Position numbers and translations under genes: made by a program. From an uncultured Clostridia bacterium (GTDB lineage Bacteria; Bacillota; Clostridia; Christensenellales; HGM11417), in assembly GCA_944332455.1 (NCBI GenBank), contig CALVJY010000002.1, positions 62,001 through 126,000 on the forward strand: 64,000 nt of DNA, read 5' to 3'. The notes beneath the pieces are model-generated. The model was not told where the DNA came from, did not search any database, and saw only the letters and a program-made list of their open reading frames with translations. Below, piece by piece: positions 1-64,000 of this stretch (position 1 is its first letter; the number at the start of each line of letters is the position of its first letter).

Positions 1-2
1 CC

Positions 3-944
3 GAGACCCTCCCCCCGCCCGGCCGTCTGGGCCGGTTTTCCGCCCTGCCCGGGGCGGCGGAGGACTATGCCGACGAACTGCGGGGGCTGATCAAAGTCCC
101 CTTAAGCGGCCTGCGGATCGCCCTGGATCTGAGCAACGGGGCCGCGCTTCGCACCGCGCCCCTGGTCCTCGGGGGGAAGGGCGCCAGGCTCTTTCTGACC
201 GGGAACGATCCCGACGGGCGGAAGATCAACTGCGAGTGCGGGGCCACCTTCCCCTCCTCCATCGTCCGGGCGGTCAAGGAAAACCGCTGCGACTTCGGCT
301 TTGCCTTCGACGGGGACGGCGATCGGGTGCTGTTCTGCGACGCCGAGGGGCAGACCTACGGCGGGGACGCCCTTCTTTTCCTGTTCGCGGCCTTTTTAAA
401 GCCCCAGGGCCGCCTCCGCCGGGACACGGTCGCCGGCACCGTGCTGACCAATCTGGGCTGCGAGGAGGCTTTGAAGGCCATCGGCGTCCGCCTGATCCGC
501 ACCGACGTGGGCGACAAATTTCTGATGGAGGCCATGCTCAAATGCGACCTCAACCTGGGCGGGGAGGATTCCGGACACCTGCTGCTGCGGGACTACGCCC
601 AGACCGGGGACGGCCTGCTGTCCGCCGTGATGACCCTGAACGTGCTGCTGGACGGCACCGCCTCCCTGGCCGAGCGCCTGAGCGGCTACGAGGAATATCC
701 CGTCCGCAGCGTCAACGTCACCGTGGCCGAGGAACAAAAGCAGGCCCTCTTCCTCCACCCCGCCGTGCAGAAGGAGGCCGCGGCCCTGCAGGAGGAGCTG
801 AAGGGCTGCGGTCGGATCGTCCTCCGCCCCTCCGGCACCGAGCCCAAGATCCGGGTGATGTGCGAGTGCCGGGAGGACTTGTTGGCCGACACCTCGGCCG
901 CCCGCATGCAGCAGGTGCTGCTGGAGGTCCTGGAAAAGCTGTAA
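3..944 (+). CDS. glmM: Phosphoglucosamine mutase, C-terminal part (5' end outside window)
   Basis: Alpha-D-phosphohexomutase that interconverts glucosamine-6-phosphate and glucosamine-1-phosphate, the step feeding UDP-GlcNAc and cell-wall synthesis in the cytoplasm. The frame is open from base 3, so the N-terminal domain with the phosphoserine loop lies upstream of the window. Seen here: the GlmM-type segment NDPDGRKINCECGATFP, the metal-binding loop DGDGDR (about residue 101 of the visible part), the sugar-binding GEDSGH and the phosphate-binding RPSGTEPKIRVM near the C-terminus. The CGATFP segment fits GlmM better than general phosphoglucomutase/phosphomannomutase (known family pattern), but without the N-terminus that choice is an inference. 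A strong hairpin follows the stop codon after 44 bases, so it is the last gene of its transcript. Confidence 0.88.
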   Translation, partial: ETLPPPGRLGRFSALPGAAEDYADELRGLIKVPLSGLRIALDLSNGAALRTAPLVLGGKGARLFLTGNDPDGRKINCECGATFPSSIVRAVKENRCDFGFAFDGDGDRVLFCDAEGQTYGGDALLFLFAAFLKPQGRLRRDTVAGTVLTNLGCEEALKAIGVRLIRTDVGDKFLMEAMLKCDLNLGGEDSGHLLLRDYAQTGDGLLSAVMTLNVLLDGTASLAERLSGYEEYPVRSVNVTVAEEQKQALFLHPAVQKEAAALQEELKGCGRIVLRPSGTEPKIRVMCECREDLLADTSAARMQQVLLEVLEKL

Positions 945-988
945 CGCCCTTCCTGAGCCCTTTGAAAATTCAGACGGAACCTTCCGCC

Positions 989-1016
989 GAGGACCCCTTC
1001 CGGGTCCTCTTTTTTT
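989..1016 (+). terminator. Intrinsic terminator after glmM
   Basis: Perfect 8-bp stem GAGGACCC/GGGTCCTC with a 5-nt loop, followed by seven T residues. It sits 44 bases after the glmM stop codon. Confidence 0.93.
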
Positions 1017-1239
1017 GCGTACTTCTTGACGAGTCGGACCGGGGCGGTATAAACCGCGGAAAGCGGGACATAATTCAAGCCGAAGCCCGGGCCTTCCGTG
1101 AGCTCGGGCAGAGCTGAAAAGCGCCCTCTCCGCCGAACGCACGCGAATCCGGCGAACGTGTACCGCCGGACAAGCCCGCAGGAACGCTTTAAGCGCCCCG
1201 GCCGAAGCGAGCTCTTCCCGGTCTTGGAAAGCGCCCGCG

Positions 1240-1346
1240 GTTTCCAAACGGCCCCGAGGCATTCAAAAATGCCCTGGGGACATTCCAAAATACCCCTGCG
1301 GTATTCAAAAAACGCATCCGAAGTATTCAAAAAACGCCCCTGAGGC
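1240..1346. repeat. Five degenerate 21-22 nt tandem repeats upstream of spoIIR
   Basis: Units start at about 1240, 1261, 1282, 1303 and 1325. Each has an ATTCAAAAA-like start followed by a GC-rich end such as CGCCCCTGAGGC. The array ends 17 bases before the spoIIR start codon, so it lies in the promoter/leader of that gene. The rest of the 945-1363 interval holds the glmM terminator and nothing else recognisable. Confidence 0.7.
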
Positions 1347-1363
1347 GAAAGTGAGGTCTTGTC

Positions 1364-1906
1364 ATGAACCGCAAAAGTCTTCCCGTCTTTCTGGCCCTGA
1401 GTCTGGCCGTCATCATTCTGCTGGCCGCCGGCATGACGCCGAAAAACAATGAAGTCTTCCGCATACATATCCGCGCGGATTCCGATCTGCCGGCGGCGCA
1501 GGCCGTCAAGTACAAGGTCAAGGACGCCGTGGTCAACTTTCTGACCCCCGTGCTGGCCGACTGCGCGGATAAGGCCGAGGCCATGGCCGCCGTCCGGGAA
1601 CTTCTGCCCGAGATCGAGAAGGAGGCCGACGCCGTGCTGGAGGCCGAGGGCTGCGCCTACCGCTGCCGGGCGGCCGTCCGGCAGGAGGAATTTCCGGCCC
1701 GGGACTACAACGGCGTGACCTTCGAGGCCGGGGTGTACGACGCCCTGATCCTGGAGCTGGGTTCGGCCTCCGGGGCCAACTGGTGGTGCGTGGTCTATCC
1801 CCCGATGTGCTTTCTGAACGGCAGCGACAACGGCACCGAGATGATCCGCTACCGCTCCATTCTGGCCGAACTGGTGGAAAAATTCCTGGCCGGGTACGGC
1901 GGATGA
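1364..1906 (+). CDS. spoIIR: Stage II sporulation protein R (SpoIIR)
   Basis: Secreted signalling protein made in the forespore that triggers SpoIIGA to process pro-sigma-E in the mother cell (known role). The 180-residue product has a single N-terminal hydrophobic segment (about residues 6-23) that serves as signal/anchor. It then carries the family start FRIHIRADSDLPAAQAVKYK (residues 32-51), in which RIxIRADSD and a following charged helix are typical, and the signature GANWWCVVYPPMCF near residues 146-159. Length agrees with the family. The start ATG follows GTGAGGTCTTGTC, a usable though not ideal Shine-Dalgarno site. In Bacillus spoIIR is sigma-F dependent; I could not identify a convincing sigma-F promoter. 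The tandem repeats just upstream occupy that position. Confidence 0.93.
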   Translation: MNRKSLPVFLALSLAVIILLAAGMTPKNNEVFRIHIRADSDLPAAQAVKYKVKDAVVNFLTPVLADCADKAEAMAAVRELLPEIEKEADAVLEAEGCAYRCRAAVRQEEFPARDYNGVTFEAGVYDALILELGSASGANWWCVVYPPMCFLNGSDNGTEMIRYRSILAELVEKFLAGYGG

Positions 1907-2091
1907 TTCCGGGGCGGGCGCACGCTCCCCCGATCCCGTAAAGCCCGGCGCGCCCTTTAAGGCCCTTCGGACTTTTGGGAACCACTCCCCTTTCCGGCCT
2001 CCGGGCATTCCGACAGCGGCTCATTAAAACTTTCGACATATCCGGCAGCAATGCCGGAAAAGCAATAAAACCCAAAGACAGGAGAAATAAC

Positions 2092-2772
2092 ATGCGTAAA
2101 CTTGTCAAAGCCCTCTCCCTCGTCATGGCCTCGCTGGCCGTGCTGCTGCTCTTCCAGGTGGCCATGGTGGATCCCCTGGAGGCCGAAGCTGCGGTCTTGA
2201 AGTCCGGCAGCACCGGCTCTCAGGTGACCGCCGTCCAGCAAAAACTGCAGTCCCTGGGCTACTACACCTACGCCGTAGACGGCATCTACGGCAGCCGGAC
2301 CACCACCGCCGTGCGCAGTTTCCAGCGCGACAACGGACTGGCCGCGGACGGCATCGTGGGCAGCAAGACAGCCGCGGCGCTGGGCATTTCGCTGACCTCT
2401 TCCTCGGTGGGGGGCTATTCCTCCAGCGAGGTCTACCTGCTGGCCAAGTGCATCTACGCCGAAGCCCGGGGCGAGCCGTATGCCGGAAAGGTGGCCGTGG
2501 GCGCGGTCATTCTGAACCGGGTCAAAAGTTCCAAGTTCCCCAACACCATCGCCGGGGTGATCTACCAGCCCTATGCCTTTACCGCCGTGGCCGACGGGCA
2601 GATCAACCTCTCCCCCGACCAGAGTTGCATGAAGGCCGCCCAGGACGCCATCAACGGCTGGGATCCCTCCTACGGCTGTCTGTACTACTTCAACCCCAAG
2701 ACCGCCACCTCCTCCTGGATCTGGTCCCGGAAGCAGGTGACCACCATCGGCAACCACATCTTCTGCCTGTAA
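2092..2772 (+). CDS. sleB: Spore cortex-lytic enzyme SleB
   Basis: Lytic transglycosylase-type hydrolase that degrades spore cortex peptidoglycan during germination. The 226-residue product has a signal peptide (residues 1-34, ending AEA), one peptidoglycan-binding repeat (about 35-96, with GxYxxxVDGIYGxxTxxAVRxFQ) and a SleB/CwlJ catalytic domain (about 112-226) containing IYAEARGE, where Glu124 is the expected catalytic acid, and YQPYAFTAV. The frame is open upstream to 1975, but the ATG at 2092 has AGGAG eight bases upstream and begins the signal peptide, so it is the likely start. A GCAA-tetraloop hairpin (TCCGGCA/TGCCGGA, 2041-2058) sits in the leader. ypeB follows after 10 bases, the usual sleB-ypeB pairing. 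Confidence 0.94.
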   Translation: MRKLVKALSLVMASLAVLLLFQVAMVDPLEAEAAVLKSGSTGSQVTAVQQKLQSLGYYTYAVDGIYGSRTTTAVRSFQRDNGLAADGIVGSKTAAALGISLTSSSVGGYSSSEVYLLAKCIYAEARGEPYAGKVAVGAVILNRVKSSKFPNTIAGVIYQPYAFTAVADGQINLSPDQSCMKAAQDAINGWDPSYGCLYYFNPKTATSSWIWSRKQVTTIGNHIFCL

Positions 2773-2782
2773 GGAGGTTTTT

Positions 2783-4162
2783 ATGGAAGAACAAACCGCA
2801 AGACCGTTCTCCTCTGACCGGGGCGAACGGGGCCGGGCCTTCCCCATCGCGGTGATCGCCGCGGTGCTGGCCGCCCTGATCGCCTTCGCCGGACTGACCG
2901 TGTACGCCCTGTTCCGCCAGCGGGAGGGCTACCGCCAGCAGCTGGAGAACCTTTACCACCGCTCCTTTTACGAGCTGAACGACGACCTGAACAACCTCGA
3001 GGTCAAGCTGTCCAAGCTGATGGTGGCCTCCGGCGGCGTCGAGGTCATCCGCTACCTGAACGACGTCACCCGCCAGACCGACGCCGCTTCGGTCAGCCTT
3101 GCCACCCTCCCGGCCTCCGAGAGCACCCTGCTGAAGCTGACCAAGTTCGTCAACCAGACCGGAGATTTCTGCAACAGCCTGGTCTCCAAGGTGGCCGAGG
3201 GCGGCGCCCTGTCGGCCGAGGACCTGCAGACCATCGAGGAACTGTACGACATCAGCCTGACGCTCTCCAACGAGGTGGGCGCCATGACCGAAAAGATCAA
3301 CCAGGGCTATCTGTTCACCTCCCATCACGAGAACACCCTGGGCACCGACCCCTATCTGGACGAGAACTTCTCGGCCATCGAGGACGCCGAGACCGAATAT
3401 CCCTCCATGATCTACGACGGGCCCTTTTCGGACGCGCTGGAGAACATCGAGCCCAAGGGCCTGCCCGCCGAGGAAGTGGACCGGGCCGGGGCCGAGCAGA
3501 ACCTCCGCGATCAGCTGGCCTTTCTGGGCGAGCTGACCGTGGAATACCAGAAGGAGACCGACGGACTTTGGGCCACCTTTGACTTCCAGGTCACCGACGC
3601 CGAGGGCCGGAGCTTTTTTGTGCAGATGACCAAACGGGGCGGCAAGGTCCTGCTGATGGACAACATGCGCAAGTTGGACGAGAGCCAGTTCTCCCCCGAG
3701 GAATGCGTGGAAAAAGCCGAGGCCTTTGTGCGCAGCCTGGGCTTTGAGACCCTGGAAGGGGTCTGGGTGTCCGATTACTACGGCTATGCCTATGTCAACC
3801 TGGCCCCCGTAGAAAACGGCGTGGTGTACTATCCGGACCTGGTCAAGGTCATTGTGGCCCGCGACACCGGGGAAATTCTGGGCTTCGAGGCCAAGACCTA
3901 CTACACCAATCACGTAGCGCGCACTCTGGAGGAGCCCAAGCTCACCCGCCTGGCCGCCCGCCAGACCGTGTTCGACAGCCTGGACATCGAGAGCGAAAAG
4001 CTCACCCTCATCCCCCTGACCGGACAGACCGAAGTGCTGTGCTACGAGTTCTACGGCACCTACCGCGGACTGAAATACTTCGTCTACGTGGACGCCTCCA
4101 CCGGCGAGGAAGTCAACATCCTGCGGGTGATCGACAGCGAGCAGGGCAGCCTGGTGCAGTAG
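2783..4162 (+). CDS. ypeB: Germination protein YpeB
   Basis: Partner of SleB that is needed for SleB localisation and stability in the spore inner membrane/cortex (known from Bacillus). The 459-residue product starts with a short charged segment and one membrane anchor (about residues 24-45). A helical coiled region follows (about 50-190), and then YPEB/PepSY-like repeats containing YYGYAYVNLAPVENGVVYYP and, at the end, KYFVYVDASTGEEVNILRV. The ATG follows AGGAGGTTTTT. It is the second gene of the sleB-ypeB operon, and a long bidirectional hairpin lies 89 bases downstream. Length matches the family and nothing is unusual in the reading frame. Confidence 0.94.
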   Translation: MEEQTARPFSSDRGERGRAFPIAVIAAVLAALIAFAGLTVYALFRQREGYRQQLENLYHRSFYELNDDLNNLEVKLSKLMVASGGVEVIRYLNDVTRQTDAASVSLATLPASESTLLKLTKFVNQTGDFCNSLVSKVAEGGALSAEDLQTIEELYDISLTLSNEVGAMTEKINQGYLFTSHHENTLGTDPYLDENFSAIEDAETEYPSMIYDGPFSDALENIEPKGLPAEEVDRAGAEQNLRDQLAFLGELTVEYQKETDGLWATFDFQVTDAEGRSFFVQMTKRGGKVLLMDNMRKLDESQFSPEECVEKAEAFVRSLGFETLEGVWVSDYYGYAYVNLAPVENGVVYYPDLVKVIVARDTGEILGFEAKTYYTNHVARTLEEPKLTRLAARQTVFDSLDIESEKLTLIPLTGQTEVLCYEFYGTYRGLKYFVYVDASTGEEVNILRVIDSEQGSLVQ

Positions 4163-4250
4163 CCGCACCCCGCCGGATCTGAAAAGTCTCTCTCTCCTTT
4201 AAAAGAGGCTCTCCCCTGCCGTAAGCCCGCCAAAAGCGGCTTTTTGATAC

Positions 4251-4296
4251 AAAACAGCAGGCGCCCCCGCCATTTGGCGGGGGCGCCTGCTGCTTT
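4251..4296. terminator. Bidirectional terminator between ypeB and the lipoprotein operon
   Basis: Perfect 17-bp stem (4255-4271 with 4276-4292) closed by an ATTT loop. AAAA precedes it (T-run for the minus strand) and CTTT follows. It separates ypeB (+) from the convergent lipoprotein gene ending at 4311 (-). Confidence 0.93.
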
Positions 4297-4310
4297 ATCC
4301 CTTAGGGCTT

Positions 4311-7300
4311 TTACTGTTTGGTCGCGGTCTGGTTGAAGTTCTCATCGCCGTAGTCATCCTGGAAGTTGGCATTCATGCTGCCATCTTCGTTCAGGGTGCA
4401 GGTGATGGTGTAGTAATCGTTGTAGAAGACCGCCGCGCCGCTGTCATTGATCGTATAGCTGTACGTGTCTCCGTTGTAGCTGACAGAACTCTGTCCGTCG
4501 AACACATAGGTGTTGTTGTTTCCGTCCACCCAAGTACCCTGGAAGGCATCGCCGGCGGGTTCTTCCTCGGCGTCCATGTTGGTGAAGGTGCCGCCGGGGC
4601 CGGAATAGCCATCCGAGTCACTCGTTGTTACGGTCAGCGTGCCGTCCTCGTTCAGCGTGCAGGTCCAGTCATAGTCGACAACAGAGAAGGTCACCACATT
4701 GCCGCTGACGCTGTAGCTGCCGGTGCCGTTATACCAGGAGCTGTCCGGATAGGAGAGCGATGTGACGGTGATAGTGCCGTAGCCGTCGAATTGCAGCACA
4801 TACTGATAGTCGTCTTCCTCGCACATCCAGCTCCCCGCAAAGGCATCCTTTTCCACAAAGGTGGCCGTCGTCGGGAAGGGAACCTCGCCGTCGTCGTAGT
4901 ACACGCTCATGGTCGTAGCCGAGGTCAGCGTGCAGGTAAAGGAAACATAGCTGTCGCCGAAGGAGGCCACATTCCCCTCTTCGTTCAGGGTGTAGGCATA
5001 GGTCTCGGAAGAGTCCCCGGTGTCATAGACGACCGAACCCTGCCCGTCGAACAGATAGGTGTTGTCGTTGGCGTCCACCCACTTGCCTGCGAAGGCGTCC
5101 AGCTCGATGACCGGCTCCTCGGTGGCGGTGTACGTCTCGGTGACAGGCTCGGTGATGTACTCCTCGTAGACATCGTCCCATTCGATCATCCGGTCAAAGG
5201 TGATGGTCAGGGTCTCTCCGGACACCGTGGCGGTAAATTCAGGCTCGGAACCTTCAATGGGGCTCCCCTCGTCCACGGCGGTGAAGGTCAGCACCGAGCC
5301 GTTGTAGTTGGCCGAAAACGCCGTGGTCTGGCCGCGGTAGGTGACCATGCCCAGGGCGGTGTTGAAGGAGACGTAGTTGCCGCCCTCATCGACGAACCAG
5401 CCCTCGAAGTTTTCCAGCTGGGAGACCACTTCGTAGCCTTCCTTGACGTAGACGGCGTCCCCGCCGACCTCGGTCAGCACGTTGCCGTCCTCCTGCACCT
5501 GCCAGCTGCCGTCGATGTTGTAGTAGACGTCCTCCACCACGATCTGCCCGTCGGCGACGGTATAGGTCCCGGGATAGAGGGTGTCGCCCGACCAGGAGGA
5601 GGTGTAGACGAAGATCAGCACGCCGAAGTCATAGAACGTGACGCTGTAGGAAGTGCTGCCGTCCAGCAGGAAGCGGCCGGAAACGCCGCCCTCCACGGCC
5701 GAAGCTGCGGTGTAGGTGTGTTTTTCAAAATCCAGCACATAGCCGGTCTGATCCAGAATGGCGATGCTGCCGGCCAGGGTGTAGGCGATCTCCTCCTCCC
5801 CCAGCACGGCGGTCCCGAAGCCGTCCAGGGTCAGCTCGCCCGCGGCCCCGGTGTAGGTGCCCCGCTCAGACCCGGCCAGCACAAAATTGTCAGAACCGGT
5901 GATCCGTGCGATCATGGACTGATCCCCCACCGAGATGGTGATGATCTCGCCCTCGGCCACGATGCCCGTGATCTCGGCATAGCTCTGCACATTGTCATAG
6001 TCCCGCCAGACATAGACCGTGCCCTCCGCCGTCTGATAGGCGTAGAGGAAGCGGCTGCCGACTTCGGAGACATAGTACTCGTAGCGGGCGCAGCTGTCGG
6101 CCTCGACATAGATGCCGTTTTCCGACTCGGAGGAGGCCCCGGCGATCACCAGATTCCCTCTCCCGTCCACGGTGACATCCAGCACGGTCAGCGTGGTGGT
6201 GTAGGAATTGGCGTAGTACTCCAGCTTCCAGGCTCCGTCCTCCTGATACAGGCGGCCGTAGCGGTCGCTGCTGCCGAAGGAGGCCAAAATGCCGCCGTCC
6301 AGCACCACCAGGCCGGTGGTCCCGTTCAGGTAGCTGCCCGCAAGCTCGAAGGTCCCGCACCGGGTCAGCTGATAAGTCTCGCTGACCATCTCCTCGTACA
6401 TGGTGTCATAGTAGTCATGCGAAAGGGTCAGTGTGTCCCCCACCGCCGTCAGGGTGTAGGTGTCGGTGTAGTAGCTGCCGTTGTCGAAGGTCATCGAACC
6501 GGTTTCAAAGTCGAAGGTGAATTCGACGTCGAACAGCTCGTCCTCGCCGAAGGTCACGCCGTCCTCGGTGACGATGACCGCGATGTGGGCTTCGGTGTCC
6601 GCCCACACCCCGAGATAGTCGGCCTCGGTGACGAACACGGCCTCGTAGGCGGCGTTTTCGGTCACGGTGATCCCGGCCTCGGCTTTTACGCCGTCACAGT
6701 ACCAGCCCAGGAACACGCCGTTCCCCGCGGGCGCCCCGGGGATGTCCTCGGCGGACAGCACGGGATCGGAGACCGGCACATAGACCACGGTCTCCCCGAA
6801 GGTCAGGGCAAAGGCGATGCGCTCGAAACGGGCGGAATAGACCACGTTGTCGGTGACGGGGGCCAGGTCGTCAAACTCGGTCTCCCCGCTGAACCAGCCC
6901 ACGAACTGGAATTCCTCGGTGCTGGGAAGGTCGCCGGGGATGGAGTCGGCGGGAACGGTCTCGCCCGCACGGACGGAGAAGGAGGCCACCGTCTCCTCGC
7001 CGTTGACGAAGGCCACGGTGAACAGCTGGGTGAAGACGGCCTCGTAGGTGCCGCCCGCCGTGACGGGGGCGGTAAAGTCGAAGCGGGTCTCCCCGTTGAA
7101 CCAGCCGTCAAAGGCGTACCCCTCCTTGACGGGGTCGGCCGGGATGTTGGCCGTGGGGATGGTCGCCCCGGCCCGGACGTCCGTGAACTCGGCCACGGTC
7201 TCGCCGTCCGCCACAAAGGTCAGGTCGAACAGCTGGGTGAATTTGGCCTCGAAGGCTGCGTCGCGGTTGACGGGCTGGGCGGGATCGAATTGCACCTCCC

Positions 7301-7526
7301 CGTCGAACCAGCCGTCAAAGGCGTAGCCGGGCCGCTGAGGATCGCCCGGCAGCTCGTTTTCGGGGATGAGCTCGTCCTGCCGGAGGGTGAATTCCTTCAG
7401 CACCTCGCCGTCCTGCGAAAAGGTCACGGTGTAGCTGACGCGCTCCATCTCGCAGCCGGCGAACGCGCCCAGCGCGAGGGCCAGCAGGCAGACCATGCAG
7501 AGGGCCAGAACTCTTGCCTTTTTCAT
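4311..7526 (-). CDS. Large lipoprotein with InlB B-repeats and beta-rich C-terminal repeats
   Basis: 1071-residue exported protein of unknown function. The N-terminus is a lipoprotein signal ending FAGC (Cys25). Three clear InlB B-repeat (Listeria-Bacteroides, Flg_new-like) modules follow at about residues 30-100, 100-168 and 168-240, each with GYAFDGWF/QFVGWF and a following FD or F-x-A-x-F element. A fourth, degenerate one contains FLGWYCDG. The rest is a series of short beta-strand modules of the type G-x-W-x-D-x-x-x-x-Y-x-F-D-G. The last three copies (near residues 855, 930 and 1015) are clearly related: KWVDANDNTYLFDGQGS and TWVDGNNNTYVFDGQSS. The start codon follows AAAGGAGATCACAAC. It is the last gene of a three-gene operon of similar proteins. 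Surface adhesion or glycan sensing is possible, but nothing in the sequence proves it. Confidence 0.9.
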   Translation of the reverse strand: MKKARVLALCMVCLLALALGAFAGCEMERVSYTVTFSQDGEVLKEFTLRQDELIPENELPGDPQRPGYAFDGWFDGEVQFDPAQPVNRDAAFEAKFTQLFDLTFVADGETVAEFTDVRAGATIPTANIPADPVKEGYAFDGWFNGETRFDFTAPVTAGGTYEAVFTQLFTVAFVNGEETVASFSVRAGETVPADSIPGDLPSTEEFQFVGWFSGETEFDDLAPVTDNVVYSARFERIAFALTFGETVVYVPVSDPVLSAEDIPGAPAGNGVFLGWYCDGVKAEAGITVTENAAYEAVFVTEADYLGVWADTEAHIAVIVTEDGVTFGEDELFDVEFTFDFETGSMTFDNGSYYTDTYTLTAVGDTLTLSHDYYDTMYEEMVSETYQLTRCGTFELAGSYLNGTTGLVVLDGGILASFGSSDRYGRLYQEDGAWKLEYYANSYTTTLTVLDVTVDGRGNLVIAGASSESENGIYVEADSCARYEYYVSEVGSRFLYAYQTAEGTVYVWRDYDNVQSYAEITGIVAEGEIITISVGDQSMIARITGSDNFVLAGSERGTYTGAAGELTLDGFGTAVLGEEEIAYTLAGSIAILDQTGYVLDFEKHTYTAASAVEGGVSGRFLLDGSTSYSVTFYDFGVLIFVYTSSWSGDTLYPGTYTVADGQIVVEDVYYNIDGSWQVQEDGNVLTEVGGDAVYVKEGYEVVSQLENFEGWFVDEGGNYVSFNTALGMVTYRGQTTAFSANYNGSVLTFTAVDEGSPIEGSEPEFTATVSGETLTITFDRMIEWDDVYEEYITEPVTETYTATEEPVIELDAFAGKWVDANDNTYLFDGQGSVVYDTGDSSETYAYTLNEEGNVASFGDSYVSFTCTLTSATTMSVYYDDGEVPFPTTATFVEKDAFAGSWMCEEDDYQYVLQFDGYGTITVTSLSYPDSSWYNGTGSYSVSGNVVTFSVVDYDWTCTLNEDGTLTVTTSDSDGYSGPGGTFTNMDAEEEPAGDAFQGTWVDGNNNTYVFDGQSSVSYNGDTYSYTINDSGAAVFYNDYYTITCTLNEDGSMNANFQDDYGDENFNQTATKQ

Positions 7527-7614
7527 GTTGTGATCTCCTTTTTCTTTATTTTCTCCCCTGCGGAGAATTCAAGGTAACGCCGCCCGAAGACCGCGCCGTC
7601 AAGCCGTCCGCATT

Positions 7615-7703
7615 CGTCAGGCGGCTTGCGGGACGGCCCCGGATGTCAGAGCCGTTCAGGCGGTCTTTGCGGGATGGCCCCGGACACCTGGGCGGCCGTT
7701 CAG
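7615..7703. repeat. Three degenerate direct repeats copying the 3' end and stop codon of the upstream gene
   Basis: Read on the minus strand, the end of the neighbouring gene (GCCGCC-TGA-ACGG, stop at 7702-7700) recurs as GACCGCC-TGA-ACGG (TGA at 7658-7656) and GCCGCC-TGA-CG (TGA at 7619-7617). Between the copies lie related stretches containing CCGGGGCC(A/G)TCCCGCAA. The array fills most of the 173-base spacer between two lipoprotein genes. Confidence 0.6.
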
Positions 7704-10700
7704 GCGGCCTTGGTCAGCGTGGCCGTGGTCTCGCTGTTCTCGGAATCGCGCAGGACCGAGGAAAAGGTCTCCTCCTCCGCGTCCCAGGTGAAGGTGTAGG
7801 TTTTGCCGTCCGCGTCGGTGGCGGTGATGATCAGCTCTTCGGCGTCGAAGACCACATGGGCCAGCGCCGTGCCGTTGTAGGTCACTCTGCCGTCTGATTC
7901 GATGACCACGGTGACCTCGCCGACGGCGGAGGAGCCGCGGTAGGCCGTGCCCGTCCAGGTGCCGGTGAGCGCCGCGGGGATGATCTCGGTGACCTCGCCC
8001 TGTCGGGTGAGGGTAAGGGTCTCCTCCCCGTAGGAGAGGGTGACGGTCCCGTCAAACACCAGGGTGTGCAGCAGGCCGTCCAGAGAAAAGGTGACGGTCT
8101 TGTCCCCGTCGTAGACGGCGGTAAAGGGCAGTCCGCGGAAGGAGCCGGACAGATCGCCCCGGAGGTTGAGGATGACCGAGCCCTCCGAGGTCGTCCCCGT
8201 GTAGGAACCCACCCAGGAGGCGGGCAGCGCGGGGGGCGTGGTGGGGCCGGTGTAGCCCGCGGCCGCGAAGGAGATCTCTTCCAGGTAGCCGAAGGACTTG
8301 CTGTAGACCACCTGCTTGTTGTAGTAGAACTGCACGTCGGCCTCCTGCACGTCGTTCAGCCGCAGGTGCAGGCCGGTGGCCGTCTCGGAGTAGGTGCCCC
8401 AGCTGCCCCAGTTGAAGTGGTAGGTCCCGTCATTGTGGAAGTAGTACAGGGTGACCTGGCCCATGCCGTCGATGACCAGCTTGAAGTGAGTGGGGTTGTC
8501 GTAGTACTCGCCCTGAGCGTTCTGGCTGCGTCCGGCCGCATACCAGATGCCCTCCCAGCCGTCTCCGGCCAGGGCAGTGATCGCGCCGTCCGCTTCTTCC
8601 GCCGCGCTCAGGCTGAAGCGCAGCATCTCGTTGTCGGCGAAGAAGACAAACACTTTGTCACCGTAGACCCAGTAGCTCCCGGTGCGGTCGCCGCTGATGT
8701 GGCCCAGCCCGTCGAAGGAGAGTTCATCTCCGTCGTAGGTGTAGGTCCCCTCCTCGGCGCCGATGGGCGAGAGCTTGTAGCTGACGCTGTCGTTGTAGGT
8801 GTAGGAGACCACGCGGTAGTCCACGCCCTGCACGGTCACCCGGCCGTTGTCCGTAAAGCTGCCCGAGATCTCGGCGTCGGGATCGTACACCCCGTCGCAG
8901 ATGTAGTAGACCTCGTCCCCGGCGGTGTAGATCATAAAGCTCTCGTCCTCGGGGATGAAGCCGGTGATCTCGCCCCGGTCCGAGGGAGTCAGCACCACGC
9001 TGTAGGGGGTGCTCCACCCGCGCAGCAGGTGGCCGTAGAAGATCCCCCGCTCCCCGTCGAAGGTCAGGGTGCTGATGTAGCCGTCCAGGATGATCTTGAC
9101 CTGTCCAGACTGCTCGAAGTAGTAGTAGCGCCCCTGGGTGGTGGAATAGGCCGAGCTGTACAGGAAGACGCCGTCGGCCCGGAATTCGCCGGTGTAGCGG
9201 CTCATGCTGGGGTCGCCGTCATAGCCCAGGGTGACGGCGGCCAGGCGGTAGCTGCCCAGGAAGGCCGAGCCCGCATAGTCGACCGACAGATACTGCCGGA
9301 AGGTCTCGTTCTCCACGGTGGGCGCTCCGGTCCCGGGCAGGGGCCGGGCGTTCACGGTCAGCGTGCCGTCCTCGTTGACGGTGACGGTGAAAGAGTCATA
9401 GTAGTCGAGGAGGTATCCTCCGGTCACGGTCAGAACATCCCCTTCCTCGGCAAAGCTGCCGTCCAGGACCAGGCCGCCGTTCAGCGAGGCCTCGTGGAAG
9501 GAGAAGGAATTCTCTCCGCTCACGGTCAGGATCCAGCCTTTTTCGGAGACATATTCCCCGACCACAGACATCTCGAAGGGATACAGCTGATAGGCCACAG
9601 TGCCGGTCATGCCGGCGTCCTCCTCGAATTGCAGGCCGTCGGCCGCCGTCAGGGTGCCGCTGACCTCTCCCCTGCCGGAATCGGTGAAGTACATGACGAT
9701 GTGTTCGCCGTCATAGCGGTATGTCCCAGCCATGGTGGTGCCGGTGATCCACTGCATGCTGCCGTCTTCCATCAGGCGGATGATCCCCGAATCCATCACG
9801 CTGCCGCCGATGGACGCCGTCCCGTGGTAGGTCCCGGCGATGCCGGCCACATTCACAAAGCGGGAGGTCAGGATCAGATCCTTGGCCACGGGCAGGTAGT
9901 AGCGCTGAGAGGCGCCGACTGCATGCTCCCAATCCCAGAACACCGAGCCGTCGGCGTTGGGCAGGGCCTCGATCTCCCCGAGCAGGGCGTAGGAGCCGTT
10001 CGTGACCGCCATGTCGCGGGAGGTGGTCTGGCTGCCGTTTTGCAGGGTCAGGGTGAACGACGAGGCGGTCTCGGCCGCCCGGGTGCCGGAGGGCCGGCAG
10101 TTTTCGTCAAAGGTATCGCCATCGAAATTCCAGCAGTCGGCGTTCCAGCCCAGGTTTTCCAGGATCCAGGCCCGGGTGAAGGAACTTTGCTGGGTACCCG
10201 CCGTGTTGCGGACGTCCCCGCCGGACAGGCTGCCGCCGTAGTAGCAGCCGACCACCGCCGTGCCGGGGGTGTAGTACAGGTAGTAATCGTCCGCCGCGCC
10301 GTAGCCGACCAGGTAGCCCACATAGCTCAGGTACAGGTTGTCCGTGGCCTGCGGAGCCACCACCCGGCCGGTGGTGAAGCAGTTCAGGATCAGGGCGTCC
10401 CCCGCCGACATGCCCACCAGGCCGCCTGCATAGGAGACGCCGCCGTCGGTGGCCTCCACCCGGGCGGTGGAAGCGCTGTCGATCACCGAGAGCATATCGT
10501 TGGCGTAGCCGACCAGGCCGCCGGCGTACCGGCCGCCCAGGATCGAGCCCGCGCTCTTGCTGTTGAGGACGGCCACGGTGCCGTAGAGGTTGTAGACCTC
10601 GCCGAACAGGCCGCCCAGCGCATCCTCGTCATAGGCGCCGCTGCCCCCGCCCAGGGTCAGGTCGGTCAGGCAGTTTTCCACATAGACGATGTAGTTTTCC

Positions 10701-11524
10701 GAGGTCTGCAAGCTCCCGGCCAGACCGCCCAGGACCAGGGCGTTCCCGGCCGGGCAGCCGGCGGTGATGGAACCGCTGACCGCGACGTTGGCAAAATTGG
10801 TCAGATCGGCATGGCCGACCACCCCGCCGGCCTCCGCCCCCACCATGGCGTCCGAACTGTAGGAAGTCACCGTGTAGGCGATGTCTTCAAGGGTCAGGTT
10901 CCGGATGACGGCCATGGAGGTCTGTCCGAACAGGCCGACGTAGGAAGTCCCCTCGATGGTGATGGTCTGGATGCTCAGGTCGGAAATGCTGTGTCCCTTG
11001 CCGTCAAACACCCCCGAAAAGGCGGTCTCCTCGGTCTGTCCGGCCGGCTCGTAGACCACGCCGGTCATGTCGAGGTCGGCGCCCAGCTCCACCCAGGCGT
11101 CCAGGAAGGCCGGATTGCCCGCGTTGATCTGCTCGGAGAAGTAGACCAGCTGGATGGGATGGACCAGCACAAAGGGGTCGGCCTCCGTGCCCGAGCCCTC
11201 GGGCACCTCGGTGACCGGGACCTCGGGGGTATCCTCCTCCCAGCCGGCGGTCAGGGTCAGATCGCCCCGGATGGGGGTGGAAAAGTCGAAGGGCTGATCC
11301 TCGCCGGGGGCGTACCAGCCGGTAAAGGTGAAGCCCTCCCGCTCGGGTTCCCGGGGCTCCACGGCCAGCCCGCCCTCCCGGACGTTCTGGACGGACTGGG
11401 TGACCCCCGTCCCCGTGAAGGTAACGGAATAGAAGACCGTGGTCTCCCCCCCGCAGGCGCCCAGCGCCAGGCCAAGAGCCGCGATCATCACGGCCGAAAG
11501 CAGCAATGTCAGTTTGCGTTTCAT
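7700..11524 (-). CDS. Giant lipoprotein with InlB B-repeat and GLUG-type repeats
   Basis: 1274-residue exported protein of unknown function. The lipoprotein signal ends LGAC (Cys24). One InlB B-repeat follows (about residues 28-92, EGFTFTGWYAPGEDQPFDF). Then comes a region of about 330 residues typical of GLUG-motif proteins: GTEADPFVLVHP, FSGVFDGKGHSISDL, YVGLFGQ, and repeated GG(V/L)VG and GGLxG turns, expected to form a beta-helix. The second half is built of beta-strand modules with G-x-Y-x-x-D-G-x-x-x-F-D-G signatures like those of its two operon neighbours. The ATG lies one base after the stop codon of the upstream gene (TGACATG), so translation is probably coupled. GLUG proteins include secreted adhesins and peptidases; no catalytic motif is visible here. 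Confidence 0.9.
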   Translation of the reverse strand: MKRKLTLLLSAVMIAALGLALGACGGETTVFYSVTFTGTGVTQSVQNVREGGLAVEPREPEREGFTFTGWYAPGEDQPFDFSTPIRGDLTLTAGWEEDTPEVPVTEVPEGSGTEADPFVLVHPIQLVYFSEQINAGNPAFLDAWVELGADLDMTGVVYEPAGQTEETAFSGVFDGKGHSISDLSIQTITIEGTSYVGLFGQTSMAVIRNLTLEDIAYTVTSYSSDAMVGAEAGGVVGHADLTNFANVAVSGSITAGCPAGNALVLGGLAGSLQTSENYIVYVENCLTDLTLGGGSGAYDEDALGGLFGEVYNLYGTVAVLNSKSAGSILGGRYAGGLVGYANDMLSVIDSASTARVEATDGGVSYAGGLVGMSAGDALILNCFTTGRVVAPQATDNLYLSYVGYLVGYGAADDYYLYYTPGTAVVGCYYGGSLSGGDVRNTAGTQQSSFTRAWILENLGWNADCWNFDGDTFDENCRPSGTRAAETASSFTLTLQNGSQTTSRDMAVTNGSYALLGEIEALPNADGSVFWDWEHAVGASQRYYLPVAKDLILTSRFVNVAGIAGTYHGTASIGGSVMDSGIIRLMEDGSMQWITGTTMAGTYRYDGEHIVMYFTDSGRGEVSGTLTAADGLQFEEDAGMTGTVAYQLYPFEMSVVGEYVSEKGWILTVSGENSFSFHEASLNGGLVLDGSFAEEGDVLTVTGGYLLDYYDSFTVTVNEDGTLTVNARPLPGTGAPTVENETFRQYLSVDYAGSAFLGSYRLAAVTLGYDGDPSMSRYTGEFRADGVFLYSSAYSTTQGRYYYFEQSGQVKIILDGYISTLTFDGERGIFYGHLLRGWSTPYSVVLTPSDRGEITGFIPEDESFMIYTAGDEVYYICDGVYDPDAEISGSFTDNGRVTVQGVDYRVVSYTYNDSVSYKLSPIGAEEGTYTYDGDELSFDGLGHISGDRTGSYWVYGDKVFVFFADNEMLRFSLSAAEEADGAITALAGDGWEGIWYAAGRSQNAQGEYYDNPTHFKLVIDGMGQVTLYYFHNDGTYHFNWGSWGTYSETATGLHLRLNDVQEADVQFYYNKQVVYSKSFGYLEEISFAAAGYTGPTTPPALPASWVGSYTGTTSEGSVILNLRGDLSGSFRGLPFTAVYDGDKTVTFSLDGLLHTLVFDGTVTLSYGEETLTLTRQGEVTEIIPAALTGTWTGTAYRGSSAVGEVTVVIESDGRVTYNGTALAHVVFDAEELIITATDADGKTYTFTWDAEEETFSSVLRDSENSETTATLTKAA

Positions 11525-11525
11525 G

Positions 11526-14500
11526 TCATGCCTCCTCGGCCACCAGCCAGAGCGTCAGGCCGCTCTCGGAGGTATAAGCCACCCCTCCGGCGGTCTCCTG
11601 GCTGTAGGCCCGGTATTTTTCGATCAGGCGGGGTTCTTCGCCGCTCCGATCCAGTTCACTGATGATGATGACGCCGTCCCGGATCTCGTAGACGTAGCTG
11701 TACCGCTCGGGATAGGCCACGCCGCCCTCGGTCACGGTGACGGACAGCTCGGCCGAGGCGTAGACGTAGTCCGAAGCGTTGCTCCGGCCGTCCAGGGTCA
11801 GCGCCGACCCGTCGGCCGCGGTGTAGCGTCCCGCCCAGCCGTCGGGGAGGGTGAAGACGTTGACAAGGCTTAAGGAAGCGTCAAAAATGCCCACGTTCTG
11901 CTCGTCCTGAATGACCAGGAAGTAGGCGAAGCTGCCTTCCAGATACAGCTGCACGGTGGAAGCATCCGCGTACACAAAGCTGGCCTCTGCCCCGCCGAAG
12001 GTCCCGGCAGCCTGGCCGTCCAGGGTAAAGTCGGAGCCGATCTGGAAAGTGATGCCGTTGGGGCCCAGCCACTCGGGGCCGACCATGGCCGAATAGAGGC
12101 CGAACAGCAGGGTCTCGCCCCCGGCAACCGGGGTCATGGCCAGCAGGCCGTCCTCGTTCTCTTGGGCGGTCCAGACCGGGCTGCCCGCCCGGCTGAGGGT
12201 GATGACGCCGTCCTCGAGGGCATAGTCGAAGGTCTCGGTCCCATCCCCGGTCAGGGTGGCCGTGCCCAGTCCCACGTTGCTCCGCCCGTCGAAGGAGAGC
12301 AGGCGCTCCCCGCTGCGGAAGGTCCGGCCCGAAAGTTCATCGGGCAGGCGGTAGGAGATCTCGGCCTGGCCGTCGGACAGGGTCAGCCCCTCCGCCGTCA
12401 GGGTGACGCGGTAGGAGGTCCCGCCGTTCGCAAAGGAAGCCGTTCCGGTCAGCCGGTCGTAATCATACGGCACGGTAAAGGAGGTCGAACCGCTCCGGAA
12501 GGTCACCTCGCCCCGGGCCGCCCACAGGGTGCCGTCGGAGAGCTGGAAGGAGAAGTCGTACTCTCCCTCTCCGTTGAAGGAAAGGGCGCTGCCGTCGCTG
12601 CCGTTCCAGCTTCCGGCCAGGGGATCGGCGTAGGTCATGTTGTAGTCGTCCACGATCATGCCCGAGGAAGCTGTGTAGAAGGCCGCCTCGAACAGGGTCC
12701 CGCGGCCGTAGTCCGCGCTGATGGAGTTCAGCCGGCCGTAGCCGTACATGGTGGTGCCGTACCAGAAGGTCAGATAGTAGGAAACGCTGCCGTCCGAGGC
12801 GGTCTCGGGCTCGGCGCTGTAGGTCAGGTTGAATCCGTTGGTGTCGTAGGCCAGACCGTAGCCCTCCCGGCCGATGCCCTCCAGCACGATGGAGTAGCCC
12901 ACGACCTCGTCGGTCCAGGTCCCGGTCAGGCTGCCCGCCCGACCCATGACCGTCTGCACCCCGTTCCGCTCGAAGACCAGCAGGCCGTCCTCGTTGAAGA
13001 AGGCCCGGCCGCCCTCGAAGGTCAGGGTCTCGCCGGTCACGGCATAGGCCAGGGTGTCTCCGCCCGCCGTCAGGCTGCCCTTGCCGTCAAAACTCACCGT
13101 GAACGAATGGTTGAAGGGGGACTCCCAGCTCCCGGCAAAGAGGTCGAAGCGCTCGACCGAAAGGGTCAGGCCGTCCGCCGAGGCCATGCTCTGGCCGTCC
13201 TCGGAGATCAGGGCCTCGATCCGCCGGTCGCCCAGGTTCAGGGTCACTTCCAGCCCCACGCACTCGTAGGTGAAGGAGGTCTGGGCCCCGCTTGCAGAGG
13301 TCAGGGTCCCGGAGCCGTCCCCCCGGAAGAGATAGGTCTCCCCGGCGGGGCTGTACCATTCGCCCCGGGCGGCCGTGTCCAGATAGGCGGTCAGGGCGGT
13401 GCCCGCCGATTCGGAGAAGTTGACGCCGTCGTAAATGATCAGGCGGCCGTCCTCGATCCGGGCATAGTAGTCCCCGTCCTCGATCTCGCCGTCGGCCAGG
13501 CTGGCAAAGCGGCCGTTTTCAATGAAGATCTTCTCCCCGTCGTAGACGTACATCCGATGGACCACGCTGCCCTCGAAGTACTGGGTCAGCCGGCCGTTTC
13601 CGTCCAGCACCAGCCGGACCTCCCGGCCGGACAGGTAGGCGAAGTACTCGCCCTCGGCCTCGGCATAGTCGGCAAAGCCCACGTACACCGTCATGTCCCG
13701 GGTCAGCATCATGGCCGAGGGGATCCGCTGGGTGCAGGCCTCGTCCAGGAAGTAGCCGTAGGAGATCAGGCCGTCGTCGGAGATAAAGGTGTTGCGGCCG
13801 TCTCCCCCGTAGATCCAGTAGACGGGCAGGCTGCCGCCGCTCACCCGGACCTCGTCCCGGGTCTGGGAGAGCATGCCTCCGTCGTTCCCCTCGGCGGTCA
13901 CGCTCTCGCCCGAAAAGTCGAAGGTCACGGTGAAGGCGTTGGTCTCGGCCCCCGAGACCAGCACGGAGGGCCGGCCGTTCTCGAACTGCCATTCGGCCTC
14001 CCGCCAGCCCAGCAGGGCGAACACCGTGTCGGGGTCGGTCATGTCGTAGGCCTGTCCGTCCTGGACCAGCTGGCCGGCCGAGTTGGTCTGGTAGGCCCCC
14101 AGAAGCAGGGCCTGTCTGGAGTCCACCCCGGCGGTGCCGTCCGCATAGCGGAGGCCGACCGCCGTGCCCTCGATCAGGCCGGAGCCGGGCTCCTGCCCGT
14201 TGACGTGCAGGGTGGCCGAGCTGTAGGACCAGGTGATGGCGGTCTCGGTCTCGGCCATGCCGACCAGGCCGCCGGCCGCCGCCACGGTCTCCGGGCTCTG
14301 GGCGTAGACCGAACCCGCGGAGAAGGAGTTGGCCACCGAGGCAAAGGTGCGCAGATAGCCCACCACGCCCCCGCTCAGCATGCTCCGGCCGGAAATGCTG
14401 CCGGAGTAGACGCAGTTGTACACATTGGCGGGCGCCGAAGCCGCGGTGCCCACCGCCGAGCCGACCACCCCGCCGGCCGCCAGCACGGGCTGGCTGCCCG

Positions 14501-15626
14501 AGGAGCGGATGTTCACGTTGGAGGTGCAGAAGGAGACCGTGCCCGAGTAGTCCTCGCCGTAGCCCTGCACAAAGCCGCAGATGCCGCCGACGTAGACCAG
14601 CAGATCGGCCTGGGAGTGGCGGAGGGTGATCTGGCCCTCGGCCGAGCAGCCGAAGACGTCCCCGCCCATGTTATAGGCCACCACGCCGCCCACGATGTAG
14701 TTGGCGGCCTCGGACATGTCGGGCTCGATGGTCATGCCGGAGAGGTGCAGATCTTCCACCCGGCCCTGCACCAGGTAGCCGAAGAAGCCGATCACCGAGG
14801 TGTCGCTCTCCACCCGGAAGTCCGAAATGGTGTGGCCGTTGCCGTCAAACACGCCGGAAAAGTGGTTGACGTTGAGTTCACTGCCGATGGTCTCCACCGT
14901 CTCGCCGTTCAGGTCCAGGTCGGCTTCCAGCCGGATCCAGGCCGAATCGAACAGGGTGTCGTCGGGATCGTTGACCCCCCGGATGAAGCGGTTCAGGTGG
15001 GAGACGGTCTCCAAAAGGAAGGGATCTTCCTCGGTCCCCGCGCCCCGCATGGGGGTGGTGTCGGCCTCCAGGCCGGAGATGCTGACCGTCATGGAGGGGG
15101 CCGCAGCCGTAAAGGTGTACACCCCGTCCACCGGGGTCAGCACCGTCCCCCCCGCCGTGACCACCGGGGTGCCCACGGCATGGGAAAGCACCCGCAGGGA
15201 GAAGGAGACCTCGGTCCCCTCGTCCACATAGCGGGGCAGGGTGCCGTCCTCGGTCACGTACTCGGCGAACTCCGAGGTCTGCCAGCTCAGCAGCACCCGG
15301 GCCGCCGGGGGTTCGGGTTCCTCCCCCGACTCCGTCCAGCGGGCGGTCAGGGTGAGGTTTTCATGGACCGGCGCGGAAAAGTCGTAGGGCTGCTCGGCAT
15401 CCTCCGAGGCGAACCAGCCCGAAAAGTCAAAGCCCTCCCGGACCGGCTCCCTGGGCTCTGTCACCGTGCCGCCGGCGGGCACCGTGGTGACGAAATCGGC
15501 CTCGCCGTTGTTGTAGACGTAAGTCACCGTGTACTCGGCCGGCTCCCCGCAGCCCGTGACGAACAGGGCCAGGGAGAGCGCGAAGACCAGAGCGAACAGG
15601 ACTGCCGTAATCTTTTTTGCTCTCAC
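11526..15626 (-). CDS. Giant lipoprotein with InlB B-repeat and GLUG-type repeats (first gene of operon)
   Basis: 1366-residue exported protein of unknown function with the same plan as its neighbour. The lipoprotein signal ends VTGC (Cys26). An InlB B-repeat follows (about residues 30-95, EGFDFSGWFASEDAEQPYDF). An extra Ig-like/beta segment spans about 105-195. The GLUG region spans about 198-480, with GTEEDPFLLETV, FSGVFDGNGHTISDF, GGVVAYN and GGVVGSA. Many beta-strand modules fill the remainder (GEWYSPAGETYLF, GSWESPFNHSFTVSFDGKG, GTWTDEV). The start is GTG at 15626, preceded at 9 bases by AAGGAG. A sigma-A promoter lies about 230 bases upstream with a structured leader in between. The operon probably arose by duplication of one ancestral gene followed by divergence (inference from shared architecture). 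Confidence 0.9.
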   Translation of the reverse strand: MRAKKITAVLFALVFALSLALFVTGCGEPAEYTVTYVYNNGEADFVTTVPAGGTVTEPREPVREGFDFSGWFASEDAEQPYDFSAPVHENLTLTARWTESGEEPEPPAARVLLSWQTSEFAEYVTEDGTLPRYVDEGTEVSFSLRVLSHAVGTPVVTAGGTVLTPVDGVYTFTAAAPSMTVSISGLEADTTPMRGAGTEEDPFLLETVSHLNRFIRGVNDPDDTLFDSAWIRLEADLDLNGETVETIGSELNVNHFSGVFDGNGHTISDFRVESDTSVIGFFGYLVQGRVEDLHLSGMTIEPDMSEAANYIVGGVVAYNMGGDVFGCSAEGQITLRHSQADLLVYVGGICGFVQGYGEDYSGTVSFCTSNVNIRSSGSQPVLAAGGVVGSAVGTAASAPANVYNCVYSGSISGRSMLSGGVVGYLRTFASVANSFSAGSVYAQSPETVAAAGGLVGMAETETAITWSYSSATLHVNGQEPGSGLIEGTAVGLRYADGTAGVDSRQALLLGAYQTNSAGQLVQDGQAYDMTDPDTVFALLGWREAEWQFENGRPSVLVSGAETNAFTVTFDFSGESVTAEGNDGGMLSQTRDEVRVSGGSLPVYWIYGGDGRNTFISDDGLISYGYFLDEACTQRIPSAMMLTRDMTVYVGFADYAEAEGEYFAYLSGREVRLVLDGNGRLTQYFEGSVVHRMYVYDGEKIFIENGRFASLADGEIEDGDYYARIEDGRLIIYDGVNFSESAGTALTAYLDTAARGEWYSPAGETYLFRGDGSGTLTSASGAQTSFTYECVGLEVTLNLGDRRIEALISEDGQSMASADGLTLSVERFDLFAGSWESPFNHSFTVSFDGKGSLTAGGDTLAYAVTGETLTFEGGRAFFNEDGLLVFERNGVQTVMGRAGSLTGTWTDEVVGYSIVLEGIGREGYGLAYDTNGFNLTYSAEPETASDGSVSYYLTFWYGTTMYGYGRLNSISADYGRGTLFEAAFYTASSGMIVDDYNMTYADPLAGSWNGSDGSALSFNGEGEYDFSFQLSDGTLWAARGEVTFRSGSTSFTVPYDYDRLTGTASFANGGTSYRVTLTAEGLTLSDGQAEISYRLPDELSGRTFRSGERLLSFDGRSNVGLGTATLTGDGTETFDYALEDGVITLSRAGSPVWTAQENEDGLLAMTPVAGGETLLFGLYSAMVGPEWLGPNGITFQIGSDFTLDGQAAGTFGGAEASFVYADASTVQLYLEGSFAYFLVIQDEQNVGIFDASLSLVNVFTLPDGWAGRYTAADGSALTLDGRSNASDYVYASAELSVTVTEGGVAYPERYSYVYEIRDGVIIISELDRSGEEPRLIEKYRAYSQETAGGVAYTSESGLTLWLVAEEA

Positions 15627-15734
15627 GATCTGTAACTCCTTAAAAAAACTTGTCTGATTGAAAAAAGTTTGTCTGCGGGGCGGGATCCGGAAGGCCGGCT
15701 CCCCGCTTTTTGGAAGGCCGCGGCGGACAGCGTT

Positions 15735-15771
15735 CTTTTTGCTGCTACAGCAAAAAGGCGGCGCCGCCTTT
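15735..15771 (-). promoter_or_regulatory. Overlapping terminator/antiterminator-like hairpins in the lipoprotein operon leader
   Basis: In the minus-strand transcript an 18-nt palindrome AAAGGCGGCGCCGCCTTT (15771-15754) runs into a U-rich tract, as in an intrinsic terminator. The U tract is also one arm of a second perfect 10-bp hairpin CTTTTTGCTG/CAGCAAAAAG (15757-15735). The two structures share bases and cannot both form. An attenuator is inferred; no ligand-binding family is recognised. Confidence 0.5.
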
Positions 15772-15859
15772 GGAACATCCGGCTTCGGCCCTTTTCCGGC
15801 CGGCGTCCGTCTCTCCTTTGCGGCCGTTTCCCGCTTTAAAGCGGGACAATCGTCTTTTC

Positions 15860-15888
15860 ATTATACTCCATTTCCGGCCGTTTGGCAA
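15860..15888 (-). promoter_or_regulatory. Sigma-A promoter of the large-lipoprotein operon
   Basis: Minus strand: -35 TTGCCA (15888-15883), 17-nt spacer, -10 TATAAT (15865-15860). Expected start of transcription is near 15853, giving a leader of about 226 bases before the GTG start. The leader begins with the perfect palindrome CCCGCTTTAAAGCGGG. Confidence 0.85.
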
Positions 15889-15992
15889 GTCCTTTCTCCT
15901 CTCTGTCGGGTTTTCTCCCCTAATTTTTCCTGATAGCCCGATTCAGCTTTTCTTTTTCCTCGCTTTCGGGCGCGGCTTTGGGACGGCGGTGG

Positions 15993-16020
15993 AAAAAGCC
16001 CCGCCGGGGCGGGGCTTTTT
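15993..16020. terminator. Bidirectional terminator after the surface-protein/ABC operon
   Basis: Perfect palindrome with arms AAAAAGCCCCGCC and GGCGGGGCTTTTT, giving a T-run on both strands. It lies about 240 bases beyond the end of the minus-strand gene stopping at 16262. The rest of 15627-16261 holds the promoter, the leader hairpins and a 22-bp repeat, with no gene. Confidence 0.9.
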
Positions 16021-16184
16021 GAAAGGGAACCCGATCTTCGCGGGTCCCGACATCAGGATCTTCCGGCCCCCGTCCCGGCAAAGGCGGGGACAGGATCTCT
16101 CAGCCCCAACCCGTCAGGACGGGATACCTCCCGTTCCGGCCTTCTGCCGGCGGTCTGCCGACGGAGCCGAAAACCTTCGGGAGA

Positions 16185-16279
16185 GCCGTCAGGAGAGGGC
16201 CGTCCGATCCCGCGCTTCGGGCGGGGCGGAACAGTGGATTTCGCCGAACTCGGGGAGGCCGTCAGGAGAGGGCCGTCCG
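16185..16279. repeat. 22-bp direct repeat duplicating the 3' end of the Ig/beta-helix gene
   Basis: The sequence GCCGTCAGGAGAGGGCCGTC (20 of 22 bases) occurs at 16258-16279, where it encodes the last residues and stop codon of the minus-strand gene. It occurs again at 16185-16206, 73 bases downstream of the stop and outside the gene. Confidence 0.75.
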
Positions 16280-19200
16280 GTACAGGCCGTCGTAGGCGGT
16301 GGACTCGGTGGCCAGCTGTTCCCGGTAGGAAAAGGCGGAATCCCGGCCGTACATCAGGAAGAAGAAGGGCCGGTTTCCGGCGGCGGCCAGCAGGGCGTTG
16401 ATGCGGTCGATGCCGATGGTCTGAAGGTCGGCCTCCAGCGAAAGATAGGGCTCGGCCGAGAAGGCGTTTTCCCCGCTCTCGTAGACCACCGAGCAGTAGT
16501 TGTAGCCCCCGCCGTAGCAGGCGATGCCGCCGTGAACGTATTCCTCCCCGTCCACCGTGTCCACAAAGGCGTCATAGACGGCCGAGGAATTCAGTATCTC
16601 CTTGATGTCGAAGCGGATCAGGGGATCGGCCACGTCGTCCGGGGTGATCTCGATCAGGGTAGAGCTGTCGATGGAGCTGATCTTTTTCCAGTCCCGCAGC
16701 TGCACTTCGCCGGCCAGGGTCAGCCTGGAAGCAAAGCTGGTCCCCCCCACGTTTTCCCAATCCAGCAGGTCGATCTGGTTGTACTTTCCGTAGTACAGGG
16801 CGGGGCCGCCGAACTTGCTCTGGATGCCCACGGTGAAAAATCCGGCGGTGGACAGCACCGAGTCGGCCAGCCGCACCCCGGTCAGCAGGTAGGTCTGCTC
16901 GAAGTACGCGTCGTAGCCGAAGGTCCCGTCCTTGCCGGCGTCGGGGTCGTAGGGTTTGCCCTCGAAGTCGGTCAGCTGAGGGGCGGCCACCCCTCTCAAA
17001 GCCTCCTCGTAGCCGTTGAAGACGCCCTCGAAGGGATCCAGCTTTAAGGTCTGGTTGCAGCCGATCTTGAGGCCGAACTCCCGGGCATAGGAGATCACGC
17101 TCTTGAAAATTTCCACGTTCACGCGGTAGCTGTCGGGGTCGGCCAGCACCGCCTCGGGATCGGCACAGGCCCCGCCGAACACCCGCACCCCCGTCCGGCC
17201 GTTCTTGACGGTGGAGTAAGACAGGGTGCAGTCGGTCAGACACTCCAGCACGGTGCCGGTGTGATCGAGCAGGGTCAGGTCGGAGACGTCGTCCCGGCCC
17301 TTTAAGGTGAGGTTGGTCAGCGTGATCGGCTGGTCGGCCTCCACCAAAAAGCAGACGTCGTCCTGCTCCTTGACCGAGTAGGAGGCCGACATATAGTTGA
17401 ACCGCACCAGATCCAGGGGGCCGCTGAAATCGTAGTCCGACCCCTGCAAAGTGGTGATGCGGTGGGCGTTCAGCTCGTAGCCGTTGCCGTAGACGTCGGC
17501 CGTAAAGCGGATGATGTACTTGATCCGGGGATCGGTCACGCCGGCGTTGGCGTAGTAGGTGTAGTCCGCCGTGGTCGTCATGAAGGAGACCGCTTTTTCC
17601 ATGGCGGCGTTCACCTCGGCCGCCGAGCCGTCGGGATCGACATAGGCCCCCAGGCGGATGGAATTGCGAAGCGCCGCGGGCAGGGCCTGCTCGGAGGCCA
17701 GGCGAAGGTCGTCCTCGGTGTAGACGTTGACGCCCTCGACGCAGGTCAGGGTGACCGAAGCCGAGACCGTCCGCCCCAGCTTGCGGCTGGCCAGACAGCT
17801 GGCCGAAAGGGTGACCGTGCCCGCCCCCTTCACGGTGATCCTGCCCCCGTCGTCGATGACGGCCACCTGGGGATCGGAGGAGAGGTACTCGATCCGGCCG
17901 GCCTCCACGGCGGCCTCGGTCTCCAGCCCGTTCACCATCCGGCGGGCGGTCAGCGACAGGACGAAGGAGTCCTCGGTCAGGCTGCCGTCTTCGTCAAAGC
18001 GGCTGACGGCCAGCACGCACTCCTGCCCGAAGCCGGCGGGCAGAAGGCCGGAATCCCGGGACAGGGTCAGGCTGTCGTAGGGGTTGACGATCTCCACGGA
18101 GCGGGTCAGGCTGCCCAGCAGCTCCTCTCCGTACAGCAGTTCGGCCCTCAGTTCCACGGTGCCCTCGGCCAGGGCGGACAGCGTCCACCCCCCGCTCAGC
18201 CGGTCGGCCACCGAGGCCTTGGCGGCGTCGGAGGAGGTCAGGCGGACCTCCACCCCCTCGGGCAGCTCATCGGTCAGGGCCACCCGGACCGAGGATCCCT
18301 GGCGCAGGACCACGGTCCCGCTGCCCGCATCCGACCCCACGGCCAGCCCCTCGGGCAGCTCGGCCCCCTTGGTGACGGTCAGCGTGGCCAGGGCCGTGAA
18401 GGCCTCCCCCTCCCAAAATCCGATCTCCAGGGCGCAGCTCTGGCCGAACCCGGCCTCCGGCGAGAGGGTGTAGGAGATCCTGCCTCCCCGCGCGTCCAGG
18501 GTGACGGAGGCGAAAAAGCCGGGATCTTCGGCCTGGCAGTCAAGGTCCTCCGCCGAGACGCCGGCGGGCAGATTTTCCTCGGTCAGGTCGAAGACGGTGG
18601 TCCCGCTCCCCAGCACGCTGACCGAGGCCGTCTCCGAATCCCCGAAGAGGATGCCGTTGCCGCGGTCGGCATAGCCGAGCACCTCCACCGCGATGGTGAC
18701 GGTCAGTTCGGCGGGTTCAAAGCCCTCCTCCGTCCGGGCGACGGCGTACTCGGCCGGGATGGTCCCGGTCAAGACGGCGCTCCCCCGGCGGTTGGCGGTC
18801 AGCCGCCCGGTGAGGGCGTTGACCGGGAGGGTCTCGGGATCCGAACTGCGCCAGTCGATCTCCCGCTCTGCGTCGGCGGGCGTGACCGAAAACTCCTCGC
18901 CCTCGGTCAGGGTCATGCTCTCCCCGGCGTACAGCACCAGGCTCTCCTTCAGGGCGGAAAAGCCGGTGACCTTGGAGCAGAGCACGGTCAGCACAAAGCT
19001 GTCGGACAGGCCCTCGCCGGCCTGGGCCACCAGGCGGACGGTGCCCGCCGAGCGGGGGGTGACCCGCCCCTCCGCGTCGATGACGACCTCGGCCTGCGGC
19101 AGGCCCTCCACGGCCTCGGCCCGGTAGGAGAGGGTCTTGTCGGAGGCGTCGGCCGGGGAAACTTCGGCCTCGATCTGCACCACGGGGTTTTCGGTGAGCT

Positions 19201-19342
19201 CCACCGTGGTGTTCTCGTTCCGGACCTCCACGCCGGAGACCGGGACGTCCACGGCCAGGGTGATGCTGCTGACCGTGGACTGGATGGTGAACAGCAGCAG
19301 CAGCGGGATGACCAATATCAGGGCGATGACGTTATTCTTCAT
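16262..19342 (-). CDS. Membrane-anchored Ig-like / beta-helix-like extracellular protein
   Basis: 1026-residue protein with one N-terminal membrane segment (about residues 4-23) that acts as signal anchor. BIG2-type Ig-like domains follow at about 30-115 (VSGVEVRNENTTVELTE ... AGTVRLVA), 115-225 and 430-545, with the DDGGRITVKGAGTVTLSA pattern typical of BIG2. Between and after them lie other beta domains. Residues about 620-830 contain isoleucine/leucine-rich turns (PITLTNLTLKGRDDVSDLTL) suggestive of a right-handed beta-helix. Its ATG overlaps the end of the ABC permease gene by 11 bases, and AAGGGAAG precedes it, so it is translationally coupled to the exporter. That coupling suggests it is a functional partner or substrate of the transporter. 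The longer open frame beginning at 19432 is rejected because it would run far into the permease gene. Confidence 0.88.
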   Translation of the reverse strand: MKNNVIALILVIPLLLLFTIQSTVSSITLAVDVPVSGVEVRNENTTVELTENPVVQIEAEVSPADASDKTLSYRAEAVEGLPQAEVVIDAEGRVTPRSAGTVRLVAQAGEGLSDSFVLTVLCSKVTGFSALKESLVLYAGESMTLTEGEEFSVTPADAEREIDWRSSDPETLPVNALTGRLTANRRGSAVLTGTIPAEYAVARTEEGFEPAELTVTIAVEVLGYADRGNGILFGDSETASVSVLGSGTTVFDLTEENLPAGVSAEDLDCQAEDPGFFASVTLDARGGRISYTLSPEAGFGQSCALEIGFWEGEAFTALATLTVTKGAELPEGLAVGSDAGSGTVVLRQGSSVRVALTDELPEGVEVRLTSSDAAKASVADRLSGGWTLSALAEGTVELRAELLYGEELLGSLTRSVEIVNPYDSLTLSRDSGLLPAGFGQECVLAVSRFDEDGSLTEDSFVLSLTARRMVNGLETEAAVEAGRIEYLSSDPQVAVIDDGGRITVKGAGTVTLSASCLASRKLGRTVSASVTLTCVEGVNVYTEDDLRLASEQALPAALRNSIRLGAYVDPDGSAAEVNAAMEKAVSFMTTTADYTYYANAGVTDPRIKYIIRFTADVYGNGYELNAHRITTLQGSDYDFSGPLDLVRFNYMSASYSVKEQDDVCFLVEADQPITLTNLTLKGRDDVSDLTLLDHTGTVLECLTDCTLSYSTVKNGRTGVRVFGGACADPEAVLADPDSYRVNVEIFKSVISYAREFGLKIGCNQTLKLDPFEGVFNGYEEALRGVAAPQLTDFEGKPYDPDAGKDGTFGYDAYFEQTYLLTGVRLADSVLSTAGFFTVGIQSKFGGPALYYGKYNQIDLLDWENVGGTSFASRLTLAGEVQLRDWKKISSIDSSTLIEITPDDVADPLIRFDIKEILNSSAVYDAFVDTVDGEEYVHGGIACYGGGYNYCSVVYESGENAFSAEPYLSLEADLQTIGIDRINALLAAAGNRPFFFLMYGRDSAFSYREQLATESTAYDGLYRTALS

Positions 19343-20999
19343 AGCTTTCTTCCCTTTGACAGGCTTTTTCCAACCCCTTGAACAGATAGGCCGCGCTCCC
19401 TCCGCAGACCAGCGCGGCCAGCGCCACGGCAAAGAGGGCGGGCAGCACCTCGATCATGAAGGCCGAGGCCGAGGTCAGCCGGGCGTACAGCGAGATCCCC
19501 AGCGCCCCGCCCCCCAGCAGCACGGCCAGCACGAAGCCCAGCAGAATGAGCAGCGAGACGGTGTCCCCCGGCTCGGTGACCGTGTCCCGCTCGTTGGAGG
19601 GGAAGCGGGGCCGGGCCAGATCCCGCCGGGTGGCGAAGAAGATCTCGGCGGCGGCCACCAGCAGGCAGACGATCAGAAGCACGAAGGCCTCCCCCACCGT
19701 CACCATGCCGCCGACGGCCACGGCCGCGACGGCCAGCAGCACCGAGGCCCCGGAGACGATGCCGCAGAACGCCGCCTTGGACAGCACCAAAATCCGGCCG
19801 GACAGGGGCATGGTCTTTTCCCGGAAGAACATCTTTCCCTCCCGGCTGATGTTGAGGGCGCAGAAGGTGTTGGTCAGCACCGTGAAGGCCGAAATGACCA
19901 GCAGGGAGAGCTCGAACGAGCAGGAGACCGACAGGCGGGAGCGGAGCAGAAGCTCGGCCAGGCTGACCGACAGGTAGCTCATCAGGGGCATGGTCAGGGC
20001 GGTGGCAAAGCAGGAGAAGGCATAGTCGGGATTGCGCAGCACGGTCAAAAATTCCTTGTGCAGCAGGCTGGCGAACACCCCCCGCTCCTTCATGGGCCGA
20101 ACTTTGGAGACCGTCACGTCTCCTCCCTCCATGCGCTCTTTCAGGATCCGGCCGTACAGCTGCTGGACCAAGAGCAGAGCGGCCGACCCGCAGGCCGCGG
20201 TGATCAGCAGGATCATGACGAAGTTGACCGCCGCGTCCTGCCCCGCGCAGAACAGGGCGTAAAAGTTGCAGGGATACAGGGCGGCCGCAAGACCGCTCAG
20301 CTTTTCCATGGTCTCCCGGGTGAACAGGGTCTGCAGGTCCCCGCCGGCCAGCAGGGTCTGCAAAAAGCCGAGGATCAGGCTGTAGACCCAGAAGAACAGG
20401 GCCAGCACGGCCGCATAGACCGCCAGCCGCAGCACAAAGTGCCGGGAGAGGAAGCGCCGGACGGCAAAGGCCGGGAAGGCCAGCAGCGAAGACAGCGCGG
20501 TGGACAGCACGGGCAGCAGGCAGACCGCGATCACCGTGAACAGGTAAAAGGTCCAGCCCATGCCCCCGGCCAGGGCGCCCAGGATGCAGAGCAGCGGGAT
20601 CAGCAGCACCGCCGTCACCAGCAGCTGGGACAGGAAGAGATCGAGCACCCGGTAGACGAACAGCTCCCTGGCCCCGATGGGCATGGGGAGCAGCACGGCG
20701 GTCTCGGCGGTCTCGAACAGGCCGGAGACGATCTTCCGGGTGCCGGCAAAGACCGAGGCCAGCAGGACGGCGGCGGTCAGAAAGGTCATCAGTTCCTTTT
20801 GCCGGACAAAGGGGGTGTCGGTGGACAGGTACTGCACCGACAGATAGGCCCGGGCAAAGTCCACAAAGACATAAAGCAGAGCGGCGATGACCGCGGCAAA
20901 GAGCACCGCGGTGGTCAGCTTGCCCCACCCCCCCTTTTTCAGGGCGGACAGGCGGAGGGTCCAGTCTTTTTTGAAGAGGATGCGGATGGTCTCGGTCAT
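19332..20999 (-). CDS. ABC-2 type exporter permease, polytopic (about 12 TM segments)
   Basis: 555-residue integral membrane protein, the membrane subunit of an ABC exporter. It starts MTETIRILFKKDW, a short cytoplasmic helix typical of ABC-2 permeases, followed by hydrophobic segments throughout. An internal cytoplasmic stretch (RPMKERGVFASLLHKEFLTVLRNPDY, split here only by description; about residues 295-320) repeats the amphipathic element of the N-terminus, so the protein looks like two fused six-helix halves. This matches the putative ABC-exporter family found with DrrA-like ATPases. The ATPase gene ends 9 bases upstream and the anchored Ig-like gene overlaps the 3' end, so all three are one unit. 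The substrate cannot be read from sequence. Confidence 0.88.
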   Translation of the reverse strand: MTETIRILFKKDWTLRLSALKKGGWGKLTTAVLFAAVIAALLYVFVDFARAYLSVQYLSTDTPFVRQKELMTFLTAAVLLASVFAGTRKIVSGLFETAETAVLLPMPIGARELFVYRVLDLFLSQLLVTAVLLIPLLCILGALAGGMGWTFYLFTVIAVCLLPVLSTALSSLLAFPAFAVRRFLSRHFVLRLAVYAAVLALFFWVYSLILGFLQTLLAGGDLQTLFTRETMEKLSGLAAALYPCNFYALFCAGQDAAVNFVMILLITAACGSAALLLVQQLYGRILKERMEGGDVTVSKVRPMKERGVFASLLHKEFLTVLRNPDYAFSCFATALTMPLMSYLSVSLAELLLRSRLSVSCSFELSLLVISAFTVLTNTFCALNISREGKMFFREKTMPLSGRILVLSKAAFCGIVSGASVLLAVAAVAVGGMVTVGEAFVLLIVCLLVAAAEIFFATRRDLARPRFPSNERDTVTEPGDTVSLLILLGFVLAVLLGGGALGISLYARLTSASAFMIEVLPALFAVALAALVCGGSAAYLFKGLEKACQREESYEE

Positions 21000-21008
21000 G
21001 TCCCCTCC

Positions 21009-21746
21009 TCAGCCCTCGAACAGGTCGATGAAGGCCTCTTCCAGGCTCTTGCCCTTTTCGGCCACGAATTTTTTGATGTCCACGTTGGCCAGAATGGTCC
21101 CCTGCTTGATGATGACCGCCCGGTCGCAGGTCTTTTCCACGGCGTCCAGGTTGTGGGAAGAATACAGCACGGTGTTGCCCTCGGCCTTGTAGGCCTTCAT
21201 ATACTCCCTCAGGGCCTTGGCCGACTGGGGATCCAGCCCGGTCAGGGGCTCGTCCAGGATCCACAGACGGGGCCTGTGGATGAGGGCGGCGATCAGGCAG
21301 ATCTTCTGCCGCATCCCGTGGGAGTAGGATTCGATGAGCTGGTCCACCTTGGCCCCCAGACCGAAGACTTCCGAAAGCTCCTCGGTCCGCCTTTTGCGGT
21401 CCTCCCCCCCGACCCGGTAGACGTCGGCCACAAAGTTCAGGTACTCCCTTCCGGTCATGCGGGCGAACACCGCCCGGTTGTCGGGGACGTAGCCGAAACA
21501 GCGCTTGGCGGCCACCGCGTCGGTGACGATGTCGTGTCCGCAGATCTCGATCCGCCCCTCCTCGAAGGGCAGAAAGCCGGTCAGGCACTTGATCACGGTG
21601 GACTTTCCGGCCCCGTTCAGGCCCAGAAGCCCCACGATCTCGGCCCCCCGGCAGACGATGTCGATCCCCCGCACCGCGAAGTCGGAGGCCCCTCTGTAGC
21701 GCTTGCCCAGTCCTTGAATGGCAAAAACGTTCTGCTGATCTTCCAC
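21009..21746 (-). CDS. ABC exporter ATP-binding protein
   Basis: 245-residue cytoplasmic ATPase of the DrrA/CcmA-like exporter class. Visible motifs: Walker A GLNGAGKS, a Q-loop position occupied by PDN in FGYVPDNRAVFARMT (acidic/Asn residues are common there in this class), the signature YSHGMRQK, Walker B LWILDEPLTGLDP, and the H-loop SSHNLD. The GTG at 21746 is preferred as start: GGAG lies 9 bases upstream and the next residues VEDQQNVFAIQGLGKRY align with family N-termini. A TTG at 21827 would add 27 residues but lacks a good Shine-Dalgarno site. It is followed after 9 bases by its permease. A lipoprotein gene lies 122 bases upstream. Confidence 0.92.
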   Translation of the reverse strand: MEDQQNVFAIQGLGKRYRGASDFAVRGIDIVCRGAEIVGLLGLNGAGKSTVIKCLTGFLPFEEGRIEICGHDIVTDAVAAKRCFGYVPDNRAVFARMTGREYLNFVADVYRVGGEDRKRRTEELSEVFGLGAKVDQLIESYSHGMRQKICLIAALIHRPRLWILDEPLTGLDPQSAKALREYMKAYKAEGNTVLYSSHNLDAVEKTCDRAVIIKQGTILANVDIKKFVAEKGKSLEEAFIDLFEG

Positions 21747-21868
21747 TGGTCTTTTCTCCTCAAAAGCCGGACAGGCAGGGCGCCGAAATCGGCGTCCTGC
21801 CCCGGTCTTTTTACAATATTTTTTCAAAGGGTCTTTGCAGGGGCCTCGCCCCGCGAAGGTCCCCCGGC

Positions 21869-22426
21869 TCAGTACCCGAAGGTCACCGTGACGGCGGCCT
21901 GGTTGCCCGACAGGGTGCGGTAGGTCATTTCGATGCGCTCCAGGCGGTTGGAGCCGTCCAGGCGGACGGTCAGGCTGATCTCGCCGTCGGCCTCGGGCCG
22001 GACCCCGAACTGGGCCTCGGCCTGATCGGCGCTCAGGCGGGCGGTCAGCACCACCGGCATCTCCTCCGAGATCTCATAGTCCGCGAAATTGGCGGTCGAG
22101 AAGGCCGAAAGGGCGGTAAAGCCTCCCTCCAGGGTCTGGGTGGAGGAGGTGACGGAATAGGCCTCCTCGGCGGGCAGCTCGTTCAAAACGGTGGTGACCG
22201 TGGTCAGGGAGAGCCCGTCGCCCTCCTTGACATAGGTTTTTTGGGTCTCGGTGATCAGCAAATCCTCCCGGGTGACCGAGGAGGTGGCGACCACCTGGGC
22301 CGCTCCGGTCACCCCGGAGCAGGCCTCGTTGATCACGAACATGGGATCCCGGCTGGAATCACAGCCGGTCAAAAGCATCAGCACAGCCGACAGGGCGGCC
22401 ACGGTCAGTACGATCCATCTTTTCAT
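21869..22426 (-). CDS. Small lipoprotein of unknown function in the ABC exporter operon
   Basis: 185-residue protein with a lipoprotein signal ending LTGC (Cys22). The mature part, about 163 residues, is predicted to be mainly beta-strand and Thr/Ser/Glu-rich, with evenly spaced charged strands and no catalytic motif that I recognise. It begins 13 bases after the stop codon of the giant surface-protein gene and has GGAGG upstream of its ATG, so it belongs to the same transcript. Position between a surface protein and an ABC exporter suggests a periplasm-like/outer-leaflet accessory role; this is inference only. Confidence 0.85.
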   Translation of the reverse strand: MKRWIVLTVAALSAVLMLLTGCDSSRDPMFVINEACSGVTGAAQVVATSSVTREDLLITETQKTYVKEGDGLSLTTVTTVLNELPAEEAYSVTSSTQTLEGGFTALSAFSTANFADYEISEEMPVVLTARLSADQAEAQFGVRPEADGEISLTVRLDGSNRLERIEMTYRTLSGNQAAVTVTFGY

Positions 22427-22439
22427 CTTGCGGACCTCC

Positions 22440-25400
22440 TTAGAAGAACTTTCTCAGGGCCAGAGCCAGCAGGGACAGCAGTCCCAGCGCGGCGGCGCCC
22501 GCCACAGGGGTCATGCCGTCGGCCACTTCGGCCGCCTGCTCCCCTTCGGACAGCCCCTCTTCCCGGGCGGCGTTGAATTCCGCCAGCACCCGTTCATAAG
22601 AGGCCACATCCAGCGCGGCCAGTTCGCCCTGATTCAGTTTGTCCAGTTCGGCCTTGGCCGCCATAATGGCTTCCCGCTGTTCAGACATAGTGCCGGCTCC
22701 GACGACGGCGGCAATGGCCTCCCGGGCCGCAGACAGGCTGGCGGTGGAAATTTCCGTCGTCTTGATCCTGTCCTCATGGTTTTCGTCACCGGCCAGCTTG
22801 GCATACACGGTGTAAGTCTGGCCGTCGGTCAGGCCGGTAAAGATCCCGCTCGCCTGCCAGCTTTGGCCGTCCAGACTGAACAGCACCGCATCGTTGTCGG
22901 CGGAGGCCGTGATCGAGACGCCGTCGGCCGAAGCCGTCAGCACGAAGTCGGCCTGTTGGGCCTTGTTGACGGTGACCGTAAAGCTCACTTTTCCGGTGCG
23001 GTTGGCGGTGTCGGCCACCTCCACCGTGACGGTGTAAACCCCGGCGTTGTGGATGGCGGAAACCGAGCTGCCGTCCTTCTCGATGGTCACGGTCAGCGCC
23101 AGCGAGGGCAGCATGCCGGCAAAGGAGTCCGCCGTAAAGGTGCGGCCCTCGTCAAAGGTGACCTCGGTGTCGGCAAAGTCCTCCACCCCCTCCAGCTCGG
23201 CCTGATGCGAGAGCTTGCTCACGGTCAAAGTTGCCGTCATGTCTGGAATGGCGAAATAGTTGTCCCCGTCCCCCGTGAAAGAGGCGGTGACCTCCAGCAG
23301 ACCGGCATTGGTCAGGCTGTTGGCCGAGTAGCTCACGGAAACGCCTTCGGGCAGGGTCCCCGAGATCGTCAGGGTGTAGGGACTGCCGCTGTAGGTCTCG
23401 GTCAAATCCTCAAAGGTCACCCCGCTCATGTCGTAGGTCGCCTTGCCGATGGTAAAGGTCAGGGTCAGATCGTCCGTGCTGCCGTCCGCCCAGGTGTAGT
23501 GGGTCTTGTCGGTCAGGCTGACGGTCACCGGATGCTCCCCGGCGGCGGTGGCGGTGTTCCCCGTCACGGTGTAAAGGCTGTTTTCGGCGATCTGCGCGGT
23601 CTGGGGTTCGCCGGTGTAGGTGTAGCTCCCCTCGATGACCGGCCGGGCCACTTTGGCGGGCACGACGGTCATGGTGGCCGTCATGTCGGCGGGCAGCTCA
23701 TAGTTTTTGGCCAGCGCCTCGTCGGTAAAGGAGAACGAGGCGGTCACTTCCACTTGTCCCAGCTCGGTGCGGTCGCCCTCGTAGGAGTAGGAGGCCGAAA
23801 CGCCCTCGGGCAGGCCGGAGACCTCCAGCGACAGCTCGGAGCCGGTGTACTCCCGCTCGGCGTCCGCAAAGGTCACCCCGCTCATGTCGAAGGTCCCCTT
23901 TCGGATGGTCCAATCAAAAGTGAGGTTGGCCGTGGTGCCGTCCGACCACTGATAGTCTGAGGTGTTGTTCAGACGAATGATCACCGTGTAGGAGCCGGCA
24001 TCCGTACCCGTGTTGTCATAGACGGTGTAGGCCGGGTTCTCGGGGATCTGTACCGTGTGCAGCGTGCCGTCATAGGTAAAGGAAGCCTGAGGATCCGAGG
24101 GTTTTTCTACCGACGCCTTGGCCACCGTCACGGTGACCTGAGCTTCATACATCCCGTTCCAGACAGCGGTTGCCTCTGTTTCCCCCGCAAACAGCGACAT
24201 GTTGGGATTGCGCCAGCTCCAGCCCTCGGGCAGGGAGACGTCGGACAGGCGCAGCCCCTCGGTATATTCGGCCTCGGGGGCGCCGTAGGCCGGAACGGTC
24301 TCGGTCCGGCTTTCCAGACAGCCCGGGTGCGAGCAGACCAGCAGGGCCTCCCCGTCCTCCGTGGCGGAGGGTTCCGCGGTCATCTCGCCAAGCTGCCAGG
24401 TGTGCTCGTGGGCCTCCACAAACACCCCGGTCAGGGTCAGGTTCACGGTCACGGTCTCGGTGCTCCACTTGTGGTAGCTGGTGTCGTTGGTGTAGTCGGG
24501 ATCGAGGTCGGGATCATCGGCTGTGCAGTTGACCAGGTATTGCATGGTGTAGCTCGCCAGGGTCCCGGTCCGCTCGGCCGAGGTCACGGCATAGGTCTTG
24601 CCGGCCACCAAGTCGGTCAGCACGGCCGCAGAGCCGTCCCAGGTCAGCGCCCGGGCGGTCAGGGTGAAGCGGGACTCGTTGCAGTCATAGCCCCCTCTGG
24701 CCCCGTCAACCACATCCGGCGACAGATCGGCGCCCTCAGCAAAGACGAGTTCGGCCCCGGAAGAGGCGGTCTGCACGATGCCGCCGAATGTTCCCTCGAC
24801 ATTCAGAGTGCCGTTGACGACCAGGGCGCCGGCCGGGGAGAAGCCGTATTCGGTCAGCTCCTCGGAGGTGGGATACCGCTTGCCGCTCATGTCGGACTGC
24901 CGCAGGCCGTCGTAGACCAGCAGCGAGCCGCCCGCATTGACGTTCAGCACCGCGTCCTCGCCCACCGTGAGCGAGGCGCCGGGCATGATCTTATAGGCGT
25001 AATTGATGTCATAATTCCCGTCGTTGAGAACGAGGTCGAAGGTGTAGGGCAGCGCCAGCGTCATCTCCTCGGAGCCGAAGCCCTCCAGACTGAATACGCC
25101 GGCCGAGGCCCCACCCGAAATAGTGACGGTGGTCTTGCCGCTGTCCGCATTGTTGTTGGTCCCGCCCACAACGTACTTGCTGCCGTCATAAGTCCGGGTC
25201 AGGGTGGCCCCCTCCTTCAGGAGGATGAGCCCGGGCCCATAGGTAAGATCGGTGTTGCCCTCGAAGCCGACCACCAGCACGTTCTGGGTGGTGACGGCGC
25301 TCCAGAAGTAAAGGCTGGCAAGGCCGACCTCCCTGGCGCCGTACTCCAAAGTCAATTCGCACCGGATGTTGACGATGGCGTACTGCACGAAGGGGAACTG

Positions 25401-28400
25401 ATTGGCATAATACAGCGCGTCGGTGTTGGTACCGCCGGAATAGTTGTTGACCATGAAGGGCTGGAAGACGGCCGCCCCGCTCTGCGCCAGGATGCGCCCC
25501 TCGCCCTCGGTCAGGCCGTAGCTGTAGAAGCTGCCGCCCGAGGCGATGACGATCTCGCCGTCGTTGACCAGCCGGCCGTAGGCCCCCGAAGTGTGGCCTT
25601 GGGAGGACTGGTCGGGATAGTGGCAGACCGCACCCACGGTCAGGGTGCCGTTCACGGTCAGGGCGACCCCGGCGTTCACGGTCAGGGTACGGAACAGGTA
25701 CTTGGCGGCCGAAGCCTCGGTGTACCACGACACCCGGCTGCCGGCAATGGTGGCGGTGCCGATCTCGGTGGCGCGGTCGGAGTTGGCGTAGGGCACCAGC
25801 AGGTTGACCCCCTCGGGCACGGTCAGATCGGAAGTGATCGTCACGTCGTCCGCCACGATCACGGTCTCGCCCGCCCCGGCCGCGGCCAGGGCTTCGCCGA
25901 GATCCTCAAAAAACTCGCTGCCGATCCGGGCGGCGTAGGTCCCCTTGGGCTCGACTATGGCCGTGTAGACGGCGGGATCCCCCACCGTCACGGTCATCGA
26001 GGTCTCGTAGCTCACGATCTCCCCGGCCGAGTTCTTCCAGCCGTAAAAGGTCGCGCCCTCCGGCACGGTGACGGTCAGGGTCAGACGGCTGCCCTTGGCG
26101 ATCGCCGTTCCGCTGGTCACCGCCTCGCCGGAACCTTCCAACTTGCCGGTCACGCTGCCGTAACCTTCCGAGCTGGTTCCAAAATCGATGGCGGACTCGC
26201 CGTCAAAAAAGCCCACACGGCGGATGCTCACGGTCTCGAGGCCGTACAGGCTCTCCAGATAGGCGGAGCTGCTCTGCCGGGAATAGCTGACAAAAATGCG
26301 GGTCTGTTCATCATCCGCCTTGCCTCTGATGGGGATCTCCACCTTCTGCCAGGCAGGCGAATCGTTCAGCTCGGAAAAGGAGGCAACCATCCCCTCCTGG
26401 AACCTTTTGCTGACCAGATGATCAACGCCCACAAAGAGGATATCCTGTTTGACCGCAGTATATCCGGGATCGAGGTTGATCATGACCTCGAAGCTGAACA
26501 GACCGTTTCCGGTCACGGTGAATTCCAGCACGGACAGCGTGTAGCTTTCCGTGTCAAGCCCCACGGTCCCGGCCTTGAAGGCGATATCCCCCGCCTCGCT
26601 GTGATCGCCGTCAAAGACCCAGGGATAACTGCTCCCCTCGTTGTCGATCTCCACGGGCTGCGAGCCGTCCGAGATCAGTTCTTCTTCGGTGGCGGCGCCG
26701 CTTTCCAGCACGGAATGGATCGTCAGAGTAAAGACGTCATAGTAATTCCCGCCCAGATGATACGGCGAGTCGGAAGGCCATGCGACCATCTGCGTCAGGT
26801 AGATCTCCACCAGGGTGTCGGACCGGATGTTGTCCAGCCGGTAGATGAAATACTCCTCTTCTTCGGCCAGCTGCTTCGAAGATCCGCCATTGATCTTGAT
26901 CCGAACGGGCTCATCGACCCCGGGCAGGTTGGGCACCCGGAAGACCACCGAATTCTCGGTTCCCCATACCAGGTCAATACTTCCGTCCCGGCCGACCGTC
27001 TCGGTCCGGCTGATCCCGTCCTCCAGCACCGAAACCTCGATCTCCTGCGGCAAAGTCAGCTGCTGCAAAAAGTCGACCTTCAGCGTGTTCTGCGCCTCCG
27101 TAAAGGTCAGATCCGTTGTCCACTTCGACACCGGATCCGAGGCGCTCCAGTTCCCGCGGTCGGAAAAGACCAGCTCCCCGTTGAGCCAAAGATCCCCGAA
27201 AACGGTGCGGGTCTCCCGTTCGGGGTCGAGATCCAGCGAAAAGCCCTCCTTGCCCAGCATGGTCACGCAGTCTTCGTACAGCACGCCCCGCTTGACGGTC
27301 AGCACCGAGCCGGGGGCGACGGCCTCGCCCTGGAAGTACAGCGTGCCCTCGCTCTCGTCGTAGGACACCGTGACCGAAGCGTCCTCCAGCTCGGCCTCTT
27401 CCAGCAGTCCGATGCGGACTGTGCAGGTGCTGCCCGTGCCCCTGTGGCGCAATTGAACTTCGTGTACGTCCTCTCCCAGATCGAGGATGTGCTGTCTGGT
27501 CAGGTCCGCGCTGCTGGTGGAGAGATTGTTCCACTTGGTCACGCCGTCGACGATGAGATCAAAAGATCCCCCATAATAGCTCGTACCGGAAAGCAGCTCC
27601 CCTTTCGTGAGCAGCAGATCCAGGCTCAGGTAGCGCCCGATGAACACCCAGGTCAGCGTTCTGTTCGTACTGCCGGGGCTGACGCTGACGTAACTGCCGT
27701 CCGCCTGCCGGACAAAGTCGTCCACTCCCGCCTCCCCGGTCTGGGAGATCGTGATCTCGGAAATATCTTCGGGCACGATCACGGCTTCCAGCGCCGTCTG
27801 CCCGTTCATCGGAAAAGAATAGGTCGATTCATAGCTGACGACGGCTCCGTCCTGCTCCCAGCGCAGGAAGACATAGCCCTCGTCGGGCAGCGCGGTCAGC
27901 TCGACCTCGGACATCCAGGGAGCGGTCGCGGTCAGTTCGGCCGCTGCCTCTCCCTCCCCCAGCTGCACCCTGCCGTGTTCGGCTGATGCCGAAAAGGACT
28001 GCAGGCCGCCGGTTACAGCTGCATTTTCAAAGTGTACGACCGCATGATAGGTGTTATACGGAATGTTCTCACTCTCAGTCTTATCGTAAGTAAATTCCAG
28101 CACATCACCGGCCGCGACCTCCAACTCGACCGTTCGGAACTGATCGTAGACTTTCGGGGTCTCGGTATAAGTCTTTGCGTAGGTGTAAGTCGAAGCCTCT
28201 CCCTCCGCCGGGGTCTGCGTCAAGACTAATTTATGCCTTACCCGGCTGTCATCCAACGGCGTATTCAAAAGATAGGAAAATTGAAGCGTTCCGCTTGTCT
28301 CAACGCTTACCGTCAGCGTACTGACACTCAAATTCAAGTTCTCCTGCGTAGAATAAAAATACCCTGTTTCCGCATCATAGGTCCAAGGGTACTCCCCGCC

Positions 28401-28523
28401 GCTGGACACGGTGAGCGACAGCTCTTCCGCCCGCGCAGCAGAGACCGCCATCAGGGCCGCCCCCATCATCACCAACGCGAGGCAAAGCATCAAAAGCCTT
28501 TTCCATCGTAGTGTGTGTTGCAT
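22440..28523 (-). CDS. Giant secreted surface protein with MBG-like repeats and C-terminal membrane anchor
   Basis: 2027-residue protein. A Sec signal peptide (residues 1-32, ending ARA) leads into a very long beta-rich ectodomain. A divergent InlB/GW-like segment is seen near residues 190-240. A low-turn, repeat-like region follows (about 900-1330, with many NGTLTVG/VNGTLNVEG turns, beta-helix-like). Then come two pairs of MBG/YDG-type modules (about 1480-1830) with SFTYDGTLHTVQI, REYTGSELSLEVSGLPEGVS, YTYTGEPQTAQI and ETYSGSPYTLTISGTLPEGV, a FIVAR-like helical segment (AAREAIAAVVGAGTMSEQR), and a C-terminal hydrophobic helix ending LALRKFF. No LPxTG is present, so anchoring is by the tail itself or an unknown sorting route. 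The ATG follows AAAGAGG at 9 bases. It heads the operon with the ABC exporter. Confidence 0.9.
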   Translation of the reverse strand: MQHTLRWKRLLMLCLALVMMGAALMAVSAARAEELSLTVSSGGEYPWTYDAETGYFYSTQENLNLSVSTLTVSVETSGTLQFSYLLNTPLDDSRVRHKLVLTQTPAEGEASTYTYAKTYTETPKVYDQFRTVELEVAAGDVLEFTYDKTESENIPYNTYHAVVHFENAAVTGGLQSFSASAEHGRVQLGEGEAAAELTATAPWMSEVELTALPDEGYVFLRWEQDGAVVSYESTYSFPMNGQTALEAVIVPEDISEITISQTGEAGVDDFVRQADGSYVSVSPGSTNRTLTWVFIGRYLSLDLLLTKGELLSGTSYYGGSFDLIVDGVTKWNNLSTSSADLTRQHILDLGEDVHEVQLRHRGTGSTCTVRIGLLEEAELEDASVTVSYDESEGTLYFQGEAVAPGSVLTVKRGVLYEDCVTMLGKEGFSLDLDPERETRTVFGDLWLNGELVFSDRGNWSASDPVSKWTTDLTFTEAQNTLKVDFLQQLTLPQEIEVSVLEDGISRTETVGRDGSIDLVWGTENSVVFRVPNLPGVDEPVRIKINGGSSKQLAEEEEYFIYRLDNIRSDTLVEIYLTQMVAWPSDSPYHLGGNYYDVFTLTIHSVLESGAATEEELISDGSQPVEIDNEGSSYPWVFDGDHSEAGDIAFKAGTVGLDTESYTLSVLEFTVTGNGLFSFEVMINLDPGYTAVKQDILFVGVDHLVSKRFQEGMVASFSELNDSPAWQKVEIPIRGKADDEQTRIFVSYSRQSSSAYLESLYGLETVSIRRVGFFDGESAIDFGTSSEGYGSVTGKLEGSGEAVTSGTAIAKGSRLTLTVTVPEGATFYGWKNSAGEIVSYETSMTVTVGDPAVYTAIVEPKGTYAARIGSEFFEDLGEALAAAGAGETVIVADDVTITSDLTVPEGVNLLVPYANSDRATEIGTATIAGSRVSWYTEASAAKYLFRTLTVNAGVALTVNGTLTVGAVCHYPDQSSQGHTSGAYGRLVNDGEIVIASGGSFYSYGLTEGEGRILAQSGAAVFQPFMVNNYSGGTNTDALYYANQFPFVQYAIVNIRCELTLEYGAREVGLASLYFWSAVTTQNVLVVGFEGNTDLTYGPGLILLKEGATLTRTYDGSKYVVGGTNNNADSGKTTVTISGGASAGVFSLEGFGSEEMTLALPYTFDLVLNDGNYDINYAYKIMPGASLTVGEDAVLNVNAGGSLLVYDGLRQSDMSGKRYPTSEELTEYGFSPAGALVVNGTLNVEGTFGGIVQTASSGAELVFAEGADLSPDVVDGARGGYDCNESRFTLTARALTWDGSAAVLTDLVAGKTYAVTSAERTGTLASYTMQYLVNCTADDPDLDPDYTNDTSYHKWSTETVTVNLTLTGVFVEAHEHTWQLGEMTAEPSATEDGEALLVCSHPGCLESRTETVPAYGAPEAEYTEGLRLSDVSLPEGWSWRNPNMSLFAGETEATAVWNGMYEAQVTVTVAKASVEKPSDPQASFTYDGTLHTVQIPENPAYTVYDNTGTDAGSYTVIIRLNNTSDYQWSDGTTANLTFDWTIRKGTFDMSGVTFADAEREYTGSELSLEVSGLPEGVSASYSYEGDRTELGQVEVTASFSFTDEALAKNYELPADMTATMTVVPAKVARPVIEGSYTYTGEPQTAQIAENSLYTVTGNTATAAGEHPVTVSLTDKTHYTWADGSTDDLTLTFTIGKATYDMSGVTFEDLTETYSGSPYTLTISGTLPEGVSVSYSANSLTNAGLLEVTASFTGDGDNYFAIPDMTATLTVSKLSHQAELEGVEDFADTEVTFDEGRTFTADSFAGMLPSLALTVTIEKDGSSVSAIHNAGVYTVTVEVADTANRTGKVSFTVTVNKAQQADFVLTASADGVSITASADNDAVLFSLDGQSWQASGIFTGLTDGQTYTVYAKLAGDENHEDRIKTTEISTASLSAAREAIAAVVGAGTMSEQREAIMAAKAELDKLNQGELAALDVASYERVLAEFNAAREEGLSEGEQAAEVADGMTPVAGAAALGLLSLLALALRKFF

Positions 28524-28605
28524 GCTAAAATACCTCTTTCAAAGTTTTTCAATTCGTTTCCGGCCGCCGGCCTTCTTTTCGGCTGTCGGCCTGCTGTCTG
28601 TCCGG

Positions 28606-28736
28606 CCGTTTCCGGCCTTTTGTTCCGACCGTTTCCGGCCTTTTGTTCCGACCGTTTCCGGCCTTTTGTTCCGACCGTTCCCGGTCTTTTGTTCCGCCGT
28701 TCCCGGTCTTTTTGTTTTGGCCGTTTCCGGCCCCTT
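28606..28736. repeat. 23-nt tandem repeat, about 5.7 copies
   Basis: Unit begins CCGTTTCCGGCCTTTTGTTC and is 23 bases long. Copies at 28606, 28629 and 28652 are identical. Those at 28675 and 28697 are diverged (CCGTTCCCGGTC...). A partial copy starts at 28721. It lies 80 bases upstream of the giant surface-protein start codon. Confidence 0.92.
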
Positions 28737-28890
28737 CTATTTCCAGCCGCTCAGACGGCATTGCTGACTTATATTGGCATTGCTGACTTGTATGACTGAT
28801 CTATATTCCGGCTATTATGATTCCGGCCTCTCGGCAGATCGCTGACCGATAACTGACGGCGGGGGCCTTCCCCCTCTCATGTTCCGCCCC

Positions 28891-29214
28891 GGACGATGAA
28901 GGATCCGGCCGCAGGCACGCATTTTCCGCACCTTTTTCCGCAAGGATCCCCTCACGGCGGGAGATCCGATCGCAAAACAGCTTTCCCTATTCTTTTCCCC
29001 GACGAGATCCCTGGACGATGAAGGATCCGGACGCAGACCGCATTTTCCGCACCTTTTTCCACAAGGATCCCCGCACGGCGGGAGATCCGATTGCAAAACA
29101 GCTTTCCCTATTCTTTTCCCCGACGGGATCCCTGGACGATGAAGGATCCGGCCGCAGGCACGCATTTTCCTCATCTTTTTCCACAAGGATCCCCGCACGG
29201 CGGGAGATCCGATC
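28891..29214. repeat. 121-122 nt direct repeat, 2.7 copies
   Basis: Copies begin at 28891, 29013 and 29134 with GGACGATGAAGGATCCGG. The third stops after GGCGGGAGATCCGATC. Inside each copy GGATCCCC and GGGAGATCC can pair as a bulged hairpin. Copies differ by only a few bases, so the duplication is recent. Period 122/121 is not a multiple of three, arguing against coding function. Confidence 0.92.
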
Positions 29215-29257
29215 ATAAAAACGGCATTTCTCCGTCAATTTTCCCAAAACTTTTGTG

Positions 29258-29285
29258 CTTCCGAAAAGGTATACTTTTTCGGAAG
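29258..29285. repeat. GTATAC-centred palindrome, copy 1
   Basis: 28-base inverted repeat reading CTTCCGAAAAGG-TATACTTTTTCGG-AAG; it is perfect except for one pair of positions that can form G-U pairs in RNA. One of four related palindromes in the window. Confidence 0.7.
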
Positions 29286-29373
29286 TCCGACGGCCTTCTG
29301 CTTTTGATCGAAAATTTTTTGATTTCGTCTCGTTTGCTTGGTTTGAACGGGGCGATTTTTTTATTTTCCGGCC

Positions 29374-29397
29374 TCCGGGAAAGTATGCTTTTCCGGA
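29374..29397. repeat. GTATAC-type palindrome, copy 2 (degenerate)
   Basis: 24-base inverted repeat TCCGGGAAAGTA/TGCTTTTCCGGA, 116 bases after copy 1. The core is GTATGC instead of GTATAC. Confidence 0.6.
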
Positions 29398-29751
29398 AGC
29401 GCCGCCGGCCGGGATCGATCTCTGCTTTTAACGCCGGATCTGCAGCGGGACCGCCAAAAGCAACCGGAAGATCTGCCCCTTCCAGATTGGGTCTGCAAAC
29501 GCTCTTTTCCTAAGCCGCGCAAAGCTTCCGAAAAATAATACAGTTTTGAGCCGGGTTTTATTGTCGTAAAAAGTCGATTCCCGGAAAATTTCATCTTTTT
29601 CTCGAAGCCCTCTTCCGTACCCTCGCCTCCGACAAGGGTATCGGGCGGAACAACGCCTCGAAGGCCTTGAAAAATCCTCCCTCCCGGAAAGCCCAAGCGG
29701 CGCGGGAAAGTCGCCGCTGTTTTCAGCCGCCTCCGCCCCGGCAAAACTCTC

Positions 29752-29878
29752 CTCTTTGGCAGGGGCCGGTTGGCAGAGGGCCGGGCGCGGCTTCTCTTTG
29801 GCAGGGGCCGGATCGGCAGAGGTCAGGCGCGGCTTCTCTTTGGCAGGGGCAGGTTGGCAGGAGGCCGGGCGCTCTCGG
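29752..29878. repeat. 42-nt tandem repeat, three copies
   Basis: Copies start with CTCTTTGGCAGGGGC at 29752, 29794 and 29836. Longer related blocks flank the array: GCCTTGAAAAATCCTC near 29666 and GCCTCCTTTGAAAAGTCCTC near 29917 both run into CGGAAAGCCCAAG. The period is 14 codons, and on the minus strand one frame gives three PAPAKE-like units. Confidence 0.85.
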
Positions 29879-30090
29879 ACTCTCTCGGGAAAAGCCGGGC
29901 CGACAAGCAGCCGCTCGCCTCCTTTGAAAAGTCCTCTCTCGGAAAGCCCAAGGGTCGCGGTAAGGGTTTCCGGTCCGCCGCGCTGCCTCCCGGAAAAATT
30001 CGCTCCGAACCTCTGTGCGAATAATACAACATTTTTCGACATCGGCATGCAAAAAAAGTTCCGCCCCTCTTGCGGCTCTGTACCCGCCCT

Positions 30091-30118
30091 ATTATACCAC
30101 AAAATCCGGATTTGTCAA
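30091..30118 (-). promoter_or_regulatory. Consensus sigma-A promoter facing the repeat region
   Basis: Minus strand: -35 TTGACA (30118-30113), 16-nt spacer, -10 TATAAT (30096-30091). Both hexamers are perfect consensus. The transcript would start near 30084 and run into the repeat-rich region towards the giant surface-protein gene 1.5 kb away. No clear gene starts close to it. Confidence 0.8.
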
Positions 30119-30418
30119 GTCCAAATGTAATGAACGGTAAGATTTTTGTAACGAACGGTAAACCGCCCCCTCCAAAACGCCCCGAAAGGCCGAAATTCCC
30201 CCTGCTTCCCCTTCTCTCGCCCTCCCCGTCCTCTCACAGGTTTGATCTTCAAAAATATCATGATCTTGCTGTTCTGATCCTCCGATCCCGAGGGACCGCT
30301 CCCTCTTTCGCCCGACCGGCACTACCGGGGCCGTCCCTGCACCGCCCGCCCCTCGCCGCCTTCCGACCCGCACGAAGCCGGAAGCCTCCGATTTTCGAAA
30401 AAAAAGCGGCCGACATGA

Positions 30419-30447
30419 TTGCATTTCCCCCGCCAATGGGGTATAAT
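30419..30447 (+). promoter_or_regulatory. Sigma-A promoter of the GtrA-like gene
   Basis: -35 TTGCAT (30419-30424), 17-nt spacer, -10 TATAAT (30442-30447). The expected start, near 30454, is only about two bases before the ATG at 30456, implying a leaderless message or a start codon further in. Confidence 0.85.
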
Positions 30448-30455
30448 GAAAGGGT

Positions 30456-31427
30456 ATGAACGAACGCCAGCAAAACAGAGACCGCCCCGCCGCCCCAGAG
30501 GGGCAGCTTCCCGGAACGGTGAAGCCGATGCCGGAAGCGATGACCGCGGAAGCGGACGGACGGGAGGCGTCAAAAAACTTGACCGGCCGGTTCGGCTCGG
30601 CAGATTTTGCAAGCCGGGACGAAGCTTCTTCTCCGCAGGACCCGGACAGCGGGTGCGAAGCGGTGGGACCGGTCTCCGGCCGGAGCAAGACATCCTCCGA
30701 AAAAAGCTCCGGCCCGGCTGAGGCTTTCCCCAAAATGCCGCAGGCCCCGGACGGTCGTCTCCCCGAAAAGGTGGAGACCCCCGGTACAGATCGGACGGAA
30801 GTTGCCTTGGACGGGTGTCCCTCTCCTCAAGCCCCGGTTGGCGGGAAAAACGCCCCGATCCGGAAGGGCGGGAGGAAGGCCGGCGGAGAAAACAGCCTTC
30901 CGGCCTCGGACGAACCCGCCCGGGCGGAGAGCGAAGCCAAAAAGCGGTGCGCGCCGGTCCGGCTGATCCTGTGGGGATGGGGCCTTCTGACCGCCCCCAA
31001 CCGCCTGGGGGAAATTTTGCGCTTCTGCCTGGTGGGAGGCGTCGCCACCCTGATCGACTTTGCGGTCATGGCCCTGCTGCTGTGGGCCTTCGAGCCGGAG
31101 GCCTACCCGACTTTCTGGGATCTGTTTACGGGCGGCGATCCCTCTCCCCTGGTCTCGGCAGTGGCCTCGGCCCTGGGATTCTTAAGCGGACACATCTTCA
31201 ACTACACGGCCTCGGTGCGGTTCGTCTTCCGGGACAACGCCCGGGGACGGACCAAAAAGGGCTTTGTGGTCTTTACCCTGATCGCGCTCTTTTGCCTGCT
31301 GCTGCACGCCGTCGGCATGTACGCCTGCCGGGCGCTGTTCGAGCTGAACGAGTGGCTGGTCAAGGCCGTGCTGACCGTGCTGGTCACCGCCCTCGGCTAT
31401 GTGCTCAAGAAAAAGATCTTGTTCTGA
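30456..31427 (+). CDS. GtrA-like membrane protein with long disordered N-terminal extension
   Basis: 323-residue protein. The C-terminal half is a GtrA-family domain (PF04138 type) with four transmembrane helices: LRFCLVGGVATLIDFAVM, a segment ending GFLSGHIFNYTASVRFVF (the family hallmark N-Y-x-x-x-x-x-F-V-F), VVFTLIALFCLLLHAVGM, and VKAVLTVLVTALGYVLKKK. GtrA proteins move undecaprenyl-phosphate-linked sugars across the membrane in glycan modification. Residues 1-160 are low complexity, rich in Pro, Ser, Gly, Lys and Glu, and look disordered, which is not usual in the family. The promoter position implies a leaderless ATG at 30456; internal starts in the first 160 codons lack good Shine-Dalgarno sites. 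A second membrane protein follows after 19 bases. Confidence 0.82.
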   Translation: MNERQQNRDRPAAPEGQLPGTVKPMPEAMTAEADGREASKNLTGRFGSADFASRDEASSPQDPDSGCEAVGPVSGRSKTSSEKSSGPAEAFPKMPQAPDGRLPEKVETPGTDRTEVALDGCPSPQAPVGGKNAPIRKGGRKAGGENSLPASDEPARAESEAKKRCAPVRLILWGWGLLTAPNRLGEILRFCLVGGVATLIDFAVMALLLWAFEPEAYPTFWDLFTGGDPSPLVSAVASALGFLSGHIFNYTASVRFVFRDNARGRTKKGFVVFTLIALFCLLLHAVGMYACRALFELNEWLVKAVLTVLVTALGYVLKKKILF

Positions 31428-31446
31428 CCGTTCGGGGGAATTGTCA

Positions 31447-32103
31447 ATGGGCCGTCACAAATCCAAAAAACATCCGTCAGAAGACGTGCGGAAAAGAACC
31501 GAAGCCGAAGCCTTGGCCGGCGGCGCCCAGGGGGAAAAGCCATCTTTCTCCCCGGAAGACGTCGCGATTTCCCTGAGTCTTGGGACCTTGCACGGAAAAC
31601 GGCTCCGGAGATTCACCAAGAAGTTCATGTTCCCGTTCGCCTCCCTTTTCCCTCTTCTTACTCTGGCCATGCTGATCTCTCCCTTTGAATGGACCGCCAT
31701 ATCGATCTTCTCCATGATCGGCTGCAACCTTCTTGGGCTTTCTTGCTTCGTCGTCCTGCCCCTATGTCTCATCCTGAAAGACCGAAGAAAGAGAAACAAG
31801 GTCCGGCTGTGGTTGGAAGACGCCGTTGAATTGCCCGCCCGTACGAAGAGTTTTGGAATAAAATATCGCACTTTCTTTGAGCTTCCCAGAGGCCTGCGGT
31901 TTGAAGTCCGTTTCAAATTTGAAAGCCGAAAATATGTCCGCAGCTTTACGGCGAGACAGCTCGATGCAGAGGACTGTTATGAGGCAGGGCTGGAAGAATA
32001 TGCGGACCGGGAGGTCCGGATCCTGTATTCGCCCCAATACGATGAAGTCATGATTCTGAAGCCCCCTTCCTCCGAAGTGAATAAAACCCCGGAACAGGCA
32101 TAA
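31447..32103 (+). CDS. Membrane protein of unknown function, two TM segments
   Basis: 218-residue protein. Polar N-terminus (about 65 residues, Lys/Arg/Glu-rich), two adjacent transmembrane helices (about 66-85 and 92-118), then a basic stretch DRRKRNK and a cytoplasmic beta-rich C-terminal domain of about 95 residues (GIKYRTFFELPRGLRFEVRF ... VRILYSPQYDEVMIL). I do not recognise a family; the tail resembles small domains that follow TM pairs in DUF-type membrane proteins. The ATG at 31447 is chosen because GGGGGA lies upstream and because the gene then starts 19 bases after the GtrA-like gene. Base usage is less GC-rich than that of the neighbours (many A-ending codons after 31750), which may hint at transfer. 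A hairpin terminator overlaps its stop codon. Confidence 0.82.
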   Translation: MGRHKSKKHPSEDVRKRTEAEALAGGAQGEKPSFSPEDVAISLSLGTLHGKRLRRFTKKFMFPFASLFPLLTLAMLISPFEWTAISIFSMIGCNLLGLSCFVVLPLCLILKDRRKRNKVRLWLEDAVELPARTKSFGIKYRTFFELPRGLRFEVRFKFESRKYVRSFTARQLDAEDCYEAGLEEYADREVRILYSPQYDEVMILKPPSSEVNKTPEQA

Positions 32104-32130
32104 GACCTGCGCGAGATGCGCAGGTCTTTT
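32103..32130 (+). terminator. Terminator of the GtrA operon
   Basis: Perfect 10-bp stem AGACCTGCGC/GCGCAGGTCT with a 5-nt loop followed by TTTT. The first base is the last base of the stop codon. Confidence 0.9.
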
Positions 32131-32230
32131 CGCTTGAAGTGGATTTCAGGACAAAAACAAATCAAGGTCTTTTTGCCGGGAGTAAATTAAAAAAACAAAT
32201 TAAGAAGACAAGAACAAATAAAAAGGAAAA

Positions 32231-33568
32231 TTACTTTTTCCCTGTCTTTTTCCGCTTTTGTTCGGCCTTCCAGGCCTTGATGTCCTCCAGCCGGGCCTTG
32301 AAGCGGGCCTCGGTCCCCTCCTCGGTGGGGTGGTAGAAGGTCTTGCCCGCCATGCTCTCGGGCAGGCAGTCCATGTCGGTCAGCTTGTCCTCGAAGTCGT
32401 GGGCGTAGCGGTAGCCCTTGCCGTAGTCCAGCTCCTTCATCAGCCGGGTGGGGGCGTTGCGGATGACCAGGGGGACCGGCTCGGCCAGGGTGGTCAGGGC
32501 CTCCCGCTTGGCCGACTCGTAGGCGGTGTACAGGGCATTGGACTTGGGGGCCAGGGAGAGGTAGACCACGGCCTGGGTGAGGTGGACCGAGCATTCGGGC
32601 ATGCCGATGAGGTGACAGGCCTGAAAGGCGGCCACGCAGAGCTCCAGGGCCCGGGGATCGGCCAGCCCCACGTCCTCGGAGGCGAACCGGGTCACCCGCC
32701 GGGCCACGTACAGGGGGTCCTCCCCCGCCTCCAGCATCCGGGCCAACCAGTAGACCGCGGCATCCGGGTCGGAGTTGCGCATGGACTTGTGCAGGGCGGA
32801 GATCAGGTTGTAGTGCTCCTCCCCCGACTTGTCGTACAGCAGGGATTTTTTGGAGGTGCACTGCTCCACGGTTTCCCGATTCACGCGCACGGTCTCGCCC
32901 TCGCTCTCCCCGTTGAGCACCGCCATCTCCAGGGTGGACAGGGCGCTGCGGGCGTCCCCGTTGGCGAACTCGGCGATCAGGTCCAGCAATTCGTCCGGCA
33001 TTTCCACCTTCAGTTTGCCGAAGCCCCGTTCGTCGGTCAGCGCCCGACGCAGCAGCCCGGCGATCTCCTCGGTCTTTAAGGGCTGGAGCACGAAGACCTT
33101 GCAGCGGGAGAGCAATGCGCCGTTGACCTCGAAGGAGGGGTTTTCGGTGGTGGCCCCGATCAGGATGATGCTCCCCTTCTCCACAAAGGGCAGAAAGGCG
33201 TCCTGCTGGGCCCGGTTGAAGCGGTGGATCTCGTCCACGAACAGGATGGTCTTTTCCCCGAAGCGGCGGCTCTTTTCGGCCTGCTCCATGACCTGTTTGA
33301 TCTCCTTGATGCCGCTGGTGACCGCCGAAAAGTCCACAAAGGCGGCCTTCGTGCGGTTGGCGATGATCCGGGCCAGGGTGGTCTTGCCCACGCCGGGCGG
33401 CCCCCAGAAGATCATCGACCCGATCCGGTCCCCCTCGATCAGCCGGCGGAGCACCTTGCCCTCGCCCAAAAGGTGCTGCTGCCCCGCAAATTCATCCAGA
33501 TCCCGGGGGCGGAGCCTGGCCGCCAGGGGCAGGTCCTCCTCCCGCAAAAACATACTCTGCTGTTCCAT
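32231..33568 (-). CDS. rarA: Replication-associated recombination protein RarA (MgsA)
   Basis: 445-residue AAA+ ATPase of the clamp-loader-related RarA/MgsA/WRNIP1 family, acting at stalled replication forks. Seen: N-terminal RLRPRDLDEFAGQQHLLG, Walker A GPPGVGKTT, Walker B ILFVDEIHRFNRAQQD, sensor 1 GATTENPSFEVN, an arginine-finger region LLSRCKVFVL, and the C-terminal tetramerisation domain (GEEHYNLISALHKSMRNSDP, YWLARMLEAGEDPLY). The frame is open to 33694, but the ATG at 33568 has AAAGGA upstream and matches family N-termini; a sigma-A promoter lies 47 bases further up. It ends in a lysine-rich tail. Single-gene transcript. Confidence 0.96.
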   Translation of the reverse strand: MEQQSMFLREEDLPLAARLRPRDLDEFAGQQHLLGEGKVLRRLIEGDRIGSMIFWGPPGVGKTTLARIIANRTKAAFVDFSAVTSGIKEIKQVMEQAEKSRRFGEKTILFVDEIHRFNRAQQDAFLPFVEKGSIILIGATTENPSFEVNGALLSRCKVFVLQPLKTEEIAGLLRRALTDERGFGKLKVEMPDELLDLIAEFANGDARSALSTLEMAVLNGESEGETVRVNRETVEQCTSKKSLLYDKSGEEHYNLISALHKSMRNSDPDAAVYWLARMLEAGEDPLYVARRVTRFASEDVGLADPRALELCVAAFQACHLIGMPECSVHLTQAVVYLSLAPKSNALYTAYESAKREALTTLAEPVPLVIRNAPTRLMKELDYGKGYRYAHDFEDKLTDMDCLPESMAGKTFYHPTEEGTEARFKARLEDIKAWKAEQKRKKTGKK

Positions 33569-33614
33569 GTGATCATCCTTTAGGCCCGAAAAAGCACTTC
33601 CGGTCTTTGCCTCT

Positions 33615-33643
33615 ATTGTATCACAATCGTACTCGCTTTTCAA
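33615..33643 (-). promoter_or_regulatory. Sigma-A promoter of rarA
   Basis: Minus strand: -35 TTGAAA (33643-33638), 17-nt spacer, -10 TACAAT (33620-33615). Expected start near 33608, 40 bases before the rarA ATG. Confidence 0.85.
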
Positions 33644-33712
33644 GTTATTTTCCGAAAAGCAGAAAAAAGTCAACCGCGGCCCGGACGGCCTCACCCCGGA
33701 CGCCGGCCGCGC

Positions 33713-34090
33713 CTATCTTTTCATCCGGGAAAACGCGGCGGCCGCCCGGAGCCAGCCCATCAGTTCGCCGTCGATGTCTTCTTCCCCGGAAACGAGCACA
33801 TGATGCGTCCATCTTCCCGGATACGGCTCGACTGCCGCCTCGATCCGGGCTGAGGCAGCCCTCTGCGGCAGGCCGAAGGTCACAGTCAGCCAGACCGGCG
33901 GAAGATCGTCCTTTTTCCGCAGACGCAGAAACGAAACGCAGGCAAACACATGGCGGCTCCAAAAGGTGATCTGCGTTTTTTGCACTTTGATCCGGACGTC
34001 GTCGATCTCGGTCAGAATACGGGCCTTAAGCGCCTCGTACAGCGGAAGCGCCTCCGGGTACCGGCTGAAAAAAAGCTCCGTCTCTTTCAT
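33713..34090 (-). CDS. DUF5655 domain protein
   Basis: 125-residue cytoplasmic protein. The body (FFSRYPEALPLYEALKARIL ... DDVRIKVQKTQITFWSRHVF ... FACVSFLRLRKK ... WLTVTFGLP) matches what I know of the small DUF5655 family, whose members occur alone or fused to other domains. Function is unknown; the fold is thought to be related to nucleic-acid or nucleotide-binding small domains, which I cannot verify here. The ATG at 34090 has GGAGG five bases upstream. Open frame continues to 34285, but that part overlaps the rubrerythrin gene on the same strand and is rejected. Lies 97 bases downstream of rubrerythrin, beyond a terminator hairpin. Confidence 0.85.
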   Translation of the reverse strand: MKETELFFSRYPEALPLYEALKARILTEIDDVRIKVQKTQITFWSRHVFACVSFLRLRKKDDLPPVWLTVTFGLPQRAASARIEAAVEPYPGRWTHHVLVSGEEDIDGELMGWLRAAAAFSRMKR

Positions 34091-34124
34091 CTCGGCCTCC
34101 GTTGCTCTCAGAGCAGACTTATGG

Positions 34125-34150
34125 AAAAGGCGCGCCGTTCCCGGCGCGCC
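34125..34150 (-). terminator. Terminator after rubrerythrin
   Basis: Perfect inverted repeat GGCGCGCC-6 nt-GGCGCGCC (34150-34129), followed on the minus strand by TTTTCC. Confidence 0.85.
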
Positions 34151-34187
34151 CTCAAAACTTGTTCCGATCGAGCTTGAAAGATCGGGA

Positions 34188-34730
34188 TCACTTCTTGAAA
34201 TAACGGTTGAGCAGACCGTTGAAGCCGGCGCCGTGACGGGCCTCGTCCTTGGCCATCTCGTGCACGGTGTCGTGGATGGCGTCATAGCCCAGCTCCTTGG
34301 CCCGCTTGGCCAGAGCCAGCTTGCCGGCGCAGGCCCCGGTCTCGGCCTCCACGCGGACTTTCAGGTTCTCCTCGGTGGAGTCGGAGACCATTTCGCCCAG
34401 CAGCTCGCAGAACTTGGCGGCGTGCTCGGCCTCCTCGTAGGCGTACTTGGTGTAGGCCGCGGAGATCTCGGGATAGCCCTCGCGGTCGGCGGCGCGGGCC
34501 ATGGCCAGGTACATGCCGACTTCGGTGCATTCGCCCATGAAGTTGGCCTTCAGGCCCTCCACCACTTCGGCGTCCAGGCCCTTGGCCACGCCGATCTTGT
34601 GGACGTCGGCAAAGGCGATGGGGCCGTCCTCTTTGACGACCTCAAATTTTTCCTTGGGCGCCTTGCACTGGGGGCAGGATTCGGGAAGGGTATCGCTGGT
34701 GTAGCCGCAGACGGTGCATCTGTACTTCAT
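34188..34730 (-). CDS. Rubrerythrin with N-terminal rubredoxin domain
   Basis: 180-residue non-haem iron protein that reduces hydrogen peroxide in anaerobes. The rubredoxin-like centre is N-terminal (YRCTVCGY ... CPQCKAP, four Cys), followed by the diiron four-helix domain with the ligand-bearing segments [29 protein letters not shown] and [11 protein letters not shown]. This order is that of the reverse rubrerythrins of clostridia. The ATG at 34730 is preferred: the upstream ATG at 34748 contains the GGAGG that serves as Shine-Dalgarno site for 34730. A plausible sigma-A promoter lies 40 bases upstream. Terminated by a strong hairpin. Confidence 0.94.
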
Positions 34731-34769
34731 AATACTGTTTTCCTCCATAAAGGGATTTTAATCTTTTAT

Positions 34770-34797
34770 TTTATAAACGGTTTTCCCTGCCGGTAAA
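34770..34797 (-). promoter_or_regulatory. Probable sigma-A promoter of rubrerythrin
   Basis: Minus strand: -35 TTTACC (34797-34792), 16-nt spacer, -10 TATAAA (34775-34770). Confidence 0.5.
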
Positions 34798-34920
34798 CAA
34801 AAAAGCCGGAAAAATTTTCCTGCTTTTCCCGTCCCTGTTCCCACACGGGAAAACCAGCTCCTGCCTTTTGGCTTCTCTTTCGGGCGATCGGCGGATTTTT
34901 GGGCCGGAAGCCCAAAACGC

Positions 34921-34950
34921 TTGCGCCGAAGGCCCTCCTTCGTGTATCAT
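34921..34950 (+). promoter_or_regulatory. Possible promoter of the ttcA-type gene
   Basis: -35 TTGCGC (34921-34926), 18-nt spacer, -10 TATCAT (34945-34950). Both boxes deviate from consensus. Confidence 0.45.
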
Positions 34951-35072
34951 AATGGGGAGACTTTCAGTCGAGGGGACTTTTTTCGGAGGGGCTCCTCCCC
35001 GGCCGGGCCGGCCCCGGCTGAAAATGGGGCTTTTCACGCGGCCTTTTCAGATCATACCAAGAGGATTTTTTT

Positions 35073-35813
35073 ATGACCACCCAACAGATGCTCTCCCCCT
35101 TCCGGCGGGCCATCACCGACTTTAAGCTGATCGAGGCCGGAGACCGCGTTGCCGTCGGCCTTTCGGGGGGCAAGGACAGTTTGACCCTGCTCTATCTTCT
35201 GGCCGCCTTCCGGCGGTTTTCCCCCCAGCCCTTCGAGCTTTACGCCTTCACCGTGGACATGGGCCTGGGATTTTTGGAGGAGGAGGTCGCCGCCCTCCGG
35301 GCCTGGTGCGGGGAGCTTGAAGTCCCCCTGCGGATCGAGCGGACCGACATCGGGCAGATTTTGTTCGAGATCCGCAGGGAAAAGAACCCCTGCAGCCTGT
35401 GCAGCAAGCTCCGCCGGGGGGCCCTGAACGGCCTGGCCCGGTCGGCCGGCTGCAACAAGCTGGCCCTGGGGCATCACCGGGACGACTTTCTGGAGACCTT
35501 TTTTCTCAGCCTGATCTACGAGGGACGGCTGTCCTCCTTTGCCCCCAAGTCCTTCATGTCCCGCGCCGGGATCACCCTCATCCGCCCCATGCTCTACCTC
35601 GAGGAAAAGAACATCCGCGCCTATGCCGCCGAACAGCAGTTTCCCCTGCTGCACAATCCCTGCCCGGCCAACCACTTCACCCGGCGGGAGTTCATGAAGG
35701 ACCTGCTGGCCGATCTGCAGAAGGAGATCCCCTTTGCCAAGGAGCGCATTTTCGGGGCGCTGATCTCCCCCGAGCGGGACAATCTGCCCGGCCGCCCCGG
35801 CCGGGAGGACTGA
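35073..35813 (+). CDS. TtcA-type tRNA 2-thiocytidine biosynthesis / PP-loop ATPase
   Basis: 246-residue cytoplasmic enzyme of the PP-loop superfamily that activates a tRNA base as an adenylate for thiolation. Seen: the PP-loop VGLSGGKDS (about residues 28-36), the Cys pair CSLC (about 110-113), the ALGHHRDD segment, and the third Cys in NPCPA; these cysteines hold the iron-sulphur cluster in TtcA. Position 32 thiocytidine synthesis is the family's usual job, but related clostridial paralogues may modify other bases, so no gene symbol is given. The ATG follows AAGAGGATTTTTTT. A DNA glycosylase gene follows 134 bases downstream on the same strand. Confidence 0.9.
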   Translation: MTTQQMLSPFRRAITDFKLIEAGDRVAVGLSGGKDSLTLLYLLAAFRRFSPQPFELYAFTVDMGLGFLEEEVAALRAWCGELEVPLRIERTDIGQILFEIRREKNPCSLCSKLRRGALNGLARSAGCNKLALGHHRDDFLETFFLSLIYEGRLSSFAPKSFMSRAGITLIRPMLYLEEKNIRAYAAEQQFPLLHNPCPANHFTRREFMKDLLADLQKEIPFAKERIFGALISPERDNLPGRPGRED

Positions 35814-35947
35814 CGCCCAAAAAGCACCTCCCGAACCAGCTTTTCCCCTGTTTCCGCTCTCCGGCGGCGGAAGGCAAAAAGGCGGGTCCGGCTGCGGCAG
35901 CCTTTACCTCTCTTTCAATCCGGTCGATGCTCAAAAGGAGGTCCCCC

Positions 35948-36412
35948 GTGTCCCGCATATTCGGTCTGGAGCCGGTGTTCGACGCCCGCTCCAAAGTGCT
36001 GATCCTGGGCAGCATGCCCTCGGTCCGCTCCCTGGCAGGCGGCTTTTACTATCTGCATCCGCAGAACCGATTCTGGAAGGTGCTGGCCGCCCTCTTCGGC
36101 GAGGAGGTCCCCGCCGGCATCCCCGAAAAGCGGGCCTTTGCCCTGGAAAAGGGGATCGCGCTGTGGGACGTGTTCGCCTCCTGCGAGCGGGAGGGCTCCT
36201 CGGACGCCGCCATCCGCCACCCCCTCCTCAACGATCTGGACCGGGTTTTGACGGCGGCCGACATCCGCGGGATCTTTGCCAACGGACAGACCGCCTTTGC
36301 CGCCCTGCAGCGGGCCCGGCCCGACCTGACCGCCCGCTGTCTGCCCTCCACCAGCGCCCAGAACACCCGCTTTGACCCCGCCCCCTGGCGGGAGATCCTC
36401 GCCATTTTGTAA
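35948..36412 (+). CDS. DNA-deoxyinosine glycosylase (Mug/UDG superfamily)
   Basis: 154-residue base-excision repair enzyme that removes hypoxanthine from DNA, by family resemblance. Seen: KVLILGSMPSVRSL (motif 1 of the UDG fold, with GSMPS), YYLHPQNRFWKVLAALFG, GIALWDVFASCEREGSSDAAI, GIFANGQTAF and the C-terminal LPSTSAQNTRF. These are the hallmarks of the small deoxyinosine glycosylase subfamily. The start is the GTG at 35948 with a textbook AAAAGGAGG six bases upstream; the open frame runs back to 35399 inside the preceding gene, but that part is a shadow of it. Probably cotranscribed with the tRNA thiolase and the nucleosidase downstream. Confidence 0.9.
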   Translation: MSRIFGLEPVFDARSKVLILGSMPSVRSLAGGFYYLHPQNRFWKVLAALFGEEVPAGIPEKRAFALEKGIALWDVFASCEREGSSDAAIRHPLLNDLDRVLTAADIRGIFANGQTAFAALQRARPDLTARCLPSTSAQNTRFDPAPWREILAIL

Positions 36413-36556
36413 ACCCTTTGGGACCTGATCCCGCAAGGCGAACGCGCCCGCTCCGCCCCTCCGGCCCGGCCGGCTCCCAAAGGGGAAGGTCCCGTTTCAC
36501 CTGAAAATTTTCAACATTCTTTTCCCGGATCCCCGCCGGATCCGAAGGAGATCGCC

Positions 36557-37231
36557 ATGAAGACACGCACCGTCGGGGTAATCGCGGCCATGGGCTGCGA
36601 AGCAGAGCCCCTGAAAGCCCGCCTGAAGCCCTTAAAGGAGATCTCGACCTCCAGGGGCACCCTGTTCACCCTGGCCGGAGAGCGCACGGCATGGGCGCTG
36701 ATGGTCTCCGGCGTCGGCAAGTGCAACGCCGCGGCCTCCGCTGCGGTCCTGATCGACCGCTGCCGACCCGACCTGCTGTTCAACCTCGGCCTGTGCGGCA
36801 GCCTTTCCCCCGACATCGGGGTGGGCGAGGTCCGGGAGGTCTCGGCCTGCTTTCAGTACGACTTTGACCTCTCCGAGGCCGACGGCGTCCCGCCCTTCCA
36901 GCTCCCCGGCTTTGCCTCTCCCCGGATCCCCCTGCGGCGGACCGGCCTGTTCCCGGCCGGGGTCTGCGCCACCGGGGACCGCTTTACCTCGGATCCCGGA
37001 CAGGCCGAATGGCTGCGCCGGGCGGGCGGAGAACTGCGGGAGATGGAACTCGGCGCCATTGCCCAGACGGCCGGGAAGCTCCCCCTCCTCTCCCTGAAGG
37101 CCGTGACCGACCGGGCGGGAGAGCACAGCGTGGAGGAATACTACGCCCGCAAGGAGGCCGGCCTCCGGGCTTTGGACGCCGCCTTTGAGCAGGTTTTCCG
37201 CTTCCTCGAGGAAGGAGGAAGGCTCCTGTGA
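36557..37231 (+). CDS. MTA/SAH nucleosidase-type phosphorylase-superfamily protein
   Basis: 224-residue cytoplasmic nucleosidase of the PNP/UDP family. It probably hydrolyses 5'-methylthioadenosine/S-adenosylhomocysteine or a related nucleoside. Seen: GVIAAMGCEAEPL with Glu15 at the place of the catalytic acid of MtnN, the phosphate/ribose loop VSGVGKCNAA, NLGLCGSL, ATGDRFTSD, EMELGAIAQTA (usually EMEGAA, so one substitution) and KAVTDRAGE with the catalytic Asp. The altered EMELGA means that substrate preference (MTA/SAH or futalosine-like) stays open. GAAGGAG precedes the ATG. It overlaps the next gene by four bases (GTGA). Confidence 0.88.
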   Translation: MKTRTVGVIAAMGCEAEPLKARLKPLKEISTSRGTLFTLAGERTAWALMVSGVGKCNAAASAAVLIDRCRPDLLFNLGLCGSLSPDIGVGEVREVSACFQYDFDLSEADGVPPFQLPGFASPRIPLRRTGLFPAGVCATGDRFTSDPGQAEWLRRAGGELREMELGAIAQTAGKLPLLSLKAVTDRAGEHSVEEYYARKEAGLRALDAAFEQVFRFLEEGGRLL

Positions 37232-38118
37232 CCGGGGCCGAACTGAGGGCGGCGGGCTTTGTCCCCCTTGCCCTGGCCGACCGGGAGCGCTTTGCGGCAT
37301 GGTTCCGGGACAATCAGATCCTGGACCTCGGCTTTTTTACCCTGCGGGCCTACTTTTCGGAGATCTGGATCCGGGAAAGCCCGGACCTGTTCGAGGTCGC
37401 GGCCGCCGACGAGGGCGGGCTGTTCCCCCTCTTCCCCCGGCAGCGGAGGCAGGATCCCGACGCCCTTCGGGCCGCGCTTTTCAAGCTGGACAGGCTGTGG
37501 ACGGCCTCGGGGCAGGATCTGCAGATGTCCTTTCTGACCGCGGAGCAGCTGGCCTTTCTGGAACAGACTTTCGAGGGCCGGACCTTCTTTTCGGGGTGCG
37601 ACGAGCGCTTTTCGGACACCCTCTGCGCCCGGGAGGACTTTTTCCGCCTGAGCTGGAAAAACAAGCAGAAGTACTCGGACTATCTCCGCTTTTACCGGGA
37701 ACAGACCCCCGTGTGGGAGGAGGTCGGGCCGGCCCGCGCCGACGACTGCCGCCGGGTCATGGAGGGCTGGTGCGCCCGGCGGGACTGCCGGGAATGTCTG
37801 TTCGGCTGCGAAAAAAAGGTCCTGGAGCGCTTTCTGTCCGACGGGATGCCCGGGCTTTTGTGCTTCCTCGAAGGAAGGCCGGCCGCCCTCATCTTCGGGG
37901 AGCTGTCGGGCGATACCCTGTTTTTCCCCTTCGCCAAGGCCGACCCGGTCACCGGCCTGACCGTGGCGCTCTATCTCGAGTTTGCGGACCGCTTCCCGGC
38001 AAAGTTCATCAACATCGGCTCGGACGGCGGGCTGGAGGGCCTGAAGCAATTCAAATCCAAATTCCGCCCCTTCGTCAAGCTGAATAAGTACGACTTTACC
38101 CTCTGCCCCGCCCGCTAG
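37228..38118 (+). CDS. DUF2156 / phosphatidylglycerol lysyltransferase C-terminal-like protein
   Basis: 296-residue protein with the tandem GNAT-like fold of the DUF2156 family, related to the catalytic domain of MprF (aminoacylation of membrane lipids) but without the membrane part. The GTG start overlaps the stop of the nucleosidase gene (GTGA), so translation is coupled. Seen: NQILDLGFFTLRAYFSEIWI near the start, the segment SWKNKQKYSDYLRFY, a Cys-rich loop CARRDCRECLFGC (about residues 183-195; possible metal site, not typical), and the family hallmark INIGSDGGLEGLKQFKSKFRP near the end. The substrate is unknown. The interval to the next feature (38119-38384) shows no gene. Confidence 0.88.
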   Translation: MTGAELRAAGFVPLALADRERFAAWFRDNQILDLGFFTLRAYFSEIWIRESPDLFEVAAADEGGLFPLFPRQRRQDPDALRAALFKLDRLWTASGQDLQMSFLTAEQLAFLEQTFEGRTFFSGCDERFSDTLCAREDFFRLSWKNKQKYSDYLRFYREQTPVWEEVGPARADDCRRVMEGWCARRDCRECLFGCEKKVLERFLSDGMPGLLCFLEGRPAALIFGELSGDTLFFPFAKADPVTGLTVALYLEFADRFPAKFINIGSDGGLEGLKQFKSKFRPFVKLNKYDFTLCPAR

Positions 38119-38384
38119 TCCGCTAAAAAAAGTAATAAAAGAAAAGCGCAGACCTTCGGATTTTGATCCTCCCGAGTGCAGTGGCCTCTTTAACGGCGGC
38201 AATGCCGGCAGACGGAAGCGCCCCGCCGGAACGGATCTCCCCGAATATTCCCCGGGCAAGCAAGCCCCCTCCCATACCCCTATATTTCTTTTGCACCAAC
38301 CGGAACAGGCAGCGAAAACGCGGATGCCGGATCCTGATTCTGTCTCCGGAGACCTGAAAAATTTTCACAGCTTCCCGGAAACAC

Positions 38385-38413
38385 TTGCTTTATTTTGGGA
38401 TTTATGCTAAACT
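38385..38413 (+). promoter_or_regulatory. Sigma-A promoter upstream of tRNA-Ser(CGA)
   Basis: -35 TTGCTT (38385-38390), 17-nt spacer, -10 TAAACT (38408-38413). Expected start near 38420, about 300 bases before the tRNA. Confidence 0.65.
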
Positions 38414-38719
38414 AATACAAGACTTCATCCGGCGGCGCCGGGGACTGCGCCTGAAAGATCTTTCGGATCCGTAGTCTTTCCCGAAGCTTTGCCGATGAAT
38501 TCAGTCCGGACGGCATCTTGCACGCGCTGAACGGTTCTGGTATTGTTCGCCTCCCCCGAAGATATCCGACGTTTGGTCCTCGCTTGTGGCCCCGACAGCG
38601 GGCACATCCCGGCGTTCGGGCTTATCCGGTTTGAAAAACTGAATATTTTGCAGTTCTTTCCGTCCGTCTTTCCAAAGCCTTTTCAACAAGGAAACGGAAA
38701 ACGGCGGTTGAGACAATAG
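38414..38719 (+). other. Long leader between promoter and tRNA-Ser(CGA); possible structured RNA
   Basis: No open frame of note. Several self-complementary pieces are visible: the palindrome GAAAGATCTTTC (38452-38463), CCCGACAGCGGG (38591-38602, imperfect), and CCGTCTTTCC with GGAAACGG (about 38660-38698). I tested by eye for SRP RNA, RNase P RNA, tmRNA and T-box signatures and saw none. Confidence 0.35.
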
Positions 38720-38808
38720 GGAGCGGTATCGAAGTGGTCGTAACGAGCTTGACTCGAAATCAAGTTGTCCGCAAGGGCACGTGGGTTCGAATCCCACCCG
38801 CTCCGCCA
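38720..38808 (+). tRNA. tRNA-Ser(CGA)
   Basis: 89-base class II tRNA with encoded CCA. Acceptor stem GGAGCGG/CCGCTCC, discriminator G, anticodon arm CTTGA-CTCGAAA-TCAAG with anticodon CGA, a long variable arm (TTGTCCGCAAGGGCAC) and T arm GTGGGTTCGAATCCCAC. A terminator follows immediately. Confidence 0.96.
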
Positions 38809-38853
38809 AAAGGACCTGAGTGAACGGTAAAACGGTTCATTCGGGTCCTTTTT
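38809..38853 (+). terminator. Terminator of tRNA-Ser(CGA)
   Basis: Interrupted hairpin (AAGGACC...TGAAC / GTTCA...GGTCCTT) ending in TTTTT, directly after the CCA end. Confidence 0.85.
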
Positions 38854-39008
38854 CGTTCGATCATAATGGGCCCTGACCTCATGACAGATCTTGCCTGTCC
38901 CGTTTTTTACGTCACCCGCCGCGGATTCCTTATTTACCCGAATCCCTTTTTTACATGGGAAAGGAAGTCTAAACAATCAAGGAATCTGATCTTCCCCTCC
39001 GTTTTCGC

Positions 39009-39037
39009 TTGAGATTCGGGGAAAAATCGGCTATAAT
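39009..39037 (+). promoter_or_regulatory. Sigma-A promoter of the sensory-rhodopsin-transducer family gene
   Basis: -35 TTGAGA (39009-39014), 17-nt spacer, -10 TATAAT (39032-39037). Expected start near 39044, giving a leader of about 120 bases. Between the tRNA terminator and this promoter nothing else is seen. Confidence 0.85.
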
Positions 39038-39165
39038 AAGAGCAGAAATGACTTGCCGACTGCGCCTATGCGGAAAAATCTGACGAGCTGCCCTGCCGGA
39101 TGAGCATGTGTGCAACCATAGATCAATCGGCCGAACCATGAGATCCAAAGCAAAAGGAGGCCCCC

Positions 39166-39531
39166 ATGAAAGAATACGGAAAGAAGACCTGGCTGATCGC
39201 GGACTGTTTTTATCCCGCCGTTTCCACCGTCGCCAAGAGCCACGAGGCGATCTGCGTGCTGAATACCGGGCTGAAGGAGGCTCAGATCACCCTGACCCTG
39301 TACTTTGAGGACGCGCCCAAGCGGGTCTTCCGGACCGTCTGTCCGGGCGAACGCACCCATCACATCCGCATGGACAAGCTGGTCGACGAAAACGGCGAAG
39401 GCGTCCCCTCGGAAAAGCCCTATGCCGTGCTGGTGGAGAGCACCTGCCCCATTGTGGCGCAATATTCCCGCCTGGATACCTCGGCCGGCAACGAGGCCCT
39501 CTGCACCACCATGGCCTTCCCCGCGGAGTGA
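39166..39531 (+). CDS. Sensory rhodopsin transducer (ASRT) family protein
   Basis: 121-residue soluble beta-sandwich protein. Residues 7-115 (KTWLIADCFYPAVS ... SHEAICVLNTG ... ITLTLYFEDAPK ... CPGERTHHIRMDKL ... YAVLVESTCPIVAQYSRLDT) match the ASRT family (PF07100), named for the Anabaena sensory rhodopsin transducer. Homologues are widespread in bacteria without rhodopsins, where they are often found near carbohydrate genes and are thought to bind sugars or similar ligands. No rhodopsin or photoreceptor gene is present in this window, so a light role is not supported. The ATG follows AAAAGGAGGCCCCC, a strong Shine-Dalgarno site, and a good promoter lies upstream. It stands alone between two tRNA-Ser genes, close to a rhamnose-glycan locus. 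Confidence 0.9.
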   Translation: MKEYGKKTWLIADCFYPAVSTVAKSHEAICVLNTGLKEAQITLTLYFEDAPKRVFRTVCPGERTHHIRMDKLVDENGEGVPSEKPYAVLVESTCPIVAQYSRLDTSAGNEALCTTMAFPAE

Positions 39532-39737
39532 CCCAAGGTTATTTTTTCGAAAGCGAAAGACAGCCTTTCTCCCTGAAAGCGCTGGGGCAAGATATCTTGT
39601 CCCCTTCGCGGCGGCTTTTCACGCTTCCCCAAGACCGGCTGAGGGCGAATCCATCCGGATTCGGGGCAGGTTTTTTATCCGGCGGGAGAACTCTTTGGCG
39701 CCGGGGCCAAAATTTTCCCGCAAAACGCTGAAAACAC

Positions 39738-39766
39738 TTGCAAATTCCCGAGAAATATTATATAAT
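39738..39766 (+). promoter_or_regulatory. Sigma-A promoter upstream of tRNA-Ser(GGA)
   Basis: -35 TTGCAA (39738-39743), 17-nt spacer, -10 TATAAT (39761-39766). Expected start near 39773. The interval 39532-39737 before it holds nothing recognisable. Confidence 0.87.
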
Positions 39767-39930
39767 AATCTAGCATCCTTTGGAGGATCCACCGGCTTGG
39801 CAATTCTCACTCCCTGCCCTAGCCCACCGCAGCTTGAGTCCTTTGAAACCCTGCGGCCTTGCCGATCCTGTCCTGCGGCGCTGGTTGGAACCTGACGGCA
39901 TCGGATGTCTGAAAACAGAATCGGAAATTT
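39767..39930 (+). other. Long leader before tRNA-Ser(GGA); possible structured RNA
   Basis: About 160 bases between promoter and tRNA. GGATC at 39785 and GGCAA at 39798 can pair with TTGCCGATCC (39859-39868), enclosing the hairpin CCGCAG/CTGCGG (39827-39856). TCTG-AAAA-CAGA lies at 39908-39919. Size and shape would fit a small structured RNA such as a 6S-like RNA, but no family signature is recognised. Confidence 0.35.
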
Positions 39931-40022
39931 GGAGAGATGGCTGAGCTGGTCTAAGGCGCACGATTGGAAATCGTGTATACCCCATAAAGGTATCAAGGGT
40001 TCGAATCCCTTTCTCTCCGCCA
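39931..40022 (+). tRNA. tRNA-Ser(GGA)
   Basis: 92-base class II tRNA with encoded CCA. Acceptor GGAGAGA/TCTCTCC, anticodon arm CACGA-TTGGAAA-TCGTG with anticodon GGA, long variable arm TATACCCCATAAAGGTAT, T arm AAGGGTTCGAATCCCTT, discriminator G. Confidence 0.96.
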
Positions 40023-40028
40023 GTAGGG

Positions 40029-40069
40029 AATGATACGAACACTGAAAACGGTGTTCGTATCATTTTTTT
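40029..40069 (+). terminator. Terminator of tRNA-Ser(GGA)
   Basis: Perfect 14-bp stem AATGATACGAACAC/GTGTTCGTATCATT with an 8-nt loop, then a run of T. Confidence 0.95.
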
Positions 40070-40122
40070 ACCGTGATTATTTCGCATAAAAACTGATACT
40101 CGATGTCAGATCTGAAACAGTT

Positions 40123-40162
40123 AAGACCCCTTGAAAAATGCTGCGATTTTTCAAGGGGTCTT
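40123..40162. terminator. Terminator at the 3' end of the glycan operon
   Basis: Perfect 17-bp stem AAGACCCCTTGAAAAAT/ATTTTTCAAGGGGTCTT around a 6-nt loop, 70 bases beyond the end of the rhamnosidase gene. It is symmetric, so it can also stop plus-strand read-through from the tRNA. Confidence 0.85.
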
Positions 40163-40231
40163 CTTCGGTCTGAAACCATAAAAACCAGTGGCTTTTTTTG
40201 GCGGCACCGGGTCAGGTCTGCTTAAATCCGG

Positions 40232-42778
40232 TCATGTCTGCTTGAACACGGTCGCGGGACCCTCTTCCGCCTGCGTGATCCGCCAGGTCCCGGGGCCCAG
40301 GATCCCGCCCTCGAAGGGCTTTCCGTTCAGCAGACCGCGGACATTGGCCAAGGCGGAGGCCGTGGGCGGAATGGTGACGGTCAGCGTGACCGAACCGTCC
40401 GCTTCCCGCTGCCAGGAGGAGCAGACCTTTCCCCGAAGCGTCTCGAAGGAGGCCCGCACAAAGGACAGCGACTGAGGGAATCGGGGGTCGAGGATCAGCC
40501 GATCGCAGGCGACGGCCTCGTCCTGCACCCCGATCCCGGCCAGATAGCGGTAGAACCAGGCGTCATAGCTGCCGAACATAGGGTGATCGAAGGAGTGCAT
40601 TTCATTCTGCATCTCGGCCTCCCAGCGCTCCCAGACGGTGGTGGCGCCGTTGGCGATCATATAGCCCCAGCCGGGATACTCGGGATTGCGCAAAATGGCG
40701 AGCACCTCGTCGGCGTAGCCGTAGTCGGCCAGCACATAAAACAGGTGGCGGTAGCCCACATTGCCGCAGGTAGAGTGATGCCCCCTTTGGACGGCGTCTG
40801 CCGCGATCTTGGCGGCCACCTCCGCCGCCTCTCCGGGCGGACAGAGCCCCAGCGAGAGGGCCAGGCTGTTTTCGGCCTGGGTGCCCCCGGCATAGGTGTG
40901 GCTTTCGGCATGATAATAGGCCCGGTTGAGCGCCTTTTTGGCCTGCTCCGTCAGATCGGCGTAACGGGCGGCCTCCTCCTGTCTGCCCGCAATCCCGGCC
41001 AGCTCGGACAGCAGACGGAGCTGCCAGAACAGGTAGACCGAGGAGACATAGAGCGGATCGGTGGCCACATCGGCAAAGCAGGCCGGCGGCACCCAGTCCC
41101 CGTAGTAGGAATAGTCCATGATGAAATCCTTGCTGCGGGTCAGCAGGAAGTCCACCCACTTTTTCAGCCCCTCGAACTCCCGTTCGGCGACCGAGGCGTC
41201 CCCATAGAGACGGTGAGCCATCCGCGGCATGAGCAGATAGGCCGCCGAGACCGGATCGGCCGGACGGCCGCCCGTAAAGTAGGGCGCGGTGTCGGCTATG
41301 CCGCCCTGCTCGTCCATGGTGTCGGTGATATCCCGGACAAACTTGGGAAAGAAACACTCCATGCCGAAGTTGCACACCGTCTGATACAGCCGGGCGGAAA
41401 GGTCGTTGAGCCAGCCGAAGCGCTCGTCCCGCTGGGGGCAGTCGGTCAGAACGGAGTGGATGTTGTTGGTCTCGGTAAAGACGGCATTGCGGTGGAGCTG
41501 ATTTAAGACCTCGTCCGAACACTCGAAAGATCCGGCCGGGCGCACCTCGGTGTGGACGTATTCGGCAGTCAGAGACAGCAGTTCGGCCCGCCCCTCGATC
41601 TCGGCCTGGACATAACGGAAGCCGTGATAGGTGAAGCGGGGGGCCCATTCCTCCTCTTCCCCGCCCTTCAGGACGTAGGTATCGGCGCAGCGGGCGCTCC
41701 GCAGATTCAGCTGATTGACCGAACCGTCGGGCTTCAGGCCCTCGGCATAGCGCAGGGTGATCCGGGCGCCCCGTTCCCCTTTGACCCGGATCCTGGCCCA
41801 GCCGGCCAGATTCTGGCCCACGTCGATCACGATCGAGCCGTCGGCGAGGGGCTTTCTGGCGATCTCCGGGAATTGACCCAGCACCCGGATCTCGTTGGTC
41901 TGCGCCTCCGGCGCCCCGCCCGGGGCCTCCACGAGCAGCGGATACATCCAGCCGTTGGCCCAGGTGGGCTCGAAGTCCGGCGCGGACCAGTTCAGGGGGA
42001 ATTTCTCCTCCACCCGGGCATCGTAGACCTCCCCCCCGTAGATGCTGTTTTCCAGGGTGGGACTTCCTCCCACCCACCAGCCCCAGCCGTTGGCGGTGTG
42101 ATCTTCGTAACAGCTTCCGTCCTCAAAATCGATGTAGATCTGCACGAGCAGCTTCCGGGCGCCCAGCCAGCCATAGCCCACTTCGGCGCCGAAGACGTTG
42201 TCGCCCTGCTTCAGCCCGATCAGATCGTAAGTGCAGTACAGCACCCGCTTGTCGTAGGCGGTGACGCCGGGATTCAGACGGGCCTCGCCCAGCTTTTGGC
42301 CGTTGAGAAAGCACTCGTGATAGCCCAGCCCGCACACATAGGCGCGGGCCCTCCTGACCGGCTTCTCCACCTGAAAGCGCTTGCGCACCAGCAGGGTCCC
42401 CCCCTGGAAATTGACGGGGACCGAGACCCACTTTCCCTTCCAGTCCGATTGCTTCAGCAGGCCGATCTCGAAGGAGCCGACCGGGCTTTGGAAGACCCCC
42501 TTTTCGCAGACGGTCTCTGCCCGGACAAAGCCGACGGCCCTCGAGGACAGCGGCTTTCCGGCATAGGTCACCCCGAAACAGGTCTCCCCCGGCACTTCGC
42601 CCGAGTCCCAAAGGTCAAAGTCGCCGGCCTCCGCCCCTTCCCGGGAGGAGGCCACTCCCACCCGGTAGGAGAGCTGCCGGCCGGGATCGGCGGGATAGCG
42701 CCAGCAAAAGCGGGGCGCGGCGGTTTGCAGGCCGACGGGATCGGCTCGGTATTCTGTCAATAAGATCAATTCTTTCAT
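40232..42778 (-). CDS. Alpha-L-rhamnosidase, glycoside hydrolase family 78, cytoplasmic
   Basis: 848-residue inverting exo-hydrolase removing terminal alpha-L-rhamnose. Domain order is the usual one: N-terminal Ig-like/Bac_rhamnosid_N part (residues 1-110), carbohydrate-binding-like beta domain (about 110-300; FLNGQKLGEARLNPGVTAYD), a second beta domain (TADTYVLKG region), the (alpha/alpha)6 catalytic barrel (about 410-760) and a C-terminal beta domain. The catalytic region shows DCPQRDERFGWLND with the acidic pair, DYSYYGDW, and GATTVWERWEAEMQ ... FDHPMFGS. No signal peptide is present, so it works on imported oligosaccharides. It is the last gene of the operon. Its start (ATG at 42778) has no clear Shine-Dalgarno site and a hairpin precedes it, suggesting lower expression than the upstream surface protein. 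Confidence 0.95.
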   Translation of the reverse strand: MKELILLTEYRADPVGLQTAAPRFCWRYPADPGRQLSYRVGVASSREGAEAGDFDLWDSGEVPGETCFGVTYAGKPLSSRAVGFVRAETVCEKGVFQSPVGSFEIGLLKQSDWKGKWVSVPVNFQGGTLLVRKRFQVEKPVRRARAYVCGLGYHECFLNGQKLGEARLNPGVTAYDKRVLYCTYDLIGLKQGDNVFGAEVGYGWLGARKLLVQIYIDFEDGSCYEDHTANGWGWWVGGSPTLENSIYGGEVYDARVEEKFPLNWSAPDFEPTWANGWMYPLLVEAPGGAPEAQTNEIRVLGQFPEIARKPLADGSIVIDVGQNLAGWARIRVKGERGARITLRYAEGLKPDGSVNQLNLRSARCADTYVLKGGEEEEWAPRFTYHGFRYVQAEIEGRAELLSLTAEYVHTEVRPAGSFECSDEVLNQLHRNAVFTETNNIHSVLTDCPQRDERFGWLNDLSARLYQTVCNFGMECFFPKFVRDITDTMDEQGGIADTAPYFTGGRPADPVSAAYLLMPRMAHRLYGDASVAEREFEGLKKWVDFLLTRSKDFIMDYSYYGDWVPPACFADVATDPLYVSSVYLFWQLRLLSELAGIAGRQEEAARYADLTEQAKKALNRAYYHAESHTYAGGTQAENSLALSLGLCPPGEAAEVAAKIAADAVQRGHHSTCGNVGYRHLFYVLADYGYADEVLAILRNPEYPGWGYMIANGATTVWERWEAEMQNEMHSFDHPMFGSYDAWFYRYLAGIGVQDEAVACDRLILDPRFPQSLSFVRASFETLRGKVCSSWQREADGSVTLTVTIPPTASALANVRGLLNGKPFEGGILGPGTWRITQAEEGPATVFKQT

Positions 42779-42791
42779 ATCATTTCGTTAA

Positions 42792-42820
42792 AGAGCGCGG
42801 CGCGAAAGGCGCCGCGCTCT
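42792..42820 (-). terminator. GC-rich hairpin between surface protein and rhamnosidase genes
   Basis: Perfect 12-bp stem AGAGCGCGGCGC/GCGCCGCGCTCT with a 5-nt loop, followed on the minus strand by only TTT. It may act as partial terminator or as an mRNA 3'-end stabiliser inside the operon. Confidence 0.7.
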
Positions 42821-42870
42821 CTCCTTGTTTGATGAGATTACGCCTGTTCCGTCAGGATCTTGCGGTCTTT

Positions 42871-45800
42871 TCAGGCTTTCCGTTTGGCGATCAGCAGCAC
42901 GCCGCCCAGCAGGACCAGGACGCCAAGTCCAAAGACCGCGCCGGAAGCCGAGCCGCCGCAGCCGCCCTGGCAGCCGCCGCCCTTCACCGTGACCAGCACC
43001 GTGCCGGACAGCGTCTCGCCGTCCACCGTCACCCGGATGGTCACAGTCTGGGCCTCGCCGGTGATCTCGGTGTTCAGGCCGATGATCTGCGCGTCGGTCA
43101 GGTCCACGCTTTCGCCCGCTTTGCCGCTGGCCCATACCGTCACGGCGGTCAGCTCGGCCAGCAGGTCGTCCTCGGCGCCGATGGTGATCTCCTCAGGGGT
43201 GATGGCGATGCCGGTCCTGGCGTCCTGCACCGTGACTTCAATGGTCTTTTCGAACTTCCCGGCCGTGCCGCCGTCCAGGGTGACCGTGATGGTGGCCGTT
43301 CCCAGTCCCACCGCGTCCAGCACGCCGCGGTCGGTCACTCTGACCACGGACTCGTCGCTGGAAACATAGCTGAAGGTACCGGTGGTGGCGTTGGAAGGCT
43401 CACGGGTGACGCCGGCGTCCTGACGGGCCCCGAAGTTCATGGTGATGCTCTCGTTGGCCACGGCCATGCCGGTGTACTCCTTAAAGAAGCCCCAGACGTT
43501 GCCGTCAAAGCGGTAGATCATGTCCTCATTGACGACGGTCTCCACGATGTACATGCCGGTGCCGGGCGCCAGGGCGTTCTGATCCTCGGCGGTGGGAGCC
43601 AACTCGCCCGTCCAACGATACAGCTTCAGACCGGCCTTCAGGGTGATGGTGTCGCCCGCCTGGTAGTAGGGAGCCTTGTTGAAGTATTCCAGGAAGAGTT
43701 CCTTGTCGTTGGGCCCGATTTCCTTTTCCTCCCCATCCACCGTGATCGTGATCTTCTCGTTCAGGAAGTTCGGCATCAGGCAGAGGTTTCCGCCGGAGAG
43801 GAAGTAGTAGCCCATTTCCACCACGGTGCCGTCGGCACGGCGGTACTCGATCTTTTCCAACACGTCGGTAAAGCCGAGGTCGGGGCCGTTGGTGATGTTG
43901 CCGTTGTTCATGGAGGAGTCGGGATACTGCACGAAGGTGGCATAACTGAACCAATCCACGATGCCCAGCTCCTTGACGATGATCTCCATGGGTTCGTAGA
44001 CTGCCACCGGAATGGTGGTATCGTAAACCTCCCCGTTCAAGGTAATGGTGGCGGGCAGGGTGTACTCGCCCACCTCGTTGGTGTTCAGGTCGTCGGCGAT
44101 GACGCTCAGGTTGTCGCCCACGGTCAGGGGGACGGCGGGACCGGTCAGATCCTCTCCCTCGTAGACGGCAGTGACCGTCCAGTCGGTGGGATAGGCGATG
44201 GTCTGTCCCTTCTGCACCCACACGGTGTAGATGGTGGTCTCCACGTGATCGACGGCCACGGCCTCGATGACTTCAAAGGTGACGGAGTCCTCCAGCTTGC
44301 CGTTGACCACGGCTTTGATGGTGGCTGTGCCGGGAGCCAGGAAGGTGACCTGCCCGTTCTCGTCCACTTCGGCAATGTCCGGCGTTTCGCTGGTGAAGAC
44401 CGGGGTAGCATAGGTGCCCGCGCTCAGCGTCCAGGTCAGCTGATAGGCCGTCTCGGCGGGGAAAGAGGTGCTCTCGTCCGGCTCCGTCAGCTCGAAGCTG
44501 GTAGGATCGCCGACATACGGAGCCATGGGCACCGCAGCGCCGGTGGACAGCGCGGAGACCACGAACGAGACATCCTCTTTCAGCATCTCGTCGGCATTGA
44601 TGCGCAGTCCGGCCTTAAAGGTGACGCGGTCGCCCACGCGGACTTTGTCGATCAGGTCATCAATCGAGTTCCCGACCCGGAAGATCATATTGCCTCCGCC
44701 GACACAGATAAAGTCAGCGATGGGCTGCGGGTTGCCGAAGGTGTCCACGTATTCGATATAATCTGTTCCGGTGACCGCAGGAGCATAAGTTCCCAATCCG
44801 ACCGTAGAAGCACCGAAGTCCACCTGGAAAGCCTGGCCGCCCTGCTCCATGGCCCAATTGTAGCAATGGTAGGCGTTGACGATGGTCAGGGTCTTGCACT
44901 CCTCCTCAGGAGGCAGTTCAGGGCCCGCCCCCTCCAATTCAAAGGCCGTGCCGTTGTAGACAAAGACGTATTCCTGTTCTGTGCGCTCGTTAAAGAGGAA
45001 CCCGCAGCCCTCGGCAATGATGATCTTGTCGCCGTTCTGCGGGGCGCCGATCCGGGCAGCGGGATCGACCGAGGTGTTGTTGACGAACACGCCCAGGTTT
45101 GTGCCCATGGTGTAGATGTTGGTGACTTCGGTGGTCACGCCCTCCCGCTCATAGGTGATCTTCCCCAGAGCAAAAGCGTTATTCCGACCGGTTGCATTGT
45201 ACTCGTTGGGGTTTTTGGTGGTGCCGGCAAAATTGACGAGGTAAGCGTCAAAGCCTCCGTTGGCAGGAGAATAGTTGACTTGCGTGGGGACGATTTCCTC
45301 ATATTCGTCCAGGATCAGGTTGAAGCGGGTTCCGTCATACTCGAAGACATACTCCTGACGGGTGCGCTCGTCATCCATGAAGCCGCAGCCGGAGGCAATG
45401 GTGACCCGGTCGCCCTCCACGGCTTCGGTGATATTGTTGCCGCCCACAGGCCGTACATAACAGCCCAGTCTTGTCCCGAAACTGCGAATATGCCAGACTT
45501 CCATTTGCGTGCCATCCAGCCGGGTGTAGCTGATCTTGCCAAACGCGTTCAGGTTGTTGTCCATGACCGTCTCCGCATTGGCCGTCGTGCTTCCGAAGTC
45601 CACCATCAGGCAGCCCCAGTCGCTCGAATCCGAGAGGTAGACCTGTTCGGGATACAGGGTCTTGAACTCATCCTCGATCAGCTTGTAGCTGACGCCGTCG
45701 TACTCGTAGACGTACTCCTTGCTGGTCGCCTCGTTGTCCAAAAATCCGCAGCCCGCGGCGATGATGACCCGATCGCCCTTCACGGGGCCCGTGATATTGT

Positions 45801-46113
45801 TGCCGCCCACAGGCCGTACATAACAGCCCAGTCTTGTCCCGAAACTGCGAATATGCCAGACTTCCATTTGCGTGCCATCCAGCCGGGTGTAGCTGATCTT
45901 GCCAAACGCGTTCAGGTTGTTTTCCATGACCGTCTCCGCATTGGCCGTCGTGCTTCCGAAGTCCACCATCAGGCAGCCCCAGTCACTCGAATCCGTGAAA
46001 TAGACCGAATCCGGAATCAATTCCGTCGTCGACCCGTCCTGCGCAACGGCGATGGCCGTACACGCGCAGAACACGCAGGCCACCGACAGCAGGAAAGCGA
46101 ACAGTTTTTTCAT
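42871..46113 (-). CDS. Modular surface protein with 121-residue repeats, BIG2 domains and Cys-containing C-terminal anchor
   Basis: 1080-residue exported protein. Signal peptide residues 1-25 (ending AVA). Two nearly identical 121-residue modules follow (about 33-153 and 154-274): DSSDWGCLMVDFGSTTANAE, the Gly/Asn turn PVGGNNIT, a G-D-R-V-x-I-A-x-GCGF core and a closing EYVYEYDG. Diverged copies lie near 278-400 (NGDKIIIAEGCGFLFNERTE), 415-520 (GDRVTFKAGLRI) and 750-900 (GDTITLKAGLKLYRW). BIG2-like Ig domains sit between (VFTSETPDIAEVDENGQVTF ... PGTATIKA) and near residues 890-970. The C-terminus is GGCQGGCGG, a hydrophobic helix and KRKA, resembling a Cys-type sorting tail rather than LPxTG. 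Placement in the glycan operon suggests a glycan-binding or glycan-presenting surface protein; that is inference. Confidence 0.88.
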   Translation of the reverse strand: MKKLFAFLLSVACVFCACTAIAVAQDGSTTELIPDSVYFTDSSDWGCLMVDFGSTTANAETVMENNLNAFGKISYTRLDGTQMEVWHIRSFGTRLGCYVRPVGGNNITGPVKGDRVIIAAGCGFLDNEATSKEYVYEYDGVSYKLIEDEFKTLYPEQVYLSDSSDWGCLMVDFGSTTANAETVMDNNLNAFGKISYTRLDGTQMEVWHIRSFGTRLGCYVRPVGGNNITEAVEGDRVTIASGCGFMDDERTRQEYVFEYDGTRFNLILDEYEEIVPTQVNYSPANGGFDAYLVNFAGTTKNPNEYNATGRNNAFALGKITYEREGVTTEVTNIYTMGTNLGVFVNNTSVDPAARIGAPQNGDKIIIAEGCGFLFNERTEQEYVFVYNGTAFELEGAGPELPPEEECKTLTIVNAYHCYNWAMEQGGQAFQVDFGASTVGLGTYAPAVTGTDYIEYVDTFGNPQPIADFICVGGGNMIFRVGNSIDDLIDKVRVGDRVTFKAGLRINADEMLKEDVSFVVSALSTGAAVPMAPYVGDPTSFELTEPDESTSFPAETAYQLTWTLSAGTYATPVFTSETPDIAEVDENGQVTFLAPGTATIKAVVNGKLEDSVTFEVIEAVAVDHVETTIYTVWVQKGQTIAYPTDWTVTAVYEGEDLTGPAVPLTVGDNLSVIADDLNTNEVGEYTLPATITLNGEVYDTTIPVAVYEPMEIIVKELGIVDWFSYATFVQYPDSSMNNGNITNGPDLGFTDVLEKIEYRRADGTVVEMGYYFLSGGNLCLMPNFLNEKITITVDGEEKEIGPNDKELFLEYFNKAPYYQAGDTITLKAGLKLYRWTGELAPTAEDQNALAPGTGMYIVETVVNEDMIYRFDGNVWGFFKEYTGMAVANESITMNFGARQDAGVTREPSNATTGTFSYVSSDESVVRVTDRGVLDAVGLGTATITVTLDGGTAGKFEKTIEVTVQDARTGIAITPEEITIGAEDDLLAELTAVTVWASGKAGESVDLTDAQIIGLNTEITGEAQTVTIRVTVDGETLSGTVLVTVKGGGCQGGCGGSASGAVFGLGVLVLLGGVLLIAKRKA
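45428..45996. repeat. Recent in-frame duplication inside the surface-protein gene
   Basis: 45428-45633 and 45791-45996 are identical except for about one base in the first 180 and a few near the end. Offset is 363 bases, exactly 121 codons. The match is closer in DNA than needed to conserve the protein, indicating a recent duplication or gene conversion. Confidence 0.92.
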
Positions 46114-46164
46114 TGCATCATCTTCTCCTTTTATTTTTTTTATCTGTAACCGCGAGAAAAACGG

Positions 46165-47403
46165 TCAAGATTCGCATTTGACGATCCGGGAGCAGATTCC
46201 GCTTCCCCCATCGTCCACAGAAAAATAGTACCAGGCCGCGCCCTCGGGAATGGCCGCAGTCACCGACGTTCCGCTGACCGGGCAGCGCATGGGCGACCAG
46301 ACTGCCTGTCCTTGGGTGATGTCGTCCGAGGTGTACCACAGACGGGCCTGCACGCCCTTTTCGCCCTGGTAGGCAAACACGGGGTTTTGGGCATCGGGTT
46401 CGGCCGTCGCCCTGGAAAAAGCGGGGCCGTCCTTGACGATGCTGTCGGCGAACAGGTAGGGTTCGATGGCCGCAGCGGCGTGCACCTGGCTGTGCGGCAG
46501 GCCGTCGACCAGGATCAGCCGGGCGTTTTTGCACCGCTCGTAGGTCTTCGAGACAGCCAGCGCCGAACAGGCCGCGTCCACATTGGAGGCATAGAACAGG
46601 ATGGGCGTGTTGACCTTGGCCAGCCCCTCGTCGTCGTCCCAGACCAGGGCCTCGGGATGGGCGGCGTAGTAGGAAGCCAGGTTTCCTCCGCTTCCCGCGA
46701 TGTTCAGCGAGCAGTAGATGGGCACGGAGAAGGCATACCGGTCGTCATAGCCGGTGACGATGGAGGCGATCACGCCGCCCCAGGACACCCCGCACACCCC
46801 GATCCGCTGGGGATCGGCCTCGGGCAGCCCGTGCAGCAGGCTGTTGCCCAGCGTGGCCGTGGAGACGGCATAGTACATCCAGGTCTCCTCCATCGGCAGG
46901 GCGGCGTCCGCATAGTTGACATTCTGCGGGGCGGGGTATTCCGAACGGGTGTAAAGCTGGGCCGGGTAGGACGACATGGTGCCGTCCCGGGTGGGCACAT
47001 GGCCCTCGAGGTCGGGTGCCAGGGCCACATAGCCCCGCTCTACCCAGGAAGCCACCCACTCCCAATAGGCCGTACCCGCGCCGCCGTGCAACAGCAGGAC
47101 GGCGGGAGCCGGATTTTCCGCGCTTGCGCCGGCGGGGATCCCCAGGTAGGCAAAGGCCTTGGTGGGTTCTCCCTTGTAAACGGTGTCGTACCAGATCCCC
47201 CGGATCTCCTCCGTCCGTGCGTGCGAGGGCTCTTCCTCCCATGCGGGGGCCGTCCACAGGGACTGCGGCAGTGCTACGCCGTCATAGACCGGTCCGTTCG
47301 TCATTTCTCGCTCCTCCTCCGGCGTTCCGCCGCAGCCGACCAGAGTCAGCGCAGCCAATACCGCCCAAATAATCGCTAAAAACCGTTTAGTAGCCGTACG
47401 CAT
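46165..47403 (-). CDS. Alpha/beta-hydrolase lipoprotein, acetyl-esterase-like
   Basis: 412-residue lipoprotein (signal ending LVGC, Cys24) with an alpha/beta-hydrolase domain related to acetyl xylan esterases/dienelactone hydrolases. Seen: oxyanion-hole segment VLLLHGGAGTAYWEW, nucleophile elbow GVCGVSWGGVIAS with the catalytic Ser, an acid-containing strand PILFYASNVDAACSA and a His in DGLPHSQVHAA. After the hydrolase domain, about 80 residues form a beta domain (VQARLWYTSDDITQGQAVW). Such enzymes remove acetyl or other ester groups from polysaccharides; substrate not proven. The ATG lies 17 bases inside the 3' end of the preceding gene, with GGGAGG seven bases upstream, so translation is coupled. 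Confidence 0.88.
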   Translation of the reverse strand: MRTATKRFLAIIWAVLAALTLVGCGGTPEEEREMTNGPVYDGVALPQSLWTAPAWEEEPSHARTEEIRGIWYDTVYKGEPTKAFAYLGIPAGASAENPAPAVLLLHGGAGTAYWEWVASWVERGYVALAPDLEGHVPTRDGTMSSYPAQLYTRSEYPAPQNVNYADAALPMEETWMYYAVSTATLGNSLLHGLPEADPQRIGVCGVSWGGVIASIVTGYDDRYAFSVPIYCSLNIAGSGGNLASYYAAHPEALVWDDDEGLAKVNTPILFYASNVDAACSALAVSKTYERCKNARLILVDGLPHSQVHAAAAIEPYLFADSIVKDGPAFSRATAEPDAQNPVFAYQGEKGVQARLWYTSDDITQGQAVWSPMRCPVSGTSVTAAIPEGAAWYYFSVDDGGSGICSRIVKCES

Positions 47404-49231
47404 AGCTTAGCCTCCCGATGGGGGCGGAGTCCCCGTAGAGATAGTAGCTCATGATGTCGCCGGGATTCTTGACGTGGTCGGCGACCTTGAACTGGATGTA
47501 GCAGGCGTCCGAGGTCAGCCCCAGGGCCTCCAGGGGCACCGAGACCAGCATCACGTTGCCGTAGACCCGGTATTCGCCCTGTCCGACGCTCTCCCAGCTC
47601 CAGCCGCCCTTCGAGCGCTCCACCGAGGTGACGCCTTCGCCGGGGGTGCGGTTGATCAGATAGTTGTAGCCCGCGAAGTCGTTCCGGCCGCTGAAATCGG
47701 ATCCGGCCGAGATCAGGATGTTCATCCAGCTCTCGTCCCCGCTCTCGTAGGCGGTGATGTCGTCCGCGGTCCGGACGTAAAAGTAGAGGTTTTCGGCGTC
47801 GTGCACCACCTTGACGTCGGTGATGTCGTTGCGGGCGGAGTCATCGGTGTAGACCTCGCTGCCCACCGCGTTTTCATAGTTCCGGACCATGGCGTCCCCC
47901 GCGATGTCCCGGTAGTGTGCGTTGACGTGATCCCACTGGGTCAGCATGCTCTCGTCCGAGAAGTCCGCAGTCATGCGCTGGTAGGCGTAGTGCCGGCCCT
48001 CGGTGTACTTGAATTCCCGAAGATTGCGGATGAACTGCAGGTAGAAGTTGTCGCCGTAGGCCCCCGAATCGGGCTCGATGTCGCGGGAATACTCGGAGGT
48101 GTAGACGTCGCAGAAGCTGGCGTCCGCCTGCTTGACGGCCATCCACTCGTTCCAGCCCGTGACCAGCACGTTTTCCACCAGGCCCTCATTGTCATGCACG
48201 GTCTGCCACTCGTTCTCGAAGTTGCGGCCGGCCTGCCAGTTCTCCTCCACCGTCTTGGTGGTGTAGTCGTACCCCCGGCTGGACTCGGGATCCTGCAGGG
48301 AGAAATTGATCCCCCGGGGCGAATGCTGGGCCACCGAGACCGAGATCGCCTTGCTGCCGGTGTGGATGTGCTGGGGATAGGACCAGCTCATCCAGGGAAT
48401 GGAATCGGGATTATAGTCGCCGTTGGGCCACTGGGACTCCACAATGTCAAAGCGGCCGCGGATCTCCTCCGGGATGAAGTCGGTGGCCGACTCCCCGTAA
48501 ATTTCGGGATATTTGGTCTGATCCGAGGCAAAGTTGTTGTTCTCGGTGATGCCGGCGATCAGGGGCTTGCCGTAGGGCGCGAACCACAGATGGTCGTAGC
48601 GCTCAGTCTGGAAGAACTCGTTGTAGAGCTTGGTGACCGTGGTCCCCGAGTAGCTGTTGGTGTAGAACATCACCTTGGGGGGATCAAAGCCCTGGTTCTG
48701 CAGGTCGGTCAGGGTGTCGAACAGCACCCGACAGACCTCCGGGTAGATGGAGGCGTTGGTGGCGTCGATGCACAGATAGTCCAGTCCGGCCATGGTCAGC
48801 ATCTCCATGTGGCGCATGACCACCCAGGGATCCCGCATGTTGTAGTAGCCGAACAGCGGCTCCCCGCAGAAGTGGAATTCTCCCATCCTGGACAGTTCGC
48901 TGTCCGCCGTGGAATGAAGGGCGGCGGCCCCCTCCCGGGTGGAGAGCAGCTCGTTGATGTCGAAGACGGCCGACTGCATGTACTGGTGCTGTCCCAGCCA
49001 CAGCGAGTAGAACACCCCCACGTAGCGGGTGCCGTCCTTGGCCTCGTCCATGGGCAGGAAGCTCCGGCCCAGCGCGTCGGTGGCCGTCAGGTTCATCAGG
49101 GTGTACTGTTCGGCGGTCAGACCGCGCTCGTCTTTGACCCGGTCGCTCTCCGGCGGGGTATTCCCTCCGCCGCAGCCCGTGCCCGTCAGGGCGATGGCCC
49201 CGGCCAGGATCATCAGCAACACTTTTTTCAT
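47387..49231 (-). CDS. GH99/WbsX-like TIM-barrel lipoprotein with C-terminal CBM9/DOMON-like domain (paralogue 2)
   Basis: 614-residue lipoprotein (signal ending GTGC, Cys20). Residues about 60-420 look like a glycoside-hydrolase TIM barrel: YVGVFYSLWLGQHQYM at strand 1, PLFGYYNMRDPWVVMRHMEM, GLDYLCIDATNASIY (Asp, likely active-site strand 4), VMFYTNSYSG, and VTGWNEWMAV with the W-N-E-W element seen in GH99- and WbsX-like proteins. The last 190 residues form a beta-sandwich of CBM9/DOMON type (DVKVVHDAENLYFYVRTADDI ... WMNILISAG). It ends DSAPIGRLSYAYGY. A full-length paralogue lies just upstream. Predicted extracellular glycan-cleaving enzyme; the specific linkage cannot be told. AAGGAAGGG precedes the ATG. 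Confidence 0.85.
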   Translation of the reverse strand: MKKVLLMILAGAIALTGTGCGGGNTPPESDRVKDERGLTAEQYTLMNLTATDALGRSFLPMDEAKDGTRYVGVFYSLWLGQHQYMQSAVFDINELLSTREGAAALHSTADSELSRMGEFHFCGEPLFGYYNMRDPWVVMRHMEMLTMAGLDYLCIDATNASIYPEVCRVLFDTLTDLQNQGFDPPKVMFYTNSYSGTTVTKLYNEFFQTERYDHLWFAPYGKPLIAGITENNNFASDQTKYPEIYGESATDFIPEEIRGRFDIVESQWPNGDYNPDSIPWMSWSYPQHIHTGSKAISVSVAQHSPRGINFSLQDPESSRGYDYTTKTVEENWQAGRNFENEWQTVHDNEGLVENVLVTGWNEWMAVKQADASFCDVYTSEYSRDIEPDSGAYGDNFYLQFIRNLREFKYTEGRHYAYQRMTADFSDESMLTQWDHVNAHYRDIAGDAMVRNYENAVGSEVYTDDSARNDITDVKVVHDAENLYFYVRTADDITAYESGDESWMNILISAGSDFSGRNDFAGYNYLINRTPGEGVTSVERSKGGWSWESVGQGEYRVYGNVMLVSVPLEALGLTSDACYIQFKVADHVKNPGDIMSYYLYGDSAPIGRLSYAYGY

Positions 49232-49253
49232 ATCATTTTCCCTTCCTTTTTTC

Positions 49254-51056
49254 TCAGTAGCCGTAGGTGTAGGACAGTCTGCCGATGGGCGCCGAATCGC
49301 CGGTGACGTAGTAGTCCATGATGTCGTCGGGATGCTGCACGTTGTCGGCCACTTTCAGCTGCACGAAGCAATTGTCGGCGGTCAGTCCCAGGGCCTCCAG
49401 CGGAATGGCCAGCAGCATGGTGTCGCCGTAGACCCGGAGCTGGGCCGTGCCGGCCGTCTCCCACTCATACCCGCCGGTCGAGCGCTCCACCGAGGTGACG
49501 GTGCCGTCCGGATGGCGGTTGACGATGTACTTGTAGCCCGCAAAGGAGTTCGCCAGATCCTCGTCGGTCTTGATCAGCACATTCATCCAGTTTTCCCCTT
49601 CGGGATCGGTGATCTCCTCGGCCGCCGTCACCTTGATGTAGAGGTTCTGCCCGTCGTGGGTGACCATGACGTCGGTGATGTCGTTGCGGCCGGAAGTGTC
49701 GACGTAGGGATCCTTGTTGATGGCGTCGCGGAAGTTGCGGTCCAGCGTGTCTCCCTCGAAGTCCTTGAAGTGGGCGGCGCCGGTCCAGTCGGCAAAGTTC
49801 TGATCCTCGAGATCCACCGTGACCTGATCGGTCAGATAGTGCTTTGCAGGCTCGTACTTGAAGGCCCGGATGTTGTCTACGGTCTGCAGGTAGTAGTTGT
49901 CCTCGTACCCCCCGGCCATCATCTCGATGTCCCGGGAGTATTCCTCGTTGAAGGTATCCACAAAAAAGTAGGTCAGCCCGTCGTTTTTCTTGATGGCGAT
50001 CCACTCGTTCCAGCCTGTCAGGAAGACGTTGTTGACCGGGCGTTTGGGATTGGCGGCGTTCCAGTCGAACACCGTCTGCCACTGTCCGGCGTAGTTGCTG
50101 CCCAGTTCGGTCAGGGAAGAGTCGTTGCGGAAGGTGTCATAGTTGAACCCCCTGCCGTTGTTGCTCATGGCGCCCTCGCTCATGCGGGAGCCGGGGTGCT
50201 GAGCCAGCGAGACCGACATGGTGCCGTTGAAGTAGGACTGCGGGTACTCCCAGTCCATCCAGGGGAAGCCCCGCTCATAGTCCTTGACCAGATTCAGGTT
50301 GGGCCAGGTGGAAATGCGGAAGTCAAAGAACTCCTGGTACTCCTCGTTGAGGGCGGCCACCTCGTCGGGGGACATCACCATCCCCTCGTCCTGTCCCAGC
50401 ACCCCGATGATCAGGGGCTTTTCGCCGAAGGAGAACCACAGATCCTGATACTTGCCCTGGGCATACCAGGTCTCGTAGATCCGCTTGATGGTGGACATGG
50501 AGTTGGTGTTGGTGTAGAACGCCACTTTGGGGACGTCCCAGCCCTGATCCTGAAAGTAGGACAGCCTCTGGAAGATGGCCTCGATGGCCTGGGTGTAGAC
50601 CACGGTGTTGGTAGTGTCGTACACCAGGTAGTCCACCCCCGCCATGGTCAGCAGCTCGATGTGCCGGGTGATCACCCAGGGGTCGTCCGAGCAATAATAG
50701 CCGTACAGCGGCTCTCCCCAGTAGTGGTAGCGCTCCTTTCCTCGGGTGTTGTTCATGTCCCAAAAAGCTTCCTCATCCTCGGCCAGCAGCTTGGTGATGT
50801 CGTAAATTTCGGGATAGCCGTTGGTGTGATAGCCGTGCCAGATGTGGTAAAAAAGCCCCACATAGCTGCCTTCGATCTCGGCGTCGCCCGAGCGGACGGT
50901 CCGTCCCTCGCGGTCGGTCGAGGAGAGGTTCAGCGTCGTGTACTGAAAGGGGGTCAGCTCCCGGGTGTCCTCCACCCGCTCCTCCCCGCCGCCGCATCCG
51001 GCAAAAGCAGTCAGGAAGAGGGCCAGCAAAAGGCTCCAGACAACGATTTTTTTCAT
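49254..51056 (-). CDS. GH99/WbsX-like TIM-barrel lipoprotein with C-terminal CBM9/DOMON-like domain (paralogue 1)
   Basis: 600-residue lipoprotein (signal ending FAGC), colinear with the next gene downstream from end to end. Barrel landmarks: YVGLFYHIWHGYHTNGYPEI, PLYGYYCSDDPWVITRHIEL, GVDYLVYDTTNTVVY, VAFYTNTNSMST, FLTGWNEWIAI. The C-terminal CBM9/DOMON-like domain contains DVMVTHDGQNLYIKVTAAEE and ENWMNVLIK, and the end is DSAPIGRLSYTYGY, the same tail as its paralogue. The ATG at 51056 (signal MKKIVVWSLLLALF) has AAAGGAG upstream and is preferred to the ATG at 51077. The two copies differ in the barrel loops, so they probably act on different parts of one glycan. The assignment to GH99/WbsX-like is from motif memory, not a search. 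Confidence 0.85.
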   Translation of the reverse strand: MKKIVVWSLLLALFLTAFAGCGGGEERVEDTRELTPFQYTTLNLSSTDREGRTVRSGDAEIEGSYVGLFYHIWHGYHTNGYPEIYDITKLLAEDEEAFWDMNNTRGKERYHYWGEPLYGYYCSDDPWVITRHIELLTMAGVDYLVYDTTNTVVYTQAIEAIFQRLSYFQDQGWDVPKVAFYTNTNSMSTIKRIYETWYAQGKYQDLWFSFGEKPLIIGVLGQDEGMVMSPDEVAALNEEYQEFFDFRISTWPNLNLVKDYERGFPWMDWEYPQSYFNGTMSVSLAQHPGSRMSEGAMSNNGRGFNYDTFRNDSSLTELGSNYAGQWQTVFDWNAANPKRPVNNVFLTGWNEWIAIKKNDGLTYFFVDTFNEEYSRDIEMMAGGYEDNYYLQTVDNIRAFKYEPAKHYLTDQVTVDLEDQNFADWTGAAHFKDFEGDTLDRNFRDAINKDPYVDTSGRNDITDVMVTHDGQNLYIKVTAAEEITDPEGENWMNVLIKTDEDLANSFAGYKYIVNRHPDGTVTSVERSTGGYEWETAGTAQLRVYGDTMLLAIPLEALGLTADNCFVQLKVADNVQHPDDIMDYYVTGDSAPIGRLSYTYGY

Positions 51057-51201
51057 AAAATTTCTCCTTTTTGGCATCGGCGGCCGAACCCGGCAAACGA
51101 CAGCGCGCCGCAGACAGTATGACTGTTCCGGCGGCCGGAAGGACCGGGACCTCTGCCGGAAAAGATCACGGTTGGGGCGGACCGGCGCGGGCCGGATGGC
51201 C

Positions 51202-52056
51202 TCAGCCCTTGACGCTGCCCACCATGACGCCGTCGATCAGCTGTTTTTGGAAGATGGCGAACAGCAGGGCCGGGAAGACGGACATAAACACGCCGCCGGC
51301 CATGCGGATGTTGGCGCGGTCCATGGCCGCGTCGCCCTCCGTGGAATTTTCAAACAGCACCAACGCGAAAGTCTTGGGGGCCTCGGAGCTGTGCATGTAC
51401 ATCAGAGGTCCGAAGTAGTCTCCCCAGTAGGCCAGAAAAACGTTGACCACCACATAGACCAGCACGGCCTTGCACAGGGGCAGGCAGATGGACAGAAACC
51501 GCCGCAGGGCGCTGGCCCCGTCGATCTTGGCGGCGCTGTCCATGTCGCGGGGGATCCCCCGCATGAACTGGGTCAGCAGGAAGATGTAGACCGCGCCGCC
51601 CCCGAACAGGTTGGGGATGATGAAGGGATACAGCGTGTCGATCCACCCGAAGGTGAAGTACAGCGAGTACAGCGGGACCTGGGTGACGGCGCCGGGCAGC
51701 ATCATGGTGCCCAGCATGATCGCAAACATGAATCCCCGCCCCCTCCACTGCAGCTTGGCAAAGGAAAAGGCGATCAGGGAGGCCGACAGCGGCACAAAGA
51801 TCATGTTGCAGACCACGATCAGCAGGGTGTTCAGAAATCCCGACAGATACCGCCCGGTGCTGAACAGCTCCAGGTAGTTGGAAAACTGCGGCACCGACGG
51901 GAAGAACAGGGGCACGGGCTGGATGACCTCGGAGGAGGTCATCAGGCTCTTGGAGATCATGTAGCAGAACGGGAAGAGCAGAATGACTGTCAGAAGGCCC
52001 ATGATCGCATAAAGCAGCACGGAGAGCGCCAATCTGGAACGTTTGGAAGATCTCAT
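51202..52056 (-). CDS. Sugar ABC transporter permease, MalG/CUT1 type
   Basis: 284-residue inner-membrane permease with six transmembrane helices. The cytoplasmic EAA loop is seen as DSAAKIDGASALRRFLSICLPL (about residues 185-206; described, with the conserved D-G-A and P). It starts RSSKRSRLALSVLLYAIMG and ends QLIDGVMVGSVKG, the usual tail of MalG-like subunits (GLxxGxxKG). It begins one base after the stop of the partner permease (TAA-G-ATG). Together with that permease and the binding protein it forms a CUT1 importer for an oligosaccharide. The ATPase (MsmK/UgpC type) is not in the window and is probably shared, as is common in Bacillota. Confidence 0.94.
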   Translation of the reverse strand: MRSSKRSRLALSVLLYAIMGLLTVILLFPFCYMISKSLMTSSEVIQPVPLFFPSVPQFSNYLELFSTGRYLSGFLNTLLIVVCNMIFVPLSASLIAFSFAKLQWRGRGFMFAIMLGTMMLPGAVTQVPLYSLYFTFGWIDTLYPFIIPNLFGGGAVYIFLLTQFMRGIPRDMDSAAKIDGASALRRFLSICLPLCKAVLVYVVVNVFLAYWGDYFGPLMYMHSSEAPKTFALVLFENSTEGDAAMDRANIRMAGGVFMSVFPALLFAIFQKQLIDGVMVGSVKG

Positions 52057-52057
52057 C

Positions 52058-52975
52058 TTAAGCCTCCTCCCCGTAGAACACCCATTTGCTGGTCGCGAAC
52101 AGCACCACGGTGATCATTCCGATGACGATCAGGAAGCACCAGGCCAGAGCGCTGCCGTAGCCGATCATGCCGGACTCGATGGCCTCCTGGTAGATCTTGA
52201 CCGCGTACATGTACAGCGAGTTGTCCCAGCCCCGCCCGCCGTTGGGGGCATAGGTCAGAGGGCCGTTGTACTGCAGGGTGCCGATGGTGGACATGATGAC
52301 GTTATAGAAGATCATGGGGGTGGACATGGGAATGGTGATGTACCAAAATCCCGCCAGCCGTCCTCCCCCCTCGATCTGCACGGCCTCGTAGTACTGCTTG
52401 TCGATGTTCTTGAAGGCCGACAGCCACAGGATCATGCCGCCGCCCACCGTCCAGAGGTTCATGATGAACACCGACACCATAGAGGTCCCCGCCTCCGCGA
52501 AAAAGGGAAAGGGGGCAATGCCGACCAGGCCCAGGATGCGGTTGAAGATGCCGTAGGTCTGGCCGAACATGTCCTTCCACAGCAGGCCGCTGACCACCGC
52601 GGGGATGGTCACGGGCAGGTAGAACAGCACCCGGAAGACCTTGACGCCTTTCAGAGAGGTGTTGACCAGCAGAGCCAGAAAGTAGGAGGTCACCAAAGAC
52701 AGCGGGATGGAGACCACCGAGTAGATCACGGTGTTCAGGAAGGTCCTGGAGACTTCCCCCCAGTCCGCCGTGAACATCAGCGCGTAGTTGTGGACCCCCC
52801 AGGCCTCGAAGGTGAAGCCGTTGTACCGCCACATGAAGGAATAGATCAGGGAGAACAGCACCGGGATCAGGGTAAACACCACGATGCCCACTGTCAGCGG
52901 CAGATTGAACAGCCACCCGGTGTAGTTGTCCCGGAAAAACTTTCTGGCGTTGAAGTTTTTAAAAAAAGTTTTCAT
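52058..52975 (-). CDS. Sugar ABC transporter permease, MalF/CUT1 type
   Basis: 305-residue permease with six transmembrane helices. N-terminal TGWLFNLPLTVGIVVFTLIP and IYSFMWRYNGFTFEAWGVHNY are typical of MalF/UgpA-like subunits. The EAA loop reads YEAVQIEGGGRLAGFWYITI (conserved E-A, G and following P). Its ATG overlaps the stop codon of the binding-protein gene (ATGA), and the MalG-type gene follows after one base. The three genes form one importer unit. Substrate is inferred from context to be a rhamnose-containing oligosaccharide; the permease sequence itself does not show this. Confidence 0.94.
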   Translation of the reverse strand: MKTFFKNFNARKFFRDNYTGWLFNLPLTVGIVVFTLIPVLFSLIYSFMWRYNGFTFEAWGVHNYALMFTADWGEVSRTFLNTVIYSVVSIPLSLVTSYFLALLVNTSLKGVKVFRVLFYLPVTIPAVVSGLLWKDMFGQTYGIFNRILGLVGIAPFPFFAEAGTSMVSVFIMNLWTVGGGMILWLSAFKNIDKQYYEAVQIEGGGRLAGFWYITIPMSTPMIFYNVIMSTIGTLQYNGPLTYAPNGGRGWDNSLYMYAVKIYQEAIESGMIGYGSALAWCFLIVIGMITVVLFATSKWVFYGEEA

Positions 52976-54366
52976 CCGATCAGGGCGTTGTCGACTTCCT
53001 TCACGCAGGAGGCGATGGCGTCGTCAATGGACTTGCTCAGGTTCAGGGCGTTGTTGAACAATCCCTTGGTGGCCCGGTCCAGGTCGCTCTTGTAGGAGGC
53101 GTCCACCCGGCCGAGGAAGTCCACGGCGATCTTGTACTCGCTGCCGTACAGGTAGGCGCCCATGTTGATGTCGCTGTAGTCCTTGCCCCAGTTGGCGGTG
53201 GTGTAGTCGGCCAGATCCCGGCGGATGGAGGCCAGATTCAGCCCGGCGCTGCCCATGGCCTGCTGTCCTTCCTTGGAGAGCATGTGGCACAGGAAGGCCC
53301 AGCAGATGTCCTTTTCCTCGTCCGAGAGCTCCGCGTTGATCATGTAGCCGGCGATGCCCGAGCCGATTTTGGGATTTTCGCCGATCAGCGGGAAAGAGAC
53401 CAGGTCCACAAACCTTTCGCCGGTAAGCTCATCCTTCAGGACCGGACGGTTGGCATACAGCGAGACCGAGGCAGACTGGAACAAAAAGGCCGAGGTGCCG
53501 GTTTCGTAAGAACTGGCCGATTCCTTGGAGGTGTTCACGATGTAGCGTTTTTCCACCATCTCGCGGAGCATTTCCAGGCAGGCCCGGGTCTCGGGGGTGT
53601 CCACCGAGTTGTTGCCCTCCTCATCCAGGATGTCCGCCCCGTAGGAGCGCAGGATGGGATAGCAGGTCGAAAGCCAGGCCGTCAGATTGGCGTCCAGCAC
53701 GTAGTGGCTCTGGCGGCCGTTTTTGTCCAGATAATCGCGTACCTGCTGGCAGACGTCCAGGAACTGATCCCAGGTCCAGCCGTTTTTGACCACGGTGGTC
53801 TCGGGGTTCAGATCCACCCCGGCTTTTTTCAAAATGTCTTTGTTGATGAAGGTGACCACCGAGTCCGCGCTGCGGGGAATGGCGTAAAGCTGCCCTTCCA
53901 TGGTGCTGCAGTCAAAGAACTCCTGGTAAAAATCCACGTCCACGTCGAACAGGCCGGCGGCCTCGGAGGCCTCGATGTAGGGGGTCAGATTTTCGGCGAT
54001 GCCGGTGTCGGCCGGATAGTAAAGGTCAGGCGAATTGGTCCAGAAGATGTCGTCCAGCGACCCCGTCCGGGCCAGGTTGCGGATGGTGTTCTCGTAGGCG
54101 TTGACCGACAGGTAGGAGTACTTGAAGGTCACGTAGGGGTACTTCAGGTTGAAGCTGTCGATCAGGGCGTCGATCATGGTGGTTTCATTCGCGTTGCCGC
54201 TGGGGATCAGAATGGAGATCTCGGCCTCGACATCGGGATCCAGCTCCAGATCGATGGTGGCAGGATCGCGGGTGGGGACCTCCACTTCCCCGGGCTGCAT
54301 ACATCCGGCCAGCGAGCCGAACACTACCAGCAGCGACAATAAAAGCAGCATCATTTTTTTCATCAT
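52972..54366 (-). CDS. Extracellular sugar-binding lipoprotein of the ABC importer
   Basis: 464-residue solute-binding protein of the family-1 type, anchored as a lipoprotein (signal ending LAGC). After the anchor, ISILIPSGNANETTMIDALI begins the N-lobe. The pattern NLARTGSLDDIFWTNSPDLYY and YAIPRSADSVVTFINKDILKKAG is standard for CUT1 binding proteins, as are GWTWDQFLDVCQQ and FLFQSASVSLYANR. The frame is open to 54642, but AAGGAGG lies six bases before the ATG at 54366 (a second ATG follows directly), so the signal peptide start is there. The 3' end overlaps the MalF-type permease gene by four bases. Confidence 0.93.
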   Translation of the reverse strand: MMKKMMLLLLSLLVVFGSLAGCMQPGEVEVPTRDPATIDLELDPDVEAEISILIPSGNANETTMIDALIDSFNLKYPYVTFKYSYLSVNAYENTIRNLARTGSLDDIFWTNSPDLYYPADTGIAENLTPYIEASEAAGLFDVDVDFYQEFFDCSTMEGQLYAIPRSADSVVTFINKDILKKAGVDLNPETTVVKNGWTWDQFLDVCQQVRDYLDKNGRQSHYVLDANLTAWLSTCYPILRSYGADILDEEGNNSVDTPETRACLEMLREMVEKRYIVNTSKESASSYETGTSAFLFQSASVSLYANRPVLKDELTGERFVDLVSFPLIGENPKIGSGIAGYMINAELSDEEKDICWAFLCHMLSKEGQQAMGSAGLNLASIRRDLADYTTANWGKDYSDINMGAYLYGSEYKIAVDFLGRVDASYKSDLDRATKGLFNNALNLSKSIDDAIASCVKEVDNALIG

Positions 54367-54488
54367 CAGAATCCTCCTTAGATGTTGTCCGGTTTTTTCA
54401 GGGGATCGGAAAACCCCTTTTTTCTCATTCAGTTCGGCTTCCGGGTCTGTCGGCCTGCGCGATCGCGCGCCTGCCGTAGAAATCCCCC

Positions 54489-55772
54489 TCAAGCTTCGTA
54501 GTCGTTCAGCATGGACAGAATGTTCATGGCGTACAGCCGGGAGGTGTAGTCGTTCAGGTGATTGATGCCGTTCCCGGTCACGTCCATATATTTTTTGGTG
54601 CTCAGCATGGTAAGGCTCTGGGTGTAAAGATCCAGCGTCCACACGCCGGCGTTTTCTGCAATGCGGTCCAGCTGGGCCCAGTAGTCCTCGAACAGCTCGC
54701 CGTCATAGGACATGATCTCGGGGGTGAAGGCCTTGATCAGCACGATCTCGGCCTCGGGCAGAGCGGCCTTGACCCTCAGCACCAGGGACTCGATGTTGTC
54801 CCCGTAGGCCATTCCCGAAAAATCGCTGCCGTTGTCATTGATGCCGAAGTGGATGAACAGTACGTCCGGCGCATCTGCGATGATCTCGTCAACCTGGGCT
54901 TGCGCGGCCCCCCACTCCGAGGTCATGCCGCCCAGGGCGTAGTTGCCCACCGTGACCTCCCCCGTCTTTCCGGCCGCCCGGTAGCCCGCATTCAGGGCCA
55001 GCGCGGTCAGGTCGATGAAGTTGGGCAGGTACGGCTCGCGGTTGAACATCGAGGACGACGAGCACCCCTCGGCCACCGAATCGCCGATGATGCCCAGCCT
55101 AACGTCCTCGCCGGCAGCCAGCTTGGCCTTCAGCGCGGGCAGCTCGGCGGCGTCAAAGGTCTTGAAGTCCCCAAGCTCAGCCTCGGCGGGATCGTAGACG
55201 TAGCTGACCGAGACCTGATGGCCGTAGATGAGACTGCCCTCGGTGTAGATGGTGGCCCCCATCATCACCACGTCAGTCTCGACGTTGGCGATGGAGGAGA
55301 CCACTTGATACCCCTCCGGCAGCTCCTGTCCCGTCAGATTTGCCTCGGTCAGGTAGGGAATGTCGGAATTTTCGGTCCGCACGATGATGTTTCCCTCCAC
55401 CGTGAAGTCCTCTCCCTCAGTAAACTCGACATCCCAGGCGTAATCGCGTACCGAAAGAATTTTTTTGGGGGTGAACAGCAGTTTGCCCGAGATGCTCTCC
55501 CCGTCATCCACCAGCATGACGGTCTCGTTGTAGACCACATTGCCCAGCCAGAAGGGGTTGAGCATGGAGACCAGTTCGTCCGACCACACGTATTGGCCGG
55601 AAGAGGGGTCCAAGGTGCGCGCTTCCTCCACCGAAAAGTCGTAGACCGGATCTTCCTGATAAAAGGGCAGATCCTCCTTCGACGGCGGCTCGGGCTCGCC
55701 GCCGCAGCCGCTGACCAAAAAGACTCCCAGGGCCATCAGGACGCTGAGCGCGACGATCAAAAGACGTTTCAT
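54489..55772 (-). CDS. SGNH/GDSL hydrolase lipoprotein (predicted carbohydrate esterase)
   Basis: 427-residue lipoprotein (signal ending VSGC). An N-terminal beta domain (about 30-215) precedes an SGNH hydrolase domain (about 220-420) with block I GIIGDSVAEG (catalytic Ser), block II NYALGGMTSEW (Gly), block III HFGINDNGSD (Asn) and a C-terminal GINHLNDY (His). This N-beta plus SGNH plan is known from extracellular carbohydrate deacetylases. It is first in the operon and lies 122 bases before the binding-protein gene. The ATG at 55772 has GGAGG six bases upstream; the frame is open to 55823 but that part would precede the Shine-Dalgarno site. A candidate promoter with a GTATAC palindrome lies 56 bases upstream. 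Confidence 0.9.
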   Translation of the reverse strand: MKRLLIVALSVLMALGVFLVSGCGGEPEPPSKEDLPFYQEDPVYDFSVEEARTLDPSSGQYVWSDELVSMLNPFWLGNVVYNETVMLVDDGESISGKLLFTPKKILSVRDYAWDVEFTEGEDFTVEGNIIVRTENSDIPYLTEANLTGQELPEGYQVVSSIANVETDVVMMGATIYTEGSLIYGHQVSVSYVYDPAEAELGDFKTFDAAELPALKAKLAAGEDVRLGIIGDSVAEGCSSSSMFNREPYLPNFIDLTALALNAGYRAAGKTGEVTVGNYALGGMTSEWGAAQAQVDEIIADAPDVLFIHFGINDNGSDFSGMAYGDNIESLVLRVKAALPEAEIVLIKAFTPEIMSYDGELFEDYWAQLDRIAENAGVWTLDLYTQSLTMLSTKKYMDVTGNGINHLNDYTSRLYAMNILSMLNDYEA

Positions 55773-55827
55773 CACATTCCTCCCCTCGGGCCGCCGCGAC
55801 CGGAAGCCCGAAAAATCATTCAAAAAT

Positions 55828-55857
55828 TTTATAAAAGTATACTTTTATGTAATCCAA
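55828..55857 (-). promoter_or_regulatory. Candidate promoter/operator of the glycan operon
   Basis: Minus strand: -35 TTGGAT (55857-55852), 18-nt spacer, -10 TATAAA (55833-55828). The 18-base perfect palindrome ATAAAAGTATACTTTTAT (55831-55848) fills the spacer and touches the -10, where a bound protein would block or bend the promoter. Third of four GTATAC palindromes. Confidence 0.5.
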
Positions 55858-55944
55858 AAGAGTGGAAGAATCGGAAGATCCCGCCCTTTTTTTGTGCCCT
55901 GTTTTACGAAGACAGGGCTTTTTTTATCACTCCGCCGATTTCCG

Positions 55945-55960
55945 AAAAAGTATACTTTTT
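55945..55960. repeat. GTATAC-centred palindrome, copy 4
   Basis: Perfect AAAAAGTATACTTTTT, flanked by CCG and AGG so that the whole matches copy 1 (CCGAAAA...TTTTCGG). It lies 97 bases beyond copy 3, between the esterase operon and a repeat array. Confidence 0.75.
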
Positions 55961-56044
55961 AGGCAGTTCTGCCGCAGGTCAGGCCTGGATCTCCTGCAAA
56001 AACAGGGTTCTGGCCGCCCGCCTTTCCGGCTCCGAAAAGAGATG

Positions 56045-56320
56045 TTTTGATGACAGTCCTGCAACAGGTCTGAAAACCAGTCTTCGCAAAAAGCAAGGGG
56101 TGGGAGTGCCTTCCCGGCGCCGACGGCGCCTTTGAAAAATATGTTTTGAGGACAATTTCGCCGCAGGTCTGAAAAACAGGCTTTGCATAAAGCAAGGGTG
56201 GCCTGCCTTCCCGGCGCCGACGGCGCCTTTGAAAAATATGTTTTGATGACAGTCCTGCCGCAGGTCTGAAAACCAGGCTTTGCATAAAGCAAGGGTGGCC
56301 TGCCTTCCCGGCGCCGACGA
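56045..56320. repeat. 97-99 nt tandem repeat, three copies
   Basis: Copies start with TTTTGA at 56045, 56144 and 56241. Each contains CCGCAGGTCTGAAAA and ends with the hairpin GGCGCC-GAC-GGCGCC; in the third the second arm is altered. A more degenerate partial copy precedes it (55961-56044). Period varies (99, 97), which argues against coding. It fills most of the spacer between the divergent esterase operon and the AraC gene. Confidence 0.9.
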
Positions 56321-56484
56321 CGCTCACGTTTCGCCCGGGAAAGGACGAGATTTCTTCCCTGAAAAAGTCCGAAGATCGCTTTACGCTTCTCTTATATCAT
56401 AAAGTAAAAAACATAGAATGTAAATACATTTTTTTTGGAAAAATATGGACAATCCACAGATTTTGCCCCTTTCGGAGAATTTGT

Positions 56485-56514
56485 TTGACCCCGCCTTCGC
56501 AAATATGGTATACT
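56485..56514 (+). promoter_or_regulatory. Sigma-A promoter of the AraC regulator
   Basis: -35 TTGACC (56485-56490), 18-nt spacer, -10 TATACT (56509-56514). Expected start near 56521, just before the Shine-Dalgarno site of the ATG at 56538. Confidence 0.8.
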
Positions 56515-56537
56515 GGATGCAGAAGAGGGAGGAGACG

Positions 56538-57389
56538 ATGAGAGAACTTTCGGAAATGATCCGCACGGTCGGATTTTATGTGGAGGAGGCAGGTTTTGCC
56601 ACGGTAGGAGATTTCTGGAAAGACATCGTGAGCTTCTGGAAAAAACATCGGTTCTACTATATCGAGAGCGGGCAGGCCCAAATGACGCTGCGGAACGCCA
56701 GGCTGGACCTGGAGCCGGGGATGCTTTACTACATCCCCAAAAATTCGGTGATCACCGCCTCCAATCAGGGGTTTCTGCGGCACTACTACATCCACTTCGA
56801 GGCCGACGAGACGGGCAACACCTTTTTGTCCTCTCTCTCCCCCGAAGGGGGCGTACCGGCCTCGCCCGAGGACGTCGGCTTTTTCCGGGCCGTGCTGGCC
56901 GCCGTCGAGCGGGAGGACCCCTCTCCCTCCGGGGCGCTCTACCTCAACGGCCTGATGCAGATCATTCTCTCCCGCTTCATCGGCAGCCTGGGCGAGAACT
57001 TCGGGAACCGGAACATTTTGCGGTTTTTCGACATCATGCAGTACGTGGAAAACAACGTCGAAAAAAAGATCACCGTCAAGGAACTGGCCGCCATGGCCAA
57101 CCTGAACGAGGTCTACTTTTCCAACTGCTTTTCCAAAGCGGTTGGCCAGCCTCCCCTGCAATATATCCTGGAAAAAAAGCTGCAGCACGCCATGGTCCTG
57201 CTGCAGGACGAGCGGCTGTCCATCAAGGAGATCGCCTACCGCCTCAATTTCGGAGACGTCCTCTACTTCTCCCGCCTGTTCAAGCGCAAGACCAAGCTCT
57301 CCCCCTCGGAATTCCGCAATCTCTTCCGGCAGTCCGCCGAGGAAGGAGGCCGCCCCGCGTCCGCCCCCTTCCCCCTTCCGCCCGGCTGA
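56538..57389 (+). CDS. AraC-family transcriptional regulator of the glycan locus
   Basis: 283-residue DNA-binding protein. N-terminal cupin-like sensing domain (about 20-130; FYYIESGQAQMTLRNARLDL, GMLYYIPKNS) and C-terminal AraC DNA-binding domain with two helix-turn-helix units: VKELAAMANLNEVYFSNCF and IKEIAYRLNFGDVLYFSRLF, followed by the family ending KLSPSEFR. The frame is open from 56445, but the promoter overlaps that part and GGAGG sits just before the ATG at 56538, so the later start is chosen. Divergent position to the esterase-ABC-glycosidase operon is the standard arrangement for a sugar-responsive activator of that operon. The C-terminal 15 residues (Pro/Gly-rich) are extra. Confidence 0.93.
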   Translation: MRELSEMIRTVGFYVEEAGFATVGDFWKDIVSFWKKHRFYYIESGQAQMTLRNARLDLEPGMLYYIPKNSVITASNQGFLRHYYIHFEADETGNTFLSSLSPEGGVPASPEDVGFFRAVLAAVEREDPSPSGALYLNGLMQIILSRFIGSLGENFGNRNILRFFDIMQYVENNVEKKITVKELAAMANLNEVYFSNCFSKAVGQPPLQYILEKKLQHAMVLLQDERLSIKEIAYRLNFGDVLYFSRLFKRKTKLSPSEFRNLFRQSAEEGGRPASAPFPLPPG

Positions 57390-57921
57390 TCCAAATAACG
57401 GTGCCCGACGGAAAGCTCCCCGCGGGTCGCCTTTCCGATCCCGCCGGCAAAAAGCGCTTTCAAATCCGCGCTTTCTTCAACACGATCCCCGCATCAGACG
57501 GGCAAAACTTTTTCTTCCTGATCGTCTTTCATCATCTTCCCCGGAACAGGCCTCCGCCTGTTCTTTTTTTGTCCGCCGGCCTCCAAACGCAGGGGGGCGT
57601 CGGCGCAACGCCCCTGCCTCTTCATTCGTTTTTATATGCTATGCCGGCCCTGCCGCGCAGAAATGCGCCGCAATGCCCCTGCCTCTTCCGCTGATTTTAT
57701 GCGCCGGCTCCAAACGGACGAGGGCATCATCACGGCGCCGTTTCCCTCTTCCCCCGGTTTTTGTCGGCTGCGCCCGCCGCCAGGAGGCACCGTCACAGCG
57801 TCCCGTCCCTCTTTGTCCGCCGCCCCCGCCGGAGCGGAAAACTTTTCGCCCGCCGGTCTAAACCGCCGCCGAGCCTCATAGACTAGACTAAAACCATTTT
57901 CCAAAGAGACGGAGGTGTCAG
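57390..57921. other. Intergenic region without recognised features
   Basis: 532 bases between araC and the SipL-like gene. Pyrimidine-rich on the plus strand; no open frame with a Shine-Dalgarno site, no hairpin with T-run, no consensus sigma-A promoter. A CATAGACT at 57877-57884 is a very weak candidate for a sigma-E type -10. Confidence 0.5.
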
Positions 57922-59436
57922 ATGGAATTTGAATGTATGACCGAAAAACTGCCCTGCGAGCGGTACGGCAGACTGGGCGAGAAGCAGACTCAGGCCGAGA
58001 TCCACCTCGATCCCGAGCCCGGCACCTCGGTCGACCGCATTTTGCTGGCCGAGGTCCGGCCCTCGGTCGGCCGCTCCGAGTGCGTGCGGGGAGAGATCCG
58101 CTTCTTCGGACGGGCGGAGTGCATGGCCGTCTATGCCGACGCAGAGGGAAAGATCCGGCGCACCACGGCCTCGGCCGAGTTTTCCGACCGCCTGGAGTCC
58201 GACCGGGCCAATCCCGCCTCGGAGGTCGGTTTCGAGTGCGCGACGGTGGACCTGACCTGTTCGCAGGCCGGGGAGGGCATCCGCCTTTCGGCCACCTTCG
58301 AGACCGCCGTCTTTCTGCGCGAGCGGGAGGAGCTGACTTCGGCCGTGGGCTGCGACAGCCTGATCGCCCGCTGCGAGGAGACCGAACTGATGCGGATCAC
58401 CGCCTGCGGGACCAAGACCCTGATCGCGGAGGAGGAATTCGAACACAAGGGGCAGATCACGGGGATCTGCTGTTCGGACTTTCAGGCCGACCTTTCGGGC
58501 TCGGTCCCGGCCCCCGACACCCTGATCGCCGAGGGCACGAGCTATCTGACCCTGACCTACTTCGACGAGGAGACCCAAAGCCTGGAACATCTGGTCCGGG
58601 ACTTCCCCATCCGGGAGGAGATCGAATTTCCCGGCTGCGGTTCTGCCGACCTGTGCGCCCTGAGCGTTTCGGCGGTCCGCCACTCCCTGGCGCTGACCCC
58701 CGACGAGGAGAGCAAGACCACCACCGTCCGGCTGGAGGCCGAACTCTGCCTCCGGTGCAAGTGCTTCGAGAGCGCCTCCTGCCGGGTCTGCGCGGACGCC
58801 TTCTCCCCCACGCACCGGCTGGACTGCCGCTACGAGGAGAAGGAGGTCACCGTTTACGAGGGCTCCGTCCACACCGTGGAAAAGGTGGAGGGCAGCTCGG
58901 TCCTGCCCGAGGAGATGCGGGAGATCTACCGCCTGATCGCGGTCTGCGCCTCCTCGGCCGCCGTGACCGGGGCCCGGGCCGAGGACGGCCGCCTGCTGGC
59001 CGAAGGGGTGATCCGGGCCGACCTGCTCTATGACGACGACGAGGGGAATAAGCACGGCGTGGCCGTGGAGGTCCCCTTTGCCCTGTCCGCGGACAGCCGC
59101 ATGGAGGCCGACGAGATCGAGGCCCGGGCGGTCGTGACCGAGATCTACGCCCGCAACCGCGGCCGGGAGATCGATCTGTTCGCCACCCTCTCCCTCCGGG
59201 CCGAGGGCTACAGCCAGCGCCGGATCCGGGTGCTCTGCGGGGCCGAGGCCGGCGAAGAGCTCCGTCCGGAATTCCCCATGAGCGTCTACTTCGCCGCCCC
59301 GGGCGAGCCTCTGTTCGAGGCCTGCAAGGCTCTGGGGGCCTCCGAGCAGACCCTGCGGGCCCAGAACGGCGACCTGCCCGAACGCTTCGAACGGGAGGAG
59401 CGGGTGGTCTGCTACCGCGGCGGCGAGACGGTCTGA
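57922..59436 (+). CDS. DUF3794 (SPOCS) protein with LysM-like C-terminus, SipL type
   Basis: 504-residue protein probably of the spore coat/envelope. It consists of repeated DUF3794 modules, seen as GEIRFFGRAECMAVYADAEG, GQITGICCSDFQADLSG and EGVIRADLLYDDDEGNKHGV, each with the VPF/DFP strand that follows (EVPFALSAD, VRDFPIREE). The C-terminal 45 residues (MSVYFAAPGEPLFEACKALG ... LRAQN) look like a shortened LysM domain. This order is that of SipL of Clostridioides difficile, which recruits SpoIVA during coat assembly; it fits the other sporulation genes in the window. GGAGG lies six bases before the ATG. An intrinsic terminator follows. The assignment as true SipL orthologue is an inference. 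Confidence 0.88.
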   Translation: MEFECMTEKLPCERYGRLGEKQTQAEIHLDPEPGTSVDRILLAEVRPSVGRSECVRGEIRFFGRAECMAVYADAEGKIRRTTASAEFSDRLESDRANPASEVGFECATVDLTCSQAGEGIRLSATFETAVFLREREELTSAVGCDSLIARCEETELMRITACGTKTLIAEEEFEHKGQITGICCSDFQADLSGSVPAPDTLIAEGTSYLTLTYFDEETQSLEHLVRDFPIREEIEFPGCGSADLCALSVSAVRHSLALTPDEESKTTTVRLEAELCLRCKCFESASCRVCADAFSPTHRLDCRYEEKEVTVYEGSVHTVEKVEGSSVLPEEMREIYRLIAVCASSAAVTGARAEDGRLLAEGVIRADLLYDDDEGNKHGVAVEVPFALSADSRMEADEIEARAVVTEIYARNRGREIDLFATLSLRAEGYSQRRIRVLCGAEAGEELRPEFPMSVYFAAPGEPLFEACKALGASEQTLRAQNGDLPERFEREERVVCYRGGETV

Positions 59437-59454
59437 AAAGCCGACCAATTTTTT

Positions 59455-59492
59455 GGAAGAGAGAGGGAGGTCACAACCTTCCTCTCTCTTCT
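59455..59492 (+). terminator. Terminator of the SipL-like gene
   Basis: 15-bp stem (56-70 paired with 77-91 in the 59400s; GAAGAGAGAGG with CCTCTCTCTTC) around a 6-nt loop. The T-run after it is short. Confidence 0.85.
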
Positions 59493-59654
59493 TGCTTTCC
59501 GCCTGAAAGCCAATCTTCCGCTCAAGATCATTCGCCCTGAAGCCCTCTTCTTTCGCCTGACTTTTCACAGCCGGTCTTAGACTTCGTTTGCTCTTCTGCC
59601 GCAGGCCGAAATCTGTCAAAAGGGGACCGGAAAAAAAATTTTTTGCTGTCAGGC

Positions 59655-59683
59655 TTGAAAGATGCTTCAGAATATGCTATAAT
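59655..59683 (+). promoter_or_regulatory. Sigma-A promoter of the GNAT-like gene
   Basis: -35 TTGAAA (59655-59660), 17-nt spacer, -10 TATAAT (59678-59683). Expected start near 59690. Confidence 0.87.
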
Positions 59684-59736
59684 AGAGGCGATGATAAGGG
59701 CGGGAGTTCTCCTGCCTCTGACGGAGGATCTGTTCT

Positions 59737-60159
59737 ATGATCGGCATCAGACGGGCGGTGTTGGAAGACGCCGAAAACCTGTACGACTTTTTCGAGGCCC
59801 GGGGAACTTCGCTCTCCCTGACGGACCTCATTTCCCTGCTCCGGGACGACGGTCTGCACTTTTACACCCTTTGGGAGGGGCGGGAACTGCTGGGCGGCTT
59901 CTGCTTTGAGCTGACAGAGGGCGTCGCCCGCCTGAATTTTCTGCTCCTTTCCGGCCCGGGCGAGGCGCTGAGTGCGGCCCTCTCCCTCACCGAGGCCCGC
60001 TATCCCGGGCTGAAGTCCTGGACCGCCGGCCCCGCGCTGGACGAGCAGGCCCTGAAGGAGGCAGGTTTCACCCGCCGGAAGGGAAGCCTGGTCCGCCCCG
60101 CCGCCCGACGCAGACTGCCCTATGCCGGGCGCCCGGCCGGCGCGCCGGCCTGTCCCTGA
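59737..60159 (+). CDS. Small GNAT-like protein (putative acetyltransferase)
   Basis: 140-residue protein whose first 25 residues (IGIRRAVLEDAENLYDFFEA) are the usual N-terminal strand-helix of GNAT acetyltransferases. A later segment, GLKSWTAGPALDEQALKEAGFTRRKG, resembles the closing part (ALKEAGF). The canonical acetyl-CoA loop (Q/RxxGxG/A) is not visible, and the middle is shortened, so catalytic activity is doubtful. The last 20 residues are Arg/Pro/Gly-rich. GGAGG stands nine bases before the ATG, and a consensus promoter lies 50 bases upstream, supporting it as a real gene. Confidence 0.72.
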   Translation: MIGIRRAVLEDAENLYDFFEARGTSLSLTDLISLLRDDGLHFYTLWEGRELLGGFCFELTEGVARLNFLLLSGPGEALSAALSLTEARYPGLKSWTAGPALDEQALKEAGFTRRKGSLVRPAARRRLPYAGRPAGAPACP

Positions 60160-60193
60160 GCCTTTCCGACCGACCCCCTCTTTTCCCCCGCCC

Positions 60194-60400
60194 TTTGCGG
60201 GAAAAGCCCCGGCAGGAGGGTTTTGGTGAGAGTTTTCTTTCCCTCAGCCTTTTACCAGCCTTTGCGGGAAAAGCCCCGGCAGGGTTAAAAAGGAGAGAGG
60301 ACCCCTGATCCCCTTCCCACAGCTTTTACGGGAAAACCCCGGAAAGGATTGAGAGCATGGACCCCTTTCCCGCTGCCTTTTACGGGAAAGCCCGCAAGGC
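60194..60400. repeat. Degenerate direct repeats downstream of the GNAT-like gene
   Basis: Related stretches TTTGCGGGAAAAGCCCCGG at 60194 and 60261 and TTTACGGGAAAACCCCGG-type copies at 60324 and 60378, spaced 54-67 bases. The remaining interval up to 60836 contains no gene; a weak hairpin GGCCGG/CCGGCC with TTTT lies at 60535-60560. Confidence 0.65.
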
Positions 60401-60836
60401 CGCTCTTTCCGCTGTCGGGGAAAGAATTTTTGATGAGGGCGATGCGGTCGCCCCCCTTTCCGCGCCGTTTCAGGCGAGGGGTACTGCCCTGCCGTTCCGT
60501 TACAGCAAAATAATGCCTTTGCCGGGCCGGTCCTTCGGGGCCGGCCTTTTGAAGGCCGGGGCTCCGTTTAAGCCGGGGGTTCCGTCTGGAGAAAAAAGCC
60601 GTAAGATCGATCAAAAAAGGGCAGCTGCCCGAAGGGCGTTTCCAAACCGCATGTTGTTTTCAGGGGAAGCCCGGGCAAGAGGATCCGATCTCTGCGGAAA
60701 TTTCCCCTATTCAGACCTCTTTTTAAAAAAATTTTCCCGTATTACCCCTTTCGGGAACTCCGGCTGCCCGAAGGGGCGCGGGCGGCGGCTCGAAAGCCTT
60801 TCGGCGGGCTTGGAAAGGCCCGCCCGGGCAGAACGT

Positions 60837-60865
60837 TTGACTTTTGTCCGCCCTCATGCTACAAT
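60837..60865 (+). promoter_or_regulatory. Sigma-A promoter of the membrane zinc-ribbon gene
   Basis: -35 TTGACT (60837-60842), 17-nt spacer, -10 TACAAT (60860-60865). Expected start near 60872. Confidence 0.87.
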
Positions 60866-60924
60866 AAGAATGCGGCCCCTGCCGCCGCCCGGCCGTATCC
60901 GGGCATTCCCCGGGAGGTTCCCCT

Positions 60925-61440
60925 ATGGATTTCAAACGCCTGAAAAAACACACCAACGCCTGGTTCTGGGCCTCGCTGATCGTCTCGGTCGCCTTCGTGG
61001 CCGCCATCCCCGGCCTGGTGCTGTCCGCCGTCCACGGCATCACCTTTCTGCTGGTGATCTGCATCGTCTGCCTGGCGGGCGGATTTTATGCCATGCCCAT
61101 TCTGTGGATGAACTTTGGAAACACCGTGGGCTTTAAGCGGCTGCTGGTGGCCGTGGACGCCGAAAACCTTTACACCGTGGCGGAGCTGAGCAGCCACCTG
61201 GGGAAAACGCCCGCTCAGGTCCGGGACAAGCTGAAGGCCGCCATCCAGAAGCGTTACATCACCGATTATCTCTTCGTCGACGACGCCCTGGTCCTCAACG
61301 AAAACCGCAAACAGCGCAAAAAGGTGGCGGGCAACCAGTGCCGCAACTGCGGCGCTCCCCTGGTGATGACCGACGACGGGCTGGTCTGCCCCTACTGCGG
61401 CGCCCTGTTCGTGGAACCCGCCGAACAAAAAAAGGCCTGA
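60925..61440 (+). CDS. Membrane protein with winged-helix-like segment and C-terminal zinc ribbon
   Basis: 171-residue protein. Two transmembrane helices (about 13-35 and 40-63), a cytoplasmic helical segment that looks like a winged helix/PCI-type domain (about 75-118; DAENLYTVAELSSHLGKTPA then VRDKLKAAIQKRYITDYLFV), and a C-terminal zinc ribbon NCGAPLVMTDDGLVCPYCGA with two Cys pairs (the first as CRNC). Such proteins occur in clostridial genomes without a known role. The layout suggests a membrane-tethered protein- or nucleic-acid-binding factor, which is inference. GGGAGG lies upstream of the ATG and a good promoter 60 bases before it. Monocistronic. Confidence 0.87.
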   Translation: MDFKRLKKHTNAWFWASLIVSVAFVAAIPGLVLSAVHGITFLLVICIVCLAGGFYAMPILWMNFGNTVGFKRLLVAVDAENLYTVAELSSHLGKTPAQVRDKLKAAIQKRYITDYLFVDDALVLNENRKQRKKVAGNQCRNCGAPLVMTDDGLVCPYCGALFVEPAEQKKA

Positions 61441-61688
61441 GGCGCCGTGTCATTCCGGACAGCCGTGCCGACCGGATCTTTTGACCGGGCAGGCGTTACA
61501 AACGGGAGGCCGGCAGTGATTATCTCTGTCAATTGATTGAATCTCTCTATCAATGAATATATCTATCTGAACGTCTCTATCCCCTGTCACAATATCACAG
61601 GTGATCATGCTGCCACTCTGCTGTCATCATACCGCCGTTCTGCGGCCATACGGCCCCGGAACCGCCATCAATTCGCAAATGTACATCT
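61441..61688. other. AT-richer intergenic region
   Basis: Contains an unusually A/T-rich stretch for this window (about 61518-61610) with repeated TCTCTATC and the inverted repeat CCTGT/ACAGG (61582-61600). No gene, promoter or known RNA recognised. Confidence 0.4.
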
Positions 61689-61817
61689 GAGGCGGCCTCA
61701 AAGACCGCCTGAGGGAGATCCGCACTTCATGCGGCGTCTGCCCTGAGGCGGCCTCAAAGACCGCCTGAGGGAGATCCGCACTTCATGCGGCGTCTGCCCT
61801 GAGGCGGCCGGGCCGCC
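61689..61817. repeat. 56-nt tandem repeat, two perfect copies plus a part
   Basis: Copies at 61689-61744 and 61745-61800 are identical; a third begins GAGGCGGC at 61801. Each copy can form two hairpins: AGGCGG/CCGCCT and CCGCA/TGCGG. The array ends 12 bases before the Shine-Dalgarno region of the aminopeptidase gene, so it is part of its leader. Confidence 0.93.
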
Positions 61818-61828
61818 GGGAGTTTTTT

Positions 61829-63094
61829 ATGACCTTACTGCAAAAACTGGACGCGGCGCCGACGGCTTATCAGGCGGTCGGGCTGGCCGCGGCGCAGCTG
61901 GAACAGGCCGGCTTTGCCCGGCTGGACGAGGCCGGGGCCTGGACCCTGGAGCCCGGAAAGGGTTACTTTGTGATCCGGGACGGTTCGGCCCTGATCGCCT
62001 TTTTCTGCCCGCCGAAGGCGGAGGGCGGCTTTTTGATCGCGGCCGCCCACACCGACTCCCCCGCGCTCAAGCTCAAGTACGGCCGCTGCGGGGACAAGGA
62101 GGCCCTGCTCCTCCCCGTCGAGGCCTACGGCGGGGGGATCTTTTACTCCTTTCTGGACCGCCCGCTGGCCATCGCCGGCCGCCTGATCCTCGAGGAGGGG
62201 GCCTGCCTGCGCAGCCTGCCGGTGGTCAGCCGGGCCACCGTGGTCATCCCCAGCGTGGCCGTCCACTTCAACCGCGAGGTCAACAAGGGGCTGGCCCTCA
62301 ATCCGCAGACCGACCTCCGCCCCCTGTGCGGCCTGGATCCCGGCTTCGACGTTCTGGCCGCGCTGGCCGCCGACGCCGGCGCGCCGGGCGCCCGGGTGCG
62401 GGACTTCGATCTCTTTCTGGTCAACCGCACCCCCGCCTTTCGGTTCGGCTTCGGCGAGGAGCTGATCTGCGCCCCCCGGATCGACAATCTGACCTCCTGC
62501 TTTGCCGCCGTGGACGCCCTGACCGCGGCCCGGCCCTCCCGCTTTGCCGTCGTCTACCTGGCCGACCACGAGGAGATCGGCTCCCGCACCCCCCAGGGCG
62601 CGGCCTCCTCCTTTCTGCGGGACACCCTGCGCAGAGCCGCGCAGGCCCTGGGACGGGACTTTGACGGCATGCTGGCGGAGTCCTTCCTGCTGTCGGCGGA
62701 CAACGCCCACGCCCGGCATCCCAATCATCCCGAGCTCTCCGACCCCGACCATCCCGTCCTGCTGAACGGCGGCGTGGTCGTCAAGCACCACGCCAACCGC
62801 AACTACACCACGGATGCCCTCTCCTCCGCCCTGATCCGCAAAATTTTCGAGGGAGCCGGGGTGCGGGTGCAGGACTTTTTCATGCGCTCGGATCTGCGCT
62901 GCGGCGGCACGCTGGGGGCGCTGGCCTCCACCCTGCTCCCCGTGCGCTCGGCCGACATCGGGCTGGCCCAGCTGGCCATGCACGCCGCCGCCGAGACCGT
63001 GGGCGCCGCCGACTTCGAGGGGCTGGTCCGGGGACTGACCGCCTTTTTCCAGACCCCATTGACCGTCCGGGGAGAGGAAGTCGTTCTGGCATGA
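61829..63094 (+). CDS. M18 family aminopeptidase
   Basis: 421-residue cytoplasmic zinc aminopeptidase releasing N-terminal residues from peptides. Seen: metal-ligand motif AAAHTDSP (His, Asp; about residues 70-77), RIDNLTSCFAAVDAL (bridging Asp), DHEEIGSRTPQGA (Glu-Glu, with catalytic Glu), a Asp-containing SADNAHARHPNHPEL, and the C-terminal VVKHHANRNYTT and RSDLRCGGTLG, where the last metal ligands lie. All M18 landmarks are present and length is normal. The ATG follows GGGAGTTTTTT. It overlaps the YbaK gene by four bases (ATGA), making a two-gene operon. The 56-nt repeats upstream may affect its expression. Confidence 0.95.
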   Translation: MTLLQKLDAAPTAYQAVGLAAAQLEQAGFARLDEAGAWTLEPGKGYFVIRDGSALIAFFCPPKAEGGFLIAAAHTDSPALKLKYGRCGDKEALLLPVEAYGGGIFYSFLDRPLAIAGRLILEEGACLRSLPVVSRATVVIPSVAVHFNREVNKGLALNPQTDLRPLCGLDPGFDVLAALAADAGAPGARVRDFDLFLVNRTPAFRFGFGEELICAPRIDNLTSCFAAVDALTAARPSRFAVVYLADHEEIGSRTPQGAASSFLRDTLRRAAQALGRDFDGMLAESFLLSADNAHARHPNHPELSDPDHPVLLNGGVVVKHHANRNYTTDALSSALIRKIFEGAGVRVQDFFMRSDLRCGGTLGALASTLLPVRSADIGLAQLAMHAAAETVGAADFEGLVRGLTAFFQTPLTVRGEEVVLA

Positions 63095-63555
63095 CCGACA
63101 AGACCAACGTCATGCGGATCCTCGAACAGCACGGGATCCCCTTTGTCCCCCACGCCTACGACCCCGCGGAGACCGAGGGGGTCAAAGTGGCCGCCCTGGT
63201 GGGGAAAGATCCGGACTCGGTGTTCAAGACCCTGGTCACCCGGGCCGGGCAGGAGTTTCTGGTCTTCGTCATTCCGGTCTCCTGCACCCTGGATCTGAAA
63301 AAGGCGGCCCGCGCCGCCGCGGTCAAGAGCGTGGAGATGATCCGCCAGAAAGAACTGTTCCCCCTGACCGGCTACGTGCACGGCGGCTGTTCCCCCGTGG
63401 GCATGAAGAAGGCCTTCCGCACCTTTGTGGACGAGACCGCCCAGCTGTTCGGGAGCATCTGCGTCAGCGCCGGAAAACTGGGACATCAGGTCGAACTGTC
63501 CCCCTCCGATCTGTGCGGACTGATCGGCGCCCCCTACGCCGACCTGACCGCCTGA
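63091..63555 (+). CDS. ybaK: Cys-tRNA(Pro)/Cys-tRNA(Cys) deacylase YbaK
   Basis: 154-residue editing enzyme that hydrolyses mischarged aminoacyl-tRNA (Cys-tRNA(Pro)) in trans. Seen: TNVMRILEQHGIPFVPHAYD at the start, DSVFKTLVTRAG with the catalytic Lys (about 45), FVIPVSCTLDLKKAARA, and GYVHGGCSPVGMKK with the GGCSPxG loop of the YbaK/EbsC family. The ATG overlaps the aminopeptidase stop codon. Its last 45 bases and the stop codon belong to a 53-bp sequence that recurs at 63910-63962. The hairpin AGTCCGGGA-A-TCCCGGACT (63554-63572) spans the stop codon end. Confidence 0.95.
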   Translation: MTDKTNVMRILEQHGIPFVPHAYDPAETEGVKVAALVGKDPDSVFKTLVTRAGQEFLVFVIPVSCTLDLKKAARAAAVKSVEMIRQKELFPLTGYVHGGCSPVGMKKAFRTFVDETAQLFGSICVSAGKLGHQVELSPSDLCGLIGAPYADLTA

Positions 63556-63563
63556 GTCCGGGA
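63511..63563. repeat. 53-bp direct repeat, copy 1 (3' end of ybaK)
   Basis: Encodes the last 14 residues and stop codon of YbaK plus eight more bases. It is identical to 63910-63962 over 53 bases; the match ends abruptly on both sides. Confidence 0.95.
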
Positions 63564-63611
63564 ATCCCGGACTTATAGCGAGGCAAAACAATACCGATCG
63601 GGAGGCATCAG

Positions 63612-63821
63612 ATGAGAGACGAATACGATTTTTCCAACGCGAAGAGAAATCCTTACGCAAAAAAGCTGAAGAAACAGATCACCATCAACCTGGATCTGGA
63701 GACCATCGAGTATTTTAAGGCAAAATCGCTGGAATCCGGGATCCCCTATCAGACCCTGATCAACTTGTATCTGACAGACTGCGCGCAAAAGGGAAAAAAT
63801 ATTTCCATCAGCTGGCAATGA
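63612..63821 (+). CDS. BrnA-like / ribbon-helix-helix antitoxin, orphan
   Basis: 69-residue protein. N-terminal basic segment (KRNPYAKKLKKQITINLD) followed by a ribbon-helix-helix fold: beta strand ITINLD, helix LETIEYFKAKSLESG, turn IPYQ, helix TLINLYLTDCAQKG. This is the pattern of the BrnA antitoxin family (DNA-binding autoregulator partner of the BrnT RNase). No BrnT-like toxin lies next to it: upstream is ybaK, downstream the window ends after a terminator. It may be an orphan antitoxin or a stand-alone repressor. GGGAGG lies six bases before the ATG. The gene sits between two copies of a 53-bp direct repeat, suggesting that it arrived or was duplicated as a unit. Confidence 0.87.
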   Translation: MRDEYDFSNAKRNPYAKKLKKQITINLDLETIEYFKAKSLESGIPYQTLINLYLTDCAQKGKNISISWQ

Positions 63822-63847
63822 ACCTGACCGGCAGAGCGCGCCCGGAG

Positions 63848-63897
63848 AACGCAAAACGCAGCCTTGCATCCAAGGCCGCGTTTTGCGTTGTCTCTTT
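63848..63897 (+). terminator. Terminator of the antitoxin-like gene
   Basis: Long stem AACGCAAAACGC/GCGTTTTGCGTT (63848-63859 with 63878-63889), extended after one mismatch by GCCTTG/CAAGGC around CATC. A pyrimidine-rich tract TCTCTTTTGTC follows. Confidence 0.88.
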
Positions 63898-63909
63898 TGT
63901 CTGAACCGA

Positions 63910-63962
63910 CTGTGCGGACTGATCGGCGCCCCCTACGCCGACCTGACCGCCTGAGTCCGGGA
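63910..63962. repeat. 53-bp direct repeat, copy 2
   Basis: Identical to the ybaK 3' end at 63511-63563, offset 399 bases, but without a coding frame around it. Downstream bases to 64000 are AT-rich, with the palindrome ATATGCGCATAT at 63977-63988, and hold nothing else recognisable. Confidence 0.95.
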
Positions 63963-64000
63963 TTTTAAGATTTCTCATATGCGCATATATATCAAAATAA

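Follow-up and report, generated by a model that had tools for sequence, protein, structure and literature searches.

A conserved Clostridia locus joins GH99-related TIM-barrel lipoproteins to a predicted rhamnosidase and a sugar importer

A ten-gene locus in the genome of an uncultured Clostridia bacterium raises the question of which sugar chain it serves and which of its proteins could cut that chain outside the cell. The locus lies in a stretch of 64,000 nucleotides (the window), for which a first-pass annotation had described a divergent AraC gene and nine colinear genes as a 15-kb glycan-utilisation locus. All ten open reading frames were confirmed between positions 40232 and 57389, extending the span to 17.2 kb, and domain searches agree with the gene list, with matches to GDSL/SGNH, SBP_bac, BPD_transp, a DLH-type alpha/beta hydrolase, Big_2 domains in the surface protein and a GH78 built of five domains. 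Likely start codons, which bring small corrections, lie at 55772 (SGNH), 54366 (binding protein) and 51056 (TIM-A). When compared to the closest relative, codon differences fall mostly at third positions in 9/9 minus-strand genes (0.17/0.12/0.58 for TIM-A), indicating genuine reading frames that are kept by purifying selection. The AraC gene diverges from the minus-strand genes, which run from 55772 down to 40232:

56445 to 57389 (+), divergent AraC-family regulator (HTH_18, 4.6e-20, and AraC_binding)
54489 to 55772 (-), SGNH/GDSL lipoprotein, putative esterase (Lipase_GDSL_2, 7.8e-15)
52972 to 54366 (-), CUT1 solute-binding lipoprotein (SBP_bac_8, 2.4e-26)
52058 to 52975 (-), CUT1 permease of MalF/UgpA type (NCBIfam UgpA and MalF matches; syntenic)
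51202 to 52056 (-), CUT1 permease of MalG/UgpE type (BPD_transp_1, 4.7e-8; UgpE and MalG matches)
49254 to 51056 (-), TIM-A, lipoprotein with a GH99-like TIM barrel and a CBM9-like beta-sandwich (AF2 fold, Foldseek)
47387 to 49231 (-), TIM-B, paralogue of TIM-A with the same domain layout (44% identity to TIM-A)
46165 to 47403 (-), alpha/beta-hydrolase lipoprotein of esterase type (DLH, 2e-7; GVSWGG nucleophile elbow)
42871 to 46113 (-), secreted surface protein with a C-terminal transmembrane anchor (Big_2, 3.7e-16; five copies of an unnamed beta domain)
40232 to 42778 (-), predicted cytoplasmic GH78 alpha-L-rhamnosidase (five GH78-type Pfam domains; catalytic domain 9.7e-84)

The same ten genes occur in the same order in three other genomes (loci L009, L010 and L012), and in a fourth (L011) up to the end of its contig. 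The gene order is fixed although the proteins are often just 33 to 60% identical between genomes; the SGNH lipoprotein is 44 to 68% identical across the syntenic loci, and the alpha/beta-hydrolase lipoprotein is syntenic in all four. The divergent AraC gene is retained in these four loci and in a paralogous one (L026). TIM-A and TIM-B each fall into an orthologous clade of their own, with support of 1.0 and 0.991, respectively, the TIM-B clade spanning five operons. A lack of conserved co-occurrence in related genomes had been named beforehand as a result that would speak against the locus; the gene set is instead kept there as a unit. The set probably allows gut-type Clostridia to break down a sugar chain containing rhamnose, from cutting through import to digestion.

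The candidates for the first cut are TIM-A and TIM-B, neither of which has a Pfam or NCBIfam match. In TIM-A, a barrel (approximately residues 60 to 400) is followed by the CBM9-like beta-sandwich (approximately residues 420 to 600). The best Foldseek matches of its AF2 model (pLDDT 82.7, pTM 0.87) are GH99 enzymes (1.7e-5, probability 1.0). A PDB search with the single TIM-A sequence returned nothing, and the GH99 structures were reached only with a profile of 84 family members, at 2.7e-6. GH99 comprises endo-alpha-1,2-mannosidases/mannanases (PDB 4acy, 4ad0, 4ad1) with E333/E336 as catalytic pair (PMC11025385). The TIM family shares the barrel fold and the NEW motif of E333, whose equivalent, E351 of TIM-A, is kept in 84/84 members. 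In contrast, the E336 position, three residues further on, is Ala in 68 members, Thr in 6, Val in 5, Met in 4 and Asn in 1, and never Glu. The family also differs from GH99 in its extra C-terminal CBM9-like domain, its low identity (about 15%) and its invariant D147 and D376. Together with D142 and E351, the latter two are unchanged in all 84 members. D147, E351 and D376, invariant at identities down to 24%, are the candidate catalytic residues of TIM-A.

The GH99 Pfam model (PF16317) has no match in 18 TIM members or in this genome; partial matches in some members from another Clostridia genome, G213, reach 29.3 bits, below the cut-off of 33. Because the E336 position is never Glu, the TIM family is a sister family of GH99, and membership in GH99 is ruled out; with this key catalytic position lost, its mechanism is not readable from GH99. 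GH71 (alpha-1,3-glucanase) and WbsX (PF14307) belong to the same broad TIM-barrel group, and AnGH71C matches TIM-A at 7.8e-5. This likeness is in fold only, since neither the locus proteins nor the 18 TIM members match the GH71 Pfam model. WbsX membership is ruled out as well, as PF14307 has no match above its curated cut-off in this genome; the WbsX genes of G213, G425 and G426 sit elsewhere than the listed TIM barrels. Of the earlier label "GH99/WbsX-like", only the likeness to GH99 in fold and profile stands. The searches of Pfam and NCBIfam gave no fitting family, so the barrels were not placed in the well-studied unrelated family that had been named as a counter-result. The barrels belong to an unnamed family of probable sugar-cutting enzymes related to GH99.

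TIM-A and TIM-B could instead be non-enzymatic surface glycan-binding proteins with a dead GH99-type pocket, which would pass oligosaccharides to the importer in a SusD-like role while other organisms, or secreted enzymes elsewhere, do the cutting. The substituted E336 position would suit such a pocket, and TIM members are lipoproteins that carry a CBM9-like domain. Fusions that join TIM barrels directly to solute-binding domains in G213 (L081:2455-5835 and L098:7594-10896) likewise suit a capture role. However, invariance of E351, D147 and D376 down to 24% identity goes beyond what binding usually demands, and minus the barrels the operon would be left with no extracellular depolymerase. We therefore consider a pure binding role unlikely and presume hydrolysis of glycosidic bonds by both barrels. 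On balance, we lean towards the barrels founding a new family of glycoside hydrolases within the GH99/GH71 group, one that uses a different catalytic pair and has grown to dozens of copies per genome in several Clostridia, with individual copies linked to different importers and to different enzymes inside the cell.

This genome, covered by six-frame searches and individual DNA stretches, holds 10 TIM copies in six loci, all six with ABC sugar-importer genes. Matches reach 46 to 47 in single Clostridia genomes of 2.6 to 2.9 Mb, some of them fragments at contig ends. This expansion, missed by the first-pass annotation, is in our judgment the more interesting point. Homologues occur in 26/391 genomes of the class and in 3/296 of the phylum of the Bacteroidia relatives, one of these being just a weak partial match. 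None was found in the 40 nearest relatives, so that sample lends no support to vertical inheritance within the order. In Bacteroidia, TIM barrels are fused to SGNH domains (L013, L014), which, like the solute-binding fusions of G213, also counts in favour of the utilisation locus proposed below. Paralogous loci combine the barrels with GH94 phosphorylase-type enzymes instead of GH78. A constant position beside transporters holds for the six loci here and fails in the highest-copy genomes, G213 and G082, where TIM genes mostly do not adjoin transporters. A neighbour census of the high-copy genomes found AraC genes enriched (14 vs 7 of 106) and GH78 genes scarce (3 vs 0), revealing little beyond the AraC enrichment that would indicate a shared substrate. 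No description of the family or the operon was found in freely accessible papers; the comparison with family models covered Pfam and NCBIfam.

Two further lipoproteins are of esterase type. The SGNH protein has a VSGC lipobox and GDS, GxND and NHLN motifs, with 6hfz as its nearest solved relative (E 5e-4), while the alpha/beta-hydrolase protein weakly matches the acetyl xylan esterase structures 6agq and 6fkx. Both may remove ester groups, and the idea of an O-acetylated substrate is drawn from just these two genes. The 1080-residue surface protein combines Big_2 domains with five copies of an unnamed beta domain of about 110 residues (residues 47-125, 168-246, 290-373, 428-505 and 725-832). 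The model of this repeat domain (pLDDT 91.6) has no fold match below E 0.001. The surface protein has no LPXTG motif. A search of a viral fold library gave unnamed or remote matches only.

The sole recognised glycosidase of the locus is the GH78 enzyme, whose six-hairpin catalytic domain (PF17389) accounts for the score listed above and which has no signal peptide. It has solved GH78 relatives (6i60, 4.8e-143; 3w5m, 4e-111), and alignment with 3w5m shows conserved RDER and WERW motifs, the glutamates of which we take to be the conserved catalytic pair. In L012, two more genes follow directly in the operon, rhaA (PF06134, 1e-153) and one for a class II aldolase (9.7e-29), and this genome encodes RhaA elsewhere (C9, 2.4e-176). 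The earlier rhamnose reading thereby gains support, with L-rhamnose as the sugar that GH78 would release. GH78 enzymes also act on flavonoid glycosides, and small rhamnosides are common substrates. A locus built around GH78 might accordingly salvage small rhamnosides instead of a polysaccharide, such as plant glycosides of the flavonoid or saponin kind or oligosaccharides taken up ready-made, which would suit a single cytoplasmic rhamnosidase. This is improbable, as the five lipoproteins and the large repeat-domain surface protein suggest a large, cell-bound substrate, a CUT1-type importer takes oligosaccharides, and in the paralogous loci the barrels are accompanied by GH94 phosphorylase-type enzymes. 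That the barrels are divergent GH99 endo-alpha-mannosidases/mannanases acting on alpha-mannan or an N-glycan type of substrate is very improbable: their top fold and profile matches and the sub-threshold G213 matches do lie in GH99, but Glu occupies the E336 position in 0/84 members, this genome has no GH99 Pfam match, and the locus pairs the barrels with an intracellular rhamnosidase instead of a mannosidase.

The operon holds the solute-binding protein and two permeases of a CUT1 importer. The nearest solved structure of the binding protein is an arabino-oligosaccharide-binding protein (6rjy, 6e-15); the permease at 52058-52975 has no Pfam BPD_transp match, and UgpA/MalF models do match it. 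The single OB_MalK ATPase in the genome (C4:37272, 7.6e-12) may power this importer and could serve the genome's CUT1 importers generally. The YesOPQ and YtcQP-YteP rhamnogalacturonan importers of Bacillus subtilis are powered by MsmX (PMC5730181); these are CUT1 importers for rhamnose-containing oligosaccharides that likewise lack an ATPase gene of their own, although their operons carry a different enzyme set.

A Gram-positive polysaccharide utilisation locus (gpPUL) is defined by a degrading enzyme, a carbohydrate transporter and a transcriptional regulator in one locus (PMC5320581). All three are present here, with GH78 as the recognised glycosidase and the barrels as putative ones, in line with the glycan-utilisation role first proposed. 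Like the gpPULs of Roseburia and E. rectale (PMC5320581), the locus groups a regulator, an ABC importer and a degrading enzyme. It differs in that an unnamed family apparently fills the depolymerase role, in its two esterase-type lipoproteins and anchored repeat-domain surface protein, and in its fixed gene order across genomes despite the divergence of the proteins.

We consider it likely that the locus is a gpPUL for a rhamnose-containing glycan. This explanation builds on the observed gene content and frames, on the joint conservation of the genes, on the barrels' likeness to GH99 in fold and their kept and lost residues, and on the presence of rhaA and one OB_MalK ATPase; the order of events is our proposal. 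The AraC regulator would sense imported sugar and switch the operon on, the anchored surface protein would keep the glycan at the cell, and the SGNH and alpha/beta-hydrolase lipoproteins would strip ester groups. TIM-A and TIM-B would then cut the glycan extracellularly with a catalytic pair other than E333/E336, possibly E351 with D147 or D376. The binding protein and two permeases would take in the oligosaccharides with energy from a shared ATPase of MalK/MsmX type whose gene lies elsewhere, and GH78 would free L-rhamnose in the cytoplasm for the RhaA pathway. The loss of the E336 position, the distance of most TIM genes from transporters in G213 and G082, the meagre outcome of the neighbour census there, and the activity of GH78 enzymes on flavonoid glycosides run against this explanation.

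The conserved operon offers a defined test case for a first activity, with two barrels, two esterases, one importer and one rhamnosidase, and the loss of a GH99 catalytic Glu, in a fold noted for its unusual mechanism, poses a clear mechanistic question. If the barrels are enzymes, their absence from Pfam and NCBIfam means that the carbohydrate-degrading capacity of these Clostridia is undercounted. Should they form a new glycoside hydrolase family, TIM barrels would rank among the main means by which these bacteria cut diverse glycans, one that has so far gone uncounted.

The follow-up found all ten genes that the first-pass annotation had claimed for the locus, eight of which were placed by Pfam and NCBIfam.

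Genes of the locus (window 40232 to 57389), in order from the divergent regulator; all but TIM-A and TIM-B placed by Pfam/NCBIfam
Plus strand: AraC regulator
Minus strand: GDSL/SGNH protein
Minus strand: solute-binding protein
Minus strand: CUT1 permease
Minus strand: CUT1 permease
49254..51056, minus strand: TIM-A, TIM-barrel lipoprotein
47387..49231, minus strand: TIM-B, TIM-barrel lipoprotein, paralog of TIM-A
Minus strand: dienelactone hydrolase (DLH)-type alpha/beta hydrolase
42871-46113, minus strand: Big_2 surface protein
Minus strand: GH78, complete

This order recurs in four of the six relatives returned by the related-locus search, namely, L009 (a Clostridia MAG), L010 (goat rumen), L011 (reindeer, up to the contig end), and L012 (Haloplasmataceae, 31% GC), in agreement with the co-occurrence that the first-pass annotation had named as a check. 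The genome count for the locus is a lower bound from a scan with six short peptide patterns. Identity to the window proteins is highest for the L009 TIM-A (80%) and lowest, at about 31-33%, for the L010 AraC and the L012 surface protein, and third codon positions hold most of the differences from L009 in all nine minus-strand genes. TIM-A and TIM-B form separate five-member clades (supports 1.0 and 0.991) that branch alike, with the window beside L009, L010 beside L011, and L012 outermost. Together with the kept order, this congruence indicates that the ten-gene set is an old unit.

By inspection, lipoboxes are present in five proteins (SGNH, solute-binding, TIM-A, TIM-B, and alpha/beta hydrolase), and the GH78 is without a signal peptide. 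The surface protein contains five copies of an unnamed beta domain of about 110 residues, modeled confidently without a clear fold match; related surface proteins have one to three copies. The SGNH-AraC intergenic region contains a direct-repeat array (three to four diverged copies, each about 97 bp; 55946-56323), and a similar array (69-76% identity) occurs elsewhere in the genome (G000:C27:26967-27582). Inspection also assigned a run of very large minus-strand genes at window 4311-28469 (1061, 1274, 1366, 1026, and 2009 aa) as secreted or lipoprotein-type, with an ABC-type ATPase among them (21009-21746).

The GH78 aligns with solved rhamnosidases across nearly its full length and has retained RDER and WERW, the motifs in which the catalytic glutamates of 3w5m lie. 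In L012, an L-rhamnose isomerase and a class II aldolase, by inference rhamnulose-1-phosphate aldolase, directly follow the operon genes, and this genome has rhaA at contig C9. L-Rhamnose is therefore the likely GH78 product, which does not settle the identity of the polymer. That the substrate is acetylated is a guess from the two esterase-type genes. The genome encodes a single OB_MalK ATPase, which would explain the absence of an ATPase from the locus, by analogy to MsmX of Bacillus subtilis, which energizes several importers, including rhamnogalacturonan ones (PMC5730181).

Ten barrel copies occupy six loci in this genome; all six have ABC sugar-importer genes, and four have a binding protein recognized by PF13416. 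On contig C33, the whole locus is present in a second version, with SGNH, importer, a single barrel, surface protein, and GH78. GH94 phosphorylase-type enzymes occur in the loci on C7 and C12, and GH78-related and melibiase-type genes lie farther along the C8 locus. Proteins of about 680 residues with a PQQ/beta-propeller-like stretch are encoded in the barrel loci on C12 (L024:16256-18295) and C8 (L028:1276-3321); the former also has a sub-cutoff permease domain, which suggests a permease carrying an additional extracytoplasmic domain.

Barrel matches were found in 26 of 391 genomes of the class, with counts after full scoring, including a few fragments at contig ends, of 47 (G082), 46 (G213), 30 (G166), 26 (G292), and 12 (G053). 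The 40 nearest relatives of this genome gave no barrel match, and the phylum of the Bacteroidia relative gave 3 in 296 genomes, one weak and partial. This patchy distribution would fit horizontal spread or repeated loss.

Elsewhere, G213 encodes two barrel proteins with a fused solute-binding domain (L081:2455-5835 and L098:7594-10896). In Bacteroidia (L013 and L014), the fusion partner of the barrel is an SGNH domain, a pairing that the window operon has as separate genes. In G082, the gene after most barrels belongs to one cluster (c1), whose scanned member combines six F5/8 type C domains with a copper-amine-oxidase-N-like domain; the fetched G082 operons (L101-L120) contain 28 c1 genes, in repeated two-gene barrel-c1 cassettes. 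In two genomes (L095 and L124), the gene after a barrel falls in a single GH127 (beta-L-arabinofuranosidase-type) cluster. A five-genome census compared script-drawn random samples of genes at most two places from a barrel with genes at least five away. In small numbers, near versus far, AraC regulators counted 14 versus 7 of 106 and GH78 3 versus 0, and F5/8 domains occurred in four near genes; the family list for the far set did not include them.

HMM searches, which the first-pass annotation had named as a test, gave no Pfam or NCBIfam match for TIM-A or TIM-B, alone or with 16 homologs; the sole recurrent match was to the fused SGNH domain of the two Bacteroidia proteins. The annotation's GH99-like reading held for the fold. 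With an AlphaFold2 model of TIM-A (18 sequences; pLDDT 82.7, pTM 0.87), Foldseek ranked GH99 structures first (1.7e-5, probability 1.0) and GH71 next. Short matches to glucodextranase and an ethylbenzene dehydrogenase subunit are taken as a predicted C-terminal CBM9-like sandwich. An 84-member barrel profile matched GH99 structures by sequence (2.7e-6), aligning the barrel GWNEW.A motif with SFNEWHEG.

The likeness does not extend to the catalytic pair, which is identical between human (E404/E407) and bacterial GH99 enzymes (PMC11025385). The first glutamate, E351 in TIM-A, is kept in all 84 barrels, but the second in none, being replaced by Ala (68), Thr (6), Val (5), Met (4), or Asn (1). D142, D147, and D376 are likewise invariant, and in the model, D147 and E351 end barrel strands (143-147 and 343-351). 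We propose E351 with D147 or D376 as a candidate catalytic pair. Most likely, the barrels are catalytic, a reading supported with reasonable confidence as part of the whole model; a binding-only role is the main rival. The locus is a Gram-positive polysaccharide utilization locus by the published definition (PMC5320581), and its novelty is the barrel family, which has a GH99-like fold but lacks one defining catalytic feature.
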